A stretch of 64,000 nucleotides of DNA. Origin: Alphaproteobacteria bacterium. Lineage in GTDB: Bacteria; Pseudomonadota; Alphaproteobacteria; Micropepsales; Micropepsaceae. The stretch spans positions 62,001-126,000 of the forward strand of contig JAGWMG010000007.1 in the NCBI GenBank assembly GCA_028871795.1, given 5' to 3'. A program made the translations under genes and the position numbers. Shown piece after piece: positions 1 to 64,000 of this stretch. Below the pieces are notes generated by a model, which did not search any database, had not been told where the DNA came from, and saw only the letters and a list, made by a program, of their open reading frames with translations. Every line of letters begins with the position of its first letter. Position 1 is the first letter of the stretch.

Positions 1-121
1 CGTCAAGCCCGCGCTCACGCGCCCTTCGGCCTTGGGGCTTGACCGCGCGCCTCTCCGGCCCGGCTTAGGCTTGCGATGCTCCGAAGAATTTTCAGGAGCA
101 AATTGCTCCTGTTCCGAACTA

Positions 122-388
122 CTAGCGCTTGCGTTTGGTTTCCGGCATCTCGTCGCCCTTCATCGGTGGGCGGCCAACACCGGCACGCTTGAGGATTCGA
201 AGCGCCTTGGGAACATCGGCGCGGGCGGCACGCTCCGTGATGTAACTTTCCGTGCGCAGGGCCGAGACCTTCTCAGCCACCGCCACGTTGATGAGCTGGT
301 TGAGGGCCACGCCCTCCGCCTCGGCCAGCTTGCGCGCCTCGTCGAGAAGCGACGGCTGCAGCCGCAGTGCGAAATTGCTCTTCCTCAT
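122..388 (-). CDS. Antitoxin of a PIN-type toxin-antitoxin pair
   Basis: 88-residue protein that follows the PIN toxin gene and overlaps its end by 4 bp in an ATGA arrangement, so the two are translationally coupled. Residues 1-45 (MRKSNFALRLQPSLLDEARK onwards, then LNQLINVAVAEKVSAL) have the look of a ribbon-helix-helix / HicB- or CopG-like DNA-binding antitoxin: a short basic strand followed by two helices. The lysine/arginine-rich tail (KRKR) would suit toxin or DNA contact. Its role, by inference from the pairing, is to neutralise the toxin and repress the shared promoter. The order is reversed relative to classical vapBC, where the antitoxin comes first. The family call is from pattern only. 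Confidence 0.75.
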   Translation of the reverse strand: MRKSNFALRLQPSLLDEARKLAEAEGVALNQLINVAVAEKVSALRTESYITERAARADVPKALRILKRAGVGRPPMKGDEMPETKRKR

Positions 389-819
389 GATCTCTTCTCC
401 AATCGCTTCAAGGCCTCGCCCGGCGGCAAGACCGCAATTCCAAACTGTTCCGCCGCCGGGCCGAAGTCGCGCAGGTTGAACGTGACAATCCCGTCCGCCC
501 GGCCATTGACCGCCGCCTCCAACACCATGTCGTCGTCCGCATCCGGCAAGGTCGGCCGCCAGAGATAGGCCAGCCTCACCGGCTCGGCCACCGCCGCGAC
601 CGCATCGAGCAACACCGCGACATCCTCCACCGACAACCCCGCTGCCTTGAGATGCTCGGCACGCGTCATCACCGCCTCGTATTCGATCAGCAGCGGAACC
701 GAGACCAAGAGTGTCAGGTCGCGCCGCCGTTCGAGAGCCGAGCGAAGCAGCCACCGGGAGGCCCCCGCGTCGCTGCGGATCGCGGCCACCATGGCAGCCG
801 TGTCGAGCACCAGTCTCAT
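385..819 (-). CDS. PIN-domain toxin (VapC-like ribonuclease)
   Basis: 144 residues, the usual length for the PIN-family toxin component (COG2569-like). The N-terminus MRLVLDTAAMVAAIRS carries the first conserved acidic residue (Asp6). A central EYEAV segment and a later DADDDMVLEAA block supply the other acidic residues expected to bind Mg/Mn in the nuclease site. The family cleaves RNA. ATG at 819 lies only a few bases below a good -10 element, so the message is probably leaderless. It overlaps the downstream antitoxin by 4 bp. It sits at the start of a mobile region beside an integrase, which is typical for addiction modules. Confidence 0.8.
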   Translation of the reverse strand: MRLVLDTAAMVAAIRSDAGASRWLLRSALERRRDLTLLVSVPLLIEYEAVMTRAEHLKAAGLSVEDVAVLLDAVAAVAEPVRLAYLWRPTLPDADDDMVLEAAVNGRADGIVTFNLRDFGPAAEQFGIAVLPPGEALKRLEKRS

Positions 820-824
820 ACCCG

Positions 825-856
825 CTTATATGATATTACCCGCAATATTGCAATAT
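825..856 (-). promoter_or_regulatory. Promoter and palindromic operator of the toxin-antitoxin pair
   Basis: On the minus strand a TTGCAA -35 (848-853) and a TATAAG -10 (825-830) are 17 bp apart, and the toxin ATG lies about 6 bases after the -10. A perfect 12-bp palindrome ATATTGCAATAT (845-856) covers the -35, a position suited to autorepression by the antitoxin or the toxin-antitoxin complex. The sequence is seen directly; the regulatory role is inferred. Confidence 0.5.
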
Positions 857-1022
857 GGGGTGCAAAGCGGTCAAGTTTCCATGCGCCGCCGAGTGCCGAG
901 ACAAACCGACAGGAACCACCTTTGTGCACACAGCACTACGCAACAGCCGCCTACCCATATTGACGGATAGCGCCTTCGGGTGAAGCGTTGCGGGAGCTGC
1001 CATCGATGATCGAGACTGCGCC

Positions 1023-1400
1023 ATGAACCTCGCCTATTTCACGCTTCTCGAAGCTGCCGACAAACTGCGCATCTCGACAAAGACGCTGCGCGGAATTTTG
1101 GCGGCGTACCCCTTCTATTCGCGTGTCGGCAAGCGCAAGATTGTCATCTCCGAGGATGACTTGGCGCGTCTCTATGAGGTCCAGAAATGTCCCTCAAGCT
1201 CATTCGCTACTTCAAACGCTCATCGCATTGGTACATTCGCGGCACTGTCCGAGGCCAAGCTGTATTCGAGACTACGGGAACTGACGACCGCGCCACGGCA
1301 GAGGCCATCAAAGCAAAGCGCGAGAGCGAACTCCTCGAACGGAGCGTCTTTGGTCCCGGCGCTACCGTCAGCTTCCTTGAAGCGGCCCTCTCATACCTAG
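1023..1400 (+). CDS. Small HTH (excisionase / MerR-like) DNA-binding protein
   Basis: The first 55 residues read as a helix-turn-helix of the HTH_17/excisionase type: a TLLEAADKLRISTKTLRGIL helix-turn-helix, then a basic RVGKRKIVISEDDLARLYE wing. The frame continues to 1400 (125 residues), but everything after 1187 overlaps the integrase gene in another frame and looks like low-complexity read-through. The functional part is therefore probably only the N-terminal domain. Its position directly upstream of the integrase suggests a recombination directionality factor or regulator of the element. The RBS is weak. Moderately sure that the gene is real; unsure of its 3' end function. Confidence 0.55.
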   Translation: MNLAYFTLLEAADKLRISTKTLRGILAAYPFYSRVGKRKIVISEDDLARLYEVQKCPSSSFATSNAHRIGTFAALSEAKLYSRLRELTTAPRQRPSKQSARANSSNGASLVPALPSASLKRPSHT

Positions 1401-2245
1401 ATGAAGGCGGCGAGGCGCGATTCCTCGGGCGCTACATCGAAGAGACGGGCCGGTGGACACTCCTGATCGGCCATTTCGACAAGACGCCGCTTGCCAAGAT
1501 CGGCCAGGAGGAAGCCGACAAAGCCGCGCGTGTTCTCTACCCGAACGTCAAGCCCGCCACGCGCAAGCGCCAGCTTTACATCCCGCTTGGCGCAGTCCTG
1601 CACCACGCCGAACAGAAAGGCTGGATCAAGGCACCACGCCTGCGCCATCCGCGCGTGCCGCCGCCGCAGACCAAATGGTCCACGCCGGAGCGGTTGGAAA
1701 AGCTGCTGCCCCATTGTTCGGCGAAGCTGCGCCGTTTGGTGATCTTCCTGACCTACACAGGCGCGCGGATTTCGGAAGCACTGCGGATCGATTGGGAGAA
1801 GGACGTTTCGTTGGCGCAGCGGACAGTGATCCTGCGGCGCACGAAGAACGGCAAGCCCCGTGCGGTTCATCTACCCGATTCGGTGTTGATCGAGCTGGCG
1901 GCGGTTCCCGAAGAGAAGCGAACCGGCAAACTCTTCGACTGGCAGAAGCGCCATTCGGTTTATGGGCCGCTACGACGGGCTTGCAAGCGCGCCGGCGTCG
2001 AATATCTCCCGCCCCATCAGCAAGGCCGTCACACCTACGCTACGTGGCTCAGATCGCACGCTGGCCTCGATTTGAAGGGCATCATGGAAGCGGGCGGTTG
2101 GGACAACGTGCAATCCGTCGCGCGTTACGCACATGTCGCGCCAGGCGAGGCGGCAAGAGCAGCGGATCGGCTTCCGGTCGTGCAGAATCCGTGCACGTCC
2201 AATGAAGTCGTTGCTAAACCCAAGCAGCAGAAAGCGAAATCGTAA
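1187..2245 (+). CDS. Tyrosine recombinase (phage/island integrase)
   Basis: 352 residues with a complete tyrosine-recombinase catalytic set: Arg194 in TGARISEALR, Lys220 in RTKNGKPR, the HQQGRH box (His277, Arg281; one residue longer than the usual HxxRH), Trp305 in GGW in place of the common His, and nucleophile Tyr314 in ARYAH. The N-terminal ~60 residues resemble an arm-binding region and residues 60-160 a core-binding (SAM-like) domain. The gene ends 11 bp before a tRNA 3'-end repeat, the expected place for an attachment site. The predicted role is integration and excision of the element to the left at a tRNA gene. The C-terminal tail is lysine-rich. Confidence 0.9.
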   Translation: MSLKLIRYFKRSSHWYIRGTVRGQAVFETTGTDDRATAEAIKAKRESELLERSVFGPGATVSFLEAALSYLDEGGEARFLGRYIEETGRWTLLIGHFDKTPLAKIGQEEADKAARVLYPNVKPATRKRQLYIPLGAVLHHAEQKGWIKAPRLRHPRVPPPQTKWSTPERLEKLLPHCSAKLRRLVIFLTYTGARISEALRIDWEKDVSLAQRTVILRRTKNGKPRAVHLPDSVLIELAAVPEEKRTGKLFDWQKRHSVYGPLRRACKRAGVEYLPPHQQGRHTYATWLRSHAGLDLKGIMEAGGWDNVQSVARYAHVAPGEAARAADRLPVVQNPCTSNEVVAKPKQQKAKS

Positions 2246-2256
2246 TCGTGTGCACT

Positions 2257-2302
2257 CTTCACACGGGAGGGGTCGCAGGTTCAATCCCTGCCGCGCCCAC
2301 CA
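2257..2302 (+). repeat. Attachment-site repeat: 3' end of a tRNA gene (copy 1)
   Basis: 46 bp identical to 4833-4878. Read as RNA it gives the 3' part of a tRNA: anticodon loop TTCACAC (anticodon CAC, valine), 3' anticodon strand GGGAG, variable GGGTC, a T arm GCAGG-TTCAATC-CCTGC, then acceptor strand CGCGCCCA and encoded CCA. No 5' half (D arm) precedes it; the integrase coding sequence does. It is therefore a duplicated tRNA end left by site-specific integration, not a working tRNA gene. Confidence 0.85.
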
Positions 2303-2346
2303 TTCTTCAGGAAAATCAAATAGTTACGTATTGCAACGGCAGCGAA

Positions 2347-3396
2347 CTACGAAATCCCTGTCTGGTTATTTTCAATCGTTGTAGCGCGCATCATGCGCGG
2401 GCTGAAACCGGTCCAGCGCTTGAAGGCGCGCGAGAACGCGGACGGTTCGGAGAACCCCACCAGATAGGCCGTCTCGTTCACCGAGACCTTCTTTCCGTCC
2501 AAGTAATTGAGCGCCATCTTGTGGCGCAGCTCATCCAGCACCTTCTCGAAGGTCACGCCCTCCGCTTTCAAATCCCGGTAAAGCGTCTGGCGGCTGAGCT
2601 CCATCTTGCCGGCGATGGTGTCCATGCTCGCATCGCCGGTGTGCAGGATGGGCATCAACAGGCTTTCGACGCGGCCCCGGGTCGATTTGGAATTCTCCAA
2701 ACTCTTGAGCAGCGCCTCGGCCCGCTCGCTGAGAATGCCGAAAACATAGCGCGACGGGAGCGGGTTCTTGAGCGTCAGAAACGAGTCGTCGGTCATCAAG
2801 AGCGCGTTCTTGTCGCTCTCGAACACCACCGGCACCCGAAAAATCCGCTCGTATTCCGCGCGATACGCTGGCGTCGCGTGGGTGACATGGATGGCTTTCA
2901 CTAACTGTGAATCGCTGAACCGGCGCGACATGCAAACCATGCGGGCAAACGAAGATTCGGTCATTTCAGGAAAGTCGTTGGGATTCTTGCGCGTGTCGAT
3001 CAGCCAGATCTGGCCTGCGCTGCGCGAAAGCACAAGGCGCTTGCCGGCTGCGGCGCCATCAACCTCGACGTCGGCGATCAGCCGGGTATAGCGGTTCACC
3101 TGCACGAAGGCCTCGGCCGCGGTCTCGCACGCTTGGCCGATCAAGCCAACGATCGACAATTCGTCCATATCGAACGCTTCGCCGAAGTGAAGCGCCAGCG
3201 CGGGATCGTTGCACAGCTCCTTGCCCGCACGCATGAGCGCAACATATTTCGCGAACGGAATACGGTTGTCCTGGTCCTGCAATTCTTCGAGATCAATATG
3301 GGAGCGCTCGGCCAGCAGCTTTCGATCGGCGCCCTGCGACACAGCCAGTTCCATCAGCGCCCGCGCAAAACCGGCCGCAATTGTGGGCTCAGTCAT
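2347..3396 (-). CDS. AraC-family transcriptional regulator with arabinose-binding-like N-terminal domain
   Basis: 349 residues. Residues ~20-210 match the layout of the PF12625 Arabinose_bd-type domain found in OruR/ArgR-like regulators. The C-terminal ~100 residues contain the double HTH, with MDTIAGKMELSRQTLYRDLK as the first HTH and the AraC signature VNETAYLVGFSEPSAFSRAFKRWTGFSP at the end. The ATG at 3396 has a GGAG just upstream. It is divergent from the membrane-protein pair at 3550-4765, which it may control, since nothing else shares this small segment between the two tRNA-end repeats. The ligand is unknown. Confidence 0.85.
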   Translation of the reverse strand: MTEPTIAAGFARALMELAVSQGADRKLLAERSHIDLEELQDQDNRIPFAKYVALMRAGKELCNDPALALHFGEAFDMDELSIVGLIGQACETAAEAFVQVNRYTRLIADVEVDGAAAGKRLVLSRSAGQIWLIDTRKNPNDFPEMTESSFARMVCMSRRFSDSQLVKAIHVTHATPAYRAEYERIFRVPVVFESDKNALLMTDDSFLTLKNPLPSRYVFGILSERAEALLKSLENSKSTRGRVESLLMPILHTGDASMDTIAGKMELSRQTLYRDLKAEGVTFEKVLDELRHKMALNYLDGKKVSVNETAYLVGFSEPSAFSRAFKRWTGFSPRMMRATTIENNQTGIS

Positions 3397-3549
3397 CGCT
3401 CCGGTGCCTCTTGTTACCTGCGGTCATGTTTTTGATGCGTGGCGTCATCGCCATTTCGCCTGTCTTAGATAGGCTAGAATCGAATACAATCAGGCCAAGG
3501 GGCAAGCCACAAGGTCTTGTGGCAGCCCCTTCTCGCGAAGGTGTAACAC

Positions 3550-4044
3550 ATGTTCAACCGCATCTTTCCCAAGCAGTTCGATAATACCTATCGCGGCCAC
3601 TGGCTTGCGATCTGGCTCTTCGTGCCCGTCGTACTCATGGAGCTGGCGATGGGCGCGAACTCGATCATCAACACCCGCACTGTGGCGATGTCGGCCGATG
3701 GAATCCCCCTCGATCGCTACGGCGCCGGCGGCGCGGATGCCGTGATTGCGCTCTTTGCGATCGCGGGGCTCTTCCGCGTGTTGCTCGCCCTGCAAGGCAT
3801 CGTGGTGCTGATCCGTTATCGCGCGATGATTCCGTTCATGTATCTCCTACTGTTGATCGTGCAATTGGGCAGCAAGGCGCTTGTGCTGGTGCACCCGATC
3901 GTCAGGTCCGGCGTCTCCACCGCCCAACTCGGCTCCGCCTTTATCCTCGCCATCCTGGCGATGACGGTTATCGGCGTTGTCTTGTCGCTGCGCAATAAAT
4001 CCGATTCACCAGGTTCACTGACGGCCCCTCTAATGCGATCTTAA
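3550..4044 (+). CDS. Hypothetical inner-membrane protein, four predicted TM segments
   Basis: 164 residues, not assigned to a family. Hydrophobic stretches are near residues 20-40 (LAIWLFVPVVLMELAMG), 65-90 (VIALFAIAGLFRVLLAL), 92-112 (MIPFMYLLLLIVQLG) and 127-148 (LGSAFILAILAMTVIGVVLSL), so four membrane helices are likely. A GAAGG lies upstream of the ATG. One base separates its stop from the ATG of the DUF4386 gene, implying a two-gene operon. It lies inside the segment bounded by the two tRNA-end repeats, so it was probably acquired. The function is unknown. Confidence 0.7.
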   Translation: MFNRIFPKQFDNTYRGHWLAIWLFVPVVLMELAMGANSIINTRTVAMSADGIPLDRYGAGGADAVIALFAIAGLFRVLLALQGIVVLIRYRAMIPFMYLLLLIVQLGSKALVLVHPIVRSGVSTAQLGSAFILAILAMTVIGVVLSLRNKSDSPGSLTAPLMRS

Positions 4045-4045
4045 A

Positions 4046-4765
4046 ATGACAGATCGAACTTCAAAGTCGTCGCCGCGGTTGCAAGCTCGCATTGCCGGCT
4101 TCTTGTACTTGTTCACAGGCTTGGCCCCATTCGCCCTCATCACGCGCTCCGCGCTGATCGTTCACGGCAATGCGGCGGCGACGGCGAGCAACATCCTGAG
4201 GTCGGAGTTGCAGTTTCGTCTCGCCTTCGCCGCCGATCTCATTGCACTCGCGGCCTATGTCGGTGTGACAGCCATCCTCTATGTGTTGTTGAAGCCGGTT
4301 AACAAGAGCCTCTCTTTGGTTGCGGCGTTCTTCGGTCTTGCGGGTTGCGCCGTTTCCGCCATCAACCTGGTCAATACGTTCGCCCCTTTATTCGTCCTGG
4401 GAGGCGAGCACTATTTGACCGTCTTTAGAACGGACCAGTTACAAGCGCTGGCGATGGTGTCTCTCGGGTTGTATGGTTTCGGCGCCAACATCGGCATGAT
4501 GTTTTTCGGATTCTATTGCTTCTTGCTCGGATGCCTCATCGTCGGGTCGACCTTCCTCCCGCGCATAATCGGCGTGCTGCTGGTCATCACGGGCTTGTGC
4601 TACCTGACCTATACCTTCGCGTACTTTCTCTCGCCTCCGCTCGCAAACTATCTGTCTCCCTATATTTTGATGCCCGGCCTCTTCGGGGAAGGATCGCTGA
4701 TGCTGTGGCTCATCGTGGTCGGCGTGAACGCGACAAAATGGAAGGCACAGGCCGGCGCCACATGA
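4046..4765 (+). CDS. DUF4386 family membrane protein
   Basis: 239 residues. The opening LQARIAGFLYLFTGLAPFAL and the spacing of about six hydrophobic helices match the DUF4386 family, integral membrane proteins of unknown function common in diverse bacteria and often carried on acquired segments. The gene starts one base after the preceding gene, so the two are probably co-transcribed and might work together in the membrane. The divergent AraC regulator is the likely controller. No catalytic motif is visible. Confidence 0.8.
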   Translation: MTDRTSKSSPRLQARIAGFLYLFTGLAPFALITRSALIVHGNAAATASNILRSELQFRLAFAADLIALAAYVGVTAILYVLLKPVNKSLSLVAAFFGLAGCAVSAINLVNTFAPLFVLGGEHYLTVFRTDQLQALAMVSLGLYGFGANIGMMFFGFYCFLLGCLIVGSTFLPRIIGVLLVITGLCYLTYTFAYFLSPPLANYLSPYILMPGLFGEGSLMLWLIVVGVNATKWKAQAGAT

Positions 4766-4832
4766 AAGCCGCGGCCTATCGAAGATCGACGCTATACACT
4801 TGAGTTATTGAGATAAAAGGACGTTCGCGTCC

Positions 4833-4878
4833 CTTCACACGGGAGGGGTCGCAGGTTCAATCCCTGCCGCGCCCACCA
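4833..4878 (+). repeat. Attachment-site repeat: 3' end of a tRNA gene (copy 2)
   Basis: A perfect 46-bp copy of 2257-2302, again reading as the anticodon loop, T arm, acceptor strand and CCA of a tRNA (probably Val-CAC) without a 5' half. The bases on either side differ from copy 1, so the identity stops exactly at the tRNA-derived unit. It probably marks the outer end of a second, older integration event, with the xylan locus beyond it as host chromosome. Confidence 0.85.
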
Positions 4879-4893
4879 CTTTTGCCCGTCCCG

Positions 4894-6195
4894 TCAGATC
4901 TTGGCCGGCTCCAGTTTCGGCGACAGGATGTGCACGACACCCAGCGCGATCAGGTACATCGTTCCAGCGATGATGAAGAGCGGCGTGTAGCTGCCCGTGT
5001 AGGTGAGCACCAGGCCGGTGACGCCGGCGATCAGCATGCCGCCAATCGCGCCGGCCGTGCCGCCGATGCCCACCACCGAGCCGACCGCCGCTTTCGGCAT
5101 CGTGTCCGAAGGCAAAGTGAGGAGGTTCGCGGAGAACGCCTGATGCGCCGCCGTGGCCAGCCCCACAAGGCAGACCGCCACCCACTGGTTGTCGACGAAC
5201 ATGATGGCCATCACCGGCATGACACCCACCGCGCACAACAGCATCGTCATCTTGCGCGCCACATTCACGCTGGCGCCGCTCTTGATCATGGCCGACGACA
5301 TCCAGCCGCCGAAGATGCTGCCGACGTCGGAAATGATGTAGATGGCGATGATCGGCGGCCCGAAGTTCTTGAGATCCAATCCGAATTTTTGGTGGAAGAA
5401 AGACGGCAGCCAGAACAGGTAGAACCACCAGATCGGATCGGTCAGGAACTTGGCGAGCGTGAAGGCCCAGGTTTCCTTCACGGGAAAAAGCTTGATCCAG
5501 GGCAGAGACTTGACCGCAGCCTGTTTGTCGCTCTCGATATAGGCAAGCTCGGCGGGCGTCACCTTGGGATGTTCGCGAGGATGACGATAGACGCCAAACC
5601 ACGCGATCAGCCAGATCAGACTCAAGCTGCCGGTAGCGACGAAGGCCATGCGCCAGCCCAACGCCAGCGTGATGACCGGGACGACCAGCGGCGTGACGAT
5701 CGCGCCGATATTGGTGCCGGCGTTGAAGATGCCGTTGGCAAGGGCGCGCTCGCGCTGGGGGAACCATTCGGCCACGGCCTTCAGCGCCGCGGGAAAGTTG
5801 CCCGATTGGCCCAGGCCGAGCCCGAACATCATAACCGAAAAGCCCGTCAGCGAACTGACGAAGGCGCAGGCGATATGGGCGCAGGTCCAGATCACGACGG
5901 CGATGGAGTAGCCCAACTTTGCGCCGAGCCAATCGATCGCCCGGCCGAAAAGGACGTACCCGACCGCATAAGCGAGCGTGAAGAAGAAAACGATCTTGGA
6001 GTAGTCCAGCTCGCTCCAGTGGAATTCGAGGGAGAGCGTCGGCTTGAGGACGGAGATCGTGAAGCGGTCGACGTAATTGAGCGTGGTCGCGAAAAAGATG
6101 AATGCCAGGATCACCCAGCGGTACCAGCCGATGCGCGCCGCCAGCGTCGGTTTCGTGGGAAATGCAGCGGACGGTCCGTCGTCTGATAAAACCAT
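4894..6195 (-). CDS. MFS transporter, ExuT-like (hexuronate / anion:cation symporter family)
   Basis: 433 residues from the ATG at 6195, which has a GGGAGG RBS 7 bases upstream; the longer open frame is not used. About 12 membrane helices. The N-terminal ILAFIFFATTLNYVDRFTIS and the loop motifs around GRAIDWLGAKLGY and EWFPQRERALANGIFNAGTN are characteristic of the ACS family that includes ExuT and GudP. It follows manD and a GH3 gene on the same strand, so uptake of glucuronate released from xylan, or of aldonates, is the likely job. The substrate is inferred from context. Confidence 0.85.
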   Translation of the reverse strand: MVLSDDGPSAAFPTKPTLAARIGWYRWVILAFIFFATTLNYVDRFTISVLKPTLSLEFHWSELDYSKIVFFFTLAYAVGYVLFGRAIDWLGAKLGYSIAVVIWTCAHIACAFVSSLTGFSVMMFGLGLGQSGNFPAALKAVAEWFPQRERALANGIFNAGTNIGAIVTPLVVPVITLALGWRMAFVATGSLSLIWLIAWFGVYRHPREHPKVTPAELAYIESDKQAAVKSLPWIKLFPVKETWAFTLAKFLTDPIWWFYLFWLPSFFHQKFGLDLKNFGPPIIAIYIISDVGSIFGGWMSSAMIKSGASVNVARKMTMLLCAVGVMPVMAIMFVDNQWVAVCLVGLATAAHQAFSANLLTLPSDTMPKAAVGSVVGIGGTAGAIGGMLIAGVTGLVLTYTGSYTPLFIIAGTMYLIALGVVHILSPKLEPAKI

Positions 6196-6265
6196 TTGCA
6201 CCTCCCTCGACTCGCAGCCTTCGAAGACCGCTTCTGTTGTTTCGACGTGCTCGACCGGCGGCTTC

Positions 6266-7477
6266 TCACCAATTGTACAGGGTCCCATCCTCCAGCCGGT
6301 TGACCGGAAGATAGGCGCGTTTGTACGGATGCTTGGCGGCTTCCGCTTCGTCGATGTCGACACCCAGGCCCGGCTTGTCGCCTGGGTGCATATAGCCGCC
6401 GGCATAGCTGTAGGTGTGCGGAAACACGGTTTCCGTCAGCGGCGCGTGGGACATGTGTTCCTGGATGCCGAAATTCGGAACCGCGAGATTGAAGTGCAGC
6501 GCCGCCGCCATGGCGATGGGCGATAGGTCGGTGGCGCCGTGGCAGCCGGTGCGCACGTTGTAAAGGTCCGCCAGCGAGGCGATCCGGCGCAGATGCGTGA
6601 TGCCGCCAGCGTGCACCACGGTGGCGCGGATATAGTCGATCAGCTGCTCCTCGATGAGCTGCTTGCAGTCCCAGATGGTGTTGAAGACCTCGCCCACCGC
6701 CAGCGGCGTCGTGGTGTGCCGGCGGATCAGGCGGAACGATTCCTGGTTTTCCGCCGGCACCGGGTCCTCGAGCCAGAACAGGCGGAAAGGCTCCAGGTCC
6801 TTTCCCAGCCGCCCCGCCTCGATCGGCGTCAGACGGTGATGGGCGTCGTGCAGCAGATGGACGTCCCATCCCAGCTTGTCGCGCCCGGCCTCGAACAAGG
6901 CGGGCACGGAGCGCATGTACTTCTCGGTCGACCACAGATTCTCGGTCGGGATGTCGGCGTCGGCGGGCTCGTAGGGTTGCTTGCCTTTGGGCACACCGTA
7001 GGTCGATTTCAGGCCCGGCACGCCCGCCTGCAGGCGCACCGCCTTGTAGCCTTGATCCATGTAGGCGCGTCCGGCGGCGACCGCCTCCTCGATGGTCGTG
7101 CCGTTGGCGTGGCAATAGACCATCACGCCGTCGCGGCTCGCTCCTCCCAACAGCTGATAGAGAGGTAGCCCGGCGATCTTTCCCTTGATGTCCCACAGCG
7201 CCATGTCCACGGCGGCGATCGCCGACATGGTCACGGGACCCCGGCGCCAATAGGCCCCGCGATAGAGATATTGCCAGATGTCCTCGATGCGATGCGCCTC
7301 GCGGCCGATCAGGCAGGGGATCACGTGATCGCCGAGGTAGCTCGCCACCGCCAGTTCGCGCCCGTTCAAGGTCGCGTCGCCGACGCCGTGAACGCCGTCC
7401 TCGGTCTCGATCTTGAGGGTGACGAAATTGCGGGCCGGGCTGGCGACGATGACCTTGGCGGATCGGATCTTCGGCAT
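6266..7477 (-). CDS. manD: D-mannonate dehydratase, enolase superfamily (ManD/RspA type)
   Basis: 403 residues. It converts D-mannonate to 2-keto-3-deoxy-D-gluconate (EC 4.2.1.8) in glucuronate breakdown. All the active-site residues described for the Novosphingobium ManD are here with a one-residue offset: Arg148 and Tyr160 (base pair), metal ligands Asp211, Glu237 (in WLEDP) and Glu263 (in VGEVF), and His213 and His313. It is preceded by the GH3 gene with 6 bases between. In this locus it takes the place usually held by the unrelated UxuA, and partners the uxuB gene at 23.0-24.5 kb. Assignment to the high-activity ManD subgroup rests on these residues plus the context. Confidence 0.9.
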
Positions 7478-7483
7478 GAGGCT

Positions 7484-9919
7484 CTACTTCTCCACCGTCA
7501 GAACGGTTTTCTTCAGATCCACGGAATCCGGACCGACCATAACATCGAACGCACCAGGTTCGACCACACGTTTCATGTCGAGATTCCAGAATTCCAGCGA
7601 ATGCGGGGTGAGCCGGAAAGTCACCGTCTTCGTTTCGCCCGGCTCGAGCGTCACGCGCCTGAAACCCTTGAGCTCCTGGAGTGGGCGGGTGACCGAACTG
7701 ACTTGGTCGCGGATATAGAGCTGCACGACTTCGTCGCCGGCGCGGTTTCCAGTGTTCTTGACGTTCACGGAAACATCAAGCGAACCGTTCGGCTTGATCG
7801 TCGCCGACGACAGGCGCGGTTCGCCGATGTCGAACGTCGTGTAGCTGAGGCCCCAGCCGAACGGGTACAGCGGCTTGGTCGAGCCGAACAGATAGCCGCG
7901 ATGCGCGCTGGGCTTGTAGTTGTGGAACATGGGAAGCTGGCCGGCCGAACGCGGAATGGTCACCGCTAGCTTGCCGCCGGGGTTCGCGTCGCCGAACAGG
8001 ATGTCGGCCATCGCGGTTCCGCCTTCCTGGCCGAGATACCAACCCTCCACCAGCGCATTGGCTTTTTCGGAGATGTTCACCACCGCCGGCGGCCTGCCGT
8101 TCAGCAGCACGACCACCGTGGGCTTGCCCAGCGCGAAGATCGCCGAGGCGAGTTCGTCCTGCTGACCGGGGAGCGTGAGTTCGTCGCGGTCGCCAAGGTG
8201 GTTGGGCGCCCAGCCTTCGCGGCTCGTCTGCTCCGTATCGCCCAGAACGAGGACGATCCGGTCGGCCCCTTTGGCGACATCGACCGCCTGTCTGATGAGC
8301 TTTTCGTTCTGTGTCGGATCGGCCAATTTCACCGCGTCGGCCCACCAGTCGTCGCTCTCGGTGATCTTTACGCCTTGCGCGAACACGACTTTCGCCTTGC
8401 CGCCGACCTTGGCGCGGATTGCATCGAGCACATTGACGGTATGGGGAGGAATGCCGGAATAGCCGCCAAGCCGGGCGACATTCGCATTCGGTCCGATGAC
8501 CGCAAGCGTCTTGATCTTGTCGGCGGATAACGGCAGCGTGCCGTCGTTCTTCAGCAGCACGACCGAACGCCGCGCGGCCTTGAGCGCAATCGCGTCGGCC
8601 TCGGCGTTGGCGGTGATCGCTTCGGCGGCGGCGGCATCCGCAGTGGGATGCTCAAACAGTCCGGCCTCGAACTTCAGCGTGAGGATGCGGCCGACCGCCG
8701 TGTCGATTTCTTTCGGCGACACCAGCTTTTCATGCACTGCATCGACCAGCGTCTTGTAGGCGTCGCCGTCGGGCAAATCGCAATCGACGCCGGCATGCAG
8801 GGCCTCGACGGCGGCGGTGGCGTAGTCCTTCGCCACGTGGTGCAGATCGGCAAGCTGTTCGATGCCGTAATAATCGCTGACCACCGCGCCCTTGTAGCCC
8901 CATTCGCCGCGCAGTACCTTGCCTAGCAGCCACTTGTTCTCGTGCGACGGCACCCCGTCGATCTCGTTGTACGAAGCCATCAGGAAGCGAACGTTGGTGC
9001 GGCGCACGGCTTCCTCGAACGGGGGAAAGAAATTCTCGCGCAGGGTGCGCTCGGAGATTTCCGCCGGCCCGACATTGGTGCCGCTTTCGGGTTGACCGTG
9101 ACCGGTGAAGTGCTTGAGCGTGGCGAAGACCTTGCCCGGCGCCAGCGGCAGGGTATCGCCTTGCAGGCCGCGAACGGCGGCGACGCCCATTTCGCCGACG
9201 AGATAGGGATCCTCGCCGAACGTTTCCTCGATGCGGCCCCAGCGCGGATCGCGCGCCACATCGACCACCGGAGAAAGCACCTGCGATACGCCGCGCGCGG
9301 CGACTTCGCGCGCCGTGATCGTGTTGACTTCGGTCACGAGATCGGGGTCCCACGAACTGGCCAGCGCCATGGGATCGGGGAAGCTAGTGGCGCCGAGCGT
9401 CGGGTAGCCATGCAGGCCTTCCTCATGGAACCAGACCGGGATGCCAAACCGGGTATCGTTGACCGCCCAGTGCTGAACCGCGTTCACGAAATCGACCGTC
9501 CCGCGCGTGGTGCGCCAGCGCTTGTCGGGATCGGAGTTCGATCCATTGAAATCCGACGGGCGGGTGAATTGCCCGATGCCGTTCGGAAACGCCGCTTTGG
9601 CCTTCGCTTCGTCGAATTGGTTGTTGGCGCCCATCACGTTTATCTTGCCGTTCCACACGGCAAGCATCTGCGCGACCTTCTCTTCCAGCGTCATGCGCGA
9701 GAGCAGATCCTTCACACGCGCCTCGACAGGCGCGGAGGCGTCCTTGTAGAGGACAACGGGCTTCACCGCATGGCGCACGACCTTGTGCCGCACGGCCGTA
9801 TGCCGGAGATGCGAACTTCTTGCGGCGTCCGCGGGCGCCAACACGTTCACGACCGCGCAAACCGCGACGGCGCAGGCGGCGATCTTGGCCGCGCTGCGAA
9901 ACGCGCTGGAGAGCTTCAT
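7484..9919 (-). CDS. Glycoside hydrolase family 3, beta-glucosidase/beta-xylosidase (secreted)
   Basis: 811 residues from the ATG at 9919; residues 1-32 form a signal peptide ending in ADA. The GH3 N-terminal barrel starts near residue 60 (VKDLLSRMTLEEKVAQML) and has the RDPRWGRIEETFGEDPYL block, the KHF motif, and nucleophile Asp349 in GAVVSDYYG. The C-terminal sandwich and a fibronectin-III-like domain (GDEVVQLYIRD) follow. Length and layout match BglX/Xyl3 enzymes that release glucose or xylose from oligosaccharide ends; here, xylo-oligosaccharides are the likely substrate. It is first in the GH3-manD-MFS unit, with a LacI-type operator 56 bp upstream. Confidence 0.92.
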   Translation of the reverse strand: MKLSSAFRSAAKIAACAVAVCAVVNVLAPADAARSSHLRHTAVRHKVVRHAVKPVVLYKDASAPVEARVKDLLSRMTLEEKVAQMLAVWNGKINVMGANNQFDEAKAKAAFPNGIGQFTRPSDFNGSNSDPDKRWRTTRGTVDFVNAVQHWAVNDTRFGIPVWFHEEGLHGYPTLGATSFPDPMALASSWDPDLVTEVNTITAREVAARGVSQVLSPVVDVARDPRWGRIEETFGEDPYLVGEMGVAAVRGLQGDTLPLAPGKVFATLKHFTGHGQPESGTNVGPAEISERTLRENFFPPFEEAVRRTNVRFLMASYNEIDGVPSHENKWLLGKVLRGEWGYKGAVVSDYYGIEQLADLHHVAKDYATAAVEALHAGVDCDLPDGDAYKTLVDAVHEKLVSPKEIDTAVGRILTLKFEAGLFEHPTADAAAAEAITANAEADAIALKAARRSVVLLKNDGTLPLSADKIKTLAVIGPNANVARLGGYSGIPPHTVNVLDAIRAKVGGKAKVVFAQGVKITESDDWWADAVKLADPTQNEKLIRQAVDVAKGADRIVLVLGDTEQTSREGWAPNHLGDRDELTLPGQQDELASAIFALGKPTVVVLLNGRPPAVVNISEKANALVEGWYLGQEGGTAMADILFGDANPGGKLAVTIPRSAGQLPMFHNYKPSAHRGYLFGSTKPLYPFGWGLSYTTFDIGEPRLSSATIKPNGSLDVSVNVKNTGNRAGDEVVQLYIRDQVSSVTRPLQELKGFRRVTLEPGETKTVTFRLTPHSLEFWNLDMKRVVEPGAFDVMVGPDSVDLKKTVLTVEK

Positions 9920-9974
9920 GGCTGCGCTTTCCCTGTGGTGCCGCGCGAACCGGGATGTCCCGCCGGCGGCGGTT

Positions 9975-9992
9975 AATGGTAGCGCTCCCATC
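9975..9992. promoter_or_regulatory. LacI-family operator in front of the GH3-manD-MFS unit
   Basis: AATGGTAGCGCTCCCATC, an imperfect copy (two mismatches in the right half) of the 18-bp palindrome AATGGTAGCGCTACCATT found at 28172-28189. It lies in the short gap between the GH43 stop and the GH3 start, so it would control GH3, manD and the ExuT-like gene separately from the upstream unit. Confidence 0.7.
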
Positions 9993-10014
9993 GTACGAAC
10001 TGCTGGACTTCTTG

Positions 10015-11646
10015 TCAAAGAACGGGACGGTAGTCGCGCTCCTTGACCTCGAAGAAATCGAAGTCGGCGGGCAGACCCGTTCCCGCCAAATCCTGGCACG
10101 CCATGCCGACGAAGGCTCCGGTGAAATTCGGGCTGCCCGGCGCCGCCGCTTCGTCCGAGAGGATGCTTGCGTCAAATTGCTGCGGCAGCCACTGCCAGTC
10201 GCCGTCGTCCATGCGAAAGGCGAAGCGCAGCCGTTCGAAATCGACCTCGACGCGAAGATGCACGGGCTTGCCGCGCGCAATGGCAATGGGCGGCGTGAAC
10301 GAGTCGGATTGCGGTTGATCGGGCAATGCCGACATCACGCGGATATGTTTTCCGGCCGTGTCGTCGTGCGACACATAGAGATAGTGGAATTTCGAGCCGC
10401 CGTAATAGCACACCAGACCGGCCATCTGTTGGAAGTGCTCCGGTTCGAATTCCATCACGGTCGCCGCGCTGTAGCAGTGCGACTGCTGACGCCTCGCGAC
10501 CAGGGCTTGGCGGAACAGACTGCCGATCGTTTCGCGGCCGAACAGCCGCAAGAACCCCGGGCGCGCCTTCAGGCTGAACAATTCGTCCGGCCGCGGAGAT
10601 CGCAGCCACTGAAAGGCGAGCGGCAACGCGGGAGCGTTGAAATCCTCGCGTTCGGGCGCCGGCGGGAATTCATGCACCGGCAGGTCGGACGCTGGAACGT
10701 CCGTGTGCGGAACAGCTTGCCCGTCCGCCGTGCGCAACCAGCCGTCCGCCCCCCAAGCCATTGGTTGGATTGCAGTTTCCCGTCCAAGTGGGCAGCGTCC
10801 GCGGTTGCGCAACGGCCGTCCGCACAGATACACCATGTAGGTCTGATCACTCTGCGTTTCGACCAGATCGGCGTGTCCGGCGCGCTGCAACGCCACATCG
10901 GGGCGATGACGCGAACTCAGGATATGCACATCGGGGTGAAGTTCGTACGGCCCGGCGATGTGGCGCGCCCGCGCCATGGCGACGGCATGGTTCCAGCCGG
11001 TGCCGCCTTCCGCTGTCAGCAGATAGTAATAGCCGCCGCGCTTGTAGAGATGCGGCGCCTCGGTGAGACCGAGCGGCGTGCCTTTGAAGATCAGCTTGCG
11101 CTCGCCGATCAGCCGGCGTTTTTCGGCGGAATATTCCTGCAGCACGATGCCGGCAAACCGGTTTTGCCCCGGACGATGGTCCCACAGCATGTTGACGAGA
11201 TACTTGCGTCCGTCCTCATCGTGGAAAAGCGAGGGATCGAAGCCGCTGGAATTGAGATGGACGGGATCGGACCAGTCGCCGTCGATGGCGGGAGAGGTGA
11301 CGAGATAATTGTGGAAATCGCGCAGCGACGCGCCCGACGCGCCGCCGACCGTGGTGCGGCCGTAGCGTTTCACGTCGGTGTAGACCAGCCAGAACCGTCC
11401 GTCCGCGTACGACAGGCACGGTGCCCACACGCCGCACGAATCAGGATTTCCCAGCATGTCGAGCTGGCTGGCGCGCCGGAGCGGGCGCGTCAGCAGCCGC
11501 CAGTGCGCCAGATCGCGCGAATGGTGGATTTGGACGCCCGGATACCATTCGAAGGTCGAAGTGGCGATGTAGTAGTCGTCGCCGACGCGCACGATCGAGG
11601 GGTCAGGATTGAAGCCTCTGAGGATCGGATTGCGGATGTCCGGCAT
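10015..11646 (-). CDS. Glycoside hydrolase family 43, beta-xylosidase / alpha-L-arabinofuranosidase
   Basis: 543 residues from the ATG at 11646, 7 bases after the MFS stop. There is no signal peptide, so it is probably cytoplasmic. The N-terminal five-bladed propeller begins with NPILRGFNPDPSIVRVGDDYYIATSTFEW, which contains the catalytic-base Asp typical of GH43. GVWAPCLSYADGRFWLVYTD carries the conserved second-blade motif, and LTEAPHLYKRGGYYYLL carries the acid Glu. The C-terminal ~200 residues form the beta-sandwich (FPSDLQ-like) domain seen in XynB-type beta-xylosidases. It would hydrolyse imported xylobiose or arabinosylated oligosaccharides. The exact specificity cannot be read from the sequence. 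Confidence 0.9.
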   Translation of the reverse strand: MPDIRNPILRGFNPDPSIVRVGDDYYIATSTFEWYPGVQIHHSRDLAHWRLLTRPLRRASQLDMLGNPDSCGVWAPCLSYADGRFWLVYTDVKRYGRTTVGGASGASLRDFHNYLVTSPAIDGDWSDPVHLNSSGFDPSLFHDEDGRKYLVNMLWDHRPGQNRFAGIVLQEYSAEKRRLIGERKLIFKGTPLGLTEAPHLYKRGGYYYLLTAEGGTGWNHAVAMARARHIAGPYELHPDVHILSSRHRPDVALQRAGHADLVETQSDQTYMVYLCGRPLRNRGRCPLGRETAIQPMAWGADGWLRTADGQAVPHTDVPASDLPVHEFPPAPEREDFNAPALPLAFQWLRSPRPDELFSLKARPGFLRLFGRETIGSLFRQALVARRQQSHCYSAATVMEFEPEHFQQMAGLVCYYGGSKFHYLYVSHDDTAGKHIRVMSALPDQPQSDSFTPPIAIARGKPVHLRVEVDFERLRFAFRMDDGDWQWLPQQFDASILSDEAAAPGSPNFTGAFVGMACQDLAGTGLPADFDFFEVKERDYRPVL

Positions 11647-11653
11647 CGTCGGA

Positions 11654-12907
11654 TCAGCTCCCTTCGGGCGCGCGCACCAGGGTCCACAAAACGGCCGCGC
11701 CCACAAGATCGAAGGCGCCCAGCGCCACGAAAAACGGCGTGTAGCCGATGGTCGCGACCAAACCGCCGATCAGCAGATTGAACAGCAACAGGCCGAAATT
11801 GCCCAAAGTGCCCTGCATGCCCGCGACGGTTCCTACCTCGTTCTTCTTGAACAGATCGGAGGCCATGGTGATCACGGTGATCGACAAGGTCTGGTGCGCG
11901 AAGCCAGCGAGGCTGATGAGTGCGATCGCCAGATACGGACTCGCCACGAAGCCGGCGAAAGCAACGCCCGTCATCATGCAGGCGCCGAGCGTGAAGGCCC
12001 AACGGCGCGCGTCGATCAACGCGACGCCGCGCTTCTGCAACGCCAGCACGACCAGCGGCCCGAACAGGCAGCCCAGATCGGAGGCCAGGAACGGTATCCA
12101 GGCGAACAGCGCGATATGCGCGAGATCGAAATGCCGGGCCTGACTCAGATAAAGCGGCAGCCAGAAGGTCAGCGTGCCCCAGGTCGGATCGGCCAGGAAG
12201 CGCGGCAGCGCGATGCCCCAGAAATTGCGCCGCTCGAGAATTTGCCGGATCGAAGGGCGCGCGCTGCCAGCCTGCAGGAATTTCTCCTGTCCCAAAACGA
12301 TGTGCTTGCGTTCCTCGTCCGAAAGTGCCCGGTGCTTCTCCGGCGGATCGTAAAAGAACAGCCACAGCGCCACCCAGACGAGGCCGAGCGCACCGGCGAT
12401 GACGAATGCGGTCTGCCAATCATAGACGAGGATCGCCCACACCACGAGCGGCGGCGCCAGCATCGAGCCGACGGAGGCGCCGATGTTGAATATGCCGCCG
12501 GAAAGCCCGCGCTCCTTCGCCGGGAACCACTCCGCCGTCGCTTTCATGCCGGCGGGATTGGCCGATCCTTCCGCCAGCCCCAGCGCTCCTCTAAGCCATG
12601 CGAAAGCCTGCCAGCTGTGCGCCAGTCCGTGCGCCATGCAGATCAGCGACCACGCCAGGGCGAACAGCGCCGCGCCGTATTTGAGCCCGATCACGTCGAG
12701 AGCGTAGCCCGCGGCGGGCTGCAGCATGATCGCGCCCTGGAAGGCGCCCGTGATCCACGAATATTGCTGTGTGGTGATGTGCAGGTCCGTGAGGATGGTC
12801 GGCGCGGCGACCGAGAGCGTGCTGCGCGTCAGATAGTTGACGACCCCGCCCAGCATGACGAGGCCGATGATCCACCACCTAAGCCCGACGATCTTGCGCT
12901 TGGCCAT
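11654..12907 (-). CDS. MFS transporter, ACS-type (second sugar-acid/sugar permease of the locus)
   Basis: 417 residues from the ATG at 12907, where MAKRKIVGLRWWIIGLVMLGGVVNYLTRSTLS begins; the longer frame overlaps the esterase gene and is not used. About 12 membrane helices. GMKATAEWFPAKERGLSGGIFNIGASVGS is the ACS-family signature shared with the transporter at 4.9-6.2 kb, but the two are clearly different proteins. Four bases separate it from the esterase stop, so it belongs to the GH51-esterase-MFS-GH43 operon. The likely cargo is a xylan breakdown product (aldouronate, glucuronate or pentose); not determinable here. Confidence 0.85.
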   Translation of the reverse strand: MAKRKIVGLRWWIIGLVMLGGVVNYLTRSTLSVAAPTILTDLHITTQQYSWITGAFQGAIMLQPAAGYALDVIGLKYGAALFALAWSLICMAHGLAHSWQAFAWLRGALGLAEGSANPAGMKATAEWFPAKERGLSGGIFNIGASVGSMLAPPLVVWAILVYDWQTAFVIAGALGLVWVALWLFFYDPPEKHRALSDEERKHIVLGQEKFLQAGSARPSIRQILERRNFWGIALPRFLADPTWGTLTFWLPLYLSQARHFDLAHIALFAWIPFLASDLGCLFGPLVVLALQKRGVALIDARRWAFTLGACMMTGVAFAGFVASPYLAIALISLAGFAHQTLSITVITMASDLFKKNEVGTVAGMQGTLGNFGLLLFNLLIGGLVATIGYTPFFVALGAFDLVGAAVLWTLVRAPEGS

Positions 12908-12911
12908 TTCT

Positions 12912-14924
12912 CTACCGAGGTTTGACGCGGGGCGCGCGATTGCGGGCATGTCCGCGGGCGGGCTGGAGCGGCAGATCGAAAGGAGCGGCCGGCAACCCGG
13001 CCCCATCGAACAGGGTGCAGATCGGGCCGTCGGCCCAGCAATAGCGCACATGCGTGGGCGCGAACTTGGCGGGAACGTCCAACAAAACGCCGCTCGCCCG
13101 GATATGCGCGGTCGCATAGCGGCACGTCGCCTGGGTGGGTCCGCAAAGCTCGAAGCCTATCGGCGTGGAGGCGCCGTAGGCGGCGAGACCGCTCTCGACG
13201 TCGGAGAAGGTCACGGCGATGCGGCGCCCGTCGTGGCGCACCCTCGCGGCCGTCGGTCCGTTCGGGACGATGGGATTGCCATAAATCAAATGGCGCGCGG
13301 CGCGCGCCAGCCGTTTGCCGACCTCCTGCTTGTTGGCCGGATGGATGTCGGTGTGCTCGCCGATGTCGATGGTAACGACAAGCGCGGCATGGGCGTCGTT
13401 CGCCACCGCCTGACGTTGGGCTTCGCGCAACAGTGCCCAGTCCGAAGCCGCGGGCTTGGTCGGCGGCAAGCCGTAGCCCGGCAGCTGCACGATCAGGAAC
13501 GGCAGGTCCGCACCGAAACGTCCTCGCCAGTCCGCCATCAGAGCGGACAGCAGAGCGCGATAATTGTCTGGCCGGCCGGTGTTGGATTCGCCCTGGTACC
13601 ACACCACGCCGCGAAAGCCGAACGACCCCATCGGCACGATCATCGCGTTGTAGGCTATGCCCAGTCCGGCGGTTTCGCCCCAGGGCGCGCGCGGGGCCGG
13701 TCCCGCGCCGGCGGGGACGATCCGGTAGCGCCAAGGGCCGTTCAGCGGAACGGACGTCCCGTCCTGAAACTTCAGCGCGCGCTTTTCTGCCGTTCCGATC
13801 AGGCCGCAGCCGCGGTACGTGCACAGCACATTCGTAACCAAGGAGTTTTCGCCGGCATGGAGCGTTCCGGCAGGAAGCTCATAAGTCCGCACCTTGCCGA
13901 AGCCGAACATGTTTCCCACGGGCTTGCCGTTGACCCAGGTCTCGTCTTCCTCGTTGACCGCGCCGAGCGAAAGCGACGCGTCCTGCGCGGCCTGGCTTGC
14001 CGTGAGAGTCACCGTGGTGCGATACCAGAGCTGGCCCGCAAACCCGGCGAGCCCCGGGACATTCCAGTTTTGCCAATTGCCGAGACCCGCCGGCGCGACC
14101 GCCCAGTTGCTGTCGTCAAGCGAAGCGCTCCACAGTTCCGACCCCGCCTGCGTGTGGCTATGAGCGCGCCACCAGACCTCCCACATCGCGGCCCAACGCT
14201 CCGTCGCCGTCTTCGGGTCGGTTTCGTGCAGCTTCACAAGCTCGAGATCCTCGTCGTAGCCGCCGACCGCATGGAGCGCCTCGGAGCTCATCCAGGTCGT
14301 GATGTTGGCGCCGCCCGACGCTGCCGTGACCAGACCCATCGGGACGTGGACGGTTTTCTGCAATTCGCGGGCGAAATAAAAACAGGCGGCGGAGAAATCT
14401 GCGACCGTCGCCGGTCCCGCCACCTGCCATTTGACCGGTGTCGGGAAAGCATCGAGAGGCACGCCGCTGCCGTTCAATCCGACCGTGAGCATCCGGATCG
14501 TGCTGTTGGCGGAATTCTCGATCTCCGAGCGGGAATCCAGGGTCCGGCTCACCTGAAGGACCATGTTCGACTGACCGGAGCACAGCCACACGTCGCCGAC
14601 GAGAACGTCGTTGACGGTCTGGCTGCTGCCGGAGTCCGTGTTCACCGTGAGGGTATAAGGTCCGCCGGCCTCCATCGCGGGCAACGCCGCCTGCCAGCGG
14701 CCCGTGCCGTCGGCTTGTGCGCGAACCGATGCCTGTGCGATGGAGAGGGTCACCGTGGCGCCCGGTGTGGCGTGTCCCCATATCCGTATCGGCTTGTCGC
14801 GTTGGAGCACGACGTGATCCTGGAACATCGCGTTGAGCAGTGGTTCGGCTGCCGTTGCGGGCGCCGCCGCGCACAGAACAAGGCCTAGCAGGAACACCGC
14901 GGCGGAAAGGCGATTGGTCTTCAT
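12912..14924 (-). CDS. Sialate O-acetylesterase-family (SASA) carbohydrate esterase, likely acetylxylan esterase
   Basis: 670 residues from the ATG at 14924, with a signal peptide (about 25 residues, ending ATAAEP). The SASA / SGNH-type fold is shown by VWLCSGQSNM (nucleophile Ser block), GFRGVVWYQGESN, and the late DIGEHTDIHPANKQEVGKRLA block holding the Asp-x-x-His pair. An inserted jelly-roll sits in the middle (residues ~270-390). Family members remove O-acetyl groups from sialic acids or, in plant-polysaccharide loci, from xylan. With arabinofuranosidase and xylosidase neighbours, deacetylation of acetylated xylan is the best inference. It is second in the operon started by GH51. Confidence 0.88.
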   Translation of the reverse strand: MKTNRLSAAVFLLGLVLCAAAPATAAEPLLNAMFQDHVVLQRDKPIRIWGHATPGATVTLSIAQASVRAQADGTGRWQAALPAMEAGGPYTLTVNTDSGSSQTVNDVLVGDVWLCSGQSNMVLQVSRTLDSRSEIENSANSTIRMLTVGLNGSGVPLDAFPTPVKWQVAGPATVADFSAACFYFARELQKTVHVPMGLVTAASGGANITTWMSSEALHAVGGYDEDLELVKLHETDPKTATERWAAMWEVWWRAHSHTQAGSELWSASLDDSNWAVAPAGLGNWQNWNVPGLAGFAGQLWYRTTVTLTASQAAQDASLSLGAVNEEDETWVNGKPVGNMFGFGKVRTYELPAGTLHAGENSLVTNVLCTYRGCGLIGTAEKRALKFQDGTSVPLNGPWRYRIVPAGAGPAPRAPWGETAGLGIAYNAMIVPMGSFGFRGVVWYQGESNTGRPDNYRALLSALMADWRGRFGADLPFLIVQLPGYGLPPTKPAASDWALLREAQRQAVANDAHAALVVTIDIGEHTDIHPANKQEVGKRLARAARHLIYGNPIVPNGPTAARVRHDGRRIAVTFSDVESGLAAYGASTPIGFELCGPTQATCRYATAHIRASGVLLDVPAKFAPTHVRYCWADGPICTLFDGAGLPAAPFDLPLQPARGHARNRAPRVKPR

Positions 14925-14989
14925 TCGTTTTTCCCCGGAGTGAGGACGTGGAAATAGCGTTGCGCGAAGGTCGGGAAGCCTGGCCATAG

Positions 14990-16600
14990 TCATTGCAGTG
15001 TGAGCACGACGACAGATTTCGCCGGCATGTCCACAGCGAGCTTGCCGCCCGCAAGCGCGGCGCCCGTGAACACGGCAGGCTTCACCGCGTCGGGACGAGC
15101 GAAGGTATTGTGCGCGTCCATCGTGTTCGCGCTGAGGATCGAGCCGCTCACCGATGTGTAGCCCGCCGGCTCAAGCGAGACGTCCGTGTGAGCCGCGCGG
15201 TGGGGGTCGAGGTTGACGAGCGCGATCACGACGCGGCCGTCTGGGTCGCGCGCCACGGCGACGTGCAGCGCGGGAACCGCGGCGCCGCCGAAGCGGTAAT
15301 CCGGCGTGTTCAAATCGAATGCCAGATTCATCGCGCCGCGGAACGGCTTGTACATCATAAAGACATGATAGGTCGGCGTCAGCATCATCCACGGGCCGTT
15401 GGTGAAGATCATGGCCTGCAGGACGTTCACCATCTGCGTGATGCACGCCATGCGCACGCGGTCGGCATGGGCCTGGAAGATGTCGAGATTGACCGCCGCC
15501 GTGACCGCGTCGCGCAAGGTGTTCTGCTGATGCAGGAAAGCCGGATTGGTTCCCGGCTCCACGTCGTACCAGTTGCTCCATTCATCGACGTACAGCGCCA
15601 CCTTCTTGTCGGGATCGTACTTGTCCATTACGGCGCTGTGCGCGGCGATCAGGGCGTCCATCTTCAGCGCCCGCTGCATGATGGACATCCATTGATCCTC
15701 GCCGAAGCCCGTCGCCGGGCCCTTGGAGCCCGTCCAACTGCCGGTCGGCAAGGAAAAATGATGCAAGGTGACGGCGTCCATGTCGTGGAACTTGTTGCTG
15801 GCCATCAAGGCTTCGGTCCAGGCGGTGTTGTCGTCGTACGAGCCGGCGGCGATCCATTTTGGCGTGTCGTCTTTGGGCGTCTTCGCGAACGTCGCGTACC
15901 AGTGATACAGGTCGGCGTAGAATTCCGGCCGCATGTTGCCGCCGCAGCCCCACAACTCGTTGCCGAAGGCAAAATAGTCCACCTTCCACGGTTTCTTGCG
16001 CCCGTTCTTCGCGCGAAGCTGCGCCAGTGACGACTTGGAATCCGATGTCAGATACTCGAGCCAGTCCTTGGTTTCCTGCGGCGAACCGGTTCCGACGTTG
16101 CTGTCGATGTAGGACTTGGCCCCCAATTGCTGCATCAGATCGAGGTACTCGTGGGTGCCCACCGCGTTTGTCTCCGCAACGCCGCCCCAGGTCGTGTTGA
16201 TCCGGGTCGGGCGGTGCGATCCGATCCCGTCGCGCCAGTGGTACTGGTCGGCAAAACAGCCGCCCGGCCAGCGCACGACCGGCACGCCCAGTTTTTTCAA
16301 GGCGTCGACGACGTCCTTCCGGAAGCCGCGGACGTTCGGGATCTTCGAGTGTGCGCCGACCCACAGCCCGCCATACATGCCGTTGCCGAGATGTTCGGCG
16401 AATTGCCCGTAGATCTCCGGGCTGATGACGGCGAGCGGCCTGTCCGTATGGACTGTCAATTCGCCTTGAACGACGTCAGGTGCGGCCCAAGACATTCCGG
16501 CAAAAACACAAGCTGCGGCGCAGGCGAGCAGATGCCACACGACGCCACTGCGGATCGATTTTGTCACCGAAGTTTTCCCTTCCCGCCGGACAGCTTCCAT
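14990..16600 (-). CDS. Glycoside hydrolase family 51 alpha-L-arabinofuranosidase (exported)
   Basis: 536 residues. It removes arabinose side chains from arabinoxylan. A signal-peptide-like core (VVWHLLACAAACVFAGMSWAA) lies at ~20-40, unusual for GH51 enzymes, which are often cytoplasmic. The catalytic acid/base is Glu215 in FGNELWG and the nucleophile Glu340 in YVDEWSNWY. RWPGGCFADQYHW is the GH51 barrel signature. The start may be the ATG at 16600 or a GTG 12 codons in that has AAGGG upstream; the latter gives a tidier signal peptide. It is first gene of the GH51-esterase-MFS-GH43 operon, transcribed away from the GH115 unit across a shared operator. Confidence 0.9.
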   Translation of the reverse strand: MEAVRREGKTSVTKSIRSGVVWHLLACAAACVFAGMSWAAPDVVQGELTVHTDRPLAVISPEIYGQFAEHLGNGMYGGLWVGAHSKIPNVRGFRKDVVDALKKLGVPVVRWPGGCFADQYHWRDGIGSHRPTRINTTWGGVAETNAVGTHEYLDLMQQLGAKSYIDSNVGTGSPQETKDWLEYLTSDSKSSLAQLRAKNGRKKPWKVDYFAFGNELWGCGGNMRPEFYADLYHWYATFAKTPKDDTPKWIAAGSYDDNTAWTEALMASNKFHDMDAVTLHHFSLPTGSWTGSKGPATGFGEDQWMSIMQRALKMDALIAAHSAVMDKYDPDKKVALYVDEWSNWYDVEPGTNPAFLHQQNTLRDAVTAAVNLDIFQAHADRVRMACITQMVNVLQAMIFTNGPWMMLTPTYHVFMMYKPFRGAMNLAFDLNTPDYRFGGAAVPALHVAVARDPDGRVVIALVNLDPHRAAHTDVSLEPAGYTSVSGSILSANTMDAHNTFARPDAVKPAVFTGAALAGGKLAVDMPAKSVVVLTLQ

Positions 16601-16626
16601 TTTGCGAGTTGAGCCAAGGGCAAATT

Positions 16627-16644
16627 AATGGTAGCGCTCCCATT
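16627..16644. promoter_or_regulatory. LacI-family operator in the GH51/GH115 divergent promoter
   Basis: AATGGTAGCGCTCCCATT, one base from a perfect 18-bp palindrome. It lies 26 bp upstream of the GH51 start and 61 bp upstream of the chosen GH115 start, so one bound repressor could control both divergent operons. The ATG at 16628 is inside this operator, which argues against it being the GH115 start. Confidence 0.75.
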
Positions 16645-16705
16645 CCAAGAGTACCAAGAAAAAAATTGCATGCTCGATGTTGCAATGCGAAGCGAGGATG
16701 GTGCA

Positions 16706-19594
16706 ATGCAACCGACGATCTCCACGCTTATGAGGATCGTGCTCGGCGCCATCGCGGCCCTCGTCATTATCACACCCGCGCTGGCGGACAACCTTGTCTT
16801 ATTCGACGGCAAGACGGTTGCTTCCATTGTCTACGCGGGATCGGACGGCACTGCGATGTCGAAGGCCGCCGCCCTTCTTTCGCACGATCTGAGCGAACTG
16901 ACCGGCCGCCTCCCCACGGTCGCCTCCAGCGTCTCCGGCGGCAAAGGCGTCGCGGTGGTGATCGGCCGCGCGGACTCGCCCGAGATCGCCGCCATCCTGA
17001 AGGCCAACGCCATCAGCACCGCGTCGATCGCGGGAAAATGGGAAACCTATGGCCGCGCCGCGGTTCCCGCGCCCTGGAACCCCAAGGAGCGTGTTCTTGT
17101 CGTCTTCGGATCGGATACGCGCGGCACCATCTGGGGCGTGATCGACCTGACGCGCGAGTTGGGAGTCTCACCCTGGGAATGGTGGGCGGACGTCAAGACC
17201 CGCAGGGTCGCCCGCATCGCCGTCGATGCCACTCTGCGCTATTCGAAAGAGCCGTCGGTAAAATATCGCGGCATCTTCCTGAACGACGAGGATTTCGGCC
17301 TCCATCCGTGGTCCGCCAAGACCTATGATCCCAAGGGCGGCGACATCGGGCCCAAGACCTACGCGCGCATCTTCGAACTGATGTGGCGGCTGAAGGCCAA
17401 CACGATCTGGCCGGCGATGCACAAGATCACTGATCCGTTCAACGCCGATCCCGGTAATACCGAGATGGCGGCGTCCTACGCGATCGTGCGGGCCTCCTCC
17501 CATGCCGAACCCATGCTGCGTTCCAACGAGCGCGAATGGAACGAAAAGACGATGGGGCCGTTCAACTGGCTCACCAACAAACAGAACGTCCTCAAGTACT
17601 GGGACGACGTGGTGAACGAGAAAAAGCAGTTCGAGAATCTCTATACGGTCGGACTTCGCGGCACGGGCGACAGTCCAATGGAAGGCGTCGAAACGCCCCA
17701 GCAGACCGCCAGAGTGCTCGAGGACGTGATCGCCGAACAACGCAAAATCCTGGAGGACCGGGTCGGCAAACCGGCGGACCGGATCCCGCAGGTCTTCACG
17801 CCCTACAAGGAAGTGCTCCCCGCCTACGACGCCGGCCTGAAACTGCCCGACGACATCACCATCACCTGGCCGGACGACAATTACGGCTATATCCGCCGGC
17901 TCGGCAACGCGCAGGAGCGCGCGCGCTCGGGCGGTTCCGGCGTCTATTACCACATCTCCTACTGGGGCTCGCCGATGTCCTATCTGTGGCTGGCGACGAC
18001 GCACCCCGCGCTGTTGTGGGAGGAAATGGACAAAGCCTACCGCTTCGAAGCGCGCAGGATCTGGATCGTCAATGTCGGCGACACAAAGCCCGGCGAATAC
18101 CTGACCCAGCTTTTCCTCGACATGGCGTTCGACGACGGCGCCTTCCCCAACATCGACAGCGTTCGCGCCCATCTGAAGAACTGGGCGGCGGGGAGCTTCG
18201 GCGAAGAACATGCGGGCGAAATTGCCGACATCCTGTGGCGCTATTACGATCTCGCCTTCGCGCGGAAGCCGGAATTCATGGGCTGGAACGAACTTTATCC
18301 GAACCTGCCGCTGCATGAGACCGCGTTCAACATGCTCGATTTCGGCGACGAGAATGCGCGCCGCGTCGCCGCCTACCAGGACATCGCTTTGCAGGCCGAC
18401 AAGTTGACGGCGCAACTGCCGAAGGACCGCCGCGACGCCTTCTTCCAACTCGTCCGCTATCCGGTGGATGCCGCCGCGGATTTCAACGAGCGCATCCTCG
18501 ACACCGACAAGGCCATCGCCTATGGCCTGCAGCACCGCGCCAGCGCCAATCTCTATTCGGCGCGCGCCGGACAGGCGCAGGCCCGCCTCCTCGCCGCCAC
18601 GCATACCTACAACGATGTGATGTCCGGCGGGAAATGGCGCAATATGATGGACATTGCGCCGAACCGGCTGCCGCAGTTCGAACCGCCCGTCTTTCCAACC
18701 TGGAAGGGTGGCGGCGACACGGGTTGCGGCGTGCAAGCCGAGGGCGGCGGCTATTACGACGCCGGCGGCGGCTTGCCGGTTTTGCCCGCGTTCCATCGCG
18801 AACTGGGCGGCAGCCGCTACGTCGATATTTTCGTCAAGACGCCCGTGGCCGCCGCATGGACCGCCACGGCCGGCGCACCGTGGATCAAACTCAGCCGGAC
18901 CAAGGGCGGTCTCGGGCCGAAGAACCCCGAGCAGCGCTTCCTAGTCTCGATCGACTGGGCCGGCGCGCCGGAGAAAGGGCGCAGCAAGATCACGCTTACT
19001 TGCGGAGCGGCGAAAAAACCAATTCCGGTCGGCGTACCGATCGCGCCGCGCAGCCCGCCCGGCGTCTCCTTCATCGAGGCGGACCGGATCGTGTCGATGT
19101 ATGCCGCCCACGCGGATACGAGGAGCGACGGCTGGGAGGTGCTCGACGGGTTGGGCCATGCCGGCGCCAGCCTGCGCACCAGGCTCGATATGGCGTCGAT
19201 CGATACCGCCGATCCGGCTGCGATTTTGAAAGCGCCGGCCGTCACCTATCGCTTTGCCACGGCGACGGCGGATGATCCCGCGACACTGCGCGCGATCGCA
19301 CTGCCGATGCTGCCCGTCACCTCGGCAAACGGCATGCGGATCGCGGTTTCCGTCGACGGCGGCGCACCGAAGATACTCGACCTCAGTGCGGCCGAATTCA
19401 GCGCGACGTGGCGGCGAAACGTCCTGACCAATACCGCCGTCGGTCAAATCGGAAACCTGCGGCTGGCGCCAGGCGCGCATGCATTGACCGTTTATGCGCT
19501 CGATCCGGGCGTCACACTGGATCGCCTTGAAGTCAGCTTCACGGGGGCGCAGCGCGCCTACGGACCGGTTCCCGAAACAAGGATCAAGCCGTGA
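16706..19594 (+). CDS. Glycoside hydrolase family 115 xylan alpha-(4-O-methyl)-glucuronidase (exported)
   Basis: 962 residues from the ATG at 16706 (GAGG upstream); the signal peptide MRIVLGAIAALVIITPALA follows at residues 9-27. Upstream in-frame ATGs fall in or near the operator and are not preferred. GH115 hallmarks are KYRGIFLNDEDFGLHPW, the long (alpha/beta)8 barrel with RLKANTIWPAMH, ITWPDDNYGYIRR, and VYYHISYWGSPMSYLW. The C-terminal BACON-like and sandwich regions (AAWTATAGAPWIKLS) match the family. GH115 removes (methyl)glucuronic acid from both internal and terminal xylose of xylan. First gene of the GH115-GH10-GH67 operon, and the longest enzyme of the locus. Confidence 0.93.
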   Translation: MQPTISTLMRIVLGAIAALVIITPALADNLVLFDGKTVASIVYAGSDGTAMSKAAALLSHDLSELTGRLPTVASSVSGGKGVAVVIGRADSPEIAAILKANAISTASIAGKWETYGRAAVPAPWNPKERVLVVFGSDTRGTIWGVIDLTRELGVSPWEWWADVKTRRVARIAVDATLRYSKEPSVKYRGIFLNDEDFGLHPWSAKTYDPKGGDIGPKTYARIFELMWRLKANTIWPAMHKITDPFNADPGNTEMAASYAIVRASSHAEPMLRSNEREWNEKTMGPFNWLTNKQNVLKYWDDVVNEKKQFENLYTVGLRGTGDSPMEGVETPQQTARVLEDVIAEQRKILEDRVGKPADRIPQVFTPYKEVLPAYDAGLKLPDDITITWPDDNYGYIRRLGNAQERARSGGSGVYYHISYWGSPMSYLWLATTHPALLWEEMDKAYRFEARRIWIVNVGDTKPGEYLTQLFLDMAFDDGAFPNIDSVRAHLKNWAAGSFGEEHAGEIADILWRYYDLAFARKPEFMGWNELYPNLPLHETAFNMLDFGDENARRVAAYQDIALQADKLTAQLPKDRRDAFFQLVRYPVDAAADFNERILDTDKAIAYGLQHRASANLYSARAGQAQARLLAATHTYNDVMSGGKWRNMMDIAPNRLPQFEPPVFPTWKGGGDTGCGVQAEGGGYYDAGGGLPVLPAFHRELGGSRYVDIFVKTPVAAAWTATAGAPWIKLSRTKGGLGPKNPEQRFLVSIDWAGAPEKGRSKITLTCGAAKKPIPVGVPIAPRSPPGVSFIEADRIVSMYAAHADTRSDGWEVLDGLGHAGASLRTRLDMASIDTADPAAILKAPAVTYRFATATADDPATLRAIALPMLPVTSANGMRIAVSVDGGAPKILDLSAAEFSATWRRNVLTNTAVGQIGNLRLAPGAHALTVYALDPGVTLDRLEVSFTGAQRAYGPVPETRIKP

Positions 19595-20793
19595 GCAAGA
19601 TCACGCGCCGCACCTGCATGACGCTGGCGCTGGCCGCGGCGGCGGGCGGGTGCGCGGAGTTCGACCCGATCTTCGGCGCTCTGACGCCCGGCCCCGCGTC
19701 GGATTCTCTGAACGGACTGGCGAAGGCAAAAGGGCTGCGCTTCGGAAGCTGCCTGGGAACCGGCCCCAGCAGTGCGCCCGGGGGCGCCGCGGACCGGCGC
19801 GGGAGCCAGTTCGACGACGCCAATTTGCGCACGCTGATGACCTCCCAGTGCGGCATGCTGGTCCCCGAGAACGAACTCAAATGGTATTCGCTGCGGAAAT
19901 CGCCGACGACGTTCGACTTCCGGCGCGCCGACAAGCTGGTCGATTTCGCGGAAGCGAACGGCATGGCGATCCGCGGCCATACCCTGCTGTGGAATCGGGC
20001 GCAGTGGTTTCCCGACTGGGTGGCGAACTACGATTTCGGCCCCACCCCGCGCGCCGAGGCCGAACGCATGCTGCGCCGACACATTGAGACGGTATGTGGC
20101 CGCTACGGGAAGCGCATCTTCGCCTATGACGTGATCAACGAGACGGTGATGCCGGAGACGGGCGAACTGGCCGAGACCGTGTTCACGAAATATCTGGGGC
20201 CGGACGTCGTGGACATTGCCTTTCACACCGCACGCGAGGCGGCGCCGCACGCGCAACTCGTCTATAACGACTATATGGGCTGGGAGCCCGGCGGCGGGAA
20301 GCATCGCGCCGGCGTCCTCAAGCTGCTGGAACGGATGAAGAAAAACGACGTGCCGGTCGATGCGTTGGGCGTGCAAAGCCATATCGGATCGAACAACAAT
20401 CCCGGCGGCGCCCCGGGCTTCGCGGAGGCGCGCGAGACCGAATGGCGGAAGTTCCTGGATGAGGTGGTCGGCATGAATCTCGATCTCGTCGTCACGGAAT
20501 TCGACGTGCACGACAAGGATGTGCCCGGCGACATCCCGACACGCGACCGCGCCGTCGCCGATCTGGGCCGCGCCTATCTCGACCTGATGCTGAGCTATCC
20601 TCGGTTGCGCTACGTGATGGCCTGGGGACTGGTGGACAAATATTCGTGGCTGCAGAATCGTCCACCGCGCGCGGACGGATTGCCCAAGCGGCCGTGTCCG
20701 TACGATGAGAACTATCGGCCCAAGCTGTTGCGCGAGGCCGTAGCGAATGCCTTTCGCGCCGCACCGACCAGGCCCTCCATGAAAGCTGGCTGA
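19591..20793 (+). CDS. Endo-1,4-beta-xylanase, glycoside hydrolase family 10 (lipoprotein)
   Basis: 400 residues starting at a GTG whose GTGA overlaps the GH115 stop, so translation is coupled. The N-terminus MSKITRRTCMTLALAAAAGGC has a twin-arginine-like pair and a lipobox (AGGC, Cys21), suggesting a membrane-anchored lipoprotein. The GH10 barrel is complete: GHTLLWNRAQWFPDW, acid/base Glu184 in YDVINETV, LVYNDY, GVQSHI, and nucleophile Glu303 in VVTEFDVHD. It cuts the xylan backbone. Anchoring beside two glucuronidases suggests stepwise processing at the cell surface or in the periplasm. Confidence 0.95.
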   Translation: MSKITRRTCMTLALAAAAGGCAEFDPIFGALTPGPASDSLNGLAKAKGLRFGSCLGTGPSSAPGGAADRRGSQFDDANLRTLMTSQCGMLVPENELKWYSLRKSPTTFDFRRADKLVDFAEANGMAIRGHTLLWNRAQWFPDWVANYDFGPTPRAEAERMLRRHIETVCGRYGKRIFAYDVINETVMPETGELAETVFTKYLGPDVVDIAFHTAREAAPHAQLVYNDYMGWEPGGGKHRAGVLKLLERMKKNDVPVDALGVQSHIGSNNNPGGAPGFAEARETEWRKFLDEVVGMNLDLVVTEFDVHDKDVPGDIPTRDRAVADLGRAYLDLMLSYPRLRYVMAWGLVDKYSWLQNRPPRADGLPKRPCPYDENYRPKLLREAVANAFRAAPTRPSMKAG

Positions 20794-20858
20794 AGGGAGA
20801 CGGCGATGAGCAGGGATCGACGCCCATCCCCCGCCGAAACAATGAAGGAGAATATCCG

Positions 20859-23021
20859 GTGAAAATCGCTTCGCTGCTGCAAGGTCTTTTTGTATCGGCG
20901 ATACTCGCCTTAGCGTCCGCTGCGCACGCCGAAGACGGCTACGATCTTTGGCTGCGTTACCATCCCGTCGAAAAGGAATGGCTGGGCCGGTACCGCACCG
21001 ACGCGACGACGCTCGTCACCGCGGGAAGCTCGCCGACAGCCCGGGCCGCACGAGACGAGCTGGCGCGGGGGCTTCGCGGGCTGTTGGGCCGCGCCGTCAA
21101 GCTCGACGACACGATCCGCGGCAACGGCGCTGTCCTGTTCGGGACACCGGCGAACTCGCGCACGATCGCCGGGCTGAACCTGCCGCTCGCCAAGCTCGGA
21201 GCGGAAGGCTATGTTATCAGGAGCGTGACGGCGCGCGGCCGCAAGCTGACCGTGATTGCCGCGAATGGCGATGTCGGCGTGCTCTACGGTGCGTTCCACT
21301 TCCTGCGCCTGATGCAGACGCGCCAGTCCATCGACCATCTGGACGTCGCCTCGGTGCCGCGCATCCAATATCGAATTCTCGATCACTGGGACAATCTCGA
21401 CCGCACCGTCGAGCGCGGCTACGCGGGGTTTTCGATCTGGGACTGGCAGAAGCTGCCGGACTATCTCGATCCGCGCTACACGGACTATGCCCGCGCGCAA
21501 GCTTCCATCGGCGTCAACGGCGTCGTGCTCAACAATGTCGGCGCCCAGACCGCAATGCTGACTCCGCTGTACCTGAAAAAAGCCGCCGCCCTGGCCGACG
21601 TCTTCCGCCCCTACGGGATCAAGGTCTATTTTTCCGTGCGGTGGAGCACGCCGATGGAACTCGACGGCCTCAAGAGCGCCGATCCGCTCGACCCGGCCGT
21701 GATCGCGTGGTGGAAGGCCAAAGCCGACGAAATCTACGGCGCCATTCCCGATTTCGGCGGTTTCCTGGTGAAGGCCAATTCCGAAGGCCAACCCGGCCCG
21801 CAGGACTACAAGCGCACGCACGCCGACGGCGCCAACATGCTGGCGGACGCGCTGGCGCCCCATCACGGCATCGTCATGTGGCGGGCCTTCGTCTATTCGC
21901 AAAACAATCCCGTGGATCGCGTCAAGCAGGCCTATGATGAGTTCGTGCCGCTCGACGGCAAGTTCGACGACAACGTCATCGTGCAGGTGAAGAACGGGCC
22001 GCTCGATTTCCAGCCGCGCGAGCCGTTCAGTCCGCTGTTCGGCGCGACGCCGAAGACGAACCTCGCGCTCGAAGTCCAGATCACCAAGGAATATCTCGGA
22101 TTTGCCACGCATCTCGCCTATCTCGGGACCATGTGGCAGGAGGTCCTCGAAAGCGACACCTATGCGCGCGGACCCGGCTCGACGGTCGCGAAAGTCGTCG
22201 ACGGCTCGCTGTTCGCGAACAAGCTCACCGCCATGGCGGGCGTCGGCAACGTCGGCACGGACCGCAACTGGACCGGCTCGCAGTTCAACCAGGCGAACTG
22301 GTACGCCTTCGGCCGCCTGGCCTGGAATCCGAATCTTTCGGCGCGCGCGATTGCCGAGGAGTGGGTGCGCATGACCTTCACCAACGACAAGGCCTTCGTC
22401 GCGCCGGTCGTCGACATGATGATGGGCTCGCGCGAAACCGTCGTGGACTACATGACGCCGCTCGGGCTGGCGCATCTCATGGGCACCGGCCATCACTATG
22501 GACCGGCCCCGTGGGTCGACAACGCCGGGCGTCCCGACTGGAACCCGGTCTATTATCATCGCGCCGACGCGCAGGGTATCGGCGTCGATCGGACACCGAC
22601 AGGCAGCAATGCCGTCGCACAATATGCGCCACCGCTGGCGGCGCAGTTTACCGATCTCGACAAGACACCCGACAAGTATCTCCTGTGGTTCCATCACGTT
22701 GCGTGGGATTACAAGATGAAATCCGGGCGCACATTGTGGGACAAGCTGGTGCTGCACTACACGCATGGGGTCGAGGACGTGGCGAAGATGCGGACCACCT
22801 GGGCAAAGCTAAGGCCCTATGTCGATCCCCAGAGATACGAGGAGACGGCCGCCTATCTGGCGATCCAAGAGAAGGAAGCCAAGTGGTGGCGCGATGCGTG
22901 CATCGCCTATTTCCAGACCTTCTCGAACCGCCCGCTGCCGCCCGGCATGGCACCTCCCGAACATCCGCTGGCGTATTATAAGGGCCTGAGCTTTCCTTAT
23001 GAGCCGGGAACCGCGCGGTGA
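20859..23021 (+). CDS. aguA: Alpha-glucuronidase, glycoside hydrolase family 67
   Basis: 720 residues from a GTG with AAGGAG upstream, and a signal peptide ending AAHAED near residue 25. GH67 removes (methyl)glucuronic acid only from the non-reducing terminal xylose of short oligosaccharides. Acid Glu309 is in VKANSEGQPGP, and Asp383 and Glu411 line up with the paired bases known in Cellvibrio GlcA67A. DHWDNLDRTVERGYAG is a strong family signature. It follows GH10 by 65 bp in the same operon. Many GH67 enzymes are cytoplasmic, so the apparent signal peptide is notable. It ends convergently 22 bp from uxuB. Confidence 0.93.
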   Translation: MKIASLLQGLFVSAILALASAAHAEDGYDLWLRYHPVEKEWLGRYRTDATTLVTAGSSPTARAARDELARGLRGLLGRAVKLDDTIRGNGAVLFGTPANSRTIAGLNLPLAKLGAEGYVIRSVTARGRKLTVIAANGDVGVLYGAFHFLRLMQTRQSIDHLDVASVPRIQYRILDHWDNLDRTVERGYAGFSIWDWQKLPDYLDPRYTDYARAQASIGVNGVVLNNVGAQTAMLTPLYLKKAAALADVFRPYGIKVYFSVRWSTPMELDGLKSADPLDPAVIAWWKAKADEIYGAIPDFGGFLVKANSEGQPGPQDYKRTHADGANMLADALAPHHGIVMWRAFVYSQNNPVDRVKQAYDEFVPLDGKFDDNVIVQVKNGPLDFQPREPFSPLFGATPKTNLALEVQITKEYLGFATHLAYLGTMWQEVLESDTYARGPGSTVAKVVDGSLFANKLTAMAGVGNVGTDRNWTGSQFNQANWYAFGRLAWNPNLSARAIAEEWVRMTFTNDKAFVAPVVDMMMGSRETVVDYMTPLGLAHLMGTGHHYGPAPWVDNAGRPDWNPVYYHRADAQGIGVDRTPTGSNAVAQYAPPLAAQFTDLDKTPDKYLLWFHHVAWDYKMKSGRTLWDKLVLHYTHGVEDVAKMRTTWAKLRPYVDPQRYEETAAYLAIQEKEAKWWRDACIAYFQTFSNRPLPPGMAPPEHPLAYYKGLSFPYEPGTAR

Positions 23022-23043
23022 TCCTCCGAACGCGGCACGGCGC

Positions 23044-24519
23044 TCACTCCGCCGGCAGAAGCTTGGGGAGCCGGTCGTAGGCGGAGGCCACGGCCGCCGC
23101 AAATCGCCGGTCGCCGGCAAGATCGGACGCAAAGATTTCGCGCACGGCAAGAAACCGCGGCACGTCGGCGCCCGCTTCGCCGGTGCATTCCCGGCCGATA
23201 CGCGCCAGGCGCTCGGCAAGCGGATCGTTGAGCGTTCGCCCCTCCTTGGCCTCGCGCACCGCGAAGCGCATCCAGGCCGCAACGGAAACCGCAAGCCGCT
23301 CGATCGGGCGTCCGGCCGATAACGCGTCTGCGATCGTCGCGAGAATGCGATAAGGCAGCTTCTGGGAGCCGTCGGACCCGATCTGGATGAGCTTGTGCGT
23401 CAGTGCGGGGTTGCGGAAGCGCTTCAGGATGTCGGAGACATAGGAATCGAAGTCGAGGCCGCGGGTCTTGCGCAGCGAGACCGCGATGTCCTCACGCATC
23501 ATGCGCTCGACGAAGCCCGCCAAGCGGGCGTCGCCCATGGCTTCGCCGACAGAGGCATAGCCCATCAGCAGCCCGACATAGGCGAGCGTCGAGTGGGCGC
23601 CGTTCAGCAGCCGCAGCTTCGCAAGCTCATAGGCCTTCACGTCGCCCGTCAGGCTGGCGCCCACACCGGCAAGATCGGGAGCATCGGGACCAAGGATGTC
23701 CTCGACAACCCATTGCAGGAAGCTTTCCCGCTGCACCGGTGCGTCGTCGAACACGCCGACCGCTTCGGCCACCTTCTGCTTCAGCGCCTCGTCGCCGGCG
23801 GGCGTGATGCTGTCGACCATCGTGCATGGAAAGCGCACCTCGCCGGCAATCCAGGCCGTCAAATCCTTGTCGCCGCAGGCTTTCGCGAAGCTCAGAACCG
23901 CCGCGTGCAGCTTCTCGCCATTGGCCACCATGTTGTCGCAACTCATGGCGACGAAAGGGGCAAGCCCCTTGGCTTTGCGCCGCGCCAATCCCTCCGTCAC
24001 CCAGCCCACGGCGCTGACGGGCCTGGCCGGATCGGCGAGGTCATGGGCGATGTCGGGATGCCGGAAATCCAGCGCGCCGCTGCCGTCGAGGCAGTAGCCC
24101 TTCTCGGTCACCGTAAGCGTCACGAGCTTGACCTGGGGATGGGTCAGGCGGGAGAAAATCGTCTCGGCGTCGTCCGGCACCACGAGAATTTCCTTGAGCG
24201 AACCCACGACGCGATACCGGATTTGGGCATCCAGCTCGGCGACGACGTAAAGGCAATCCTGCGGCCGCAGCGCCTTCGCAAGCCCGGGCGGACGCAGCTC
24301 GGCACCACAGACGGCCCAGCGCGGATCGCGCTCCAGGAGCGTGTCGTAGTACCAGGCTTGATGACCGCGATGGAACGCACCGGGCCCGAAATGGACGATG
24401 CCGACTTGCGTCCGTCCGCGATCGTAACGCGGGACAATGACGCCGGACCGCACAGCGGACAAGCTTTGCGCCGTCAGGCGGCGTCTTTCGGAGTCGTGCT
24501 TCTTCTGCGGAGCGTTCAT
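23044..24519 (-). CDS. uxuB: Fructuronate reductase / mannitol dehydrogenase family (UxuB)
   Basis: 491 residues, the usual length of the long-chain polyol dehydrogenase family. The N-terminal Rossmann domain begins VGIVHFGPGAFHRGHQAWYYD; the second domain carries KLRLLNGAHSTLAYVGLL, the family's catalytic-lysine helix region. In glucuronate catabolism UxuB reduces D-fructuronate to D-mannonate with NADH, the substrate of the ManD enzyme at 6.3-7.5 kb. Mannitol or arabinitol dehydrogenases share the fold; the presence of manD and two glucuronidases makes UxuB the best choice. The upstream terminator at 24551-24590 separates it from the receptor gene. Confidence 0.88.
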   Translation of the reverse strand: MNAPQKKHDSERRRLTAQSLSAVRSGVIVPRYDRGRTQVGIVHFGPGAFHRGHQAWYYDTLLERDPRWAVCGAELRPPGLAKALRPQDCLYVVAELDAQIRYRVVGSLKEILVVPDDAETIFSRLTHPQVKLVTLTVTEKGYCLDGSGALDFRHPDIAHDLADPARPVSAVGWVTEGLARRKAKGLAPFVAMSCDNMVANGEKLHAAVLSFAKACGDKDLTAWIAGEVRFPCTMVDSITPAGDEALKQKVAEAVGVFDDAPVQRESFLQWVVEDILGPDAPDLAGVGASLTGDVKAYELAKLRLLNGAHSTLAYVGLLMGYASVGEAMGDARLAGFVERMMREDIAVSLRKTRGLDFDSYVSDILKRFRNPALTHKLIQIGSDGSQKLPYRILATIADALSAGRPIERLAVSVAAWMRFAVREAKEGRTLNDPLAERLARIGRECTGEAGADVPRFLAVREIFASDLAGDRRFAAAVASAYDRLPKLLPAE

Positions 24520-24550
24520 GGACGGCCTCTGAGACGGCGCCGATTATCCC

Positions 24551-24590
24551 AAAAAGAAACGAGTGGCGCACTTGTTTTGTGCACCACTCG
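24551..24590 (-). terminator. Rho-independent terminator after the TonB receptor gene
   Basis: On the minus strand a hairpin of 12-bp arms with one mismatch (CGAGTGGTGCAC and GTGCGCCACTCG, 7-base loop) is followed at once by TTTCTTTTT. It sits between the receptor stop (24702) and the uxuB start (24519), so uxuB should be transcribed from its own promoter. Confidence 0.8.
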
Positions 24591-24641
24591 GAAGTCTTGC
24601 AAGGCGGATCAACGAAAGTACTTCAGGGGAGTACCAAGTTT

Positions 24642-24689
24642 TCCTTTCCGCCACCCCTCTCTTGCGAGAGGAAGTGGTGGCGGAAAGGA
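24642..24689. repeat. Long imperfect palindrome downstream of the TonB receptor
   Basis: A 14-bp arm TCCTTTCCGCCACC (24642-24655) pairs with 24676-24689, and inside it CCTCTC-TTGC-GAGAGG forms a second stem, leaving a 4-base bulge. The stem would hold 20 base pairs. There is no T-run, so it is not a classical terminator; it may protect the 3' end of the receptor mRNA or be a dispersed intergenic repeat. Confidence 0.6.
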
Positions 24690-24701
24690 TAAGTTTACGG
24701 C

Positions 24702-27700
24702 TTAGAACGTGCCGCGGAGGCCGAACAGATAGAAGCTGCCGCGGTCGTAGTAGGTGAACGGAGCAGAAGGATATTGGAAGTAGGACTTCTGCTTGGCTTT
24801 GAAAAGATTCTGGATGTCGAAGGTCAGTTCTGGATCCGTCGGGATATCTCCGAACAGAGTGGAAAGTTTCAGGCTGGACGAGAAATCCGTCTGTGCGTAC
24901 GGCGCACCGAAGAGGTACGCACCCTGCGGGCAGCCTGCAGACGAAGAGGTCGGCAGGCAGATGCCGTTCTGGTTCGAGCCCGACGCGTAGGTCTTGGCGT
25001 TGTAGTTGTGCGAGAGGCGCAACATGATGCCGTTGTTCTCGTAATAGATCGTCGCGTTGTCAGTGAACGGCGAAACGCCGGTGGCGATCGCCGGCGCACC
25101 GGACCCAGTGCCCACTTGCCCGACAATCGTCATGTTGGCGGTAAAGCCGAAGCCTTTCAGACCATAGTCCGCGAGCAGGAAGTCGAGAGGCTGCACCCAG
25201 TCGAACTCAACACCCTCGATGTGCAGATGGCCCGATGCATTGACCTGCTCCTGGACGATGACGGTGGTGTTACAGTTGCTGTCCGACGTACAGCCTCTGG
25301 CCTGAAGAGCCGCTTGCTGCGTCGGGTTCACGGTCGAGTAGGTGATCCCGTATTGCGCCAGGAACGAGAACGGTTCCGTCGTGTTGCCGAGGACGGTGAA
25401 GCCGCTCAGGTTCTTATGGAAGTACGAAGCCCCGATGTAACCCTCGCCGCCGGTGTAGTACTCGACACCGAGGTCGATATTGTTGGAGTAATAAGGCGCC
25501 AACGCCGGGTTGCCGATGCCAACTTGTGCGGCCGAGGGATCGCCGAAGCTTACGCCCGGGAGCATTGCGCTCGGATTGGGCCGTGTCATCGTGCGGGAGA
25601 GCGACCCTCTGATCTGCCAGTTGTCTGCCACATTGTAGACGAGACTCAAGGACGGCAGGATCGAATGGTACGTGTGGAGCGTGGTAGCGAACGTATTATA
25701 GCTCGGGTACTTGGCGCCGTCCGGCAACGAAATGATCGTGGTGTGGCCCGCCAGACATGACGCCGAGATGGGCGCGGCCGGCTGCCCGCAATAGACGGTG
25801 ACGTTGTTGCGCGGATCGGCATGCGACACGAATCCGCCGATCAACTGGCGCGTCTGCACCCAGCGCAGACCGACGTTGTACTTCAGATCGCGGTCGAAAA
25901 AAGGAAACATGCCGTTCAGTTCGGCGTATGCGCCCCAGTTCTTTTCGTCGACCAAGCCCGCATTGGCGCCGGTGTTGGAACCGCCGGACACGGGTGCGTT
26001 CGGATAGTCGAACGAAGCATAATGAGAATCCGCTTTGATCTTGGCGTAGTTGGCCGTGATGAATCCGTTCGGTCCCGTCATCAGATAATTTGCCAGTGCC
26101 GATTGCGGGATCGACGAGCCTTGATAGGTCAGCGCCGGGGAGCCGACGGTAGAGCCGGCGCCCAAACCGTAAATCGCCCCTGCAGGGTACACGTTCGGAA
26201 CCACGCTGAGGCCGTTGCCGGCGGCATTATAGAGGAAATACGTCGGTAATCCCGCAGCGACGATCGCGGGATTCCTGGGATCGTAAGCCGGACCCGGGCC
26301 AGGCGCTCCCGTAAGAGCGGGACCGGTGACATTCAAGCCGTTGCATCCCGGAGACGAGTTGCCGGCGGGAAGGACGCTCGGGCCGTCGCCGCAGATGGAG
26401 GCCTGCCACGCCGCGTCGTTGTTGTAACCCGTGATGTTCCGGTATGCCTCGTCATAGGCGAAACCGGCTTTGACGTTCATTTCGTCGCCGCCGTACTCGA
26501 CGTCGCCGTGAATGCCGTTGGTGTAGGTGTAGCGCTTTTCGTCCTGGACGTTCACGCGACCGCCCTGCCATGTGAAGTTGGCCGGATTGTTGAGGTCGAT
26601 GTTAAACGCTTCGGTCGGGAACATGCTGGTATTCGTGTAAGTCACAAATGCGCCGCCCGCGGGCGCGACCGGGTCGCCGGCCGTCAAGGGCGTGGTGTGA
26701 CTGCTTGCCGGCGTGTTGACCAGGATGGTCGGCGAATCACGGAAGAAGTGGCTGCGGGCCACGTTCGCCTTCAATGAGACGTGCAACAGATCGGTGACCT
26801 GCCAATCCATGCCCGGATTAAGGCTGAGGAAGTCTTCCTTCTCCTTGTACGGGCGGGCTTCCAGGAAGAACTGCGAGTTGGCGAAGACACCGCTGGTCAC
26901 GACGCCGTTGGAGTCGATCTTCAGGTTCTCCGGGATCATCGAACCGTTGCGCCCGACCCAGTCGATGTCGCTGCGATCGAGATTGTTGTCGAGGCGTCCG
27001 CCGATGAAGTCGATGTAGAAATGCAGATTGTCGGAGGGCCGGTATTCGGCGCTGACGATGGCGTTATACCGCGAGCGCGTGCCTTTTTCGTACATCGGGC
27101 GTCCCAGGCGCGGGATGAGGGCCTTGCTGATCTGCTCGACCGTCAGGCCGGGATTGAGCGACATCAGCAAAGCCTGGTTGATTGTCTGGCCCGGAACGAG
27201 GCCGCCGGTTGTAACGTTGGCCGGGACTGTTGCGGGAATCGTCCAGTTGCCGCCGCCGATGCTTCCGCAATCCGCTGCAGGGCACATGGCCGCGTTCAGC
27301 TTCGGCGTGGTCCAGCCGATGGTCTCGAAGCCGGTCGTGTACATGTGGTTGATCTGGCCGGTGAGGCCGACGAGAAGGCCGAACGGACCCTCGGTGTCGC
27401 TGACGATCAACGTGCCGCGCGGACCGACCTCGGCATGGCCGTGGTCGAACGCGGTGCCCTGGGCCGAATAGGTGAAGTGCAGGCCCGGCTTGTCAAACGG
27501 GCGCATAGTGCGCATGTCCACCGTGCCGGCGGCGCCGCCTTCGAGCGTATCCGCCAGCGGACTCAGGTGGACCGTCAACTGCGTGAACAGCTCGGAAGGC
27601 AGCATGTTGAGGTCGACTTCACGGTTGGTACCCTGCGCGTCCGTCGTGCCGGTCGATCCCATCGTAACTTGGGCGCCGTTCAGCAGAACTTTGGTAAAGC

Positions 27701-28043
27701 TGGAGCCCAGACCGCGGATTTGAACGTTCACGCCTTCGCCGTCGATTTCACGGGAGATCGTGACGCCCGGAATGCGGTTCAAGGATTCCGCGATGTTGGT
27801 GTCCGGGAATTTGCCGATGTCTTCCGCGAAGACCGTATCGATGAAGCCGACGGACGCACGCTTCGCGTTGGTCGCGTCGGCCAAGCTTGCGCGATAGCCC
27901 GTTATCGTGACGGTTTCGATGCCGGCCTCTTGAGCAAAGGTTGGAGCGGCGGCAAGCAGCGCCGAGGCCACTCCCACGAGGAGCGACGTACCCATCAGCA
28001 ACGACGATCTTGATTGAATCCTACGATTTGTCTGGTTCGACAT
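24702..28043 (-). CDS. TonB-dependent outer-membrane receptor (Caulobacter-type oligosaccharide transporter)
   Basis: 1113 residues with a GGGAGGA RBS and a signal peptide ending TFAQ near residue 38. A TonB-box-like segment (ETVTITGYRAS) is followed by a plug domain with IGKFPDTNIAESLNRIPGVTI and VQIRGLGSSFTKVLLNGAQ, signatures of the large TIGR01782-type receptors that import sugars in Caulobacter relatives. The barrel ends in an aromatic residue (RGTF), as outer-membrane proteins do. No SusD partner is present, as is usual in Proteobacteria. Two LacI-type operators precede it. It is probably the import gate for glucuronoxylo-oligosaccharides; the substrate is inferred from the locus. Confidence 0.92.
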   Translation of the reverse strand: MSNQTNRRIQSRSSLLMGTSLLVGVASALLAAAPTFAQEAGIETVTITGYRASLADATNAKRASVGFIDTVFAEDIGKFPDTNIAESLNRIPGVTISREIDGEGVNVQIRGLGSSFTKVLLNGAQVTMGSTGTTDAQGTNREVDLNMLPSELFTQLTVHLSPLADTLEGGAAGTVDMRTMRPFDKPGLHFTYSAQGTAFDHGHAEVGPRGTLIVSDTEGPFGLLVGLTGQINHMYTTGFETIGWTTPKLNAAMCPAADCGSIGGGNWTIPATVPANVTTGGLVPGQTINQALLMSLNPGLTVEQISKALIPRLGRPMYEKGTRSRYNAIVSAEYRPSDNLHFYIDFIGGRLDNNLDRSDIDWVGRNGSMIPENLKIDSNGVVTSGVFANSQFFLEARPYKEKEDFLSLNPGMDWQVTDLLHVSLKANVARSHFFRDSPTILVNTPASSHTTPLTAGDPVAPAGGAFVTYTNTSMFPTEAFNIDLNNPANFTWQGGRVNVQDEKRYTYTNGIHGDVEYGGDEMNVKAGFAYDEAYRNITGYNNDAAWQASICGDGPSVLPAGNSSPGCNGLNVTGPALTGAPGPGPAYDPRNPAIVAAGLPTYFLYNAAGNGLSVVPNVYPAGAIYGLGAGSTVGSPALTYQGSSIPQSALANYLMTGPNGFITANYAKIKADSHYASFDYPNAPVSGGSNTGANAGLVDEKNWGAYAELNGMFPFFDRDLKYNVGLRWVQTRQLIGGFVSHADPRNNVTVYCGQPAAPISASCLAGHTTIISLPDGAKYPSYNTFATTLHTYHSILPSLSLVYNVADNWQIRGSLSRTMTRPNPSAMLPGVSFGDPSAAQVGIGNPALAPYYSNNIDLGVEYYTGGEGYIGASYFHKNLSGFTVLGNTTEPFSFLAQYGITYSTVNPTQQAALQARGCTSDSNCNTTVIVQEQVNASGHLHIEGVEFDWVQPLDFLLADYGLKGFGFTANMTIVGQVGTGSGAPAIATGVSPFTDNATIYYENNGIMLRLSHNYNAKTYASGSNQNGICLPTSSSAGCPQGAYLFGAPYAQTDFSSSLKLSTLFGDIPTDPELTFDIQNLFKAKQKSYFQYPSAPFTYYDRGSFYLFGLRGTF

Positions 28044-28149
28044 ACGTATTTCCTCCCCGCTGTCGCGTACACGCGTACGATGGTTTCCTTCACCGGTCTC
28101 GGTTGGCGGTCGCCCATTCGTTCTTGTCGTAAGGCTATTTTGCCGGGCG

Positions 28150-28167
28150 AATGGTAGCGCTTCCTTT
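28150..28167. promoter_or_regulatory. LacI-family operator (imperfect) upstream of the TonB receptor
   Basis: AATGGTAGCGCTTCCTTT: the left half matches the consensus exactly and the right half is degenerate. Its centre is 22 bp, about two helical turns, from the perfect operator at 28172-28189, so two repressor dimers could sit on the same DNA face and bind together. Confidence 0.65.
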
Positions 28168-28171
28168 CGAG

Positions 28172-28189
28172 AATGGTAGCGCTACCATT
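28172..28189. promoter_or_regulatory. LacI-family operator, perfect 18-bp palindrome
   Basis: AATGGTAGCGCTACCATT, fully self-complementary with the central CG step typical of LacI/GalR operators. It is the best copy of the motif also found at 9975, 16627 and 28150. It lies about 130 bp upstream of the receptor start, between it and the lacI-like gene. Confidence 0.85.
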
Positions 28190-28444
28190 GTTAGGCGTAT
28201 GAAATGTTCGGGTCAAGTAAATACCCCTTGCTGCGGTGCAAGCACATCAAAGTTGTTTGTGAGGGTGTCTATTTGGCCACGGTGTATCGCGCCGAAAACC
28301 TAACAAATCATGGCTTGCATTTACCCGAACGTTTGCGGCGCGCCTCGCGTTCTTCTGCTTCTCGATGCCATCGAGAAGGATGCTATTGCATCGCAATATT
28401 CCGACAGCCGGATTGTCGGACCTGCCGCCGAAGGCATCAGACAT
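28190..28444. other. Intergenic stretch with no recognised gene
   Basis: Sequence between the perfect operator and the end of the LacI gene, less GC-rich than its surroundings. No coding pattern, hairpin with T-run or further operator copy was seen. Short open frames here have no RBS or family resemblance. Confidence 0.5.
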
Positions 28445-29515
28445 TTATCTCCGCGGCGGACCCGCAGACTCGCGTTCGACAAGCGTGTGCGGAATAAGGT
28501 AGTTGCGCGGCTTTGCTCTTACGCCCGACCTGCGGCTGTGAATGTTGCGCACGATGACGGTAATCGCAGTTGAGGCGATTTCGAAGATTGGCTGCCGGAT
28601 GGTTGTCAATTGCGGCCAGACCGCGCCCGCAATCGTGTCGTCGAAACCGACCACGGAAAGATCGCGCGGCACATCCAGACCCTTGCGGTGCGCGACCGCG
28701 GTGACGCCAGAGGCCATGTCGTCGTTGCTGGCGAAAATCGCCGTCGGCAGCTTGCGGCCCGACAGCAGCCGCTCGCCTGCCTCCAAGCCGGAGCGATAAC
28801 TGTATTCGCCTTGCGCAACCATCGGCGTCCCGGCTTTGCCGCCGGCATCGCGCAACGCCGCTTCGAAGCCTCGTGCGCGCTGTGTGCTGGAGGTGTGGCT
28901 GGGGTGCCCTTTGACAAACCCGATGCGCCTGTGGCCAAGCCCAAGGAGATAGGCTGTCATCTCGTATGCGGCTTTGAAGTCGTCGATTCCGACACAGGTG
29001 ACGTTGCCGCGGAAATAGCCCGTGGCGACCGCAACGATGGAAATTCCCGCCTGCGTCAGCTCGTCTATGAGCCCGTCCGATTCGCAGAGCGGCGCGGTGA
29101 GCAAGATTCCGTTGAGCCCGCCTTTGACCAGATTTCGCACGGCGTCGTATGCGGCTTCCGTATTGCCGATCTCGCATTTGCCGACCACAAGCTGCGCTCC
29201 GCTGCGGCCGCTGCCGTCGAGCGCGCCGATCAGCAGTTCGCTGAAATAGGCGACCGACGGATTGTTGTAGAGCAATCCCACACGCGCTTCGGCCTGGCTC
29301 GCCAAGCTGCGGGCGGCTTTGTTGGGCAGGAATTGCAGCTCTTTCACGGCGTCGAGGACGATCGCGCGCGTTTCAGGCCGCACGCTTGTCTCGCCGTTGA
29401 GAACCCGCGAAACCGTCGTTTTCGAGACACCGGCGCGGTCCGCGACGTCGTAAATCGTCGCTACGAGTTGAACCGGCCCACTGCCTTTAAGGCCGGGCTT
29501 CGCCTTACCGTTCAT
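28445..29515 (-). CDS. LacI-family transcriptional regulator, likely repressor of the xylan locus
   Basis: 356 residues. The HTH plus hinge at residues ~18-72 (ATIYDVADRAGVSKTTVSRV, then LNGETSVRPETRAIV...LPNKAARSL) is canonical LacI. The rest is a periplasmic-binding-like ligand domain with GVDDF-type (VGIDDFKAAYEMTAYLLGLGHRRIGFV) and FASNDDMASG motifs. It lies next to the receptor operators, and four copies of one palindrome occur in the locus, so it is the obvious binder. The inducer could be a xylo-oligosaccharide, xylose or an aldouronate. No operator copy was found in front of its own gene. Activator action on some units cannot be ruled out. Confidence 0.9.
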   Translation of the reverse strand: MNGKAKPGLKGSGPVQLVATIYDVADRAGVSKTTVSRVLNGETSVRPETRAIVLDAVKELQFLPNKAARSLASQAEARVGLLYNNPSVAYFSELLIGALDGSGRSGAQLVVGKCEIGNTEAAYDAVRNLVKGGLNGILLTAPLCESDGLIDELTQAGISIVAVATGYFRGNVTCVGIDDFKAAYEMTAYLLGLGHRRIGFVKGHPSHTSSTQRARGFEAALRDAGGKAGTPMVAQGEYSYRSGLEAGERLLSGRKLPTAIFASNDDMASGVTAVAHRKGLDVPRDLSVVGFDDTIAGAVWPQLTTIRQPIFEIASTAITVIVRNIHSRRSGVRAKPRNYLIPHTLVERESAGPPRR

Positions 29516-29706
29516 TCTGCCTTCTTAGTGCCCCCGACGCCGCATTTTCCGCTATGGCCTGCCGCGTCACACGCAAATGAATCTCGCGTAATTCCGAGGC
29601 TTAAGCAAGTCCGTCGAAGGGCGCACCCAGACCGTGCGGCGCACCGGCCCCTCGAACACGGCAGGCAAAAGGAATAGCGTCTCCAGCGTTTCCGAAGGGG
29701 CATGGC

Positions 29707-32013
29707 ATGAACGGCAAATGCGCGACCGCCGCCATTTTATCCATCTTTGCAGCATTCCTGACAACAAGCGTCCAGGCACAGCCACAAGCGGCGGCTCCCT
29801 CCCTTGTCGCCCCCGTCGCGGCGCAGGCCTGGATGGACAAATCGCTGGCCCCGGACATCCGTGCCGATCTGGTCCAAGCGCAATTGACGCACGAAGAGGA
29901 ACTCACGCTCGTTCGCGGCTATTTCGGCGCCAATAACCGCGGGCGGACGGACGCTTACCCCGACGGGATCCGCAAGGCGCTGCCCGGATCGGCCGGCTAC
30001 GTTGCGGGAATTCCGCGGTTGAGCATTCCGGCGTTGACGGAATCCGACGCCAGCCTTGGCGTCGCCAACGGCGGCGAAATGCGCCCGGGCGATCAAGCCG
30101 TCGCACTGCCCTCCTCGCTGCTCACCGCCGCGACCTGGAACAGCGCTCTTGCCTATGCGGGCGGGGCGATGATCGGAGCCGAAGCCCGCAGGAAGGGCTT
30201 TAATGTGATGCTCGCCGGCGGCATAGATCTGGCGCGCGAGCCTCGCGGCGGGCGCACCTTCGAATATGTCGGCGAGGATCCGCTGCTCGCCGGCGTCATG
30301 GCCGGTGAGGCCATTCGCGGAACCCAGGACCAGCGCATCATTTCCACCATTAAGCACTTTGCCTTGAACGACCAGGAAACCGGCCGCAACACGATGAGCG
30401 CCAACATCTCCGACGCGGCGATGCGCGAAAGCGATCTGCTGGCCTTCGAGATCGCTATCGAGCGCGGCGATCCCGGCGCGGTGATGTGCTCCTACAACCG
30501 GATCAATACCGTTTATGCCTGCGAGAACGACATCCTGCTGAACAAGATCCTGAAGGGCGATTGGGGTTACAAGGGATTTGTCTTGTCCGACTGGGGGGCC
30601 GTGCATTCGACCGTGGAGGCGGCGAACAACGGCCTCGATCAGGAATCCGCCTACAATTTCGACAAGGAGGATTATTTCGGCGCGGCGCTCGGCCAGGCGC
30701 TCGCCGCCGGCACGGTTCCGCAGGCGCGCCTGCACGACATGGTCCACCGCATCCTGCGCACCATGTTCGCCAAAGGCCTGTTCGACAATCCGCCCGTCAA
30801 GAAACCGATCGACGCGGGCGCGGATCTGGCCGTGGCGCAGCGCGATGCGGAAGAAGGCATCGTCCTGCTGAAGAATGCGAAAAAGCTGCTGCCGATTTCG
30901 TTCGTCAAGCGTCCGTCACGACGCATCACCATCATCGGCGGCTACGCCGATCTCGGGGTGCTTTCGGGCGGCGGCTCCTCGCAAGTCATTCCCGTTGGTA
31001 ACGTGCCGGAGTTGGAGGTCCTGACCGGCGGTGCGGTACGCATGGGTCCCGACCAGAAACCGCAGATTCCAACAGGCACGATCATCCTGAGTCCGCCGTC
31101 GCCTTACGCGGCGATCCGCTCGCTGGCGCCCTGGGCGCGCGTCGTCTACTACGACGGCAGCGACATCGCCAAGGCCGCCGCGCTTGCGCGCATCTCAGAC
31201 ATCGTCATCGTTTTCGCCCAGCAATGGACCGGCGAGGGCTGGGATGTTCCCGATCTTTCGTTGCCCGGAAATCAGGACGAGCTGATCGCTGCGGTAGCCG
31301 GCGCCAATCCGCGCACCATCGTGGCGATCGAGAGCGGCACGCCGGTGACGATGCCATGGCTCGACAAGGTGGGCGCGGTGCTGGAGACTTGGTATCCCGG
31401 CAACCGCGGCGCCAATGCGATCGCGCGCATCCTGTTCGGCGCGGTCAACCCCTCCGGGCGGCTGCCGATCACCTTTCCGCAAAGCGAAAGCCAGTTGCCG
31501 CGGACGGCCATCCCCGGCCGCGAACGGGCCTATATGCGCCTGCCGCTGGAAGATACGCATAGCCCGTTCGACGTCGACTACACCGAGGGCGCGAACGTCG
31601 GATACAAATGGTTCAAATCGAAGAAGCTGATCCCGCTGTTCCCGTTCGGCTTCGGCCTTTCCTATACCAGTTTCGATTTCAGCCGCCTCAAAGCCGCCGG
31701 CGGCGCGGCGCTCACCGTGACGTTCGACATGCGCAATACCGGCAAGCGCGAAGGCATGGCCACGGCGCAGGTTTATGCGACGCCGCCGGGCGGAGTTGCG
31801 CGGTTGATCGGCTGGAGCAAACTCGATCTCAAGCCGGGAGAGACCCGCCGCGTGTCGCTCACCACCGATCCGCGGCTGTTGGCGAGTTTCGATTCCGAAG
31901 CCAAACTCTGGCGCGTTGCGGCGGGCGATTACGGGCTGGCGCTGGGCAGCTCGTCCGCCGACATCAGCGCCGGCGCAACCGTCCACATGGACGCGAGCAC
32001 GATCAAACCCTAG
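29707..32013 (+). CDS. Second glycoside hydrolase family 3 enzyme (secreted)
   Basis: 768 residues; a signal peptide ends at about residue 24 (SVQAQ). The barrel contains GIPRLSIPALTESDASLGVAN, the KHF motif (STIKHFALNDQETGR), and nucleophile Asp295 in GFVLSDWGAVH. The sandwich domain (LKNAKKLLPI...GEGWDVPDLSLPGNQDELI) and a C-terminal fibronectin-III-like end follow. It differs strongly from the GH3 at 7.5-9.9 kb, so the two are not recent duplicates and may act on different linkages (beta-glucoside or xyloside). It is divergent from the LacI gene but has no visible operator. Its stop overlaps the stop of the convergent hydrolase gene by 3 bases. Confidence 0.9.
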   Translation: MNGKCATAAILSIFAAFLTTSVQAQPQAAAPSLVAPVAAQAWMDKSLAPDIRADLVQAQLTHEEELTLVRGYFGANNRGRTDAYPDGIRKALPGSAGYVAGIPRLSIPALTESDASLGVANGGEMRPGDQAVALPSSLLTAATWNSALAYAGGAMIGAEARRKGFNVMLAGGIDLAREPRGGRTFEYVGEDPLLAGVMAGEAIRGTQDQRIISTIKHFALNDQETGRNTMSANISDAAMRESDLLAFEIAIERGDPGAVMCSYNRINTVYACENDILLNKILKGDWGYKGFVLSDWGAVHSTVEAANNGLDQESAYNFDKEDYFGAALGQALAAGTVPQARLHDMVHRILRTMFAKGLFDNPPVKKPIDAGADLAVAQRDAEEGIVLLKNAKKLLPISFVKRPSRRITIIGGYADLGVLSGGGSSQVIPVGNVPELEVLTGGAVRMGPDQKPQIPTGTIILSPPSPYAAIRSLAPWARVVYYDGSDIAKAAALARISDIVIVFAQQWTGEGWDVPDLSLPGNQDELIAAVAGANPRTIVAIESGTPVTMPWLDKVGAVLETWYPGNRGANAIARILFGAVNPSGRLPITFPQSESQLPRTAIPGRERAYMRLPLEDTHSPFDVDYTEGANVGYKWFKSKKLIPLFPFGFGLSYTSFDFSRLKAAGGAALTVTFDMRNTGKREGMATAQVYATPPGGVARLIGWSKLDLKPGETRRVSLTTDPRLLASFDSEAKLWRVAAGDYGLALGSSSADISAGATVHMDASTIKP

Positions 32014-32954
32014 CGCTCAATGCGCCGCGCCTCGATCCATGCCGCGATGTCCTGCCATATGCCCGGACCGTCCAGGTCGCGCAGAAGCATGTGGTAGCCG
32101 TTGGGATATTCGCGCACCTCGGTCCGCGGGCCCAGTTCCTTGGCCACCGCCTCGGTCGGCGCGCGCGGAATGATCTGATCCTTGGCCCCGTAGAGAAACA
32201 GAATCGGCGGCGTCGCGCCCAGACGATCCGGCGCCTTGCGCGCGGCGTCCATCAGATTGGTCAGTCCCCACACCGCGTCGGCGCGGGTTTCCTTCTGGAA
32301 CAGCGGATCGCGCGAAAGCTTCTTCAACATTTCGATGTTGTCCGACGGCCAGATCTTCAGACCTTTGCCGGAAACCTTCAACCAAGGCATGGTGTGCGCG
32401 GTCAGCCACAGCGCCATGCGGTAGGGAATCGGCATGTCCTCGCGCGACCACACGGCCGGTGCGACCAGGATCACAGCGTCGACGTTCGGCGGATGCGGCC
32501 CGGCGAGCGCCGACAAGACGACCGCTCCGCCCATGCTCTCGCCCAGCGCCAGGACGGGTATGCCCGGATGGCGTTCGCGCACCGCGTCCACGCAATCCGC
32601 CAGGTCCCCGCGCAGCGCCTCGGCGCCCGGCCAGATGCCGGTATTCGGAGCCTTGCCGAAGCCGCGCTGGTCGTAAGCATAGCTGGTGATGCCGCGGCTC
32701 GCCCACCACTCGGCGGGCATATCGAAGGCGTTGGAGTAATCGCTCATGCCGTGCAGCGCGACGATGACCGCGCGCGGATGTTCGGCATCCCAGTGGCGCA
32801 GCGGCAGGCGCAATCCGTCGCGTGTGAGAAAGGTGTCTCCCGTCAACGAAGGAGGGACGCTCTCGTCCCCGAGCGGCGCGATCATCGGCGCGCAAGCGCC
32901 CAACGCACAAACGGACAAGAAAAGGGACGCCATCGTCGAGAACGCTCTGCGCAC
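32010..32954 (-). CDS. Alpha/beta-hydrolase lipoprotein (monoacylglycerol-lipase/lysophospholipase-like)
   Basis: 314 residues from a GTG with AAGGA seven bases upstream; an alternative ATG lies seven codons in. The N-terminus ends in a lipobox (ALGAC, Cys20). The fold is Hydrolase_4-like: VIVALHGMSDYSNAFDMPAEWWA, the nucleophile elbow GESMGG, FLYGAKDQIIP (acid) and GYHMLLRD (His). Members cleave monoacylglycerols or lysophospholipids. A role in the xylan locus (for example ester cleavage) is possible, but its convergent placement does not demand it. Confidence 0.85.
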   Translation of the reverse strand: MRRAFSTMASLFLSVCALGACAPMIAPLGDESVPPSLTGDTFLTRDGLRLPLRHWDAEHPRAVIVALHGMSDYSNAFDMPAEWWASRGITSYAYDQRGFGKAPNTGIWPGAEALRGDLADCVDAVRERHPGIPVLALGESMGGAVVLSALAGPHPPNVDAVILVAPAVWSREDMPIPYRMALWLTAHTMPWLKVSGKGLKIWPSDNIEMLKKLSRDPLFQKETRADAVWGLTNLMDAARKAPDRLGATPPILFLYGAKDQIIPRAPTEAVAKELGPRTEVREYPNGYHMLLRDLDGPGIWQDIAAWIEARRIER

Positions 32955-33071
32955 GTCTTGTCCTTTTCGGGCACAGGATTCATTGGCGATTCCCGCGCGG
33001 CCACGATGACGCCTTCAAAAGGCATCCAGGCACGGAAGAATAAAGAGGAAACGAGAATGGGCAAGTCCGCA

Positions 33072-33692
33072 TCAAGGCACGGCCTGCTTCGCCCCCCCGA
33101 CGACCGCGGACACGCGTCTGCGCAAATAGGGAAGCAGCTCCGCGGAGAACCACGGATTCTTCTTGAGCCAGCCGTTGTTGCGCCACGAGGGATGCGGCAA
33201 CGGAATGTGGCGCGGAGCATATTCGCGCCACGCCCGTACGGTTTCGGTCACATTGGCTTTGGCGCGGCCGCGCAGATGCCAATCGAAGGCGTAGCTTCCA
33301 ACCAGCAGCGTGAGTTCGGACTTCGGCAGCGTGGCGAAAAGCTTGTCCTGCCAGGCCTTGGCGCATTCCTTGCGCGGCGGCAGATCGCCGCCGTTGGCGT
33401 CATGGCCGGGAAAACAGAAGCCCATGCCGATGATGGCGATGCGGCTTTCGTCGTAGAACGTCGCGCGGTCGACGCCCATCCACTCGCGCAAACGGTCGCC
33501 CGACGGATCGTTGAAGGAAATCCCGGTCTCGTGGACGCGGATGCCCGGCGCCTGCGCCACGATGCACAGCCTGGCCGTGGCGCTGGCGTGAATGACCGGG
33601 CGGGGCGAAAGATGCGCCTCGCAAATCCGGCAGACGCGAATCTCGGCGAGAAGCCGGGAGAGTTTCGACTGTTCGCGAGTGCCGCGCACCAT
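33072..33692 (-). CDS. Uracil-DNA glycosylase superfamily protein with four-cysteine set
   Basis: 206 residues from the ATG at 33692; the longer frame is antisense to, and overlaps, the PAS gene. The first motif is IVAQAPGIRVHETGISFND and the second LPHPSWRNNGWL, both typical of the uracil-DNA glycosylase fold. Cys21, Cys24, Cys93 and Cys110 have spacing close to the four iron-sulphur ligands of family-4 enzymes. The predicted role is base-excision repair of uracil or related damage. Family placement within the superfamily is uncertain because the first motif differs from the usual GEAPG. Confidence 0.8.
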   Translation of the reverse strand: MVRGTREQSKLSRLLAEIRVCRICEAHLSPRPVIHASATARLCIVAQAPGIRVHETGISFNDPSGDRLREWMGVDRATFYDESRIAIIGMGFCFPGHDANGGDLPPRKECAKAWQDKLFATLPKSELTLLVGSYAFDWHLRGRAKANVTETVRAWREYAPRHIPLPHPSWRNNGWLKKNPWFSAELLPYLRRRVSAVVGGAKQAVP

Positions 33693-33742
33693 GCTTTGTC
33701 CCAGTCCTGCGGTCGGGAGAAGCTTAGAGCAATTCGACGGTT

Positions 33743-34291
33743 TCAAGCACGGTTGTCGAGTTTTTCCCGCGGAGCGTAAATGGCGAACACCAGAATATGG
33801 TCGACGGTCCGGTCGTCGTCCCCCAAGGGCAGAAAGAGATATTCGCTGTACACCAATTCCGATGTCTCGCGGCCGCGTTCGATCCAGCCGCGCATGGCGA
33901 CCGGCTCGCCCTTGCGCACGACGCGGTCGTAGGTGGACTTGATTGTCGTTTGGTAGCCGGGAGAAAGATTGCCGGTCTCGCTCCAGCGTTTTCCCTGGAA
34001 CGAAATACCGTGTGCGATCACATAGGCGTCGCCGACGATGCGGTATTCGTAGTCCTTGCCGCCGTCGATCACACGCAGCAGCGTCGTGTAGCGCAATAGG
34101 CCGGCTAGGCCGCGCGGCGTCACGGCCGCCCGCGAAGGGAATTTCCGCCCGCGACACAAGCCGCGCCAATAGGCGGCGCCCCGCAGAAGCAACGTGCTAT
34201 CGATTTCGCCGAGCGCAATGCGATGGTTTAACTCTTCGGGCACGCGGCCAGAGTCCAACACTGCTGTTTCCGGCTCTTTTTTCGTGGGCAT
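33743..34291 (-). CDS. PAS-domain (PAS_5 type) protein
   Basis: 182 residues. The pattern LLRGAAYWRGLCRGRKFPSRAAVTPRGLAGLL followed by YEYRIVGDAYVIAHGISFQGKRWSE and SEYLFLPLGDDDRTVDHILVF matches the PF07310 PAS_5 family, small single-domain proteins abundant in Alphaproteobacteria and of unknown function. No output domain, HTH or kinase is attached. It is 50 bp upstream of the glycosylase gene on the same strand and could share a transcript. Confidence 0.8.
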   Translation of the reverse strand: MPTKKEPETAVLDSGRVPEELNHRIALGEIDSTLLLRGAAYWRGLCRGRKFPSRAAVTPRGLAGLLRYTTLLRVIDGGKDYEYRIVGDAYVIAHGISFQGKRWSETGNLSPGYQTTIKSTYDRVVRKGEPVAMRGWIERGRETSELVYSEYLFLPLGDDDRTVDHILVFAIYAPREKLDNRA

Positions 34292-34450
34292 TGGTTGGGT
34301 AGGTTAACCGCGCGTCCTTATCCAGAATCGCCCATGGGTGGTTAAAGGTCCGTTTAGAAAGGTGACGTCCACGTCATTTCATCGGAAACGCGACGCATTT
34401 CCCCCGTTTTCGGCACTCGCCCGCCACAACCGCGGTCCGCGCGGCACCCC

Positions 34451-35701
34451 CTAGACGACCGGCAACAGGCCTATCACGGCGCCGGTCATGCAGCTTGCCA
34501 TCGTGCCCGAAACCAGCGCGCGCAGGGCCAGCGGAACGATCTCGTCCCGCCGCTCCGGCACCAGCGCGCTGGTGCCGGCGATCAAGATGCCGACCGAGGA
34601 GAAATTGGCGAAGCCGCAGAGTGCGTAAACCATAATCAGCATGGAGCGCGGATCGAGCGCCCCCTTGGGCAGCGCCGCCATGCTGAGATAGGCGATGACT
34701 TCGTTGAGGCTTGTCTTGAGGCCCAGAAGACTGCCGGCCGTAGCCGATTCCCGCCACGGAACGCCGATGAGCCATACCACCGGCGCGAACAGCCAGCCGA
34801 AGATGCGCTGCAAGGTCAGCGGCGCGCCGAAGATCGGCGGCAGGACCGCCAGGATGACGTTGAGCAGCGCCACCAGCGCCACCACGACGACCAGCATCGC
34901 GATGATCTGCCAATAGAGCTTGAGGCCTTCCTCGGTGCCGTGGGCGATCGAATCCATGCTGGAGTGATAGCGCGATCCGGCGGCGTCCACCGCGTCGATC
35001 CCGGCCTCGGTCGGGACAATGATGCGTCCGATCACGATGGCGCTCACCAGCGACAGGAACGATGCGACGAGGACATGGCCGAGCGCACCGGGAAGAACCT
35101 CTTTCAAGATCATCGCGTAGAGCACGAAGACCGTGCCCGACACGACAGCCATCCCGACCGTGAACAGAATGAACATCTCAGCGCGGGTGAGACGCGCCAG
35201 ATAGGGGCGGATGACCAGCAGGCCTTCGACATTGCCGAGAAAGACCATCGAGCCGCCGCCCAGTCCCACCGCGCCGCCGACGCCCAGCAACTTGCGCAGC
35301 ACGAAGGCGATGGCCTTGACGATGACGGGAAGGATTTTCCAATGCCACAACAGCGCCGAAAGCGCCGAGATCACGATCACCAAGGGCAAGATGCCGAAAG
35401 CGAAGTTCACCATCCCCTTGGGATTGGTGACGGCGAACGGCGGATCGGCGCCGCCCAGCACGCCGAAGACGAACGAGGTTCCCGCCCTGGTCGCCCCCGT
35501 CAGCGCGCCGACAACGCCGTTGAGCCCATACAGCGCGTCGCGCGCCACCGGAACCTTTAACAAAAGCAGCGCCAGCCCGATCTGCAGGGCGAGGCCGGAT
35601 ACCACGGTGCGGAGGGGAAAAGCCCGCCGGTTCTCCGATAGAATCCACGCCACCGTCAAGATCACGAAAATGCCGAGCAGAGACTGGAGGTGCGGAAACA
35701 T
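34451..35701 (-). CDS. nupC: Concentrative nucleoside transporter (NupC/CNT family)
   Basis: 416 residues from the ATG at 35701, which has a strong AAGGAG RBS five bases upstream; a longer frame starting at 35809 lacks one. About 10 hydrophobic segments. FAFGILPLVIVISALSALLWHW, the GLGGGSMVFLGNVEGLLVIRPYL hairpin region and the C-terminal CGFANFSSVGILIAGTSALVPERRDE block are CNT signatures that contribute to nucleoside and cation binding. It imports nucleosides with H+ or Na+. It stands alone; no nucleoside-catabolic genes are adjacent. Confidence 0.9.
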   Translation of the reverse strand: MFPHLQSLLGIFVILTVAWILSENRRAFPLRTVVSGLALQIGLALLLLKVPVARDALYGLNGVVGALTGATRAGTSFVFGVLGGADPPFAVTNPKGMVNFAFGILPLVIVISALSALLWHWKILPVIVKAIAFVLRKLLGVGGAVGLGGGSMVFLGNVEGLLVIRPYLARLTRAEMFILFTVGMAVVSGTVFVLYAMILKEVLPGALGHVLVASFLSLVSAIVIGRIIVPTEAGIDAVDAAGSRYHSSMDSIAHGTEEGLKLYWQIIAMLVVVVALVALLNVILAVLPPIFGAPLTLQRIFGWLFAPVVWLIGVPWRESATAGSLLGLKTSLNEVIAYLSMAALPKGALDPRSMLIMVYALCGFANFSSVGILIAGTSALVPERRDEIVPLALRALVSGTMASCMTGAVIGLLPVV

Positions 35702-35866
35702 GCTTGCTCCTTCTTTCGTAGCGTACGCGGCTTGGAGCAAGGCCTGCAGATGCGAAAGAAACCCCGCCGCGCCGCTCGCAACAAACATGGATTGGAGATC
35801 GGAAAGCACGCTACCCCCGCCACTTGACCGCAGCCTACACTATCTGCGCCGAATCGAAAGAATGCC

Positions 35867-37045
35867 ATGCCGCCCGCCAGCCGCCCGCCCGAAATCAAGG
35901 CTCTTGCCGGTGCGCGCGCTTTTCCGCCACTGATTCTGGTGCTCTTCCATTTCTGCGAAGGTCACGGCTACCGCGGCGCGGGCTGGTTCGATATGCCCGT
36001 CGGCAAGGGCTATCTGTGGGTGGAATTCTTCTTCGCGCTCTCGGGCTTCATCCTGATCCATGTCTACGGCCCGCGGGCGCCGGAGTTCCGGCGCGGCAAG
36101 GCCTACTGGCCGTTCCTGCAGGCGCGGCTGTCGCGGCTTTATCCGCTGCACGTTTTCACCCTGTTCTCGATGCTGTTCCTGATGCTGGCCCTCGACGCCC
36201 TGGCCGATCTTGGCGGCTATGTCTCCATCTATCACCAGCCCTATCACCCGATGAACACCCTCTGGAGCTTCGTCGCCAGCCTGTTCCTCGTGCAGGGGTG
36301 GAACCTATTCCCCTGGCTGACGTGGAACGGCGCCTCCTGGTTCGTCAGTGTGGAGTTCTTCCTGTGCCTGCTGTTTCCGGTCTTCGTGCTGTTGTCGCGC
36401 GGAGGCTGGCTGCGGGCGTTCGCTTTGGTCGGCGCCGGCGTCGCGGCCTTGACCTTCATGTCCCGGATCTCCGGACACGGCCTGGACATCACCTTCCATG
36501 ACAGCGTCTTCCGCGGCATGGCCGGCTTCGCCATCGGCGCCGGCCTGGCGACGCTGTTTCGGCTGGCGAACGATGCCGGCGCGGGACGTCTGCCGGACTG
36601 GGTCCATTCCGCCGTGCAAGCCGCGGCGTTGGGCTTTCTGTATTGGGCTACCTACCGCACCGGCTGGGCGCACCAGCCCAACGACATATGGACGGCGCTG
36701 GCGCTGGATACTCTGGTGTTCGTGCTTGCCTTCGACCGCGGCTTCCTGGCGCAGGCGCTTTCCACGGCGGTGCCGCGCAAGCTTGGCGAATGGTCCTATG
36801 CGGTCTACATGGGACAGACCTTCTGGTTGCAGCTCGTGCGCACCTGCGAGCAGCGGCTTTATCCGCCGCCCGATAGCGTGGTGTTCGGTCAACGCTTCGC
36901 CGATTTGATCTGGTGGATCGAGCCGGTCGCGCTGGTTCTGGTCTGCGTGGGGTGGGGGGCGCTGCTGGCGGTCTTCATCGAGCATCCGGCGAACGCCGCG
37001 TTGAGAAGGATGTTTTCGCGGCGGAAGCAGGCGCTCGCGACTTGA
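35867..37045 (+). CDS. Membrane acyltransferase, family 3
   Basis: 392 residues with about 10 membrane helices. The family-3 acyltransferase (PF01757) signs are visible: an early His in ILVLFHFCEGHGYRG, FFFALSGFILIHVYG, and RLSRLYPLHVFTL. Such enzymes add acetyl or other acyl groups to sugars of surface polysaccharides or peptidoglycan. The target is unknown, as no glycan cluster is nearby. It is divergent from nupC and followed 59 bp later by the SDR gene. Confidence 0.88.
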   Translation: MPPASRPPEIKALAGARAFPPLILVLFHFCEGHGYRGAGWFDMPVGKGYLWVEFFFALSGFILIHVYGPRAPEFRRGKAYWPFLQARLSRLYPLHVFTLFSMLFLMLALDALADLGGYVSIYHQPYHPMNTLWSFVASLFLVQGWNLFPWLTWNGASWFVSVEFFLCLLFPVFVLLSRGGWLRAFALVGAGVAALTFMSRISGHGLDITFHDSVFRGMAGFAIGAGLATLFRLANDAGAGRLPDWVHSAVQAAALGFLYWATYRTGWAHQPNDIWTALALDTLVFVLAFDRGFLAQALSTAVPRKLGEWSYAVYMGQTFWLQLVRTCEQRLYPPPDSVVFGQRFADLIWWIEPVALVLVCVGWGALLAVFIEHPANAALRRMFSRRKQALAT

Positions 37046-37104
37046 CCGCAAGCCCTTGGCGGGCGATCACTGCAACAGACAATTTGTCAGCGGGAGGACT
37101 GCTC

Positions 37105-38016
37105 ATGGCCATTCGTTTCGAAGGTAAAGTTGCGATCGTCACCGGCGCGGGCGGCGGGCTGGGCCGCGCCCATGCTCTCGAATTCGCCGCACGCGGCGCC
37201 AAGGTGGTGGTGAACGATCTGGGCGGAGCCGTCGACGGGACAGGCGGAAACAGCCAAGCGGCGGAAGCCGTGGTTTCACAGATCAAGGGGGCCGGCGGCA
37301 CCGCGATCGCCAACGGCGCATCGGTGACCGACGACGCGGGCGTCACCCATCTCGTCAAGCAGACGATGGACGCCTTCGGGCGCATCGACGTGCTCATCGC
37401 CAACGCCGGCATCCTGCGCGACAAGAGCTTCGGCAAGATGGAGCTGAAGGATTTCGAGGCGGTGATGGCCGTGCATCTGATGGGCACCGTAAAGCCTTGC
37501 AAGGCCGTCTGGCAGATCATGCGCGATCAGCAATACGGCCGTATCGTGGTGACGACTTCCTCCACCGGCCTCTATGGCAACTTCGGACAGACCAACTACG
37601 GCGCCGCCAAGGCTTCGCTCATCGGCTTTATGAACTCGCTGAAGCTCGAAGGCGCGCGCGACAACATCAAGGTCAACGCCATCTGTCCGGTAGCCGGCAC
37701 GCGCATGACCGAGAACATCATGCCGCCGAACATGCTGGAGATGCTGAAGCCCGAATATGTGACGCCGGCCGTGGTCTATCTGGCGAGCGACGACGTCCCG
37801 ACCGGCGTGATCCTGACGGCGGGCGCGGGCGTCTTCGCGGCGGCCCGGATCGAGGAGACGGAGGGCGTCAATCTCGGCCACAAGGCGACCGCGGACGACG
37901 TGGCGGCGAACTTTGCCGAGATCGCGGACTTCTCCGCCGCCAAGCACTATTTCCAGGGTTCGGAGCAGTCGGAGAAATTCTTTGCCCGGCTGCAGGACCC
38001 GCCGATCATCGGCTAG
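37105..38016 (+). CDS. Short-chain dehydrogenase/reductase (multifunctional-protein-2-like)
   Basis: 303 residues from an ATG with GGGAGG seven bases upstream. TGAGGGLG is the NAD(P) motif; NDLGG after the second strand, NAGI, and the YxxxK pair in NYGAAKASLIG are all present. Length, the VVVNDLGGAVDGTG segment and the C-terminal extension resemble the 3-hydroxyacyl-CoA dehydrogenase part of peroxisomal multifunctional enzyme type 2 and its bacterial homologues. It probably oxidises a 3-hydroxyacyl-CoA or a steroid/lipid intermediate. No MaoC hydratase neighbour is present. Confidence 0.88.
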   Translation: MAIRFEGKVAIVTGAGGGLGRAHALEFAARGAKVVVNDLGGAVDGTGGNSQAAEAVVSQIKGAGGTAIANGASVTDDAGVTHLVKQTMDAFGRIDVLIANAGILRDKSFGKMELKDFEAVMAVHLMGTVKPCKAVWQIMRDQQYGRIVVTTSSTGLYGNFGQTNYGAAKASLIGFMNSLKLEGARDNIKVNAICPVAGTRMTENIMPPNMLEMLKPEYVTPAVVYLASDDVPTGVILTAGAGVFAAARIEETEGVNLGHKATADDVAANFAEIADFSAAKHYFQGSEQSEKFFARLQDPPIIG

Positions 38017-38074
38017 CGGAAGGCGCGGAACAACGCACCTTACCCCATGCGGGAAACAGCCCGCACCAAGACCA

Positions 38075-38109
38075 TGTCACACTACTGTCAAGTAGCCAGT
38101 AGTGTGACA
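38075..38109. repeat. Perfect inverted repeat after the SDR gene
   Basis: 12-bp arms TGTCACACTACT and AGTAGTGTGACA are separated by 11 bases. There is no T-run, so it is either a weak terminator for the SDR message, a regulator binding site, or the remains of a mobile-element end. Confidence 0.5.
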
Positions 38110-38275
38110 CCGATGGATGTCAAGGTTTCGCATTATGCCGAAACCGCATGGCCACCATCCGCTGCAGCGCAGCATCAAACTATTGCCGCCAGGATCATGC
38201 ACCCCATCTAACGAATATCGCTGGTTAACGCGCGGCCAAGCCGATTGCAGCCAGCTTCGAAACTAGGAGTGGGCC

Positions 38276-38464
38276 ATGACCGAATTCACGAGAAATTTCA
38301 CTGCGGGCTTGCTGACGCTGGCCGTAATCGGCGGCATTGGCGGATATTTGACGATGTCCCTCATCCCCGCAAAGCCCAAACAGGCAACCGAAATCACGAC
38401 GCCGCAGTCATACGGCCCGGCGATCGAAACAGTGACCGTAACAGGAACCAGGCGGGCTTCATAA
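38276..38464 (+). CDS. Small single-pass membrane protein with a TonB-box-like tail
   Basis: 62 residues, not assigned to a family. AGGAG precedes the ATG. Residues 9-31 (TAGLLTLAVIGGIGGYLTMSL) form one hydrophobic helix; the C-terminus reads ETVTVTGTRRAS, closely resembling the TonB-box region of TonB-dependent receptors (compare ETVTITGYRAS in the receptor at 24.7-28.0 kb and ETVVVTATR in btuB). Its stop codon lies inside a perfect hairpin. Followed 250 bp later by a second tiny membrane protein of similar pattern. Real by RBS and composition; function unknown. Confidence 0.6.
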   Translation: MTEFTRNFTAGLLTLAVIGGIGGYLTMSLIPAKPKQATEITTPQSYGPAIETVTVTGTRRAS

Positions 38465-38472
38465 GCCCGCCT
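38450..38472 (+). terminator. GC-rich hairpin spanning the small gene's stop codon
   Basis: AGGCGGGCTT and AAGCCCGCCT are perfect 10-bp arms with a 3-base loop; the TAA stop lies at the loop edge. There is no T-run, so it may be a transcript-end stabiliser rather than a true terminator. Confidence 0.45.
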
Positions 38473-38716
38473 CGGCTCACCGATTGCACGACGGAATATC
38501 TGATTCCGCATTGCGGTAACTGTGGGCATGACGGCGGGTGCCCCCAATCAAGTGATCGGGGCATCGTCGCCTAGACCGCTTGCATGTCCCCCATGCTTTT
38601 GAAACCTGACGAAAAGCATTGTGGCCCAATTGTGGCGGGCGTATCCTCGGCTCGAATGGTTGGTTAATGCGCTGCCCGCTGTGGCGTCGCTGCCGGCCAT
38701 GTGAAGGAGAGGAACA

Positions 38717-38815
38717 ATGGATTCCATCGGAAAATCCATCGGTGCAGGTATCCTCACTTTGGCTTTGTTCGTTGGCGTGGGGTATTTCGTCTACACCACG
38801 CTGTTCGTTGGATGA
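38717..38815 (+). CDS. Very small (32-residue) membrane protein
   Basis: Short frame MDSIGKSIGAGILTLALFVG plus 12 further residues ending FVG, preceded by GAAGGAGAGG, a strong RBS 6-8 bases from the ATG. One hydrophobic helix covers most of the chain, with a short charged start. The core AGILTLALFVGVGYF resembles AGLLTLAVIGGIGGYL of the 62-residue protein just upstream, so the two may be distant paralogues. Too small for family recognition; function unknown. Supported mainly by the RBS and the matching neighbour. Confidence 0.5.
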   Translation: MDSIGKSIGAGILTLALFVGVGYFVYTTLFVG

Positions 38816-38905
38816 GGTGAAGCACGCCGTCGTCGCTCGACGATATGGAATCGCCGGCCGAAATTGCGACGATAGCTAGGGAACAGAAGCGTCTGTAAGC
38901 GTGCG

Positions 38906-40399
38906 TCAATCCGCCGCTTCTTGGAGCACGACGTCGTGACCCCAGAGTTGTTCGATATGGGTGACGACGAGTTCCTTGGCGGCATGGTGCAGCGGAACGC
39001 CGCGGTGCATGTGGTGATCGAGAAAGAGTGTGCGATCGCCCTTCAGAGCCGCTCCGACGACCTGGATATTGGGATCGGTGGTGCCGACGTCATATTGGCC
39101 GGCCAATAGGCTGCGCACCTTGCGATAGCCGCCCTCGTTGTGGATGGCGGAAACCTTGTAGGTGCTCTCTTCCGCCTTGTCGAAGAGCGCGAACATCCGG
39201 AATTCCCGCATCAGCCGGGGCGAGAGGAACTGTTCGATGAAGCTCTCATCGCGGTAATTGCTCCATGCATCCTTCAAGGCGCCGATCCAGTCCCCCGAAC
39301 CCGCGAAGGCCGGAAACCACTCGCGATCTTCCTCGCTGGGGTTCTCGGCGATACGGCGGATGTCGCTCATCATCGCGAAGCCGAGCGCATAGGGATTGAT
39401 ACCGGAATAGCGCGGGTCGTTGAATTCGGGCTGGAACACCACCGACGTGTGGCTGTGCAGGAATTCGAGCAGCGAGCCTTCCGAGATCAGCCCGCGGTCG
39501 TACAGCAGATTCATGATCGCGTGATGGACGAAAGTGGCGCAGCCCTCGTTCATCACCTTGGTCTGGCGCTGCGGATAGAAATACTGCGCCAGATTGCGCA
39601 CGATCCGCAGAACCTCGCGCTGCCACGCCTTTAGTGTCGGCGAATGCTTTTCCAGGAAATAGAGAAGATTCTCCTCCGGCAGCTTCATGTCGCCGCCGAA
39701 TTCGTCGTCGTCTTCGAGCGTGGGCGGTGCGCCGGGAGGTTCGACCCCGACGGGGAGCGTGCGCCAAAGGTCGTTATAGGCTTCCTCTTCGTATTCGGCG
39801 CGGCGGCGGCGCTTTTCGAGGACGCGTTCCTTCGACGGCCTGGGCGGACGGCGATAACGGAACACGCCCTGGTTCATCAACGCGTGGGCCGCATCGAGAA
39901 CGGATTCCACCGCTTCGCGGCCGTGACGCTCCTCGCAGGCGGCAATGTACTTCTTGGCGAAGGCGAGGTATTCGAGGATGCCCTCGGCGTTGGTCCATTG
40001 GCGGAACAGATAGTTGTTCTTGAAGAAATGATTGTGCCCGAAGGCTGCATGCGCCATCACCAGCGCCTGCATGGTCATGGTGTTTTCTTCGAGCAGATAG
40101 GAAATGCACGGGCTCGAATTGATGACGATCTCGTAGGCGAGCGCGGAATAGCCCGCGCGATACATGGTCTCCTCGCGCGCGAACAGCTTGCCGAAGCTCC
40201 AGTGGTTGTACATCAGTGGCATGCCGAGCGAGGAATAGGCGTCGAGCATCTGCTCCGAGGAAATCACCTCCACCTGGTTGGGATAGACGTCGAGCTTGAG
40301 GTCGTTGAGCGCGACTTCCTCGATGGCCTTGTAGGTGCGGTCCAGCGCCTCGAAATCCCATTCGGCTTCGGTGAAGAGGAGGTTGGACCCGCTGCTCAA
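38906..40399 (-). CDS. SpoVR family protein
   Basis: 497 residues from a TTG start that has GGAGGA six bases upstream, which decides the start. The N-terminal half contains the SpoVR signatures PNQVEVISSEQMLDAYSSLGMP, MYNHWSFGK and MAHAAFGHNHFFKNN; the histidine- and acid-rich centre suggests a metal-dependent fold. In non-sporulating bacteria SpoVR (YcgB) is the third partner of PrkA and the DUF444 protein, forming a stationary-phase/nitrogen-stress module of unclear mechanism. Here it is the last gene of that operon, after a structured intergenic element. Confidence 0.93.
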   Translation of the reverse strand: MSSGSNLLFTEAEWDFEALDRTYKAIEEVALNDLKLDVYPNQVEVISSEQMLDAYSSLGMPLMYNHWSFGKLFAREETMYRAGYSALAYEIVINSSPCISYLLEENTMTMQALVMAHAAFGHNHFFKNNYLFRQWTNAEGILEYLAFAKKYIAACEERHGREAVESVLDAAHALMNQGVFRYRRPPRPSKERVLEKRRRRAEYEEEAYNDLWRTLPVGVEPPGAPPTLEDDDEFGGDMKLPEENLLYFLEKHSPTLKAWQREVLRIVRNLAQYFYPQRQTKVMNEGCATFVHHAIMNLLYDRGLISEGSLLEFLHSHTSVVFQPEFNDPRYSGINPYALGFAMMSDIRRIAENPSEEDREWFPAFAGSGDWIGALKDAWSNYRDESFIEQFLSPRLMREFRMFALFDKAEESTYKVSAIHNEGGYRKVRSLLAGQYDVGTTDPNIQVVGAALKGDRTLFLDHHMHRGVPLHHAAKELVVTHIEQLWGHDVVLQEAAD

Positions 40400-40410
40400 G
40401 TCAATCCTCC

Positions 40411-40512
40411 TTTGTCATGGCCCGCAACTGCGGGCCATCCAGGTGACACAAGCTCATTCGCCGCGTGGACACGCGGCGGCTGGATGGCCCGGACAAGCCG
40501 GGCCATGACAAA
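40411..40512. repeat. Structured palindromic intergenic element (about 102 bp)
   Basis: Outer arms of 14 bp (TTTGTCATGGCCCG at 40411 and its complement ending 40512) enclose further stems: GGCCCGC-AACT-GCGGGCC near 40419-40436, GCCGCGT-GGAC-ACGCGGC near 40460-40477, GGCCCGG-ACAAG-CCGGGCC near 40486-40504, and GGGCCATCCA paired with TGGATGGCCC. It resembles dispersed palindromic repeats (REP/BIME-like) of alphaproteobacteria. The left arm abuts the spoVR RBS. Confidence 0.7.
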
Positions 40513-40540
40513 TCGAGATAATTGGTGAAGGTGAGCGCGC

Positions 40541-41857
40541 TCATCCCGCATTCTCCGTCTTCTTGAACAGCTCGTGGAAGACGGGGAAGATGTCGGCCGG
40601 TTTGGAAATGCGCTTGGTGGCGAAGTTCGACCATAATCCGGCGACCGTGCGGTAGGCCCGCCACAGCTCGGCGCCGGAATCCTCGGAGGCGAAGACCTCC
40701 ATCTCGCGCTCGTCCAGAATCTCGATATAGGCGTAATACTGGCACAGCGGCATGATGTCGGCGTTCAGCATCTCCACGCAGCGCCGCGCGTCGCCCGACT
40801 GCGTATAGCCGTCGCTGGCCTGGGCCGCGTAGATGTTCCAATCCGACGTGGTGTAACGCTCGCGCTGGATTTCCAGCATCTTGTCGAGCGCGGTCGAAAC
40901 GATGGTGCCGCCGGACTGGCGCGAATAGAAGAATTCCTGCTCGTCCACTTCCTGCGCATCGTGGGTGTGGCGGATGAAGACGATGTCGACCCGTTCGTAG
41001 CGCCGCCTGAGGAACAGGTGCAGCAGCATGTAGAAGCGCTTGGCGAGGTCCTTCTCGCGCTCGCCCATCGAACCCGACACGTCCATCAGGCAGAACATCA
41101 CCGCCTGGCTGGTGGGCACCGGCTGCTCGGTGAAGGAATTGTAGCGCACGTCCACGGGATCGATGAATCCCACCCATCTGCGCTTGGCGTTGGCCTTGGC
41201 GAGGGTTTCCTTCAGCGCCGCCATCTTGGCGCGCGTCTCTTCGGTCTGCGGGTCCTGGCGTTCGAGGCGGTCGAGTTCGTCTTCGAGCGCCTTGACGTCG
41301 GAAAGCGAGGGCCGCCTCATCGCCAGGCGGCGGCCGTGCGCGTTGCGCATGGTGCGGATGAGGTTGATCTGCGCCGGCGACCCGGAGGTGGTGATGCCGG
41401 CGCGCTTCCACACCGTGTTGGGCGTCTCCTTGAGCATGGTGCGCACGAGGTTGGGCAGCTCCAGGTCCTCGAAGAAGATGTCAAGCACCTCCTCCTGGCG
41501 CATCACGAATTCGAAATCGTCTTCGCCCTCGGCATAATCGGCTGCCTGCTTGCCGCGTCCGCCGTCTTCGTCGCTCTTGGGTTTCTTGATCTCGTCGCCG
41601 GGCATGTACTCGCGGTTGCCCGGCATCACGAAATCGCGCTCGCCCGCCGCCTTCGGGTCGAGGCGGAAGCGCGGCTCGCGCGTCCCCTTGGCGGAGATCT
41701 TGACCTTGCGCTCCTTGACGATGTCGGCGACGGCGGAGTCCTTCAAAGACTTCTGCACGGCTTCGCGGATTTGCGCGCGCGCGCGGCGCAGGAAGCGCTG
41801 ACGGTTGGCGAGGCTCTTGCCTTTGGGGTTAAGACGCCGGTCTATGAAATACGGCAT
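40541..41857 (-). CDS. yeaH: DUF444 / YeaH family protein
   Basis: 438 residues. The N-terminal region (FIDRRLNPKGKSLANRQRFLRRARAQIREAV) is the highly basic YeaH start. The C-terminal half contains a von Willebrand A-like segment with VMFCLMDVSGSMGEREKDLAKRF (a MIDAS-type DxSGS) and IVFIRHTHDAQEVDEQEFF. It is known as the constant partner of the PrkA kinase. It is 24 bp downstream of prkA, with a 141-bp gap before spoVR filled by the palindromic element. Probably a signalling scaffold; the mechanism is unknown. Confidence 0.93.
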   Translation of the reverse strand: MPYFIDRRLNPKGKSLANRQRFLRRARAQIREAVQKSLKDSAVADIVKERKVKISAKGTREPRFRLDPKAAGERDFVMPGNREYMPGDEIKKPKSDEDGGRGKQAADYAEGEDDFEFVMRQEEVLDIFFEDLELPNLVRTMLKETPNTVWKRAGITTSGSPAQINLIRTMRNAHGRRLAMRRPSLSDVKALEDELDRLERQDPQTEETRAKMAALKETLAKANAKRRWVGFIDPVDVRYNSFTEQPVPTSQAVMFCLMDVSGSMGEREKDLAKRFYMLLHLFLRRRYERVDIVFIRHTHDAQEVDEQEFFYSRQSGGTIVSTALDKMLEIQRERYTTSDWNIYAAQASDGYTQSGDARRCVEMLNADIMPLCQYYAYIEILDEREMEVFASEDSGAELWRAYRTVAGLWSNFATKRISKPADIFPVFHELFKKTENAG

Positions 41858-41881
41858 TAGCCGGCCCTACCGTTCTGCGCG

Positions 41882-43825
41882 CTACCCTGCCTTGTTGACG
41901 CGCATGTACCATTCCACGAGGCGGCGGACCTGACGCGAGGTGTAGCCGCGCGCCAGCATGCGCTTGACGAACTCGTTGTGCTTGGTCTCGGTATCCGTGT
42001 CCTTCTTGGACTCGAAGCTGATGACCGGCAAGAGGTCCTCGACCTGGGTGAACATGCGCTTCTCGATCACCGAACGGATCTTCTCGTAGGCCGTCCAGGC
42101 CGGATTCTTGCCGTCGTGCTGGGCGCGGTAGCGCAACGCGAACTTCACCACTTCGTTGCGGAAGTCCTTGGGATTGGCGATGCCCGCCGGCTTCTCGATC
42201 TTCGACAGCTCGTTGTCGATCGCATTGCGGTCGAGCAACTGGCCGGTGTCGGCGTCCTTGAAATCCTGATCCTCGATCCAGGCGTCGGCATAGGCGATGT
42301 AGCGGTCGAACAGGTTCTGGCCGTACTCGCCGTAGGATTCCAGATACGCCTTCTGGATTTCCTTGCCGATGAACTCGGCATAGCGCGGCGCCAACTCGCC
42401 CTTGATGAACTCGAGATATTTCTTCTCGACATCCTCGGGGTATTGTTCGCGCCTGATCGACTGTTCGAGGACGTACATCAGATGCACGGGATCGGCGGCG
42501 ACTTCGGTGACGTCGTAATTGAAGGTCTCCGATAGCGTCTTGTAGGCGAAGCGGGTGGAGATGCCCGTCATCCCCTCGTCGAGGCCCGCCTGCTCCTTGT
42601 ACTCCTGCAGCGTCTTGGCCTTGGGATCGGTGTCCTTCAGCTTCTCGCCGTCATAGACGCGCATCTTGGAGGTAAGGTTGGAATTCTCGTGTTCCTTCAA
42701 CCGCGTCATCACGCAGAACTTGGCGAGCAGCTCGAGCGTCTCGGGGGCGCAAGGTGCGCCGCTCAATTCGCTTGCTCTCAGCAGCTTCAGATAAATCTGC
42801 GTCTCTTCCGTCACGCGCAGGCAATACGGCACGGTGATGACGCTGATGCGGTCGAGGAACGCCTCGTTGTTCTTGTTGGCCTTGAAGACCGTCCATTCCG
42901 CTTCGTTGGAGTGGGCCAGGATGATGCCCGCGAAAGGAATCGGCCCCAGCGTTTCCGTTCCGATGTAATTGCCTTCCTGCGTCGCGGTGAGCAGCGGATG
43001 CAGCACCTTGATCGGCGCCTTGAACATTTCGACGAATTCGAGCAGGCCCTGGTTGGCGCGGCACAGCCCGCCCGAAAAAGAATAGGCGTCGGGATCGTTC
43101 TGACTGAAATGCTCGAGCTTGCGGATGTCGACCTTGCCCGCCAGCGAGGAGATGTCCTGGTTGTTTTCGTCGCCGGGCTCGGTCTTGGCGATGGCGATCT
43201 GGCGCAGCTTGGAGGGATAAATCCGCGACACCTCGAACTTGGAAATGTCGCCGCCGAACTCGTCGAGGCGCTTCACGGCCCACGGGCTCATCACGCTTCC
43301 GAGGCGATGTTTCTCGACGCCGTATTTCTCGGCCAGCAAATCGGTGAGCTCGCCGGAGCGGAACAGCCCCAGCGGGGATTCGAACACCGGGCTGATATCG
43401 TTGCCGGCCTTGAGAACGTAGATCGGGTGCTTCTCCATCAGGTCCTTGAGACGTTCGGCAAGGGAAGACTTGCCACCGCCGACCGGCCCCAGCAGATAGA
43501 GAATCTGGCGCTTCTCTTCGAGCCCCTGGGCGGCGTGCTTGAAGTAGCCCACGATCCGCTCGATCGTGTCCTCCATGCCGTAAAAGCCTTCGAAGGCGCG
43601 ATAAATCTTTATGGTGCGGTTGAAGAACATCCGGCCGAGACGCGAGTCCTGGGCGGTATCGACAAGGTCCGGCTCTCCAATCGCCGCGACCATGCGCTCG
43701 GCGGGCGTCGCGTAAAGCATCTTGTCGTCGCGAGCCGCCAGCAGCCAATCGCGTAAGGACATCGTTTCGAAGCGTTCGCGCGCATAATCGCGTGAAAAGA
43801 CGTCGAAGACATCAAGCGTACCCAT
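41882..43825 (-). CDS. prkA: PrkA family serine protein kinase / AAA+ protein (YeaG)
   Basis: 647 residues, full length. The N-terminal AAA+ core has P-loop GPVGGGKSS (residues 113-121) followed by LAERLKDLMEKHPIYVLKAG. The C-terminal part (MYVLEQSIRREQYPEDVEKKYLEFIKGELA...) is the PrkA kinase-like region. Family members are induced by nitrogen or nutrient stress, and a protease activity has also been reported for Bacillus PrkA. First gene of prkA-yeaH-spoVR. No sigma-54 or stress promoter was recognised in the 470 bp upstream. Confidence 0.95.
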   Translation of the reverse strand: MGTLDVFDVFSRDYARERFETMSLRDWLLAARDDKMLYATPAERMVAAIGEPDLVDTAQDSRLGRMFFNRTIKIYRAFEGFYGMEDTIERIVGYFKHAAQGLEEKRQILYLLGPVGGGKSSLAERLKDLMEKHPIYVLKAGNDISPVFESPLGLFRSGELTDLLAEKYGVEKHRLGSVMSPWAVKRLDEFGGDISKFEVSRIYPSKLRQIAIAKTEPGDENNQDISSLAGKVDIRKLEHFSQNDPDAYSFSGGLCRANQGLLEFVEMFKAPIKVLHPLLTATQEGNYIGTETLGPIPFAGIILAHSNEAEWTVFKANKNNEAFLDRISVITVPYCLRVTEETQIYLKLLRASELSGAPCAPETLELLAKFCVMTRLKEHENSNLTSKMRVYDGEKLKDTDPKAKTLQEYKEQAGLDEGMTGISTRFAYKTLSETFNYDVTEVAADPVHLMYVLEQSIRREQYPEDVEKKYLEFIKGELAPRYAEFIGKEIQKAYLESYGEYGQNLFDRYIAYADAWIEDQDFKDADTGQLLDRNAIDNELSKIEKPAGIANPKDFRNEVVKFALRYRAQHDGKNPAWTAYEKIRSVIEKRMFTQVEDLLPVISFESKKDTDTETKHNEFVKRMLARGYTSRQVRRLVEWYMRVNKAG

Positions 43826-44294
43826 CGCTACCGATACTCCCGTTGCGTCCTCATGCCCTCACGAACCTAAATATCGTGTCCCGCCGCGGGCATGACAAGA
43901 CGGATCAGTCTACCGCGTAACAACCATCCTCTCATCCTTGCCTGAACCAAGGGTTAACCTCTTCGATTCTCAGAGACTTAGCCTGCAAAACGCAACCCCG
44001 GTCGTCCCGCGCCATTCCCGCGCGTCCGTGACCCGTCTCAGTTGCGTCTTCCATCGTCACCTCGCCGGCCTCGTTACGCAAAAGCGTTGTGGCAGCGGCC
44101 CTTAAGGACCCGGTCGATCACGTATCAGTGTACGCCGATTTGGTCTCAATCCAAAGGCCGCGACGACATATTTCCGGGCACCGCGTCACAGAAAGGCCAC
44201 GATAGGACCGCACGCGGCCTTGATTGCATCGGCGTCGGGCCACATTCCGCCGTGACGCTCCGTTCACGCGTGATGCGCATGGAGAGTGGATTAC
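43826..44294. other. Intergenic region between prkA and the VWA gene
   Basis: 469 bp holding the divergent promoters of prkA and the VWA gene. Open frames here lack RBS and family features. A GATTC methylation-type site lies at 43965-43969. No RNA gene or clear terminator was seen. Confidence 0.5.
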
Positions 44295-45911
44295 ATGCTT
44301 GACCGCACGAGCCGCACTCGCGGCAACTTTTTCCGCAAAATCAAAAAGTCGGTCGCTTTATCGGCAACAGTCCTCGGGCTGGCGCTTTTGTCGTCGACCG
44401 GCGGAGCCGGTGACGCAAAACCTGCTCCGGCGCTTGAGTCCAGTCTGACCGTCGAGCGCACCATGATCGTGAAGGGGCATCCGATTTATGTGCTCATCCA
44501 TTTCGCGGCACCCGATCTCGATATTCCCTCGGCCCGCCGTCCGCCGCTCAACTTTACGCTGGTGCTCGACCGCTCGGGATCGATGGCTGACAAGGGCAAG
44601 ATCGAGTATCTGCGGCAGGCTGCGAAAATGGCGGTAGGGCAGCTTCGCGAACGAGACGTCGTGTCGGTTGTCGAATTCGACGATCGGATCACCCTATTGT
44701 GGCCGGCGTCGCACCCCGCCGACATCGACGCCGTCAAACGGAAGATCGACGAACTGACCCCGCGCGGCTCGACCAATCTCGCGGGCGGGCTTGAACTCGG
44801 CATCGACGAGAACTCCGGCGCCGCGAAGCGCCTCGGGCTTTCCGGCGAAACGCTCGACCGTGTCATCCTGCTGTCCGACGGCCTGGCCAATACGGGCATC
44901 ACCGATCACGGCGAAATCGCCAGACTGGCATCCGCAGCGCGGACAAAGGGTGTGCGGGTTTCGACGATCGGCCTGGGAGTCGATTACGACGAAGACCTGA
45001 TGCAGGCCATCGCCGAGGCCGGAGGAGGCCGATACCACTATGTGGAAAGTCCCACCCAGCTCGCGAGCATATTCGAGGACGAGATGAAGGGCGCCTTCGC
45101 CACCAGAGCCCGCGATGTCCACCTGGCCTTCCACGGCAGTTCCGCCGTCAAGCGCGCCGAATTGATCGGGTTTGCCGCATCGGACGGACCAAACGTCGGC
45201 GCCGACTGGCCGGACTTTTACGCCGGCGAAACGCGGACGGTCCTGCTGCGCCTCGAAGTCGATGCCGGCGCCGAAGGCCCGCTTGACCTCGGCAAGTTCG
45301 ATGTCGTCTGGCGCGACGCGCAGAGCGGCGCCTCCGGCACCCTCGATATGCCGATCCGGGTCGTCGTCACCAACGATACGGCGGCCTCGGACCGCACGGT
45401 GAACAAGGACGTCGCCGTCGAAGCGGCGCTGGCCGAAAGCGAACGCGACCTCGCCAACGACGTCAAGCTTTACCAGCAAGGCAACTACGATCAGGCGCGC
45501 GCCGGAAACGCTGCCATCATCGCCGGCCTGAAAAACAGGAACGGCACCCTCAAGGACGAACGCATCGCCCGCAAGATCGAGGCCATGAGCGTCGAGCAGG
45601 ACCGCATGGCCGCGGCGGCGGCCGCGCCTTCACCCGAAGCTCAAGCGAGTTATCTCAAGGCGAGCAAGCAGCGTCTCTATCGGGCGAAAAGCGGCGATCG
45701 CAGCGGCTACACCCTCCAGCAAGGCGACAAAGGCCTCGCGGTGCGGCAACTGCAAAGCGCGCTGGCCGCGGCCGGATATTATCATGGAAAGATTACCGGT
45801 GATTATGACAAGACCACGGCAGACGCAGTGAGGGCCTATCAGACCGCCAACACCATTCCCGCCGACGGAGTTGCCGGTGCGGCAACCCAGGCGAAGCTCG
45901 GATTGTATTGA
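44295..45911 (+). CDS. VWA-domain protein fused to a peptidoglycan-binding domain (exported)
   Basis: 538 residues from the ATG at 44295, with GGAGAG upstream; an in-frame GTG lies three codons earlier. An N-terminal hydrophobic segment (KSVALSATVLGLALLSSTGGAG) suggests export. The VWA domain at ~85-260 has MIDAS residues in LVLDRSGSMADKGK, a Thr/Ser in GSTNLAGGLELG and LLSDGLANTG. After a sandwich region and a helical linker, the last ~75 residues are a PG_binding_1 domain (YTLQQGDKGLAVRQLQSALA ... AVRAYQTANTIPADGVAGAATQAKLGLY). The combination suggests a metal-dependent adhesion module anchored to the cell wall. The partner is unknown. Confidence 0.85.
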   Translation: MLDRTSRTRGNFFRKIKKSVALSATVLGLALLSSTGGAGDAKPAPALESSLTVERTMIVKGHPIYVLIHFAAPDLDIPSARRPPLNFTLVLDRSGSMADKGKIEYLRQAAKMAVGQLRERDVVSVVEFDDRITLLWPASHPADIDAVKRKIDELTPRGSTNLAGGLELGIDENSGAAKRLGLSGETLDRVILLSDGLANTGITDHGEIARLASAARTKGVRVSTIGLGVDYDEDLMQAIAEAGGGRYHYVESPTQLASIFEDEMKGAFATRARDVHLAFHGSSAVKRAELIGFAASDGPNVGADWPDFYAGETRTVLLRLEVDAGAEGPLDLGKFDVVWRDAQSGASGTLDMPIRVVVTNDTAASDRTVNKDVAVEAALAESERDLANDVKLYQQGNYDQARAGNAAIIAGLKNRNGTLKDERIARKIEAMSVEQDRMAAAAAAPSPEAQASYLKASKQRLYRAKSGDRSGYTLQQGDKGLAVRQLQSALAAAGYYHGKITGDYDKTTADAVRAYQTANTIPADGVAGAATQAKLGLY

Positions 45912-46018
45912 TCCGGCGGTTGGGATGGTGTTCCCGTTCTGCGGCATACGATCGTGGCGGGACAATTAGTTCCAACAAACCGCTTGCGGCATGCGCGCGT
46001 TCGCGCAAAGCTTCCATT

Positions 46019-46564
46019 ATGAGCAATCTCGCGCTTCAGATCCGGATGGCGCGGCAGGAAGACGCCGCGGAAGTGGCGCGTGTTTATATTGAATCGTGGC
46101 ACGACACGTATCCCGGCGTTCTGCCGACGGCGCTGTTGCGCGCCATGACGCCCAAGGGCCAGACCGCGCGCTGGCAGGCGTCGATCCGCGCCCAAGGGCG
46201 CGAGGCCGTCCTGGTGGCGGAAAGCAGCCGCTACGGAATCGTCGGCATGACGAGCCTGGGGCCCGCACGCGACGACGGGCTCGGCTTCGACGGTGAAATC
46301 TATACGCTCTACATCGATCCGGCATTCTACGGCCGCGGCGCCGGACGGGCATTATTGAAGGGCGCATTTACGACCCTGCGCAAGAACGGCATGTCGTCCT
46401 GCCTGATATGGGCGCACGCCCGCAACAATGCGCGCTTCTTCTATGAAGCCATGGGCGGCAGACTGATCGCGGAACGGACGGCGAAATTGATGGGAGAGAC
46501 GGTTCCCGAAACCGCCTTCGGATGGAAGACGCTGGCGCTCACCGAGCGCAGCCCGGCGCGGTAA
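46019..46564 (+). CDS. GNAT family N-acetyltransferase
   Basis: 181 residues from the ATG at 46019. Residues ~6-160 follow the GNAT order: IRMARQEDAAEVARVYIESWHDTYPG at the start, YTLYIDPAFYGRGAGRALL (acetyl-CoA loop, R/QxxGxG/A type) in the middle, and CLIWAHARNNARFFYEAMGG at the end. It transfers an acetyl group from acetyl-CoA to an amine; the substrate is not predictable. It ends 8 bp from the convergent sixA gene. Confidence 0.88.
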   Translation: MSNLALQIRMARQEDAAEVARVYIESWHDTYPGVLPTALLRAMTPKGQTARWQASIRAQGREAVLVAESSRYGIVGMTSLGPARDDGLGFDGEIYTLYIDPAFYGRGAGRALLKGAFTTLRKNGMSSCLIWAHARNNARFFYEAMGGRLIAERTAKLMGETVPETAFGWKTLALTERSPAR

Positions 46565-46572
46565 AGCCTGCT

Positions 46573-47106
46573 TTACTCTTCCCGCAAATCCTTGGGACGC
46601 ACGAAAATTTCGAGTTCGCCGCCGTCCGCCGCGACGCCGCGCCATTGCGCCATCTCGAAATCCAGCACCGCCAGGGCACCGGTAGGGAATTTCTCCAGCA
46701 TGGACAGATAGCGCTTGCGCATCGCACGGCTCTCGGGCTCGCGTGCCAGCGCGTTTGCGCAATCCGCCAGGCCGGGATTATGGCCGACGATCATCAGCGA
46801 ACCGGCAGCGTCCCGCGCCTGCCGGACGAGTGAAAGGATCGTATCCGGCGCGGCCAGGTAGAGTGCGTCGAGATATTGCACGGTCGGCCGTGCGCCCAAT
46901 TCCGGCAGCAGCAGTTCCAGTGTCTGCTTGGTCCTGACCGCCGACGAGCACAACACCAAGTCGGGTATGTGGACCTCTTCGCACAGGTACCGGCCCATGC
47001 GCGAGGCGTCCTCGCGGCCGCGCGGCGCCAGCGCGCGGGCTTCGTCGTCGCTGCCGGGTGTCTCCCGTTCGGCCTTGGCGTGTCGAAGGAGGAATAGCCG
47101 CTTCAC
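46573..47106 (-). CDS. sixA: SixA-type histidine phosphatase
   Basis: 177 residues from a GTG whose GTGA overlaps the terB stop, so it is translationally coupled to terB. RLFLLRHAKAE carries the phosphate-accepting His9, and SLMIVGHNPGLADCANAL has the second His of the branch-1 histidine phosphatase fold. SixA in E. coli removes phosphate from His-containing phosphocarriers; here the target is unknown (a PTS-Ntr protein would be a guess). The longer open frame starting at 47634 is not used. Confidence 0.85.
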   Translation of the reverse strand: MKRLFLLRHAKAERETPGSDDEARALAPRGREDASRMGRYLCEEVHIPDLVLCSSAVRTKQTLELLLPELGARPTVQYLDALYLAAPDTILSLVRQARDAAGSLMIVGHNPGLADCANALAREPESRAMRKRYLSMLEKFPTGALAVLDFEMAQWRGVAADGGELEIFVRPKDLREE

Positions 47107-47513
47107 GCGACCTGGAACCTCGCCCGCGCTCCGCGCTCCAGAGCGGCGGCGACCAGACGGTCGATGCCAAGCGTCCGGCGCAGAGTCTTGATGATGCGGA
47201 CCTCCTCCAGCTTTATGTGGCTGTCCGTGAGGGCGACTTCGAGCGCGAGCCAATAAGCGGTTTCGCGCAAAGGTTCGGGCAACGCATCCTTGACCAGGCC
47301 GAGCACCGCGGCCAGGCCGTCTTCCTCCTGGAGGATGGCGCTGCAATCCTGCGCCAGAACCACCAGCCGGTCGCGATCGAAGTCCTTGAACACCGGCAGA
47401 CTGCGGGTGAGATCGCCGATCGCTCTCAGTTCCTTGTCGCTCATCGCCCCGTCGGCGGCGGAGACGACGACCATGACGTAGACAAGGGCGGCATGGTGGC
47501 TGATGGTCCGCAT
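47103..47513 (-). CDS. TerB family (tellurite-resistance-type) helical protein
   Basis: 136 residues, almost all helical. HHAALVYVMVVVSAADGAMSDKELRAIGDLTR is the TerB-like repeat pattern with conserved acidic residues (DGAMSDKE), which bind metal in known structures; a second similar helix pair follows (LEVALTDSHIKLEEVRII). Despite the name, stand-alone TerB proteins are not shown to resist tellurite. It overlaps sixA by 4 bp. Divergent from metZ. Confidence 0.85.
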   Translation of the reverse strand: MRTISHHAALVYVMVVVSAADGAMSDKELRAIGDLTRSLPVFKDFDRDRLVVLAQDCSAILQEEDGLAAVLGLVKDALPEPLRETAYWLALEVALTDSHIKLEEVRIIKTLRRTLGIDRLVAAALERGARARFQVA

Positions 47514-47593
47514 GAAGGTGAAATCGAGCCTCGTATTCGCGGGGCGACCTTAAGAAACTTGACCCTGCCCGGCAAGGCGCGCAACAAAACACC

Positions 47594-48787
47594 ATGGCTA
47601 CACACAAAAAGCCGGGCAAATGGCGTCCGCTCACCCAGGCCGTGCGTGGGGGGCAGATTCGAACCCCCTTTCAAGAGACCGCCGAAGCGCTGTTCCTGAC
47701 CTCCGGCTACGCCTACGAAGCGCCCGAAGAGGCGGAAGCCCGTTTCAAGGGCGAGGCCGACGGTTTCACCTACACCCGCTTCGGCAATCCGACCGTTTCG
47801 ATGTTCGAGACACGGATGGCGGCGCTGGAAGGCGCCCCCTGCGCCCGCGCTACCGCGAGCGGCATGGCGGCGGTGACGGCAACGCTCCTCGCCGGGCTGC
47901 GCCAGGGCGACCATATGGTGGCCGCACGAGCCATGTTCGGGGCGTGCCGCACCGTGATCGAGGAGATACTGCCGCGCTTCGGGATCGCCAACACGCTGGT
48001 GGACGGCACGGACGTCGAGCAGTGGCGGCGCGCCATGAAGCCGGCGACCAGGATGCTGTTCCTGGAGACGCCCGCCAACCCCACGCTCGCCATCATCGAT
48101 CTGAAAACGGTCGCGAACATCGCCGAGGCCGCCGGGGCGCGGTTGATCGTCGACAACGCGTTCGCCACGCCGGCCCTGCAGCGGCCGATGGAGATGGGAG
48201 CGCATGTGGTGGTGCATTCCTCCACCAAATATATCGACGGACAGGGCCGCGCCATGGGCGGCGTGATCCTCTGCAAGGAAGACTTCCTCCAGGACCATCT
48301 GCAGGCATTCCTGCGCAACACCGGGCCCTGCCTCAGCCCGTTCAATGCCTGGCTGCACCTGAAGAGCCTGGAGACGCTGTCCCTGCGGATGAACGCCCAT
48401 TGCGAGAGCGCGGCGAAGATCGCCGACTTCCTGGCCGGGCATAAGAAGGTGTCGCGCGTGCTCTACCCGTTCCGTGCCGATCATCCTCAGCACGATCTGG
48501 CCCGGGCGCAGATGGACGGCGGCGGCGGCGTCGTGACCTTCGCGGTGGAAGGCGGCAAGAAAAGCGCGTTCCGCCTCGAGAATGCGCTGGAATTGATCGA
48601 CGTCTCCAACAACCTGGGCGACACCAAGAGCCTCATCACCCATCCGGCGACCACGACGCATCAGCGCCTGACGGCCGAAGCCCGGGCGGAGCTTGGCGTC
48701 AGCGACGGCATGTTGCGGTTGTCCGTCGGCCTCGAAGACCCCGCCGATCTTTGCGATGATTTGCAGCAGGCGCTCGCCAAACTATAG
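47594..48787 (+). CDS. metZ: O-succinylhomoserine sulfhydrylase (MetZ)
   Basis: 397 residues of the Cys/Met-metabolism PLP family. PLP lysine Lys212 is in VVHSSTKYIDGQGR; SGYAYEAPEEAEARFKGEADGFTYTRFGNPT is the MetZ-type start. It makes homocysteine from O-succinylhomoserine and sulphide in methionine synthesis. The RBS is weak. The upstream 80 bp was checked for the SAM-II riboswitch common before metZ in this class, without a match. Cystathionine gamma-synthase is the main alternative but fits less well. Confidence 0.9.
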   Translation: MATHKKPGKWRPLTQAVRGGQIRTPFQETAEALFLTSGYAYEAPEEAEARFKGEADGFTYTRFGNPTVSMFETRMAALEGAPCARATASGMAAVTATLLAGLRQGDHMVAARAMFGACRTVIEEILPRFGIANTLVDGTDVEQWRRAMKPATRMLFLETPANPTLAIIDLKTVANIAEAAGARLIVDNAFATPALQRPMEMGAHVVVHSSTKYIDGQGRAMGGVILCKEDFLQDHLQAFLRNTGPCLSPFNAWLHLKSLETLSLRMNAHCESAAKIADFLAGHKKVSRVLYPFRADHPQHDLARAQMDGGGGVVTFAVEGGKKSAFRLENALELIDVSNNLGDTKSLITHPATTTHQRLTAEARAELGVSDGMLRLSVGLEDPADLCDDLQQALAKL

Positions 48788-48945
48788 CGGGCGCTGGCCG
48801 GTCTTCGCCGTAACGCCCACGAAAACCGCCTTCTCGCCAACCCGGTAACCACGTACGGGGCCGTAGAGCCATAGATCTGACCAGCGTTAACCCGCCGCAC
48901 AGCCAAGACTTGCGGTCCGCTTCGCCGCCATCAGATAATTGCGCC

Positions 48946-49338
48946 ATGTACGAGCGCACGACACATGGCATCCGGGTGGCGGTAAAATCCGCCTACCTCG
49001 ACGATCAATCGGACCCTGGGGAAAGCCAGTTCCTGTGGTCGTACACCGTCACCATCGAGAACAAGGGCCGGGAATCGGTGCAGCTGCTGTCGCGCTACTG
49101 GCACATTACCGACGGCGAAGGCCGCGTACAGGAAGTGCGCGGGCCCGGTGTCGTGGGCGCGCAGCCGGTGCTCGCGCCGGGACAGGTGTTCCAGTATACG
49201 AGCGGCTGTCCGCTGCCGACGGCGTGCGGTTTTATGACGGGGCGGTACCAGATGCGCTCGGCATCGGGGGAGGCGTTCGAGGCGGAAATTCCCGCCTTCA
49301 TCCTTGAAAGTCCGTACGAGCGTCGCCAACTACATTAA
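48946..49338 (+). CDS. apaG: ApaG domain protein (Co2+/Mg2+ efflux-associated)
   Basis: 130 residues from the ATG at 48946, the usual ApaG length; a longer frame adds 12 residues without a better RBS. The fibronectin-like ApaG fold is visible: VAVKSAYLDDQSDPGESQFLWSYTVTIENKG, VQLLSRYWHITDGEG, and GVVGAQPVLAPGQVFQYTSGCPL. The molecular function is not settled; it was linked to cobalt/magnesium sensitivity in enterics. Placement after metZ is common in Alphaproteobacteria. Confidence 0.92.
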   Translation: MYERTTHGIRVAVKSAYLDDQSDPGESQFLWSYTVTIENKGRESVQLLSRYWHITDGEGRVQEVRGPGVVGAQPVLAPGQVFQYTSGCPLPTACGFMTGRYQMRSASGEAFEAEIPAFILESPYERRQLH

Positions 49339-49412
49339 AGCCCCAGACCGCCGCGGGTTGATCCGCGGGCGCGCAGGGGCAACTATTCTCTGCCCAGCCC
49401 CGGAGCGCCCCG

Positions 49413-50051
49413 ATGTCAGACGCCAAGACCAAGCCCGTTGCCTGCAGCGCCAAGCCGAATATCGTGCGGCCTTCGCGCGAAGAGGCGGAAACCGCGATCC
49501 GCACACTGCTGAAGTGGGCCGGCGACGATCCGGCGCGCGAGGGACTGCGCGACACGCCACAACGCGTCGCCCGGGCTTTCGAGGATTGGTTCTCGGGCTA
49601 CAACGAGGACCCCGAGGAATTCCTCCGCCGCACCTTCGAGGAGGTCCAGGGTTACGACGACATGGTCGTGCTCAAGGACATCCGCTTCGAGTCCCATTGC
49701 GAGCACCATCTGGCGCCGATCATCGGGCGCGTCCACATCGGCTATCTGCCGAACAACAAGGTGGTGGGAATCTCGAAGCTGGCGCGCGTGGTGGACACCT
49801 TCGCCCGGCGCCTGCAGGTGCAGGAGACGATGAACGCCCAGATCGTCCATTGCATCCAGAACGTGCTGGAGCCCAAGGGCGTGGCCGTCGTCATCGAGGC
49901 GACGCATCAATGCATGACGACGCGCGGCGTGCACAAGCCGGGCGTGACCATGGTGACCTCCAGCATGTCGGGCGAATTCCGCAAGAATCCGCTGACGCGG
50001 CGCGAGTTCCTCAGCGTGATCGGCAATCCGGCGACGAGCATGGACGGGTAG
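49413..50051 (+). CDS. folE: GTP cyclohydrolase I (FolE)
   Basis: 212 residues. It makes 7,8-dihydroneopterin triphosphate from GTP, the first step to folate. Zinc ligands Cys96 and His99 in SHCEHHLAP and Cys167 in THQCMTTRG are present, with [24 protein letters not shown] as the core signature. The N-terminal ~20 residues vary in the family. It is convergent with argF, a short GC-rich hairpin (CTTCCC/GGGAAG type) lying between. Confidence 0.95.
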
Positions 50052-50097
50052 AACAATGATTCCATCCTTCCCTCGATGGGGAAGGCAAGAAAATACA

Positions 50098-51045
50098 CTA
50101 CGATTTGCCCAAGCACCACTTCAGGATCGCTTTCTGCGCGTGCAGGCGGTTTTCGGCTTCGTCCCACACGACGGATTGCGGCCCGTCGATCACCTCGTCG
50201 GTGACCTCCTCGCCGCGATGCGCCGGCAGGCAGTGCATGAAGATCGCGTCCTTCGCCGCGCCGGACATCAGGCGGCTGTTCACCTGATAGGCCTTGAGCA
50301 GATTGTGGCGCTTGGTCGAATCCTCGTCGCCCATCGACACCCAGGCGTCGGAAATCACGCACTCCGCCCCGGCGACCGCCTTTTGCGGGTCGTCGCCGAA
50401 CCGCACGTCGCCGCCGTTCGCCTTCACCCATTCGCGCAGCGCCGGCCGCGCCGAGAGTTCCGGCGGCGAGGCGACGCGTAGCGAAAAGCCCAGGCGCACG
50501 GCGGCGTGCACCCAGGAAGCGAGCGTGTTGTTCGAGTCGCCGCTCCAGGCGACGAGGCGGCCCTTAATCGGGCCTTTGTGCTCCTCGAACGTCACCAAGT
50601 CGGCCAGCACCTGGCAGGGATGCGACAGCTTGGTCAGTCCGTTGATGACGGGAACGGTGGCGTTGGCGGCCAGATCCAGGACCATCTCGTGATCGAGCAA
50701 GCGGATCATCACCGCGTCGACGTAGCGCGAAATGACGCGCGCCGTATCCGCAATCGTTTCCTCGCGGGCAAGCTGCATTTCGCTCCCCGTCAGCATGATC
50801 GTGGTGCCGCCGAGCTGGCGCATGGCGACGTCGAAGGAGATGCGGGTGCGCGTGGACTGCTTGTCGAAGATCATCGCCAGCACGCGCCCGTCGAGGGGCC
50901 TGTCGGAATCGGCGACACCGTGCGGCAGGCCCGCGCGGGCCTGCTTGCGCCGGCGCGCTTCCGCGATCAGCGCCTGCAGCGTAACGGCATCGAAATCGGC
51001 GATGTCCAGGAAATGCCGGACCGTCCGCTCCGCGGGGGCGTTCAT
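50098..51045 (-). CDS. argF: Ornithine carbamoyltransferase (ArgF)
   Basis: 315 residues from an ATG that overlaps the argD stop (ATGA). Carbamoyl-phosphate site [14 protein letters not shown] and the ornithine-site [11 protein letters not shown] are all present. It makes citrulline from ornithine and carbamoyl phosphate. The longer frame reaching 51942 is argD antisense-frame read-through. The argD-argF order, coupled by overlap, is standard for Alphaproteobacteria. Confidence 0.95.
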
Positions 51046-52238
51046 GCCGCCTCCGTTTTCTTGCCGGAGGCTGCAAGGCTCTTCGCGGCCGCCGACAGCA
51101 TCGCCATCGCTTCGCGCACCTGGGCTTCCTCGATGACCAGCGGCGGCACAAGCCGCACGACGTTGTCGCCCGCGCCGACAATCAGCAGGCCTTGTTTGCG
51201 CGCCGCCGCGACGAAATCCGTGTTCGGCACGCGCAGCTTGAGGCCGAGCAACAGACCTTGCCCGCGCACTTCCTCGAACACCATAGGATGTTCGGCGAGC
51301 AGCCCGGCAAGCTGTTGGCGCAGATAGTTGCCGATGGCCTCGACGTGCGGCAGGAAATCCGGCGCCAGCACGAGATCGAGCACGGCATTGCCCACGGCCA
51401 TGCCGAGCGGATTGCCGCCATAGGTCGAGCCGTGGGTGCCGGGCGTCATGCCCTTCGCCGCTTCGGCGGTGGCAAGGCAAGCCCCCAGCGGATAGCCGCC
51501 GCCGATGCCTTTGGCGATCGGCATGATGTCGGGCGTAATGCCTAGCCATTCGTAGGCAAAAAGTTTTCCGGTGCGGCCGACGCCGGTCTGGATTTCGTCG
51601 AAGATCAGCAGCAGACCGCGCTCGTCGCACAGTTTGCGCAGACCGCGCAGGAATTCCGCCGGCAGGACCCGCACACCGCCTTCGCCCTGGATCGGCTCCA
51701 CCAGGATTGCCGCGGTTTGGGGCGTTATAGCCGCTTCCGCGGCCTTCAGATCGCCGGGCGGAACCTGGTCGAAACCGTCCACCTTCGGGCCGAAGCCTTC
51801 CAAATACTTCGCTTGGCCTCCCGCCGCGATACCGGCCAAGGTGCGGCCGTGGAAAGCGCCCTCGAAAGTAATGATACGGAAACGTTCGGGATGGCCGCTC
51901 ACATGCTGATAGCGCCGCGCCATCTTGAAGGCGAGTTCGCAAGCTTCCACGCCCGAATTGGTGAAGAACGCCGTGTCGGCGAAGGTGACTTCGACCAGCC
52001 GCTTAGCCAACGCTTCCTGCCCGGGCACCCGATAGAGATTGGAGGTATGCCAGAGCTTGCCGGCCTGTTCGGTCAGCGCCGCCACCAGCCTGGGATGCGC
52101 GTGACCGAAGGCGTTGACCGCAATGCCTGCCCCGAAATCGAGGTATCGCTGCCCATCCTCGGCGAAAAGGTACGATCCTTCGCCCCGGACGAATGCGACA
52201 TCCGCCCGATTGTAAGTTGGCAGCAATGACGGAAACAC
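51042..52238 (-). CDS. argD: Acetylornithine aminotransferase (ArgD)
   Basis: 398 residues from a GTG with GGGAGG five bases upstream. A class-III aminotransferase with PLP lysine Lys243 in [34 protein letters not shown] upstream of it, and [14 protein letters not shown]. It forms N-acetylornithine in arginine synthesis and can also serve as succinyldiaminopimelate aminotransferase in lysine synthesis. Couples to argF. Confidence 0.95.
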
Positions 52239-52416
52239 CCGATCCTCCCATAGCTTTGCGCTCTTGTGGATAAACCCACGCGCGGGGCCGGCTTTATCCG
52301 CTTTCTGCCTTTACCACACAAGCGAGGCGGCTTGGCGACCTGTGATGCGCATTCCACAGCGTTGGAATCGCGCGCAATTCCGGATTGTGGATGGTTTTGC
52401 GGGGCAAAATTGGCGC

Positions 52417-52423
52417 TGAGTCG
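52417..52423. promoter_or_regulatory. CcrM methylation / GcrA recognition site (TGAGTCG) in front of gcrA
   Basis: TGAGTCG fits the YGAKTCG pattern reported for GcrA-dependent promoters in Caulobacter relatives, and contains GANTC. It lies about 104 bp upstream of the gcrA start, between the divergent argD and gcrA genes. A further GAATC occurs about 50 bp away. The sequence is seen directly; control of gcrA is inferred. Confidence 0.5.
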
Positions 52424-52526
52424 GTTTCTGTGGACGAAGGGGTGGTAGGTGCTCCACACGTCTTGTGCGTCGTCGCACAGCGGCTACGATATGTTGTGAC
52501 CAGAAAGGGCCTGAAAGGAAGACGCC

Positions 52527-52976
52527 ATGACACAGGCGAATTGGACCGAGGACCGCGTCGAACAGCTCAAGAGTCTCTGGACCGAGGGACTCTCGGCAAG
52601 CCAGATCGCCCGCGTACTCGGGGGCGTCACCCGCAATGCCGTGATCGGCAAAGTGCATCGCCTCGGCCTCGCGGGCCGTGCGAGTCCTTCGCGCATCGAC
52701 CGCCCCCGCCTGCCGAGCACGCCGCGCGTCTCGATGCGGTCCCATATCCCGCCGCCGCCCGTGGTGGAAGAAGACCCCCTGCCGCTGGACGACGGCCATT
52801 TCGCGACCGTGCTGACGATCAACGACCGCATGTGCCGCTGGCCGATCGGCGACCCATCCGAAAACGAGTTTCATTTCTGCGGCCGCAAGCCCAAGGCCGG
52901 CTCGCCTTATTGCGAAGCGCACGCACGCAAAGCCTACCAGCCGCAGCAGCAGCGCCGCGATAAGATGGCGAGTTGA
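52527..52976 (+). CDS. gcrA: GcrA cell-cycle regulator
   Basis: 149 residues. The N-terminal HTH (WTEDRVEQLKSLWTEGLSAS, then QIARVLGGVTRNAVIGKVHRLGL) and the C-terminal cysteine-bearing domain (CRWPIGDP...FHFCGRKPKAGSPYCEAHARKAYQ) are both intact, as in Caulobacter GcrA. GcrA recruits sigma-70 RNA polymerase to promoters methylated by CcrM at GANTC sites. Diagnostic for Alphaproteobacteria with a CtrA-type cycle. GGAAG RBS. Monocistronic and divergent from argD. Confidence 0.95.
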   Translation: MTQANWTEDRVEQLKSLWTEGLSASQIARVLGGVTRNAVIGKVHRLGLAGRASPSRIDRPRLPSTPRVSMRSHIPPPPVVEEDPLPLDDGHFATVLTINDRMCRWPIGDPSENEFHFCGRKPKAGSPYCEAHARKAYQPQQQRRDKMAS

Positions 52977-53020
52977 TTCTGGGGAAGACGAAGCGCCCGT
53001 CTTCGTGCTAGGATTTCCGC

Positions 53021-53197
53021 ATGAGAAAACATGCGGACAAGCCAAGGGCAAAGCGCGCACCGTCCGACGGAGAAATGCGCGTGGCGCGCCTTGCCAAGCG
53101 CGACCGGACGGAAGACGGCGTCGGCGCAAAACTGCCCTTACCGCTCGAAAAATTGCTGCGCGACACATACGTACGCAGGGCTTGTTACCTGCGCTAG
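53021..53197 (+). CDS. Possible small basic protein (58 residues)
   Basis: Frame from the ATG at 53021 (AGGA nine bases upstream) to TAG at 53197. Starts MRKHADKPRAKRAPSDGEMR and ends DTYVRRACYLR; very basic with a short central hydrophobic turn (KLPLPLEKLL). It lies between gcrA and the convergent phoB stop, fills the gap almost exactly and has no other gene across from it. No family recognised; could be non-coding. Confidence 0.4.
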   Translation: MRKHADKPRAKRAPSDGEMRVARLAKRDRTEDGVGAKLPLPLEKLLRDTYVRRACYLR

Positions 53198-53220
53198 CAA
53201 GGGTGCCGCGACAAGCGGGT

Positions 53221-53919
53221 TCAGGCGGCGGTGACGCCATCCTCGAGCGCGTAACCGGCCGAGCGCACGGTGCGGACGGGATCGCGCACACCGTCGAGGT
53301 TGAGCGCCTTGCGCAGGCGCCCGACATGGACGTCCACCGTGCGGGCCTCGACATAGACGTCCGATCCCCATACCGCGTCCAGCAGCTGCTCGCGCGAAAA
53401 CACTCTGCCCGGGTGCTGGATAAGGTGTTCGAGGAGTTTGTATTCGGTCGGCCCAAGATGAACTTCCTTGCCCGAACGGCGCACGCGATGGGCGGCACGG
53501 TCCATTTCGATGTCGCCGACGCGAACCACGTCTTCGGCCAGGCTGGGGCGGATGCGGCGCAGAACCGCGCGCAGGCGCGCGAGCAGTTCGGTCATCGAGA
53601 AGGGCTTGGTGAGATAATCGTCGGCGCCCGTATCGAGGCCGCGGATGCGGTCGCTTTCCTCGCCGCGCGCCGTCAGCATGATGATCGGCACGTTGCGGGT
53701 TTCCTGCCTCCCGCGCAGGCGCCGGCAGACCTCGATGCCCGACAATTGCGGCAGCATCCAATCGAGCAGCACCAGGTCGGGCTTCTCCTCGGCGGCGACC
53801 AACAGCGCCTCTTCGCCGTCCTGCGCCTCCAAGACGCGATAACCTTCGCGTTCCAGATTGTAGCGCAGCAGGGTGACAAGCGCGCCTTCGTCCTCTGCCA
53901 CCAGAACCGACGGTTTCAT
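53221..53919 (-). CDS. phoB: Phosphate-regulon response regulator PhoB
   Basis: 232 residues. The receiver domain has phospho-acceptor Asp53 in LLDWMLP, the switch Thr (IIMLTARGEE) and Lys in YLTKPFS; the OmpR-type winged helix ends with VDVHVGRLRKALNLDGVRDPVRTVRSAGYAL. It activates genes of phosphate starvation by binding Pho boxes; one such box lies 780 bp upstream at the end of phoR. It follows phoU by 3 bases. The Pst transporter genes are not in the window. Confidence 0.95.
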   Translation of the reverse strand: MKPSVLVAEDEGALVTLLRYNLEREGYRVLEAQDGEEALLVAAEEKPDLVLLDWMLPQLSGIEVCRRLRGRQETRNVPIIMLTARGEESDRIRGLDTGADDYLTKPFSMTELLARLRAVLRRIRPSLAEDVVRVGDIEMDRAAHRVRRSGKEVHLGPTEYKLLEHLIQHPGRVFSREQLLDAVWGSDVYVEARTVDVHVGRLRKALNLDGVRDPVRTVRSAGYALEDGVTAA

Positions 53920-53922
53920 GGC

Positions 53923-54633
53923 TTACGCCTTTTTCTCGAAGTGGGTTTCGCTCGTGGTGTCGGCCTTGGGACGGTCGGTGGCGAGATTGTTGCCCGTCAC
54001 CATGTTGTAGACGACCTCCGCGATGTTGGTGGCGTGATCGCCCGCGCGTTCGATATTCTTGGCGATGAACAGCAGGTGCGTGCAAAGCCCGATCGTGCGC
54101 GGGTCCTCCATCATGTAGGTGAGGAGTTCGCGGAACAGGCTGTTGTACATCTCGTCGATTTCACCGTCCTGGCGCCACACGGCCTCGGCGGCTTCCGCGT
54201 CGCGGTCGGAATAGGCGTCGAGCACCAGCTTGAGCTGTCCGAGCGTCTGGCCGCCCATCCGCGCCAGACTCTGGGTCAGACGGATCGGCGGTTCGCGGTT
54301 CAGCACGATGGCGCGCTTGGCGATGTTCTTCGCCAGGTCGCCGATGCGTTCGAGTTCGCTCGCGGACTTGATCGCGGCAAGAGTCTCGCGCAGGTCCCCC
54401 GCCATCGGTTGGCGCAAAGCCAGCAGCTTCAGCGCCTGATCCTCGATCTGCTGCTGCAGCTCGTCGACGCGTCTGTCTCCGCCCACGACGCTCTCCGCCC
54501 GCCCGGTGTCGCGCCGTGCGATGGCGTCGATGGCGTCGGCAAGCTGGGCTTCGGCCAGCCCTCCCATCTGGGCGACGGAGGAGGCCAGCGCTTCCAGCTG
54601 ATCCGTGAACGCTTTTACGGTGTGGTCGGTCAT
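53923..54633 (-). CDS. phoU: Phosphate-signalling protein PhoU
   Basis: 236 residues made of two three-helix repeats. ALKLLALRQPMAGDLRETLAAIKSASELERIGDLAKNIAKRA and the later LLFIAKNIERAGDHATNIAEVVYNMVTG carry the E/DxxRxGDxxxNI metal-binding motifs. PhoU links the Pst transporter to PhoR and keeps PhoR off when phosphate is ample. It is 79 bp after the phoR stop and 3 bp before phoB; the Pho box at 54700-54732 would give it and phoB a starvation-induced promoter of their own. Confidence 0.95.
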   Translation of the reverse strand: MTDHTVKAFTDQLEALASSVAQMGGLAEAQLADAIDAIARRDTGRAESVVGGDRRVDELQQQIEDQALKLLALRQPMAGDLRETLAAIKSASELERIGDLAKNIAKRAIVLNREPPIRLTQSLARMGGQTLGQLKLVLDAYSDRDAEAAEAVWRQDGEIDEMYNSLFRELLTYMMEDPRTIGLCTHLLFIAKNIERAGDHATNIAEVVYNMVTGNNLATDRPKADTTSETHFEKKA

Positions 54634-54699
54634 GGGCGTTTCGTCCGATTCAATCGAAATGGCAGCGGCAAACCATTGCTTAGGCGCAAACCGCCATGC

Positions 54700-54732
54700 C
54701 TATGTGACAGTTCTATAACACTTCTGTGACAG
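54700..54732 (-). promoter_or_regulatory. Pho box (PhoB-binding site) upstream of phoU-phoB
   Basis: On the minus strand three 11-bp direct repeats in a row begin CTGTCAC, GTGTTAT and CTGTCAC, each followed by an AT-rich 4-mer (AGAA, AGAA, ATAG). This is the period and core (CTGTCAT) of the known Pho box. It overlaps the last codons and stop of phoR and lies 67 bp upstream of phoU, so it fits autoregulation of phoU-phoB. Confidence 0.75.
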
Positions 54733-56041
54733 ACACATCGGCCGATTTGGGGACGCTCGGCAGGGAAATCGTAAAGGTGCTGCCTTCCCCCGCCCGGCTT
54801 TCGATCTGCAGCTTGCCGTTATGGCGGTTGACGATGTGCTTAACGATGGCGAGGCCCAAGCCCGTTCCGCCGCGCTCGCGGCTTCGCTTCACGTCGATGC
54901 GGTAGAAGCGTTCGGTCAGACGCGGGATGGCCTCTTGCGGGATGCCCTCGCCGTCATCACGCACGCTGGCGACGACCAGAGCGTCCGAACCCCGGCGCCC
55001 GGCGGACGGCGTCTGGCGCAGCGAAATCGCGACGTGACCGTTTTCGCGGCCGTATTTGATGGCGTTGTGGATGAGGTTCTGAAAGAGCTGGATCAATTCG
55101 TCGCGCTCGCCGGCCACCTTGGGCAAGCCCTCGGCGGCGTCGATGGTGATCGCGATGCCGTCGGCCTGGGCCAAGGGGGCGAGTGCGGTGGCGGCTTCGC
55201 GGACGATGGCTTCGACGGAGACCTCGCCTTGCGGCGGCACATGCTCGTTGAGTTCGATCCTGGACAGCGACAGGAGGTCTTCGATCAGCCGGTGCATACG
55301 CGCCGCCTCGACGGCCATGATGTCGAGGAATTTCTCGCGCGCCGCCGCGTCTTCCTTGGCCGGACCCTTCAGTGTCTCGATGAAGCCGGTAACCGCGGCC
55401 AGCGGCGTACGCAATTCGTGGCTGGCGTTGGCGACGAAGTCCACCCGCATCTGCTCGGCGCGCTTCAGCGCGGTCAGGTCGTGCAAGAGCAGCGTGGTGA
55501 CGACGGGGTCGGCGCCGATCCGCGCGGTGTACGCCTGATAATGCCGCTCGACGGGAACACGAAAGGCGAATTCGACCGATCCGGCCTCGCCGCTCGCCGA
55601 GGTGCGCGCCAGCGCCTCCAGCACGCTGGGCGTGCGCAGCAGCGAGGAAACGTGCTTGCGCTCGGCCCCGACGCCGATCACATCGCGCATGGCCCGGTTG
55701 GCGAACAGGACGCGACCGGCCGTATCGACGAGCAGCAACGGGTCCGGCAGCCGCTCCAGGACCTCCCGCGCCAACGGCGACAGGATCGGCAGCGACGATT
55801 CCAGGCTGGCGAAGCTCTCTTGCGCCACCGGGCGGATCCGCTGCGCAATAACGCTGGTGACCATCGCCGTCGCCGCCAGCGCTGCCGCCACGACCCACAT
55901 TCCGGTCTCGCCGAGCCAGGCAAACACGCCGCCGCCGACGAGCAATCCCGCTACCACCGCCCATAAGGTACGACGCAAGCCCACCCAGAAAGCGGATTCC
56001 TTCGCCATGTCGCGCGCCCGTTCCGATTCGCGTTCGGGCAT
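54713..56041 (-). CDS. phoR: Phosphate-sensor histidine kinase PhoR
   Basis: 442 residues from the ATG at 56041; another ATG 11 codons on is possible and neither has a strong RBS. Two membrane helices at ~22-65, a PAS domain at ~95-190, then the HisKA dimerisation helix with His208 in FVANASHELRTPLAAV and the HATPase domain (NLIHNAIKYGREN, VRDDGEGI, GGTGLGLAIVKH). It phosphorylates PhoB at low phosphate. The gene order phoR-phoU-phoB, without pst in between, is compact. Confidence 0.93.
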   Translation of the reverse strand: MPERESERARDMAKESAFWVGLRRTLWAVVAGLLVGGGVFAWLGETGMWVVAAALAATAMVTSVIAQRIRPVAQESFASLESSLPILSPLAREVLERLPDPLLLVDTAGRVLFANRAMRDVIGVGAERKHVSSLLRTPSVLEALARTSASGEAGSVEFAFRVPVERHYQAYTARIGADPVVTTLLLHDLTALKRAEQMRVDFVANASHELRTPLAAVTGFIETLKGPAKEDAAAREKFLDIMAVEAARMHRLIEDLLSLSRIELNEHVPPQGEVSVEAIVREAATALAPLAQADGIAITIDAAEGLPKVAGERDELIQLFQNLIHNAIKYGRENGHVAISLRQTPSAGRRGSDALVVASVRDDGEGIPQEAIPRLTERFYRIDVKRSRERGGTGLGLAIVKHIVNRHNGKLQIESRAGEGSTFTISLPSVPKSADVSVTEVL

Positions 56042-56078
56042 CTTATGCGCGATTTGCGGCCGGTCCGCGACAACCGAA

Positions 56079-56648
56079 TTAGCCGCGGCGCAGAAATTCG
56101 TCGCAGGCATCGGGCGGGAGCAAGAGACCGCCGCCGGCATGTCGCGCTTCGTGCGCCAGCAGCCAGCGTTTGCGTTCCAATCCGCCGCCATAACCGGTCA
56201 GCGAACCGTCGCTACCGATTACGCGGTGGCAGGGTACGACGACGGCAACCGGGTTGGCGCCGTTGGCGAGACCGACCGCGCGAACGGCTTTGGGCTTGTC
56301 GATTTTCCGTGCGAGGGCGCCATAGCTGAGCGTCCCGCCGGCCGGAATTTCACGCAGCGTCTGCCAGACCTTGTTCTGGAACGGCGTGCCGGCGAACGCC
56401 ACCGGCAAGGCGTCGATCGCATGAACCTCGCCTTCCATGTAAGCCGCGACCGCCCGCGCATGACCGAACGGATCGTGTTGCGAAACGAGTTTCACGTCGC
56501 CGTAACGGGCGCGCAGCAGCGGGAGCCAACGATCCTCGTGATCGGCCCAGTCGAACAGGCGCAGATTTCCTTCCTCGTCGCTGGCGATCAGCGCCGCGCC
56601 GATGGGCGTGGACAAACGGTCGATCAGAAGGCGCGCCGGACTAGTCAT
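56079..56648 (-). CDS. ogt: Methylated-DNA-[protein]-cysteine S-methyltransferase (Ogt)
   Basis: 189 residues from the ATG at 56648, inside the end of the Ada-AlkA gene (8-bp overlap), so coupled. The methyl-accepting Cys140 is in VVVPCHRVIG, and the HTH-like GTLSYGALARKIDKPKAVRAVGLANGANP precedes it. It directly repairs O6-methylguanine by suicide alkyl transfer. The longer upstream frame is not used. Together with its partner it forms an alkylation-damage operon. Confidence 0.93.
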   Translation of the reverse strand: MTSPARLLIDRLSTPIGAALIASDEEGNLRLFDWADHEDRWLPLLRARYGDVKLVSQHDPFGHARAVAAYMEGEVHAIDALPVAFAGTPFQNKVWQTLREIPAGGTLSYGALARKIDKPKAVRAVGLANGANPVAVVVPCHRVIGSDGSLTGYGGGLERKRWLLAHEARHAGGGLLLPPDACDEFLRRG

Positions 56649-58107
56649 GCGCCGGTTCTCCATCATGGGCCCACAGATGCTGTGCGGCATAGGCGCGCCA
56701 CGGCCGCCAAGCCTCGGCGCGCGCGAGCAGCGCCTTCGGCGTCGGCCGTTTGCCTTTCTGCGCGACGACAGGGCTGCGCAGCAAGGCGACGTCGACCGCC
56801 GGAAAGGCGTCGCTGTCGCGCAACGCCCGCAGCGCCCAATATTGCGCCGTCCATGGGCCGAAACCCGGCAGCGCCAAAAGCCGCGCCACGGATTCCTCGT
56901 AAGGTCCGGCAGGACCGAGCAGGTCCGGATCGCCGGCGGCGGCTCTCGCCAGCCCCTGCAATGCCTCGATACGCGCGGACGGCATGCCAACCGACGAAAG
57001 ATCGGCGGCGGCGACGCGCGCCGCCGTCGGGAAGACCGACCTCAGCCGCTCGTCGCCGGTGACATCGGGCGACAGCACGGGGCTGGTGCGCGCCACCAGT
57101 CTGCCCGCAAGTTTTCGGGCCGCCGCCACGCTGATCTGCTGGCCCAACATGGCGCGCACGGCAAGCTCGAAACCGTCCCAGCCGCCCGGCGTGCGTAACC
57201 CCGGACGTTTGGCGACCAGCGGCGCCAGCGAGGCATCGCCCGACAGATGTGCACCGATGGCTTCCACGTCGGCATCGAGATCGAACAGGCGCCGCAGGCG
57301 TCCGACGATGCCGAGCAGGGCGCCCACGTTTGGAAAGCGGATCGCCGCCTCGAGGTGGGTGCGCCCGGGTGAAATCGCGACGCTGCCGAACTCTCCCGCG
57401 ATTTCAACCGTCCTGGCATAGAGGCGCGGTTCGACCAGCTCGACACCTTCCACGGCGCGCGCGGCGAGGAAAGCAAGTATCGCGTCCCAATCGTAAGGCG
57501 GACGGTAGCCGAGCCGCACGCTGACGGCGGAAGTATGCATGGCCTTGCGAACCCGCAATTCCCGCGGCGGGCGGCCGTACAGCTTGCGGAAGGCATCGTT
57601 GAAGCGCCGTATGCTGCCGAACCCCGACGCCTGGGCCACCGCGCTCATCGGCAGCTCGCTGTCCTGGATGAGCTGCTTGGCGAACAGGATGCGCCGCGTC
57701 TGCGCCACCGCGATGGGCGGTGCGCCCAGGTGCTTGTCGAAGAGCCGGCGCAACTGCCGCTCGCCGACGCCGAGGCGGGAAGCCAGCGCGCCGACACTCT
57801 CTTCTCCGTCGAATCCGCCTTCCGCTATCAGCGCCAGGGCGCGCGACACAGTGCTGGAAGTCCCCCGCCACGCCGCCGCGTCCGGCGAAATCTCCGGCCG
57901 GCAACGCAGACAGGGGCGAAAGCCGGCGCCCTGCGCCGCCGCCGCGCTGGGGAAGAACACGCAATTCTGCGGCTTTGCCGGGCGCGCCGGACAGATCGGG
58001 CGGCAATAGATTCCCGTCGTCTTGACGCCGACGAACAAACGGCCGTCGAAACGGACGTCGCGCGTGGCAAGGGCGCGGTAACAAACCTCGTGCGGGGGCA
58101 TTTCCAT
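56641..58107 (-). CDS. Ada-N/AraC/AlkA fusion: methyl-sensing regulator joined to 3-methyladenine glycosylase
   Basis: 488 residues from the ATG at 58107; a TTG six codons upstream is the alternative. Residues ~1-75 are the Ada N-terminal zinc domain with four Cys, including TGIYCRPICPARPAKPQNC and FRPCLRCRPE, where the first Cys accepts methyl groups from phosphotriesters. Residues ~80-190 are an AraC HTH (VGALASRLGVGERQLRRLFDKHLG). The remainder is an AlkA glycosylase with HhH LALPGFGPWTAQYWALRAL and a catalytic Asp in PAVDVALL. It should both sense alkylation and excise 3-methyladenine; it lacks the C-terminal transferase of E. coli Ada, which ogt supplies next door. Confidence 0.92.
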   Translation of the reverse strand: MEMPPHEVCYRALATRDVRFDGRLFVGVKTTGIYCRPICPARPAKPQNCVFFPSAAAAQGAGFRPCLRCRPEISPDAAAWRGTSSTVSRALALIAEGGFDGEESVGALASRLGVGERQLRRLFDKHLGAPPIAVAQTRRILFAKQLIQDSELPMSAVAQASGFGSIRRFNDAFRKLYGRPPRELRVRKAMHTSAVSVRLGYRPPYDWDAILAFLAARAVEGVELVEPRLYARTVEIAGEFGSVAISPGRTHLEAAIRFPNVGALLGIVGRLRRLFDLDADVEAIGAHLSGDASLAPLVAKRPGLRTPGGWDGFELAVRAMLGQQISVAAARKLAGRLVARTSPVLSPDVTGDERLRSVFPTAARVAAADLSSVGMPSARIEALQGLARAAAGDPDLLGPAGPYEESVARLLALPGFGPWTAQYWALRALRDSDAFPAVDVALLRSPVVAQKGKRPTPKALLARAEAWRPWRAYAAQHLWAHDGEPAHD

Positions 58108-58162
58108 GCCGCGACTATGGCGCAAAGCGCGCGGCGAGTCTGGCCATTTTCGGACGTCGACG

Positions 58163-59914
58163 TCAAACGGCCGCCGGCGGGGAAAAAAGCTTGCGCAGTT
58201 CCGCCTTGAGAAGCTTGCCGGTGGCGTTGCGCGGCAACGGCTCCCGCGAGAAGACGATCTTCACCGGCACCTTGAACGCCGCGAGCTTCGAGGCCACCAG
58301 CGCACGCAGCTCATCCTCGCTCACGCGCATACCGGGGTTGAGATGAACAACGGCTGCGGGTTCTTCGCCGAGCGAGTGGTGGGGAATCGGCACCACCGCC
58401 GCATCGATCACCGCGGGATGTTCGTAGAGGACGCTTTCCACCTCGATGCAATAGATGTTCTCGCCGCCGCGGATCAGCATGTCCTTGGCGCGATCGATGA
58501 TGTAACAGAAACCCTCCTCGTCCAGCCGCGCCAGATCGCCGGTGCGGACCCAGCCGTTGACGAACGTATGCGCCGTGTCCGCCGGCTTGTTCCAATAGCC
58601 CCTGACGATATTCGGGCCGCGCGCCCAAAGCTCGCCCACTTCGCCGATGGCAAGTTCGCGCGAACCGTCGATGCTCATAATCTTGAGATCGCATACCGGA
58701 GCGGCGGGCCCGCAGGAATCGGGGCGGTTGAGGTAATCCTCGCCGCTGTGATGGGTACAGGTTGCCGAGGTCTCCGTCATGCCCCAGCCGTTGCCGGGAA
58801 ACGATTTGGGGAACGCTTCATGAATCTTGCGGACCAGCTCCGGCGCGGACGGCGCGCCGCCGTAGCCAATCGCTTCGAGCGAAGATAAATCGTATTTGGC
58901 GCGCGCGGGGTGTTCGATCAGTTGCCAGGCGATGGTCGGAACCCCGCCCGCCTGGTTGATCTTCTCGCGCTCGATCAACTGCATGGCGATCTCGGGATCC
59001 CATTTGCGCATCATCACCAGCTTGCCGCCGACGAACAGCGTCGGTCCCAGCACGGCGAAACACCCCGTCGCGTGGAAAAGCGGGATCGAAAGGAGCGAGA
59101 CGATCTGCGGCGCCGTCCGCAGATCGATCATCGGAACGGGCTCGCCCCGCCGCAGGAAATTGCGCGCTCCCGATATGCCCACCGCCATGATGTTCGACAG
59201 CATGTTGCGATGCGTGCCGAGCGCGCCTTTGGGCCTTCCGGTGGTGCCCGAGGTGTAAAGTATCGTCGCATCGTCGTCAGAACCGAGCGCCACATCAGGC
59301 ATTTCCCCTATGGGCAGCCCGTTCCAATCGTTCACCCCGCCCGTCAGGTCTTCCAGCCGGCGAACCATGGGATGCGGCAGATTGCCGGGATACCGGCTGA
59401 CATAGACGCGCTCGACAGCGTGGCAACGGGCGAAGCGCTCGGCCAGACGCTCCAGGCATTTGGCGTCGACAAAAACGATCTTGGCGCCCGAATCGTTGAG
59501 GCCGTACTCCAGCTCTGAGCCCGTCCACCAGGCGTTCAGCGGCGTGACGATGGCGCCGACCAGCGCGGCGCCGAAGAACACGGCGGGCCATTCGGGAAGA
59601 TTCCGCATGGCGATGGCGACGCGGTCGCCTTTTGCCACGCCGCGGCGGCGAAGTTCGGCGGCAACGGCGAGGCTGGCGCGCGCAAAACCTTCGAACGTCG
59701 CGCGTTCGTCGCCGCTGACCAGGAATTCGCGTTCGCCGTAAGACCGCGCGACGAGGAAAAGCTCGCGCAAGCTCGGCGGCGCGTATTTCCAGGTGCGGGT
59801 CCTGACGCCGTCGATCACGACGTCTGCCATCTCGAAGCGCGAACCGGGCGCAGTCAGCAAGGCGTGCGCATGCGTGATCGACATCGCCGGCCAAGTCTTC
59901 GGCATGGCAACCAT
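58163..59914 (-). CDS. Acyl-CoA synthetase / AMP-dependent ligase
   Basis: 583 residues from the ATG at 59914, with an AGGAAGG/GGGAAG stretch upstream. Class-I adenylate-forming enzyme: ILYTSGTTGRPKGALGTHRN is the P-loop, GWGMTETSATCTHH the second core motif, GWVRTGDLARLDEEGFCYIIDRAKDMLIRGGENIYCIEVE the third with the hinge Asp, and LPRNATGKLLKAELRK the catalytic Lys. Activates a carboxylic acid, probably a fatty or aromatic acid, to its CoA ester. Substrate unknown. The upstream gap holds the divergent btuB riboswitch. Confidence 0.88.
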   Translation of the reverse strand: MVAMPKTWPAMSITHAHALLTAPGSRFEMADVVIDGVRTRTWKYAPPSLRELFLVARSYGEREFLVSGDERATFEGFARASLAVAAELRRRGVAKGDRVAIAMRNLPEWPAVFFGAALVGAIVTPLNAWWTGSELEYGLNDSGAKIVFVDAKCLERLAERFARCHAVERVYVSRYPGNLPHPMVRRLEDLTGGVNDWNGLPIGEMPDVALGSDDDATILYTSGTTGRPKGALGTHRNMLSNIMAVGISGARNFLRRGEPVPMIDLRTAPQIVSLLSIPLFHATGCFAVLGPTLFVGGKLVMMRKWDPEIAMQLIEREKINQAGGVPTIAWQLIEHPARAKYDLSSLEAIGYGGAPSAPELVRKIHEAFPKSFPGNGWGMTETSATCTHHSGEDYLNRPDSCGPAAPVCDLKIMSIDGSRELAIGEVGELWARGPNIVRGYWNKPADTAHTFVNGWVRTGDLARLDEEGFCYIIDRAKDMLIRGGENIYCIEVESVLYEHPAVIDAAVVPIPHHSLGEEPAAVVHLNPGMRVSEDELRALVASKLAAFKVPVKIVFSREPLPRNATGKLLKAELRKLFSPPAAV

Positions 59915-60045
59915 TCTTCCCGGTCCTTCCTGACAATTTGTCGTTGGCGCGATTATCCATGCACGGCGTCCGGCCGCAACGGTTCGCTGCCGGTTTGCCA
60001 AAAGTTTTCGCCGTTGCGTCAGTTCCCTCGTTGACGCCGCGGCCG

Positions 60046-60215
60046 CGGCAAGGTTATCTGTTCCCAGGCGTAAGGTTAGGGAACGCGGTGCGACACCGCG
60101 GCTGCCCTCGCAACTGTGACCGGCGAGAACGCATCCAACCGCCACTGGGACGAATGTCTTGGGAAGGCGGATGCCGACGGAGACCCGGAAGTCAGGAGAC
60201 CTGCTTTGCGCCGTC
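60046..60215 (+). promoter_or_regulatory. Cobalamin (B12) riboswitch upstream of btuB
   Basis: The conserved core is visible: a GGTGCGACACCGCGGCTGCC... segment, CTCGCAACTGTGACC, a CCACTGGG...TTGGGAAGG arm, and the B12 box GGAAGTCAGGAGACCTGC at about 60187. The outer stem pairs CGGCAAGG-like with TTGCGCCG. It ends about 165 nt before the btuB ATG, leaving room for an expression platform. B12 binding should switch off btuB. Confidence 0.92.
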
Positions 60216-60379
60216 GTCCTGTTTCCGGTCGGGGTGTGCCGGGGACTGCGGGGGAAACCGTCGCGGCGACAAGTGTGGAGTCGTCGCCGCGGGGAACCCG
60301 AGTGTTCGCAAGATTTTCTTCTGCAAAACGCAAATGGCGCTTCCGCGTGCCGGCTCTTGGCTCAAACCGGGAGAACCTC

Positions 60380-62287
60380 ATGCGTAATTCTGCTTTGCTT
60401 TCATCCGTTGCTCTGCTCGCAATCGTCGCGCCCGCCGCAGCGGCGCCCGAAACCGTGGTCGTCACCGCCACGCGCAGTCCCCAACCCTTGGAGGTCACGG
60501 GCGCGTCCATGTCGGTGATCACCGCCGCCGACATCGACACGCAACAGATCGACGTCGTCAGCGACGCTCTCGCGCAAACGCCGGGATTGACGGTCGTGCG
60601 CAACGGCGGCGTCGGCCAGCCGACCAACATCCTGATGCGCGGAGCCGAAGGCGGGCAGACCTTGGTGCTGGTGGACGGCGTGCGGATCAACGATCCCAGC
60701 TCGACCACCGGATATGCGATCCTCGGCGACGTGCTGGCGAACGGCATCGACCGCATCGAAGTGCTGCGCGGGCCGCAATCGACGCTCTACGGCAGCGACG
60801 CGATCGGCGGCGTCGTGAACATTCTCACCAAGCGCGGCGGCGACGGGCCGCTTGCTCTGCAGGCGCGGGCGGAAGGCGGTTCGTTCGACACCTATCGCTT
60901 CAATGTTGCGGCAAACGGCACCAGCGGGGAGATCGAATACGGCGCGGCCGCGAATTACTACGGCACCAACGGCATCTCGGCGGCGGATGCAAGGAATGGC
61001 AACCGCGAGGCCGACGGCTATCACCATTTCGGCGCCACGGGAAACCTGCGCTGGCGTGTCGCCGATACGGTCAGTCTCGATGCCCGCCTCTATTACACGA
61101 AAGCGCGCGACAGCTTCGACGGCTACCCGCCGCCCACTTATACCTTCCAGGACACTCACGAATACGGAAAAGACACGCTGTTGGCCGTCTACGGCGGCGT
61201 CAACCTCTCGCTGCTCGACGGACGCTTCTCCAGCCGTTTCGCGGCGCTGCGAACCGCCAGCGACCGCAAGACTTTCGACCCGACCTTGACGCCGGAGGAG
61301 GACTTTTCCGCCAAGGGCGGGGCAACGCGCTTCGAATACCAAGGCGTATTCGAGGCCGACGCCGCCAATGAAATCGTGTTCGGCGCGGAAACCGAGACCC
61401 GGACTCTTTCCACGCACAGCATCTACGATCCCACTTCGCTCCCCACCACCGGCAGCGACCGCATCAACGGTTTCTATGCGCAATGGCAGAGCAATCCTTT
61501 TGCGGGGTTCACGCTGACGGGAGGCGTCCGCCATGACGACGACCAGGCCTTCGGCGGGCACAACTCGGTGAAGTTGTCGGGCGCCTGGCAGGTTCTGGCG
61601 GCGACGACGCTTCGCGCCAACTACGGCGACGGCTTCAAGGCGCCCAGCCTCTACGAACAGTTCTCGCAATATTCCAATCCGATCGAGGCGCTGAAGCCGG
61701 AGACCGCGAAGGGCTGGGAGGCCGGTATCGATCAAGGCTTCTGGGATGGCCGGCTGCGCGCGTCGCTCACCTATTTCGAACGGCGGACCAAGAACCAGAT
61801 CGATTTCTTCTCATGCTTCGGTGTCACGTCGACCGCGTGCGCGCTGCGCGCCGTGCAGGGCGGTTATTATTACAACGTCGGCCGTTCGCGCGCGACCGGC
61901 GCGGAGGCCGCGGTGACAGCCCGGTTGAGCGACACGCTCGACGTATCGGTGAATTACACGACGCTGTCGGACGTCGACCTGGCGACCGGACTGCAATTGG
62001 CGCGCCGGCCGCACGCCTCGGCGAACGCCGTCGCAACCTGGCGGCCGACCGCGGAGCTGACGCTCGGCATCGGCGCGGATTACATCGGCAAGCGTTTCGA
62101 CGACGCTTATCATTTCACGGCGCTTTCGCCGGCGGCGCACGTCAAGCTGTTTGCGTCGTTCAAACTGAACGACCATATCGAATTGTTCGGCCGCGCGGAG
62201 AATCTGTTCGGCAATCGCGCGGAGCCGGTGGCCGGCTACGGCGCGCCCGGGCGGGCATTCTATGCGGGCGTAAGCGCCAGTCTGTGA
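60380..62287 (+). CDS. btuB: TonB-dependent vitamin B12 receptor BtuB
   Basis: 635 residues with GGGAG upstream and a signal peptide ending AAAAPE near residue 22. A TonB box ETVVVTATR is followed by the plug (LAQTPGLTVVRNGGVGQPTNILMRGAEGGQTLVLVDGVRIND...) and a 22-strand barrel ending GRAFYAGVSASL. Size matches E. coli BtuB (about 600). The B12 riboswitch upstream makes cobalamin import very likely. Convergent with cheR, sharing a terminator. No btuFCD genes are in the window. Confidence 0.93.
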   Translation: MRNSALLSSVALLAIVAPAAAAPETVVVTATRSPQPLEVTGASMSVITAADIDTQQIDVVSDALAQTPGLTVVRNGGVGQPTNILMRGAEGGQTLVLVDGVRINDPSSTTGYAILGDVLANGIDRIEVLRGPQSTLYGSDAIGGVVNILTKRGGDGPLALQARAEGGSFDTYRFNVAANGTSGEIEYGAAANYYGTNGISAADARNGNREADGYHHFGATGNLRWRVADTVSLDARLYYTKARDSFDGYPPPTYTFQDTHEYGKDTLLAVYGGVNLSLLDGRFSSRFAALRTASDRKTFDPTLTPEEDFSAKGGATRFEYQGVFEADAANEIVFGAETETRTLSTHSIYDPTSLPTTGSDRINGFYAQWQSNPFAGFTLTGGVRHDDDQAFGGHNSVKLSGAWQVLAATTLRANYGDGFKAPSLYEQFSQYSNPIEALKPETAKGWEAGIDQGFWDGRLRASLTYFERRTKNQIDFFSCFGVTSTACALRAVQGGYYYNVGRSRATGAEAAVTARLSDTLDVSVNYTTLSDVDLATGLQLARRPHASANAVATWRPTAELTLGIGADYIGKRFDDAYHFTALSPAAHVKLFASFKLNDHIELFGRAENLFGNRAEPVAGYGAPGRAFYAGVSASL

Positions 62288-62291
62288 CGGA

Positions 62292-62318
62292 GAAAGGCGG
62301 CGGCCGCCGCCGCCTTTC
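62292..62318. terminator. Shared hairpin between btuB and cheR
   Basis: Perfect 12-bp arms GAAAGGCGGCGG and CCGCCGCCTTTC with a 3-base loop sit right after btuB and overlap the end of cheR. A natural bidirectional terminator for the convergent genes, although the T-tract is short. Confidence 0.6.
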
Positions 62319-63159
62319 ATCCCACCGCGTGACGCATCTGGGGCGACATGGGTTTCGCCCGGTAATAGAGGCCTGGCGCGTGCTCGGTCTGCGCGAAGGC
62401 AATGGTCAGCCCCAAGATCGATTCCGCCGGACCGACCAGCAGCGCGCCGTCGGGCGCGATGATGTCGGCGACTCTGTCGATCACGGAGATACGCGTCTTC
62501 TGGTCGAAATACATCAGCACGTTGCGGCAGAAGACAACGTCCATCTCCGCCAGCCAGCCGAAGGAATCCAGCAGATTGAAGGTGCGGAACGTCACCATGC
62601 GGCGCAGACTTTCCGAGATGCGCCAGTTGCTGCCCTCCTGCGTGAAATTGCGTACCAGCCTGCGGATCGGCAGCCCGCGCTGCACTTCGAACTGCGAGTA
62701 AACGCCTTCCTCGGCGCGCGCGATCATCTGGGAGTTGAGGTCGGTGGCGAGAAGGTCGATCGTCCAGCCCTGGGCGAGAAGCTTGCCGTCGTCCAGCATC
62801 ATGGCGATCGAATACGGTTCCTGGCCCGCCGCGCAGGCGGCGCACCAGATGCGCAGACGCTTGCTCGCGGCGCGGTTGATCAGGAGTTCCGGCAGGACGA
62901 TGTCGCGGAATTCCTCGAATGTCCTGCGGTCGCGGAAAAAAGCCGAATCGTTGGTGGTCATCGCTTCGGTCACGGCCGCGGCCAGCGCTTCGTGGCCGTG
63001 GCGCAGCTCGCGCATCAGCGCGGCGCTGTCCTTGAAGCCGAAGCGGCGCATGACGGGCGCCAGCCGGCTTTCGACCAGATGCGTCTTCTGTTGCGTCAGC
63101 AGAAGCCCCGAACGCCGGCGCAACAGCTCTGTAAAGAAGGCGAAGTCGTTCTGGTCCAT
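62317..63159 (-). CDS. cheR: Chemotaxis-type protein-glutamate methyltransferase CheR
   Basis: 280 residues from the ATG at 63159. The N-terminal domain carries LLRRRSGLLLTQQKTHLVESRL and TTNDSAFFRD; the SAM-binding domain carries RIWCAACAAGQEPYSIAMML (motif I), LLATDLNSQMIARAEEGVYSQFEVQRGL and VFCRNVLMYF. It methylates receptor glutamates in chemotaxis systems. Here it is next to a single-domain CheY and a ChpT, without cheA, cheW or receptors, which points to a cell-cycle or surface-attachment role more than classical taxis. Confidence 0.92.
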   Translation of the reverse strand: MDQNDFAFFTELLRRRSGLLLTQQKTHLVESRLAPVMRRFGFKDSAALMRELRHGHEALAAAVTEAMTTNDSAFFRDRRTFEEFRDIVLPELLINRAASKRLRIWCAACAAGQEPYSIAMMLDDGKLLAQGWTIDLLATDLNSQMIARAEEGVYSQFEVQRGLPIRRLVRNFTQEGSNWRISESLRRMVTFRTFNLLDSFGWLAEMDVVFCRNVLMYFDQKTRISVIDRVADIIAPDGALLVGPAESILGLTIAFAQTEHAPGLYYRAKPMSPQMRHAVG

Positions 63160-63173
63160 CGTCGGCTGCGTCT

Positions 63174-63539
63174 TCACACCAGACCCACTTCGGCGAACTT
63201 CGCCTCGATAATGCTGCGGTCGAAGGGCTTCATAATGTATTCGTCGGCGCCGGCGCCGAGCGCTTCGGTAATGTGAGCCACATCGTTCTCGGTGGTGCAG
63301 AAGACCACCATGGGACGACTGCCGTCCCGCCCGGCGCGCAGGGCGCGCAGGAACTCGATGCCGTCCATGTTCGGCATGTGCCAGTCGAGCAGGATCACGT
63401 CCGGCATCCTGAGGCGGCAGGCTTGCAGCGCCGCGGCGCCGTCCGCCGCTTCTTCGGTTTCGAATGCGAGGTCCGCAAGGATGCGGCACGCGACTTTGCG
63501 GATGACGCGGCTGTCGTCGACGACAAGGCAATGCTTCAT
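63174..63539 (-). CDS. Single-domain response regulator (CheY/Cle-like)
   Basis: 121 residues from the ATG at 63539; a longer frame adds nine unlikely residues. Acidic pocket VVDDSR, phospho-acceptor Asp52 in ILLDWHMPNMDG, switch Thr in VFCTTENDV, and Lys in YIMKPFDRS. No output domain. Sits between chpT and cheR, 14 bp from cheR. Likely receives phosphate from a kinase or from ChpT-related flow; a DivK-, CpdR- or Cle-like role is possible but not decidable from the sequence. Confidence 0.9.
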   Translation of the reverse strand: MKHCLVVDDSRVIRKVACRILADLAFETEEAADGAAALQACRLRMPDVILLDWHMPNMDGIEFLRALRAGRDGSRPMVVFCTTENDVAHITEALGAGADEYIMKPFDRSIIEAKFAEVGLV

Positions 63540-63632
63540 GGCGAACCCCAACCGGTACGGGGCCAAAACGAATATGCGGGCGAAAGCCTACGCAGGGAAA
63601 GTAAATGCCGGATTTACGCCGCTGCGGCGCGG

Positions 63633-64000
63633 TTAACCGGCGACCAATTCGACGCAGCCCTCGTGCGCCGTCATGGTCAATCCGGCGTTCAGCTTTTTCG
63701 CAAGCCGGTAGGTGAGATAGGGCTGCACGCCCCGGGCATCGTAGCCCTCCTCGGCGGTCTCGCCGCGCAGCGCCCGTTCGATGCCGCCGACAATGCGCGC
63801 GCCCTGGCCGGCGGCGACGATCTTGAACCCGTAAACGCCCGCATCGCTGCCGGTCTCGATCCGCAGCGTGCCGCCGCGCGGCAGACAATCGGCCGCGATC
63901 AGCGCGACGTTCATCACCAGTTTCGCCCAATCCTTGGGCCAGTTCGTACTGGGCGCCTCCCAGTGCATCGCCACCTTGCCGCCGCTCAAAAGCCCGCCGA
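63633..64000 (-). CDS. chpT: Histidine phosphotransferase ChpT, C-terminal part (runs off the window)
   Basis: The C-terminal ~122 residues of the frame are present; the start lies beyond the right edge. GGKVAMHWEAPSTNWPKDWAKLVMNVALIAADCLPRGGTLRIE and RALRGETAEEGYDARGVQPYLTYRLAKKLNAGL match the degenerate kinase-like second domain of ChpT (PF10090). The histidine-bearing N-terminal helices are not in view. In Caulobacter ChpT passes phosphate from CckA to CtrA and CpdR. Its presence with gcrA indicates a CtrA-type cell-cycle circuit. The chpT-cheY-cheR order recurs in this class. Confidence 0.85.
   Translation of the reverse strand, partial: GGLLSGGKVAMHWEAPSTNWPKDWAKLVMNVALIAADCLPRGGTLRIETGSDAGVYGFKIVAAGQGARIVGGIERALRGETAEEGYDARGVQPYLTYRLAKKLNAGLTMTAHEGCVELVAG

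Follow-up and report, generated by a model that had tools for sequence, protein, structure and literature searches.

Four copies of an 18-bp palindrome as predicted operators of a XylR/xyl-box-type glucuronoxylan regulon

What controls a cluster of xylan-utilization genes in which one 18-bp palindrome recurs four times, and which protein is its most plausible binder? The cluster lies in a 64,000-nucleotide stretch of DNA, here called the window, which also encodes a 356-aa LacI-family regulator (28445..29515, minus strand; Pfam LacI and Peripla_BP_3) with the recognition helix VS-KT-TVSR, our proposed repressor. We consider the four palindromes to be predicted operators of a glucuronoxylan regulon of the XylR/xyl-box type, a kind of regulon already known, with a LacI-family repressor that is most likely the product of this linked gene; we assign this reading a probability of roughly 0.7.

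The palindromes, none of which is assigned to a strand, are present at all four places given in the earlier note (9975, 16627, 28150, and 28172), and they do precede the xylan genes that it named: GH3, the divergent GH51/GH115 pair, and the TonB receptor. Operator 1 (28172..28189; AATGGTAGCGCTACCATT) is a perfect 18-bp palindrome with no mismatches and sits 128 nt upstream of the ATG of the TonB-dependent receptor gene (24702..28043, minus strand; NCBIfam TonB-Xanth-Caul). Operator 2 (28150..28167; AATGGTAGCGCTTCCTTT), with two mismatches to AATGGTAGCGCTACCATT and a degenerate right arm, forms a tandem pair with it before the receptor, 22 bp centre to centre. A UxuB-like oxidoreductase of the mannitol dehydrogenase family (23044..24519, minus strand; best NCBIfam match fructuronate reductase, below cut-off) is without an operator-like site of its own and is probably cotranscribed from the receptor promoter. 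Operator 3 (16627..16644; AATGGTAGCGCTCCCATT, one mismatch to AATGGTAGCGCTACCATT) lies between the divergent GH51 and GH115 genes, about 60 nt from either probable start; it overlaps a mechanically called ATG at 16628, and the probable GH115 start is at 16706. Judging from spacing, GH115 (16706-19594), GH10 (19591-20793), and GH67 (20859-23021) are a probable plus-strand operon under operator 3 (16706..23021). The opposite arm (10015..16600, minus strand), with genes for a GH51-type arabinofuranosidase (14990-16600), a SASA-type esterase (12912-14993), an MFS protein (11654-13117), and GH43 (10015-11706), is likewise a probable operon under this site. Operator 4 (9975..9992; AATGGTAGCGCTCCCATC, two mismatches to AATGGTAGCGCTACCATT) lies past the GH43 stop (10015), with 54 nt between it and the probable start of GH3 (about 9920); because it falls between codirectional genes, it would mark an internal promoter, probably serving a minus-strand unit (4894..9920) of GH3 (7484-9920), the D-mannonate dehydratase ManD (6266-7477), and an MFS transporter (4894-6405).

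The sites have the traits of LacI-family operators, being 18 nt long, with a central CG in all four, and 54 to 128 nt upstream of probable starts. A LacI-family survey (PMC4052901) describes even palindromes of 16 to 22 nt with a central CG, more than 75% of them 30 to 140 bp upstream of the start; the window sites are alike in even palindrome, length, central CG, and promoter-proximal place, in line with the earlier suggestion that central CG and 18-bp symmetry match LacI operators. Operators 1 and 4 are both overlapped by predicted -35/-10 boxes, at one common register: the last three bases of the predicted receptor -10 hexamer are the minus-strand first three bases of operator 1, and operator 4 overlaps the last three bases of the -10 in a predicted promoter TTGACA-17-TACGAT (10/12). 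The orthologues do not generally hold to one promoter register; a promoter score of at least 9/12 is reached by 2 of 32 sites at the window register and by 10 of 32 at one lying 3 nt beyond it.

Chance does not readily produce such sites. When AATGGTAGCGCTACCATT was sought at up to three mismatches in 100 dinucleotide shuffles of the window, the mean was 0.00 matches and the largest 0 (n = 100), versus the four real copies. The earlier note proposed a scan of the whole genome (2.98 Mb in 22 contigs, 95.59% complete), which we carried out with the reversed pattern as control. At two or fewer mismatches of the 18-mer, the only matches are the four sites of the xylan locus (control, 0), so that, as in a xyl-box regulon, sites stand before xylan or xylose genes (4/4 places) and little else. 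Allowing three mismatches adds one place, C14:90704, and the control also gives one; since this match has three mismatches and lies within GH3 codons, we treat it as chance. The looser pattern TGNTAGCGCTANCA at one or fewer mismatches gives seven places (three xylan, one xylBA, and three on C7, C8, and C11) versus 17 in the control, and is thus uninformative on its own. A related site, TGATAGCGCTAACA, stands upstream of the unlinked xylBA genes. The proposal of a LacI-family xylan regulon is well supported by the confined matches, by this xylBA site, and by orthologous promoters that keep sites (see below), but the four sites are not the whole regulon.

Conservation before orthologous genes is pronounced at some positions and sparse at others. 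The site occurs at two or fewer mismatches before seven of eight receptor orthologue starts (8 of 10 rows; the two dropped are later fragments of genes already counted), lying 154 to 181 nt upstream of the aligned start in the six other loci. One receptor paralogue each in genomes G053 and G075 has a second, weaker element (three mismatches) at the same 22-bp spacing. A site precedes xylB in 13 of 14 related genomes (14 of 15 rows, one cut gene being dropped), the exception being G023 (56% identity), and 12 of the 13 sites start TATGAT, a 5/6 match to a -10. GH115 homologues (11 of 20 rows plus seven more; the remaining two begin at a contig end) have a site at two or fewer mismatches in 6 of 18 loci; the seven added loci hold one such site (G072), and five of them are 32 to 34% paralogues without a site. 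For GH67 (22 of 33 rows, without cut genes or the second copies of tandem pairs) the figure is 2 of 22 loci; as the third gene of its unit, the GH67 gene of the window would not be expected to have a site.

Beyond the genus, the same operator type accompanies one LacI sub-family. The neighbourhoods of the best 80 named relatives, taken from a longer list, contain 81 core-like sites at two or fewer mismatches versus 1 after one shuffle of each, and the exact form TGNTANCGNTANCA occurs 66 times in 46 of these 80 loci (shuffled mean, 0.4). GH67 lies near LacI in 22 of the 26 loci, among these 80, that were mapped with the window's proteins. The core differs at 1 of 14 bases from the Xanthomonas xyl-box TGGTAGCGCTAACA, and it is this, with the 81 sites versus 1, that leads us to the XylR/xyl-box assignment. 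Mismatches to TGGTAGCGCTAACA (of 14) number one at 28172, two at 16627, two at 9975, three at 28150, and one at the xylBA site, so that the operators are close to the xyl-box. A literature search with the letters of the palindrome and its variants gave relevant matches in Xanthomonas. Its clusters (PMC3071791) include GH10, GH67, a mannonate dehydratase, an oxidoreductase, a hexuronate transporter, a TonB receptor, and LacI; a link to hrp has been reported for that system. Both loci have a LacI-type regulator. The window differs in having GH115 and GH51-type genes as well, and xylBA and uxaC lie elsewhere in this genome; the genus of the host has an alphaproteobacterial MAG among its members; and the linked LacI, a paralogue of the type to which the named relatives are closer, has KT rather than PM in its helix. 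The earlier suggestion that the core resembles Caulobacter XylR sites was right in kind, but the printed sequence that matched is the Xanthomonas xyl-box, not the Caulobacter operator. The Caulobacter crescentus protein (XylR, at PxylX) is a xylose repressor of the LacI family whose operator is 14 bp long (PMC7198004), and the Caulobacterales loci that were scanned have TGATAGCGCTACCA or TGTTAGCGCTAACA near LacI. It is not the window but the locus of another LacI gene, on C2 (IlvD/EDD, aldehyde dehydrogenase, and a sugar MFS), that resembles an oxidative xylose locus.

That gene bears on the question of the binder. There are four LacI genes in this genome (G000), one of them, the C2 gene, XylR-like besides the linked gene, and we therefore reject the linked LacI as sole candidate; the two proteins are 56 to 57% identical. 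The C2 LacI could be the main binder, with the linked LacI serving another sugar or other sites, a reading that we judge unlikely, even with several observations in its favour. All 80 of the best named relatives, whose neighbourhoods hold the core-like sites, are closer to the C2 LacI than to the linked one. A tree of 23 of the 80 loci and 31 genus rows places the 12 window-type LacI rows in one clade (100/99), grouped with the C2-type clade at 91/60 support. Recognition helices read by pattern in 72 of the 80 are PM (58), AM (11), TM (2), and SM (1), and the remaining eight, read by eye, are six PM, one QM, and one without the helix in the stretch; KT is found in none, which makes the helix of the linked LacI unusual. 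KT-type LacI genes lie among xylan/uronate genes and their sites in G000 and G058, but nine further window-type LacI loci (two each in G053 and G075, and one each in G042, G046, G054, G066, and G076) have no close xylan-gene homologue in the flanks covered, one of them having only a 26 to 31% receptor; the linkage of this LacI to xylan genes is thus not general. There is also no operator-like site upstream of the linked LacI (best match in 29516-29710, 6/14 mismatches), versus autoregulation in 72% of LacI regulators in the survey (PMC4052901). The operator sub-types point the other way. Of 23 sites at one or fewer mismatches near C2-type LacI genes (14 loci, including G075 C145, where LacI is cut by the contig end before the helix), 12 are TAACGCTA-type and in five the two second positions are both G; near KT-type LacI genes, five of eight such sites have this double G. 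Because C2-type neighbourhoods hold mostly another sub-type, these counts favour the linked LacI. The only C2-linked candidate in G000 (L134:5391) is weak and TAACGCTA-type, and both second positions of the xylB operator (n = 13, without G023) are G in 4/4 KT genomes versus 0/9 others, though the genomes are related. Five WIN-PM loci have five sites (two with G at both second positions, two CG, and one AG; expected, 1.10), and one KM locus has two.

The linked gene had been called the natural binder; the sub-types lean its way, against the closeness of the C2 LacI to all 80 relatives and a linkage absent from most of the related genomes examined, and the sites may be shared with the C2 LacI. 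Coupled regulons, in which both paralogues would bind overlapping sets of sites, for example with different inducers at shared operators, seem to us about as improbable as binding mainly by the C2 LacI. The two sub-types differ little, in the KT genomes G053 and G075 the sites near the C2-type LacI gene likewise have G as both second bases (in G075 that gene is truncated by the contig end ahead of its helix), and the xylBA site of G000 is mixed; nonetheless, in each of the four xylan sites of G000 the second and the fifth positions of both arms are G, a pattern not shared by the lone C2-linked candidate. A strict tie of the KT helix to the motif is ruled out: across 60 genus genomes there are 21 sites at two or fewer mismatches in 11 genomes (reversed control, four sites in three), with sites in 8 of 56 genomes lacking a KT-type LacI and none in the KT genome G058. 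Very improbable is a repeat of some other kind, such as mobile element ends, a methylation motif, or terminator hairpins. Short perfect or near-perfect inverted repeats could be any of these, but the sites stand near probable starts of genes of one pathway, are kept before orthologous genes, and are linked to one LacI sub-family, and terminator scans gave two matches at 28334-28351 and none at the four sites.

If the palindromes are operators of a xyl-box-type regulon, we infer that a LacI-family dimer, most likely of the linked gene's product, would occupy them across the -10/start region and block transcription of the receptor and uxuB, both the GH51 and GH115 arms, and the internal GH3-manD-MFS unit. 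With its 22-bp spacing, the tandem pair at the receptor could place two dimers on one face of the helix for tighter promoter control. The repressor would be released by a sugar derived from xylan, xylose if XylR is taken as the model, and xylBA may also be controlled, either by the same repressor or by the unlinked C2 paralogue.

More tentatively, XylR may have been duplicated in this lineage, the xylan-linked copy changing its helix from Pro-Met to Lys-Thr together with its operators (TAGCGCTA for TAACGCTA, with G at both fifth positions) and becoming a regulator dedicated to glucuronoxylan and insulated from the C2 xylose-type regulator, with the xylBA operator following in four genomes; we regard this as possible rather than probable. 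The predicted sites give an operator map of a glucuronoxylan locus that can be tested, and the xyl-box operator type recurs around LacI genes of one sub-family in many proteobacterial neighbourhoods. Two paralogous LacI proteins of the same cell, whose candidate operators differ slightly, may illustrate how duplicated repressors separate their targets.

At up to three mismatches, the window contains four copies of the palindrome AATGGTAGCGCTACCATT, at 9975 (two mismatches), 16627 (one), 28150 (two), and 28172 (none), just where the earlier note had placed them, and 100 shuffles of the window contain none at the same threshold. The G000 genome, to which the window belongs (2,976,465 bases, 22 contigs), was searched with the reversed pattern as control. 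At up to two mismatches, this genome-wide scan finds the four window sites only (control, 0; uniform model expectation, 0.06), so that at this threshold the motif is confined to the xylan locus, the kind of pattern which that note had named as support for its reading. At three mismatches there is a single extra place on contig C14, with the reversed control also giving one; this copy (C14:90704, in L005/L238) lies within the coding sequence for the N-terminal region of a different GH3 protein, one with a PA14 domain, and its coding position, three mismatches, and equal control count indicate that it is probably a chance match.

The four sites are placed before the xylan genes, which were named using Pfam and NCBIfam. 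On the minus strand, genes for a GH51-type protein, SASA esterase, MFS transporter, and GH43 are followed by the 9975 operator and by GH3, ManD, and MFS genes, in this order; the plus-strand GH115, GH10, and GH67 genes run from the divergent region containing the 16627 operator, which they share with the GH51 arm. Also on the minus strand, the 28150 and 28172 operators precede genes for a TonB receptor and a dehydrogenase resembling fructuronate reductase, with the LacI gene (28445-29515) upstream of both genes and operators. The distances from operator end to probable start are 54 nt (9975), about 60 nt (16627), 106 nt (28150), and 128 nt (28172), and a centre-to-centre spacing of 22 bp, about two DNA turns, separates the two operators of the receptor. 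Simple scans identify promoter-like sequences, as consensus matches only, for GH3 (TTGACA-17-TACGAT; shuffles, 0.0) and the receptor (TTGACC-18-AACAAT; shuffles, 0.3), and in both cases the final three bases of the predicted -10 element are the opening three bases of the operator; the GH51/GH115 divergent region has no promoter-like match by the same type of scan. Outside the xylan block, a tyrosine recombinase/integrase ORF (1187-2245, plus strand) lies near the left end.

Among 60 genomes of the genus (including G000), phylogenetic footprinting shows a site at up to two mismatches within 350 nt upstream of 7/8 receptor orthologue starts, and mismatch-free TGNTANCGNTANCA at 13/14 xylB orthologues. 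For GH115 homologues, 6 of 18 loci scanned have a site at up to two mismatches and two more at three, the set including five distant paralogues, all without a site; GH67, usually downstream in its own unit, has one in 2/22. One receptor paralogue in each of G053 and G075 is preceded by a pair of elements 22 bp apart, the second of them weaker, and the G058 LacI orthologue (66%) sits with UxuB, GH67, and three sites. Tandem xyl-box-like sites 23 bp apart also occur near a TonB receptor homologue at L148:9843-9879 (G011:C15), where the LacI is only 31% identical to the window LacI; the double operator resembles the one in the window, but the LacI beside it is another.

Across the G000 genome, the looser TGNTAGCGCTANCA at up to one mismatch is uninformative as such, because it has fewer places (7) than its control (17). 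Its two exact matches are the 28172 operator and TGATAGCGCTAACA on contig C21, 92 nt upstream of an FGGY kinase (Pfam); the following gene is read from its sequence, without a library run, as xylose isomerase, and the pair as a putative xylBA. UxaC is also on C21 (L271, G000:C21:304029), where the degenerate candidate TGATAACGTTACGG (two mismatches in 10 fixed bases) lies some 103 nt upstream of the matched region. A KdgR-like uronate locus (L239, G000:C11:205000-224500) encodes another LacI, with a VS-KK helix, together with a KduI-family protein, a PfkB kinase, and a TonB receptor preceded by a weak site, TGATAGCGCTCTCA.

Four LacI genes in G000 score above the Pfam cut-off. The window LacI is 56-57% related to an unlinked XylR-like paralogue on contig C2 (C2 LacI), whose neighbours are aldehyde dehydrogenase, IlvD/EDD dehydratase, sugar MFS, aldose epimerase, and GH3 genes. 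The window LacI falls within a clade of 12 rows, all of the same genus (support 100/99), and the node uniting this clade with the C2-type one is weakly supported (91/60). In proteins of the LacI type, positions 4 and 5 of the half-site are generally recognised by residues 17-18. The recognition helix is VS-KT-TVSR in G000, G053 (two copies), G075 (two), and G058, rows that group with only 73/59, and VS-PM-TVSR in the C2 LacI and most relatives. The paired KT-type genes of G053 and G075 (L091, L108, L154, L169) lie apart from xylan genes.

The earlier note took the linked LacI to be the natural binder, and this stands in part. Counting TGNTANCGNTANCA at up to one mismatch, there are eight sites near KT-type LacI genes (1.65 expected by chance in all), of which five (three in G000, two in G058) have G at both second positions, as do the four G000 xylan operators; the other three are single weak places in the G053 and G075 loci. 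Near C2-type genes there are 23 (3.6 expected), 12 of the TAACGCTA type and five with G at both positions, and there are five near PM members of the window clade (1.10 expected) and two near its KM member. The only candidate operator within one mismatch near the C2 LacI itself is the weak, asymmetrical AATGATAGCGTTAACGCA (L134:5391), in the intergenic space ahead of the sugar MFS gene. The xylB operators have G at both positions in 4/4 KT genomes versus 0/9 others (eight TAACGCTA, one TACCGCTA), although the close kinship of G000, G053, and G075 means that the KT cases are not independent events; with an xylB value of 73%, like that of most non-KT genomes, G058 is less closely related. G082 is close (85%) but has the other operator type, and this genome, 79% complete, gave no LacI match at the cut-off. 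Counting against the linked LacI, the best 80 named relatives are all closer by blastp score to the C2 LacI (80/80), and the flanks retrieved for nine loci with window-type LacI (in G053, G075, G042, G046, G054, G066, and G076) contain nothing closely homologous to the xylan genes. On balance, sequence comparison favours the linked LacI as the putative binder of the G000 xylan sites, and the two paralogues possibly share candidate operators. Among the open-access papers listed, none was noticed that describes two paralogues of this kind, which is weak evidence given the limited coverage.

The xyl-box published for Xanthomonas campestris is TGGTAGCGCTAACA, a target of repression by XylR, a regulator of the LacI type, with xylose lifting the repression (PMC7748154, PMC10380989), Xanthomonas xylan clusters resemble the window in gene content (PMC3071791), the Caulobacter XylR operator is 14 bp (PMC7198004), and LacI operators are surveyed as a class (PMC4052901). 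The best 80 named loci from a scan for LacI relatives (1.49 Mb in total) contain 81 places within two mismatches of TGGTAGCGCTACCA (3 exact, 24 with one, 54 with two), compared with one in a control of one dinucleotide shuffle per locus; 26/80 have it at up to one mismatch. Exact TGNTANCGNTANCA occurs 66 times in 46/80 (shuffled mean, 0.4), and is absent from the stretch examined in the other 34. GH67 is near LacI in 22 of the 26 of these loci mapped with the window and C2 proteins, often also with SASA, ManD, GH3, GH43, xylAB, or oxidative-xylose-type genes, and in Qipengyuania and Erythrobacter loci GH67 is preceded by an exact match to the core TGGTAGCGCTACCA. Across Alpha-, Beta-, and Gammaproteobacteria, this LacI sub-family is therefore associated with a xyl-box-like operator, even with the exact pattern lacking in those 34 loci, and the window xylan operators are a further case of the known XylR/xyl-box kind.
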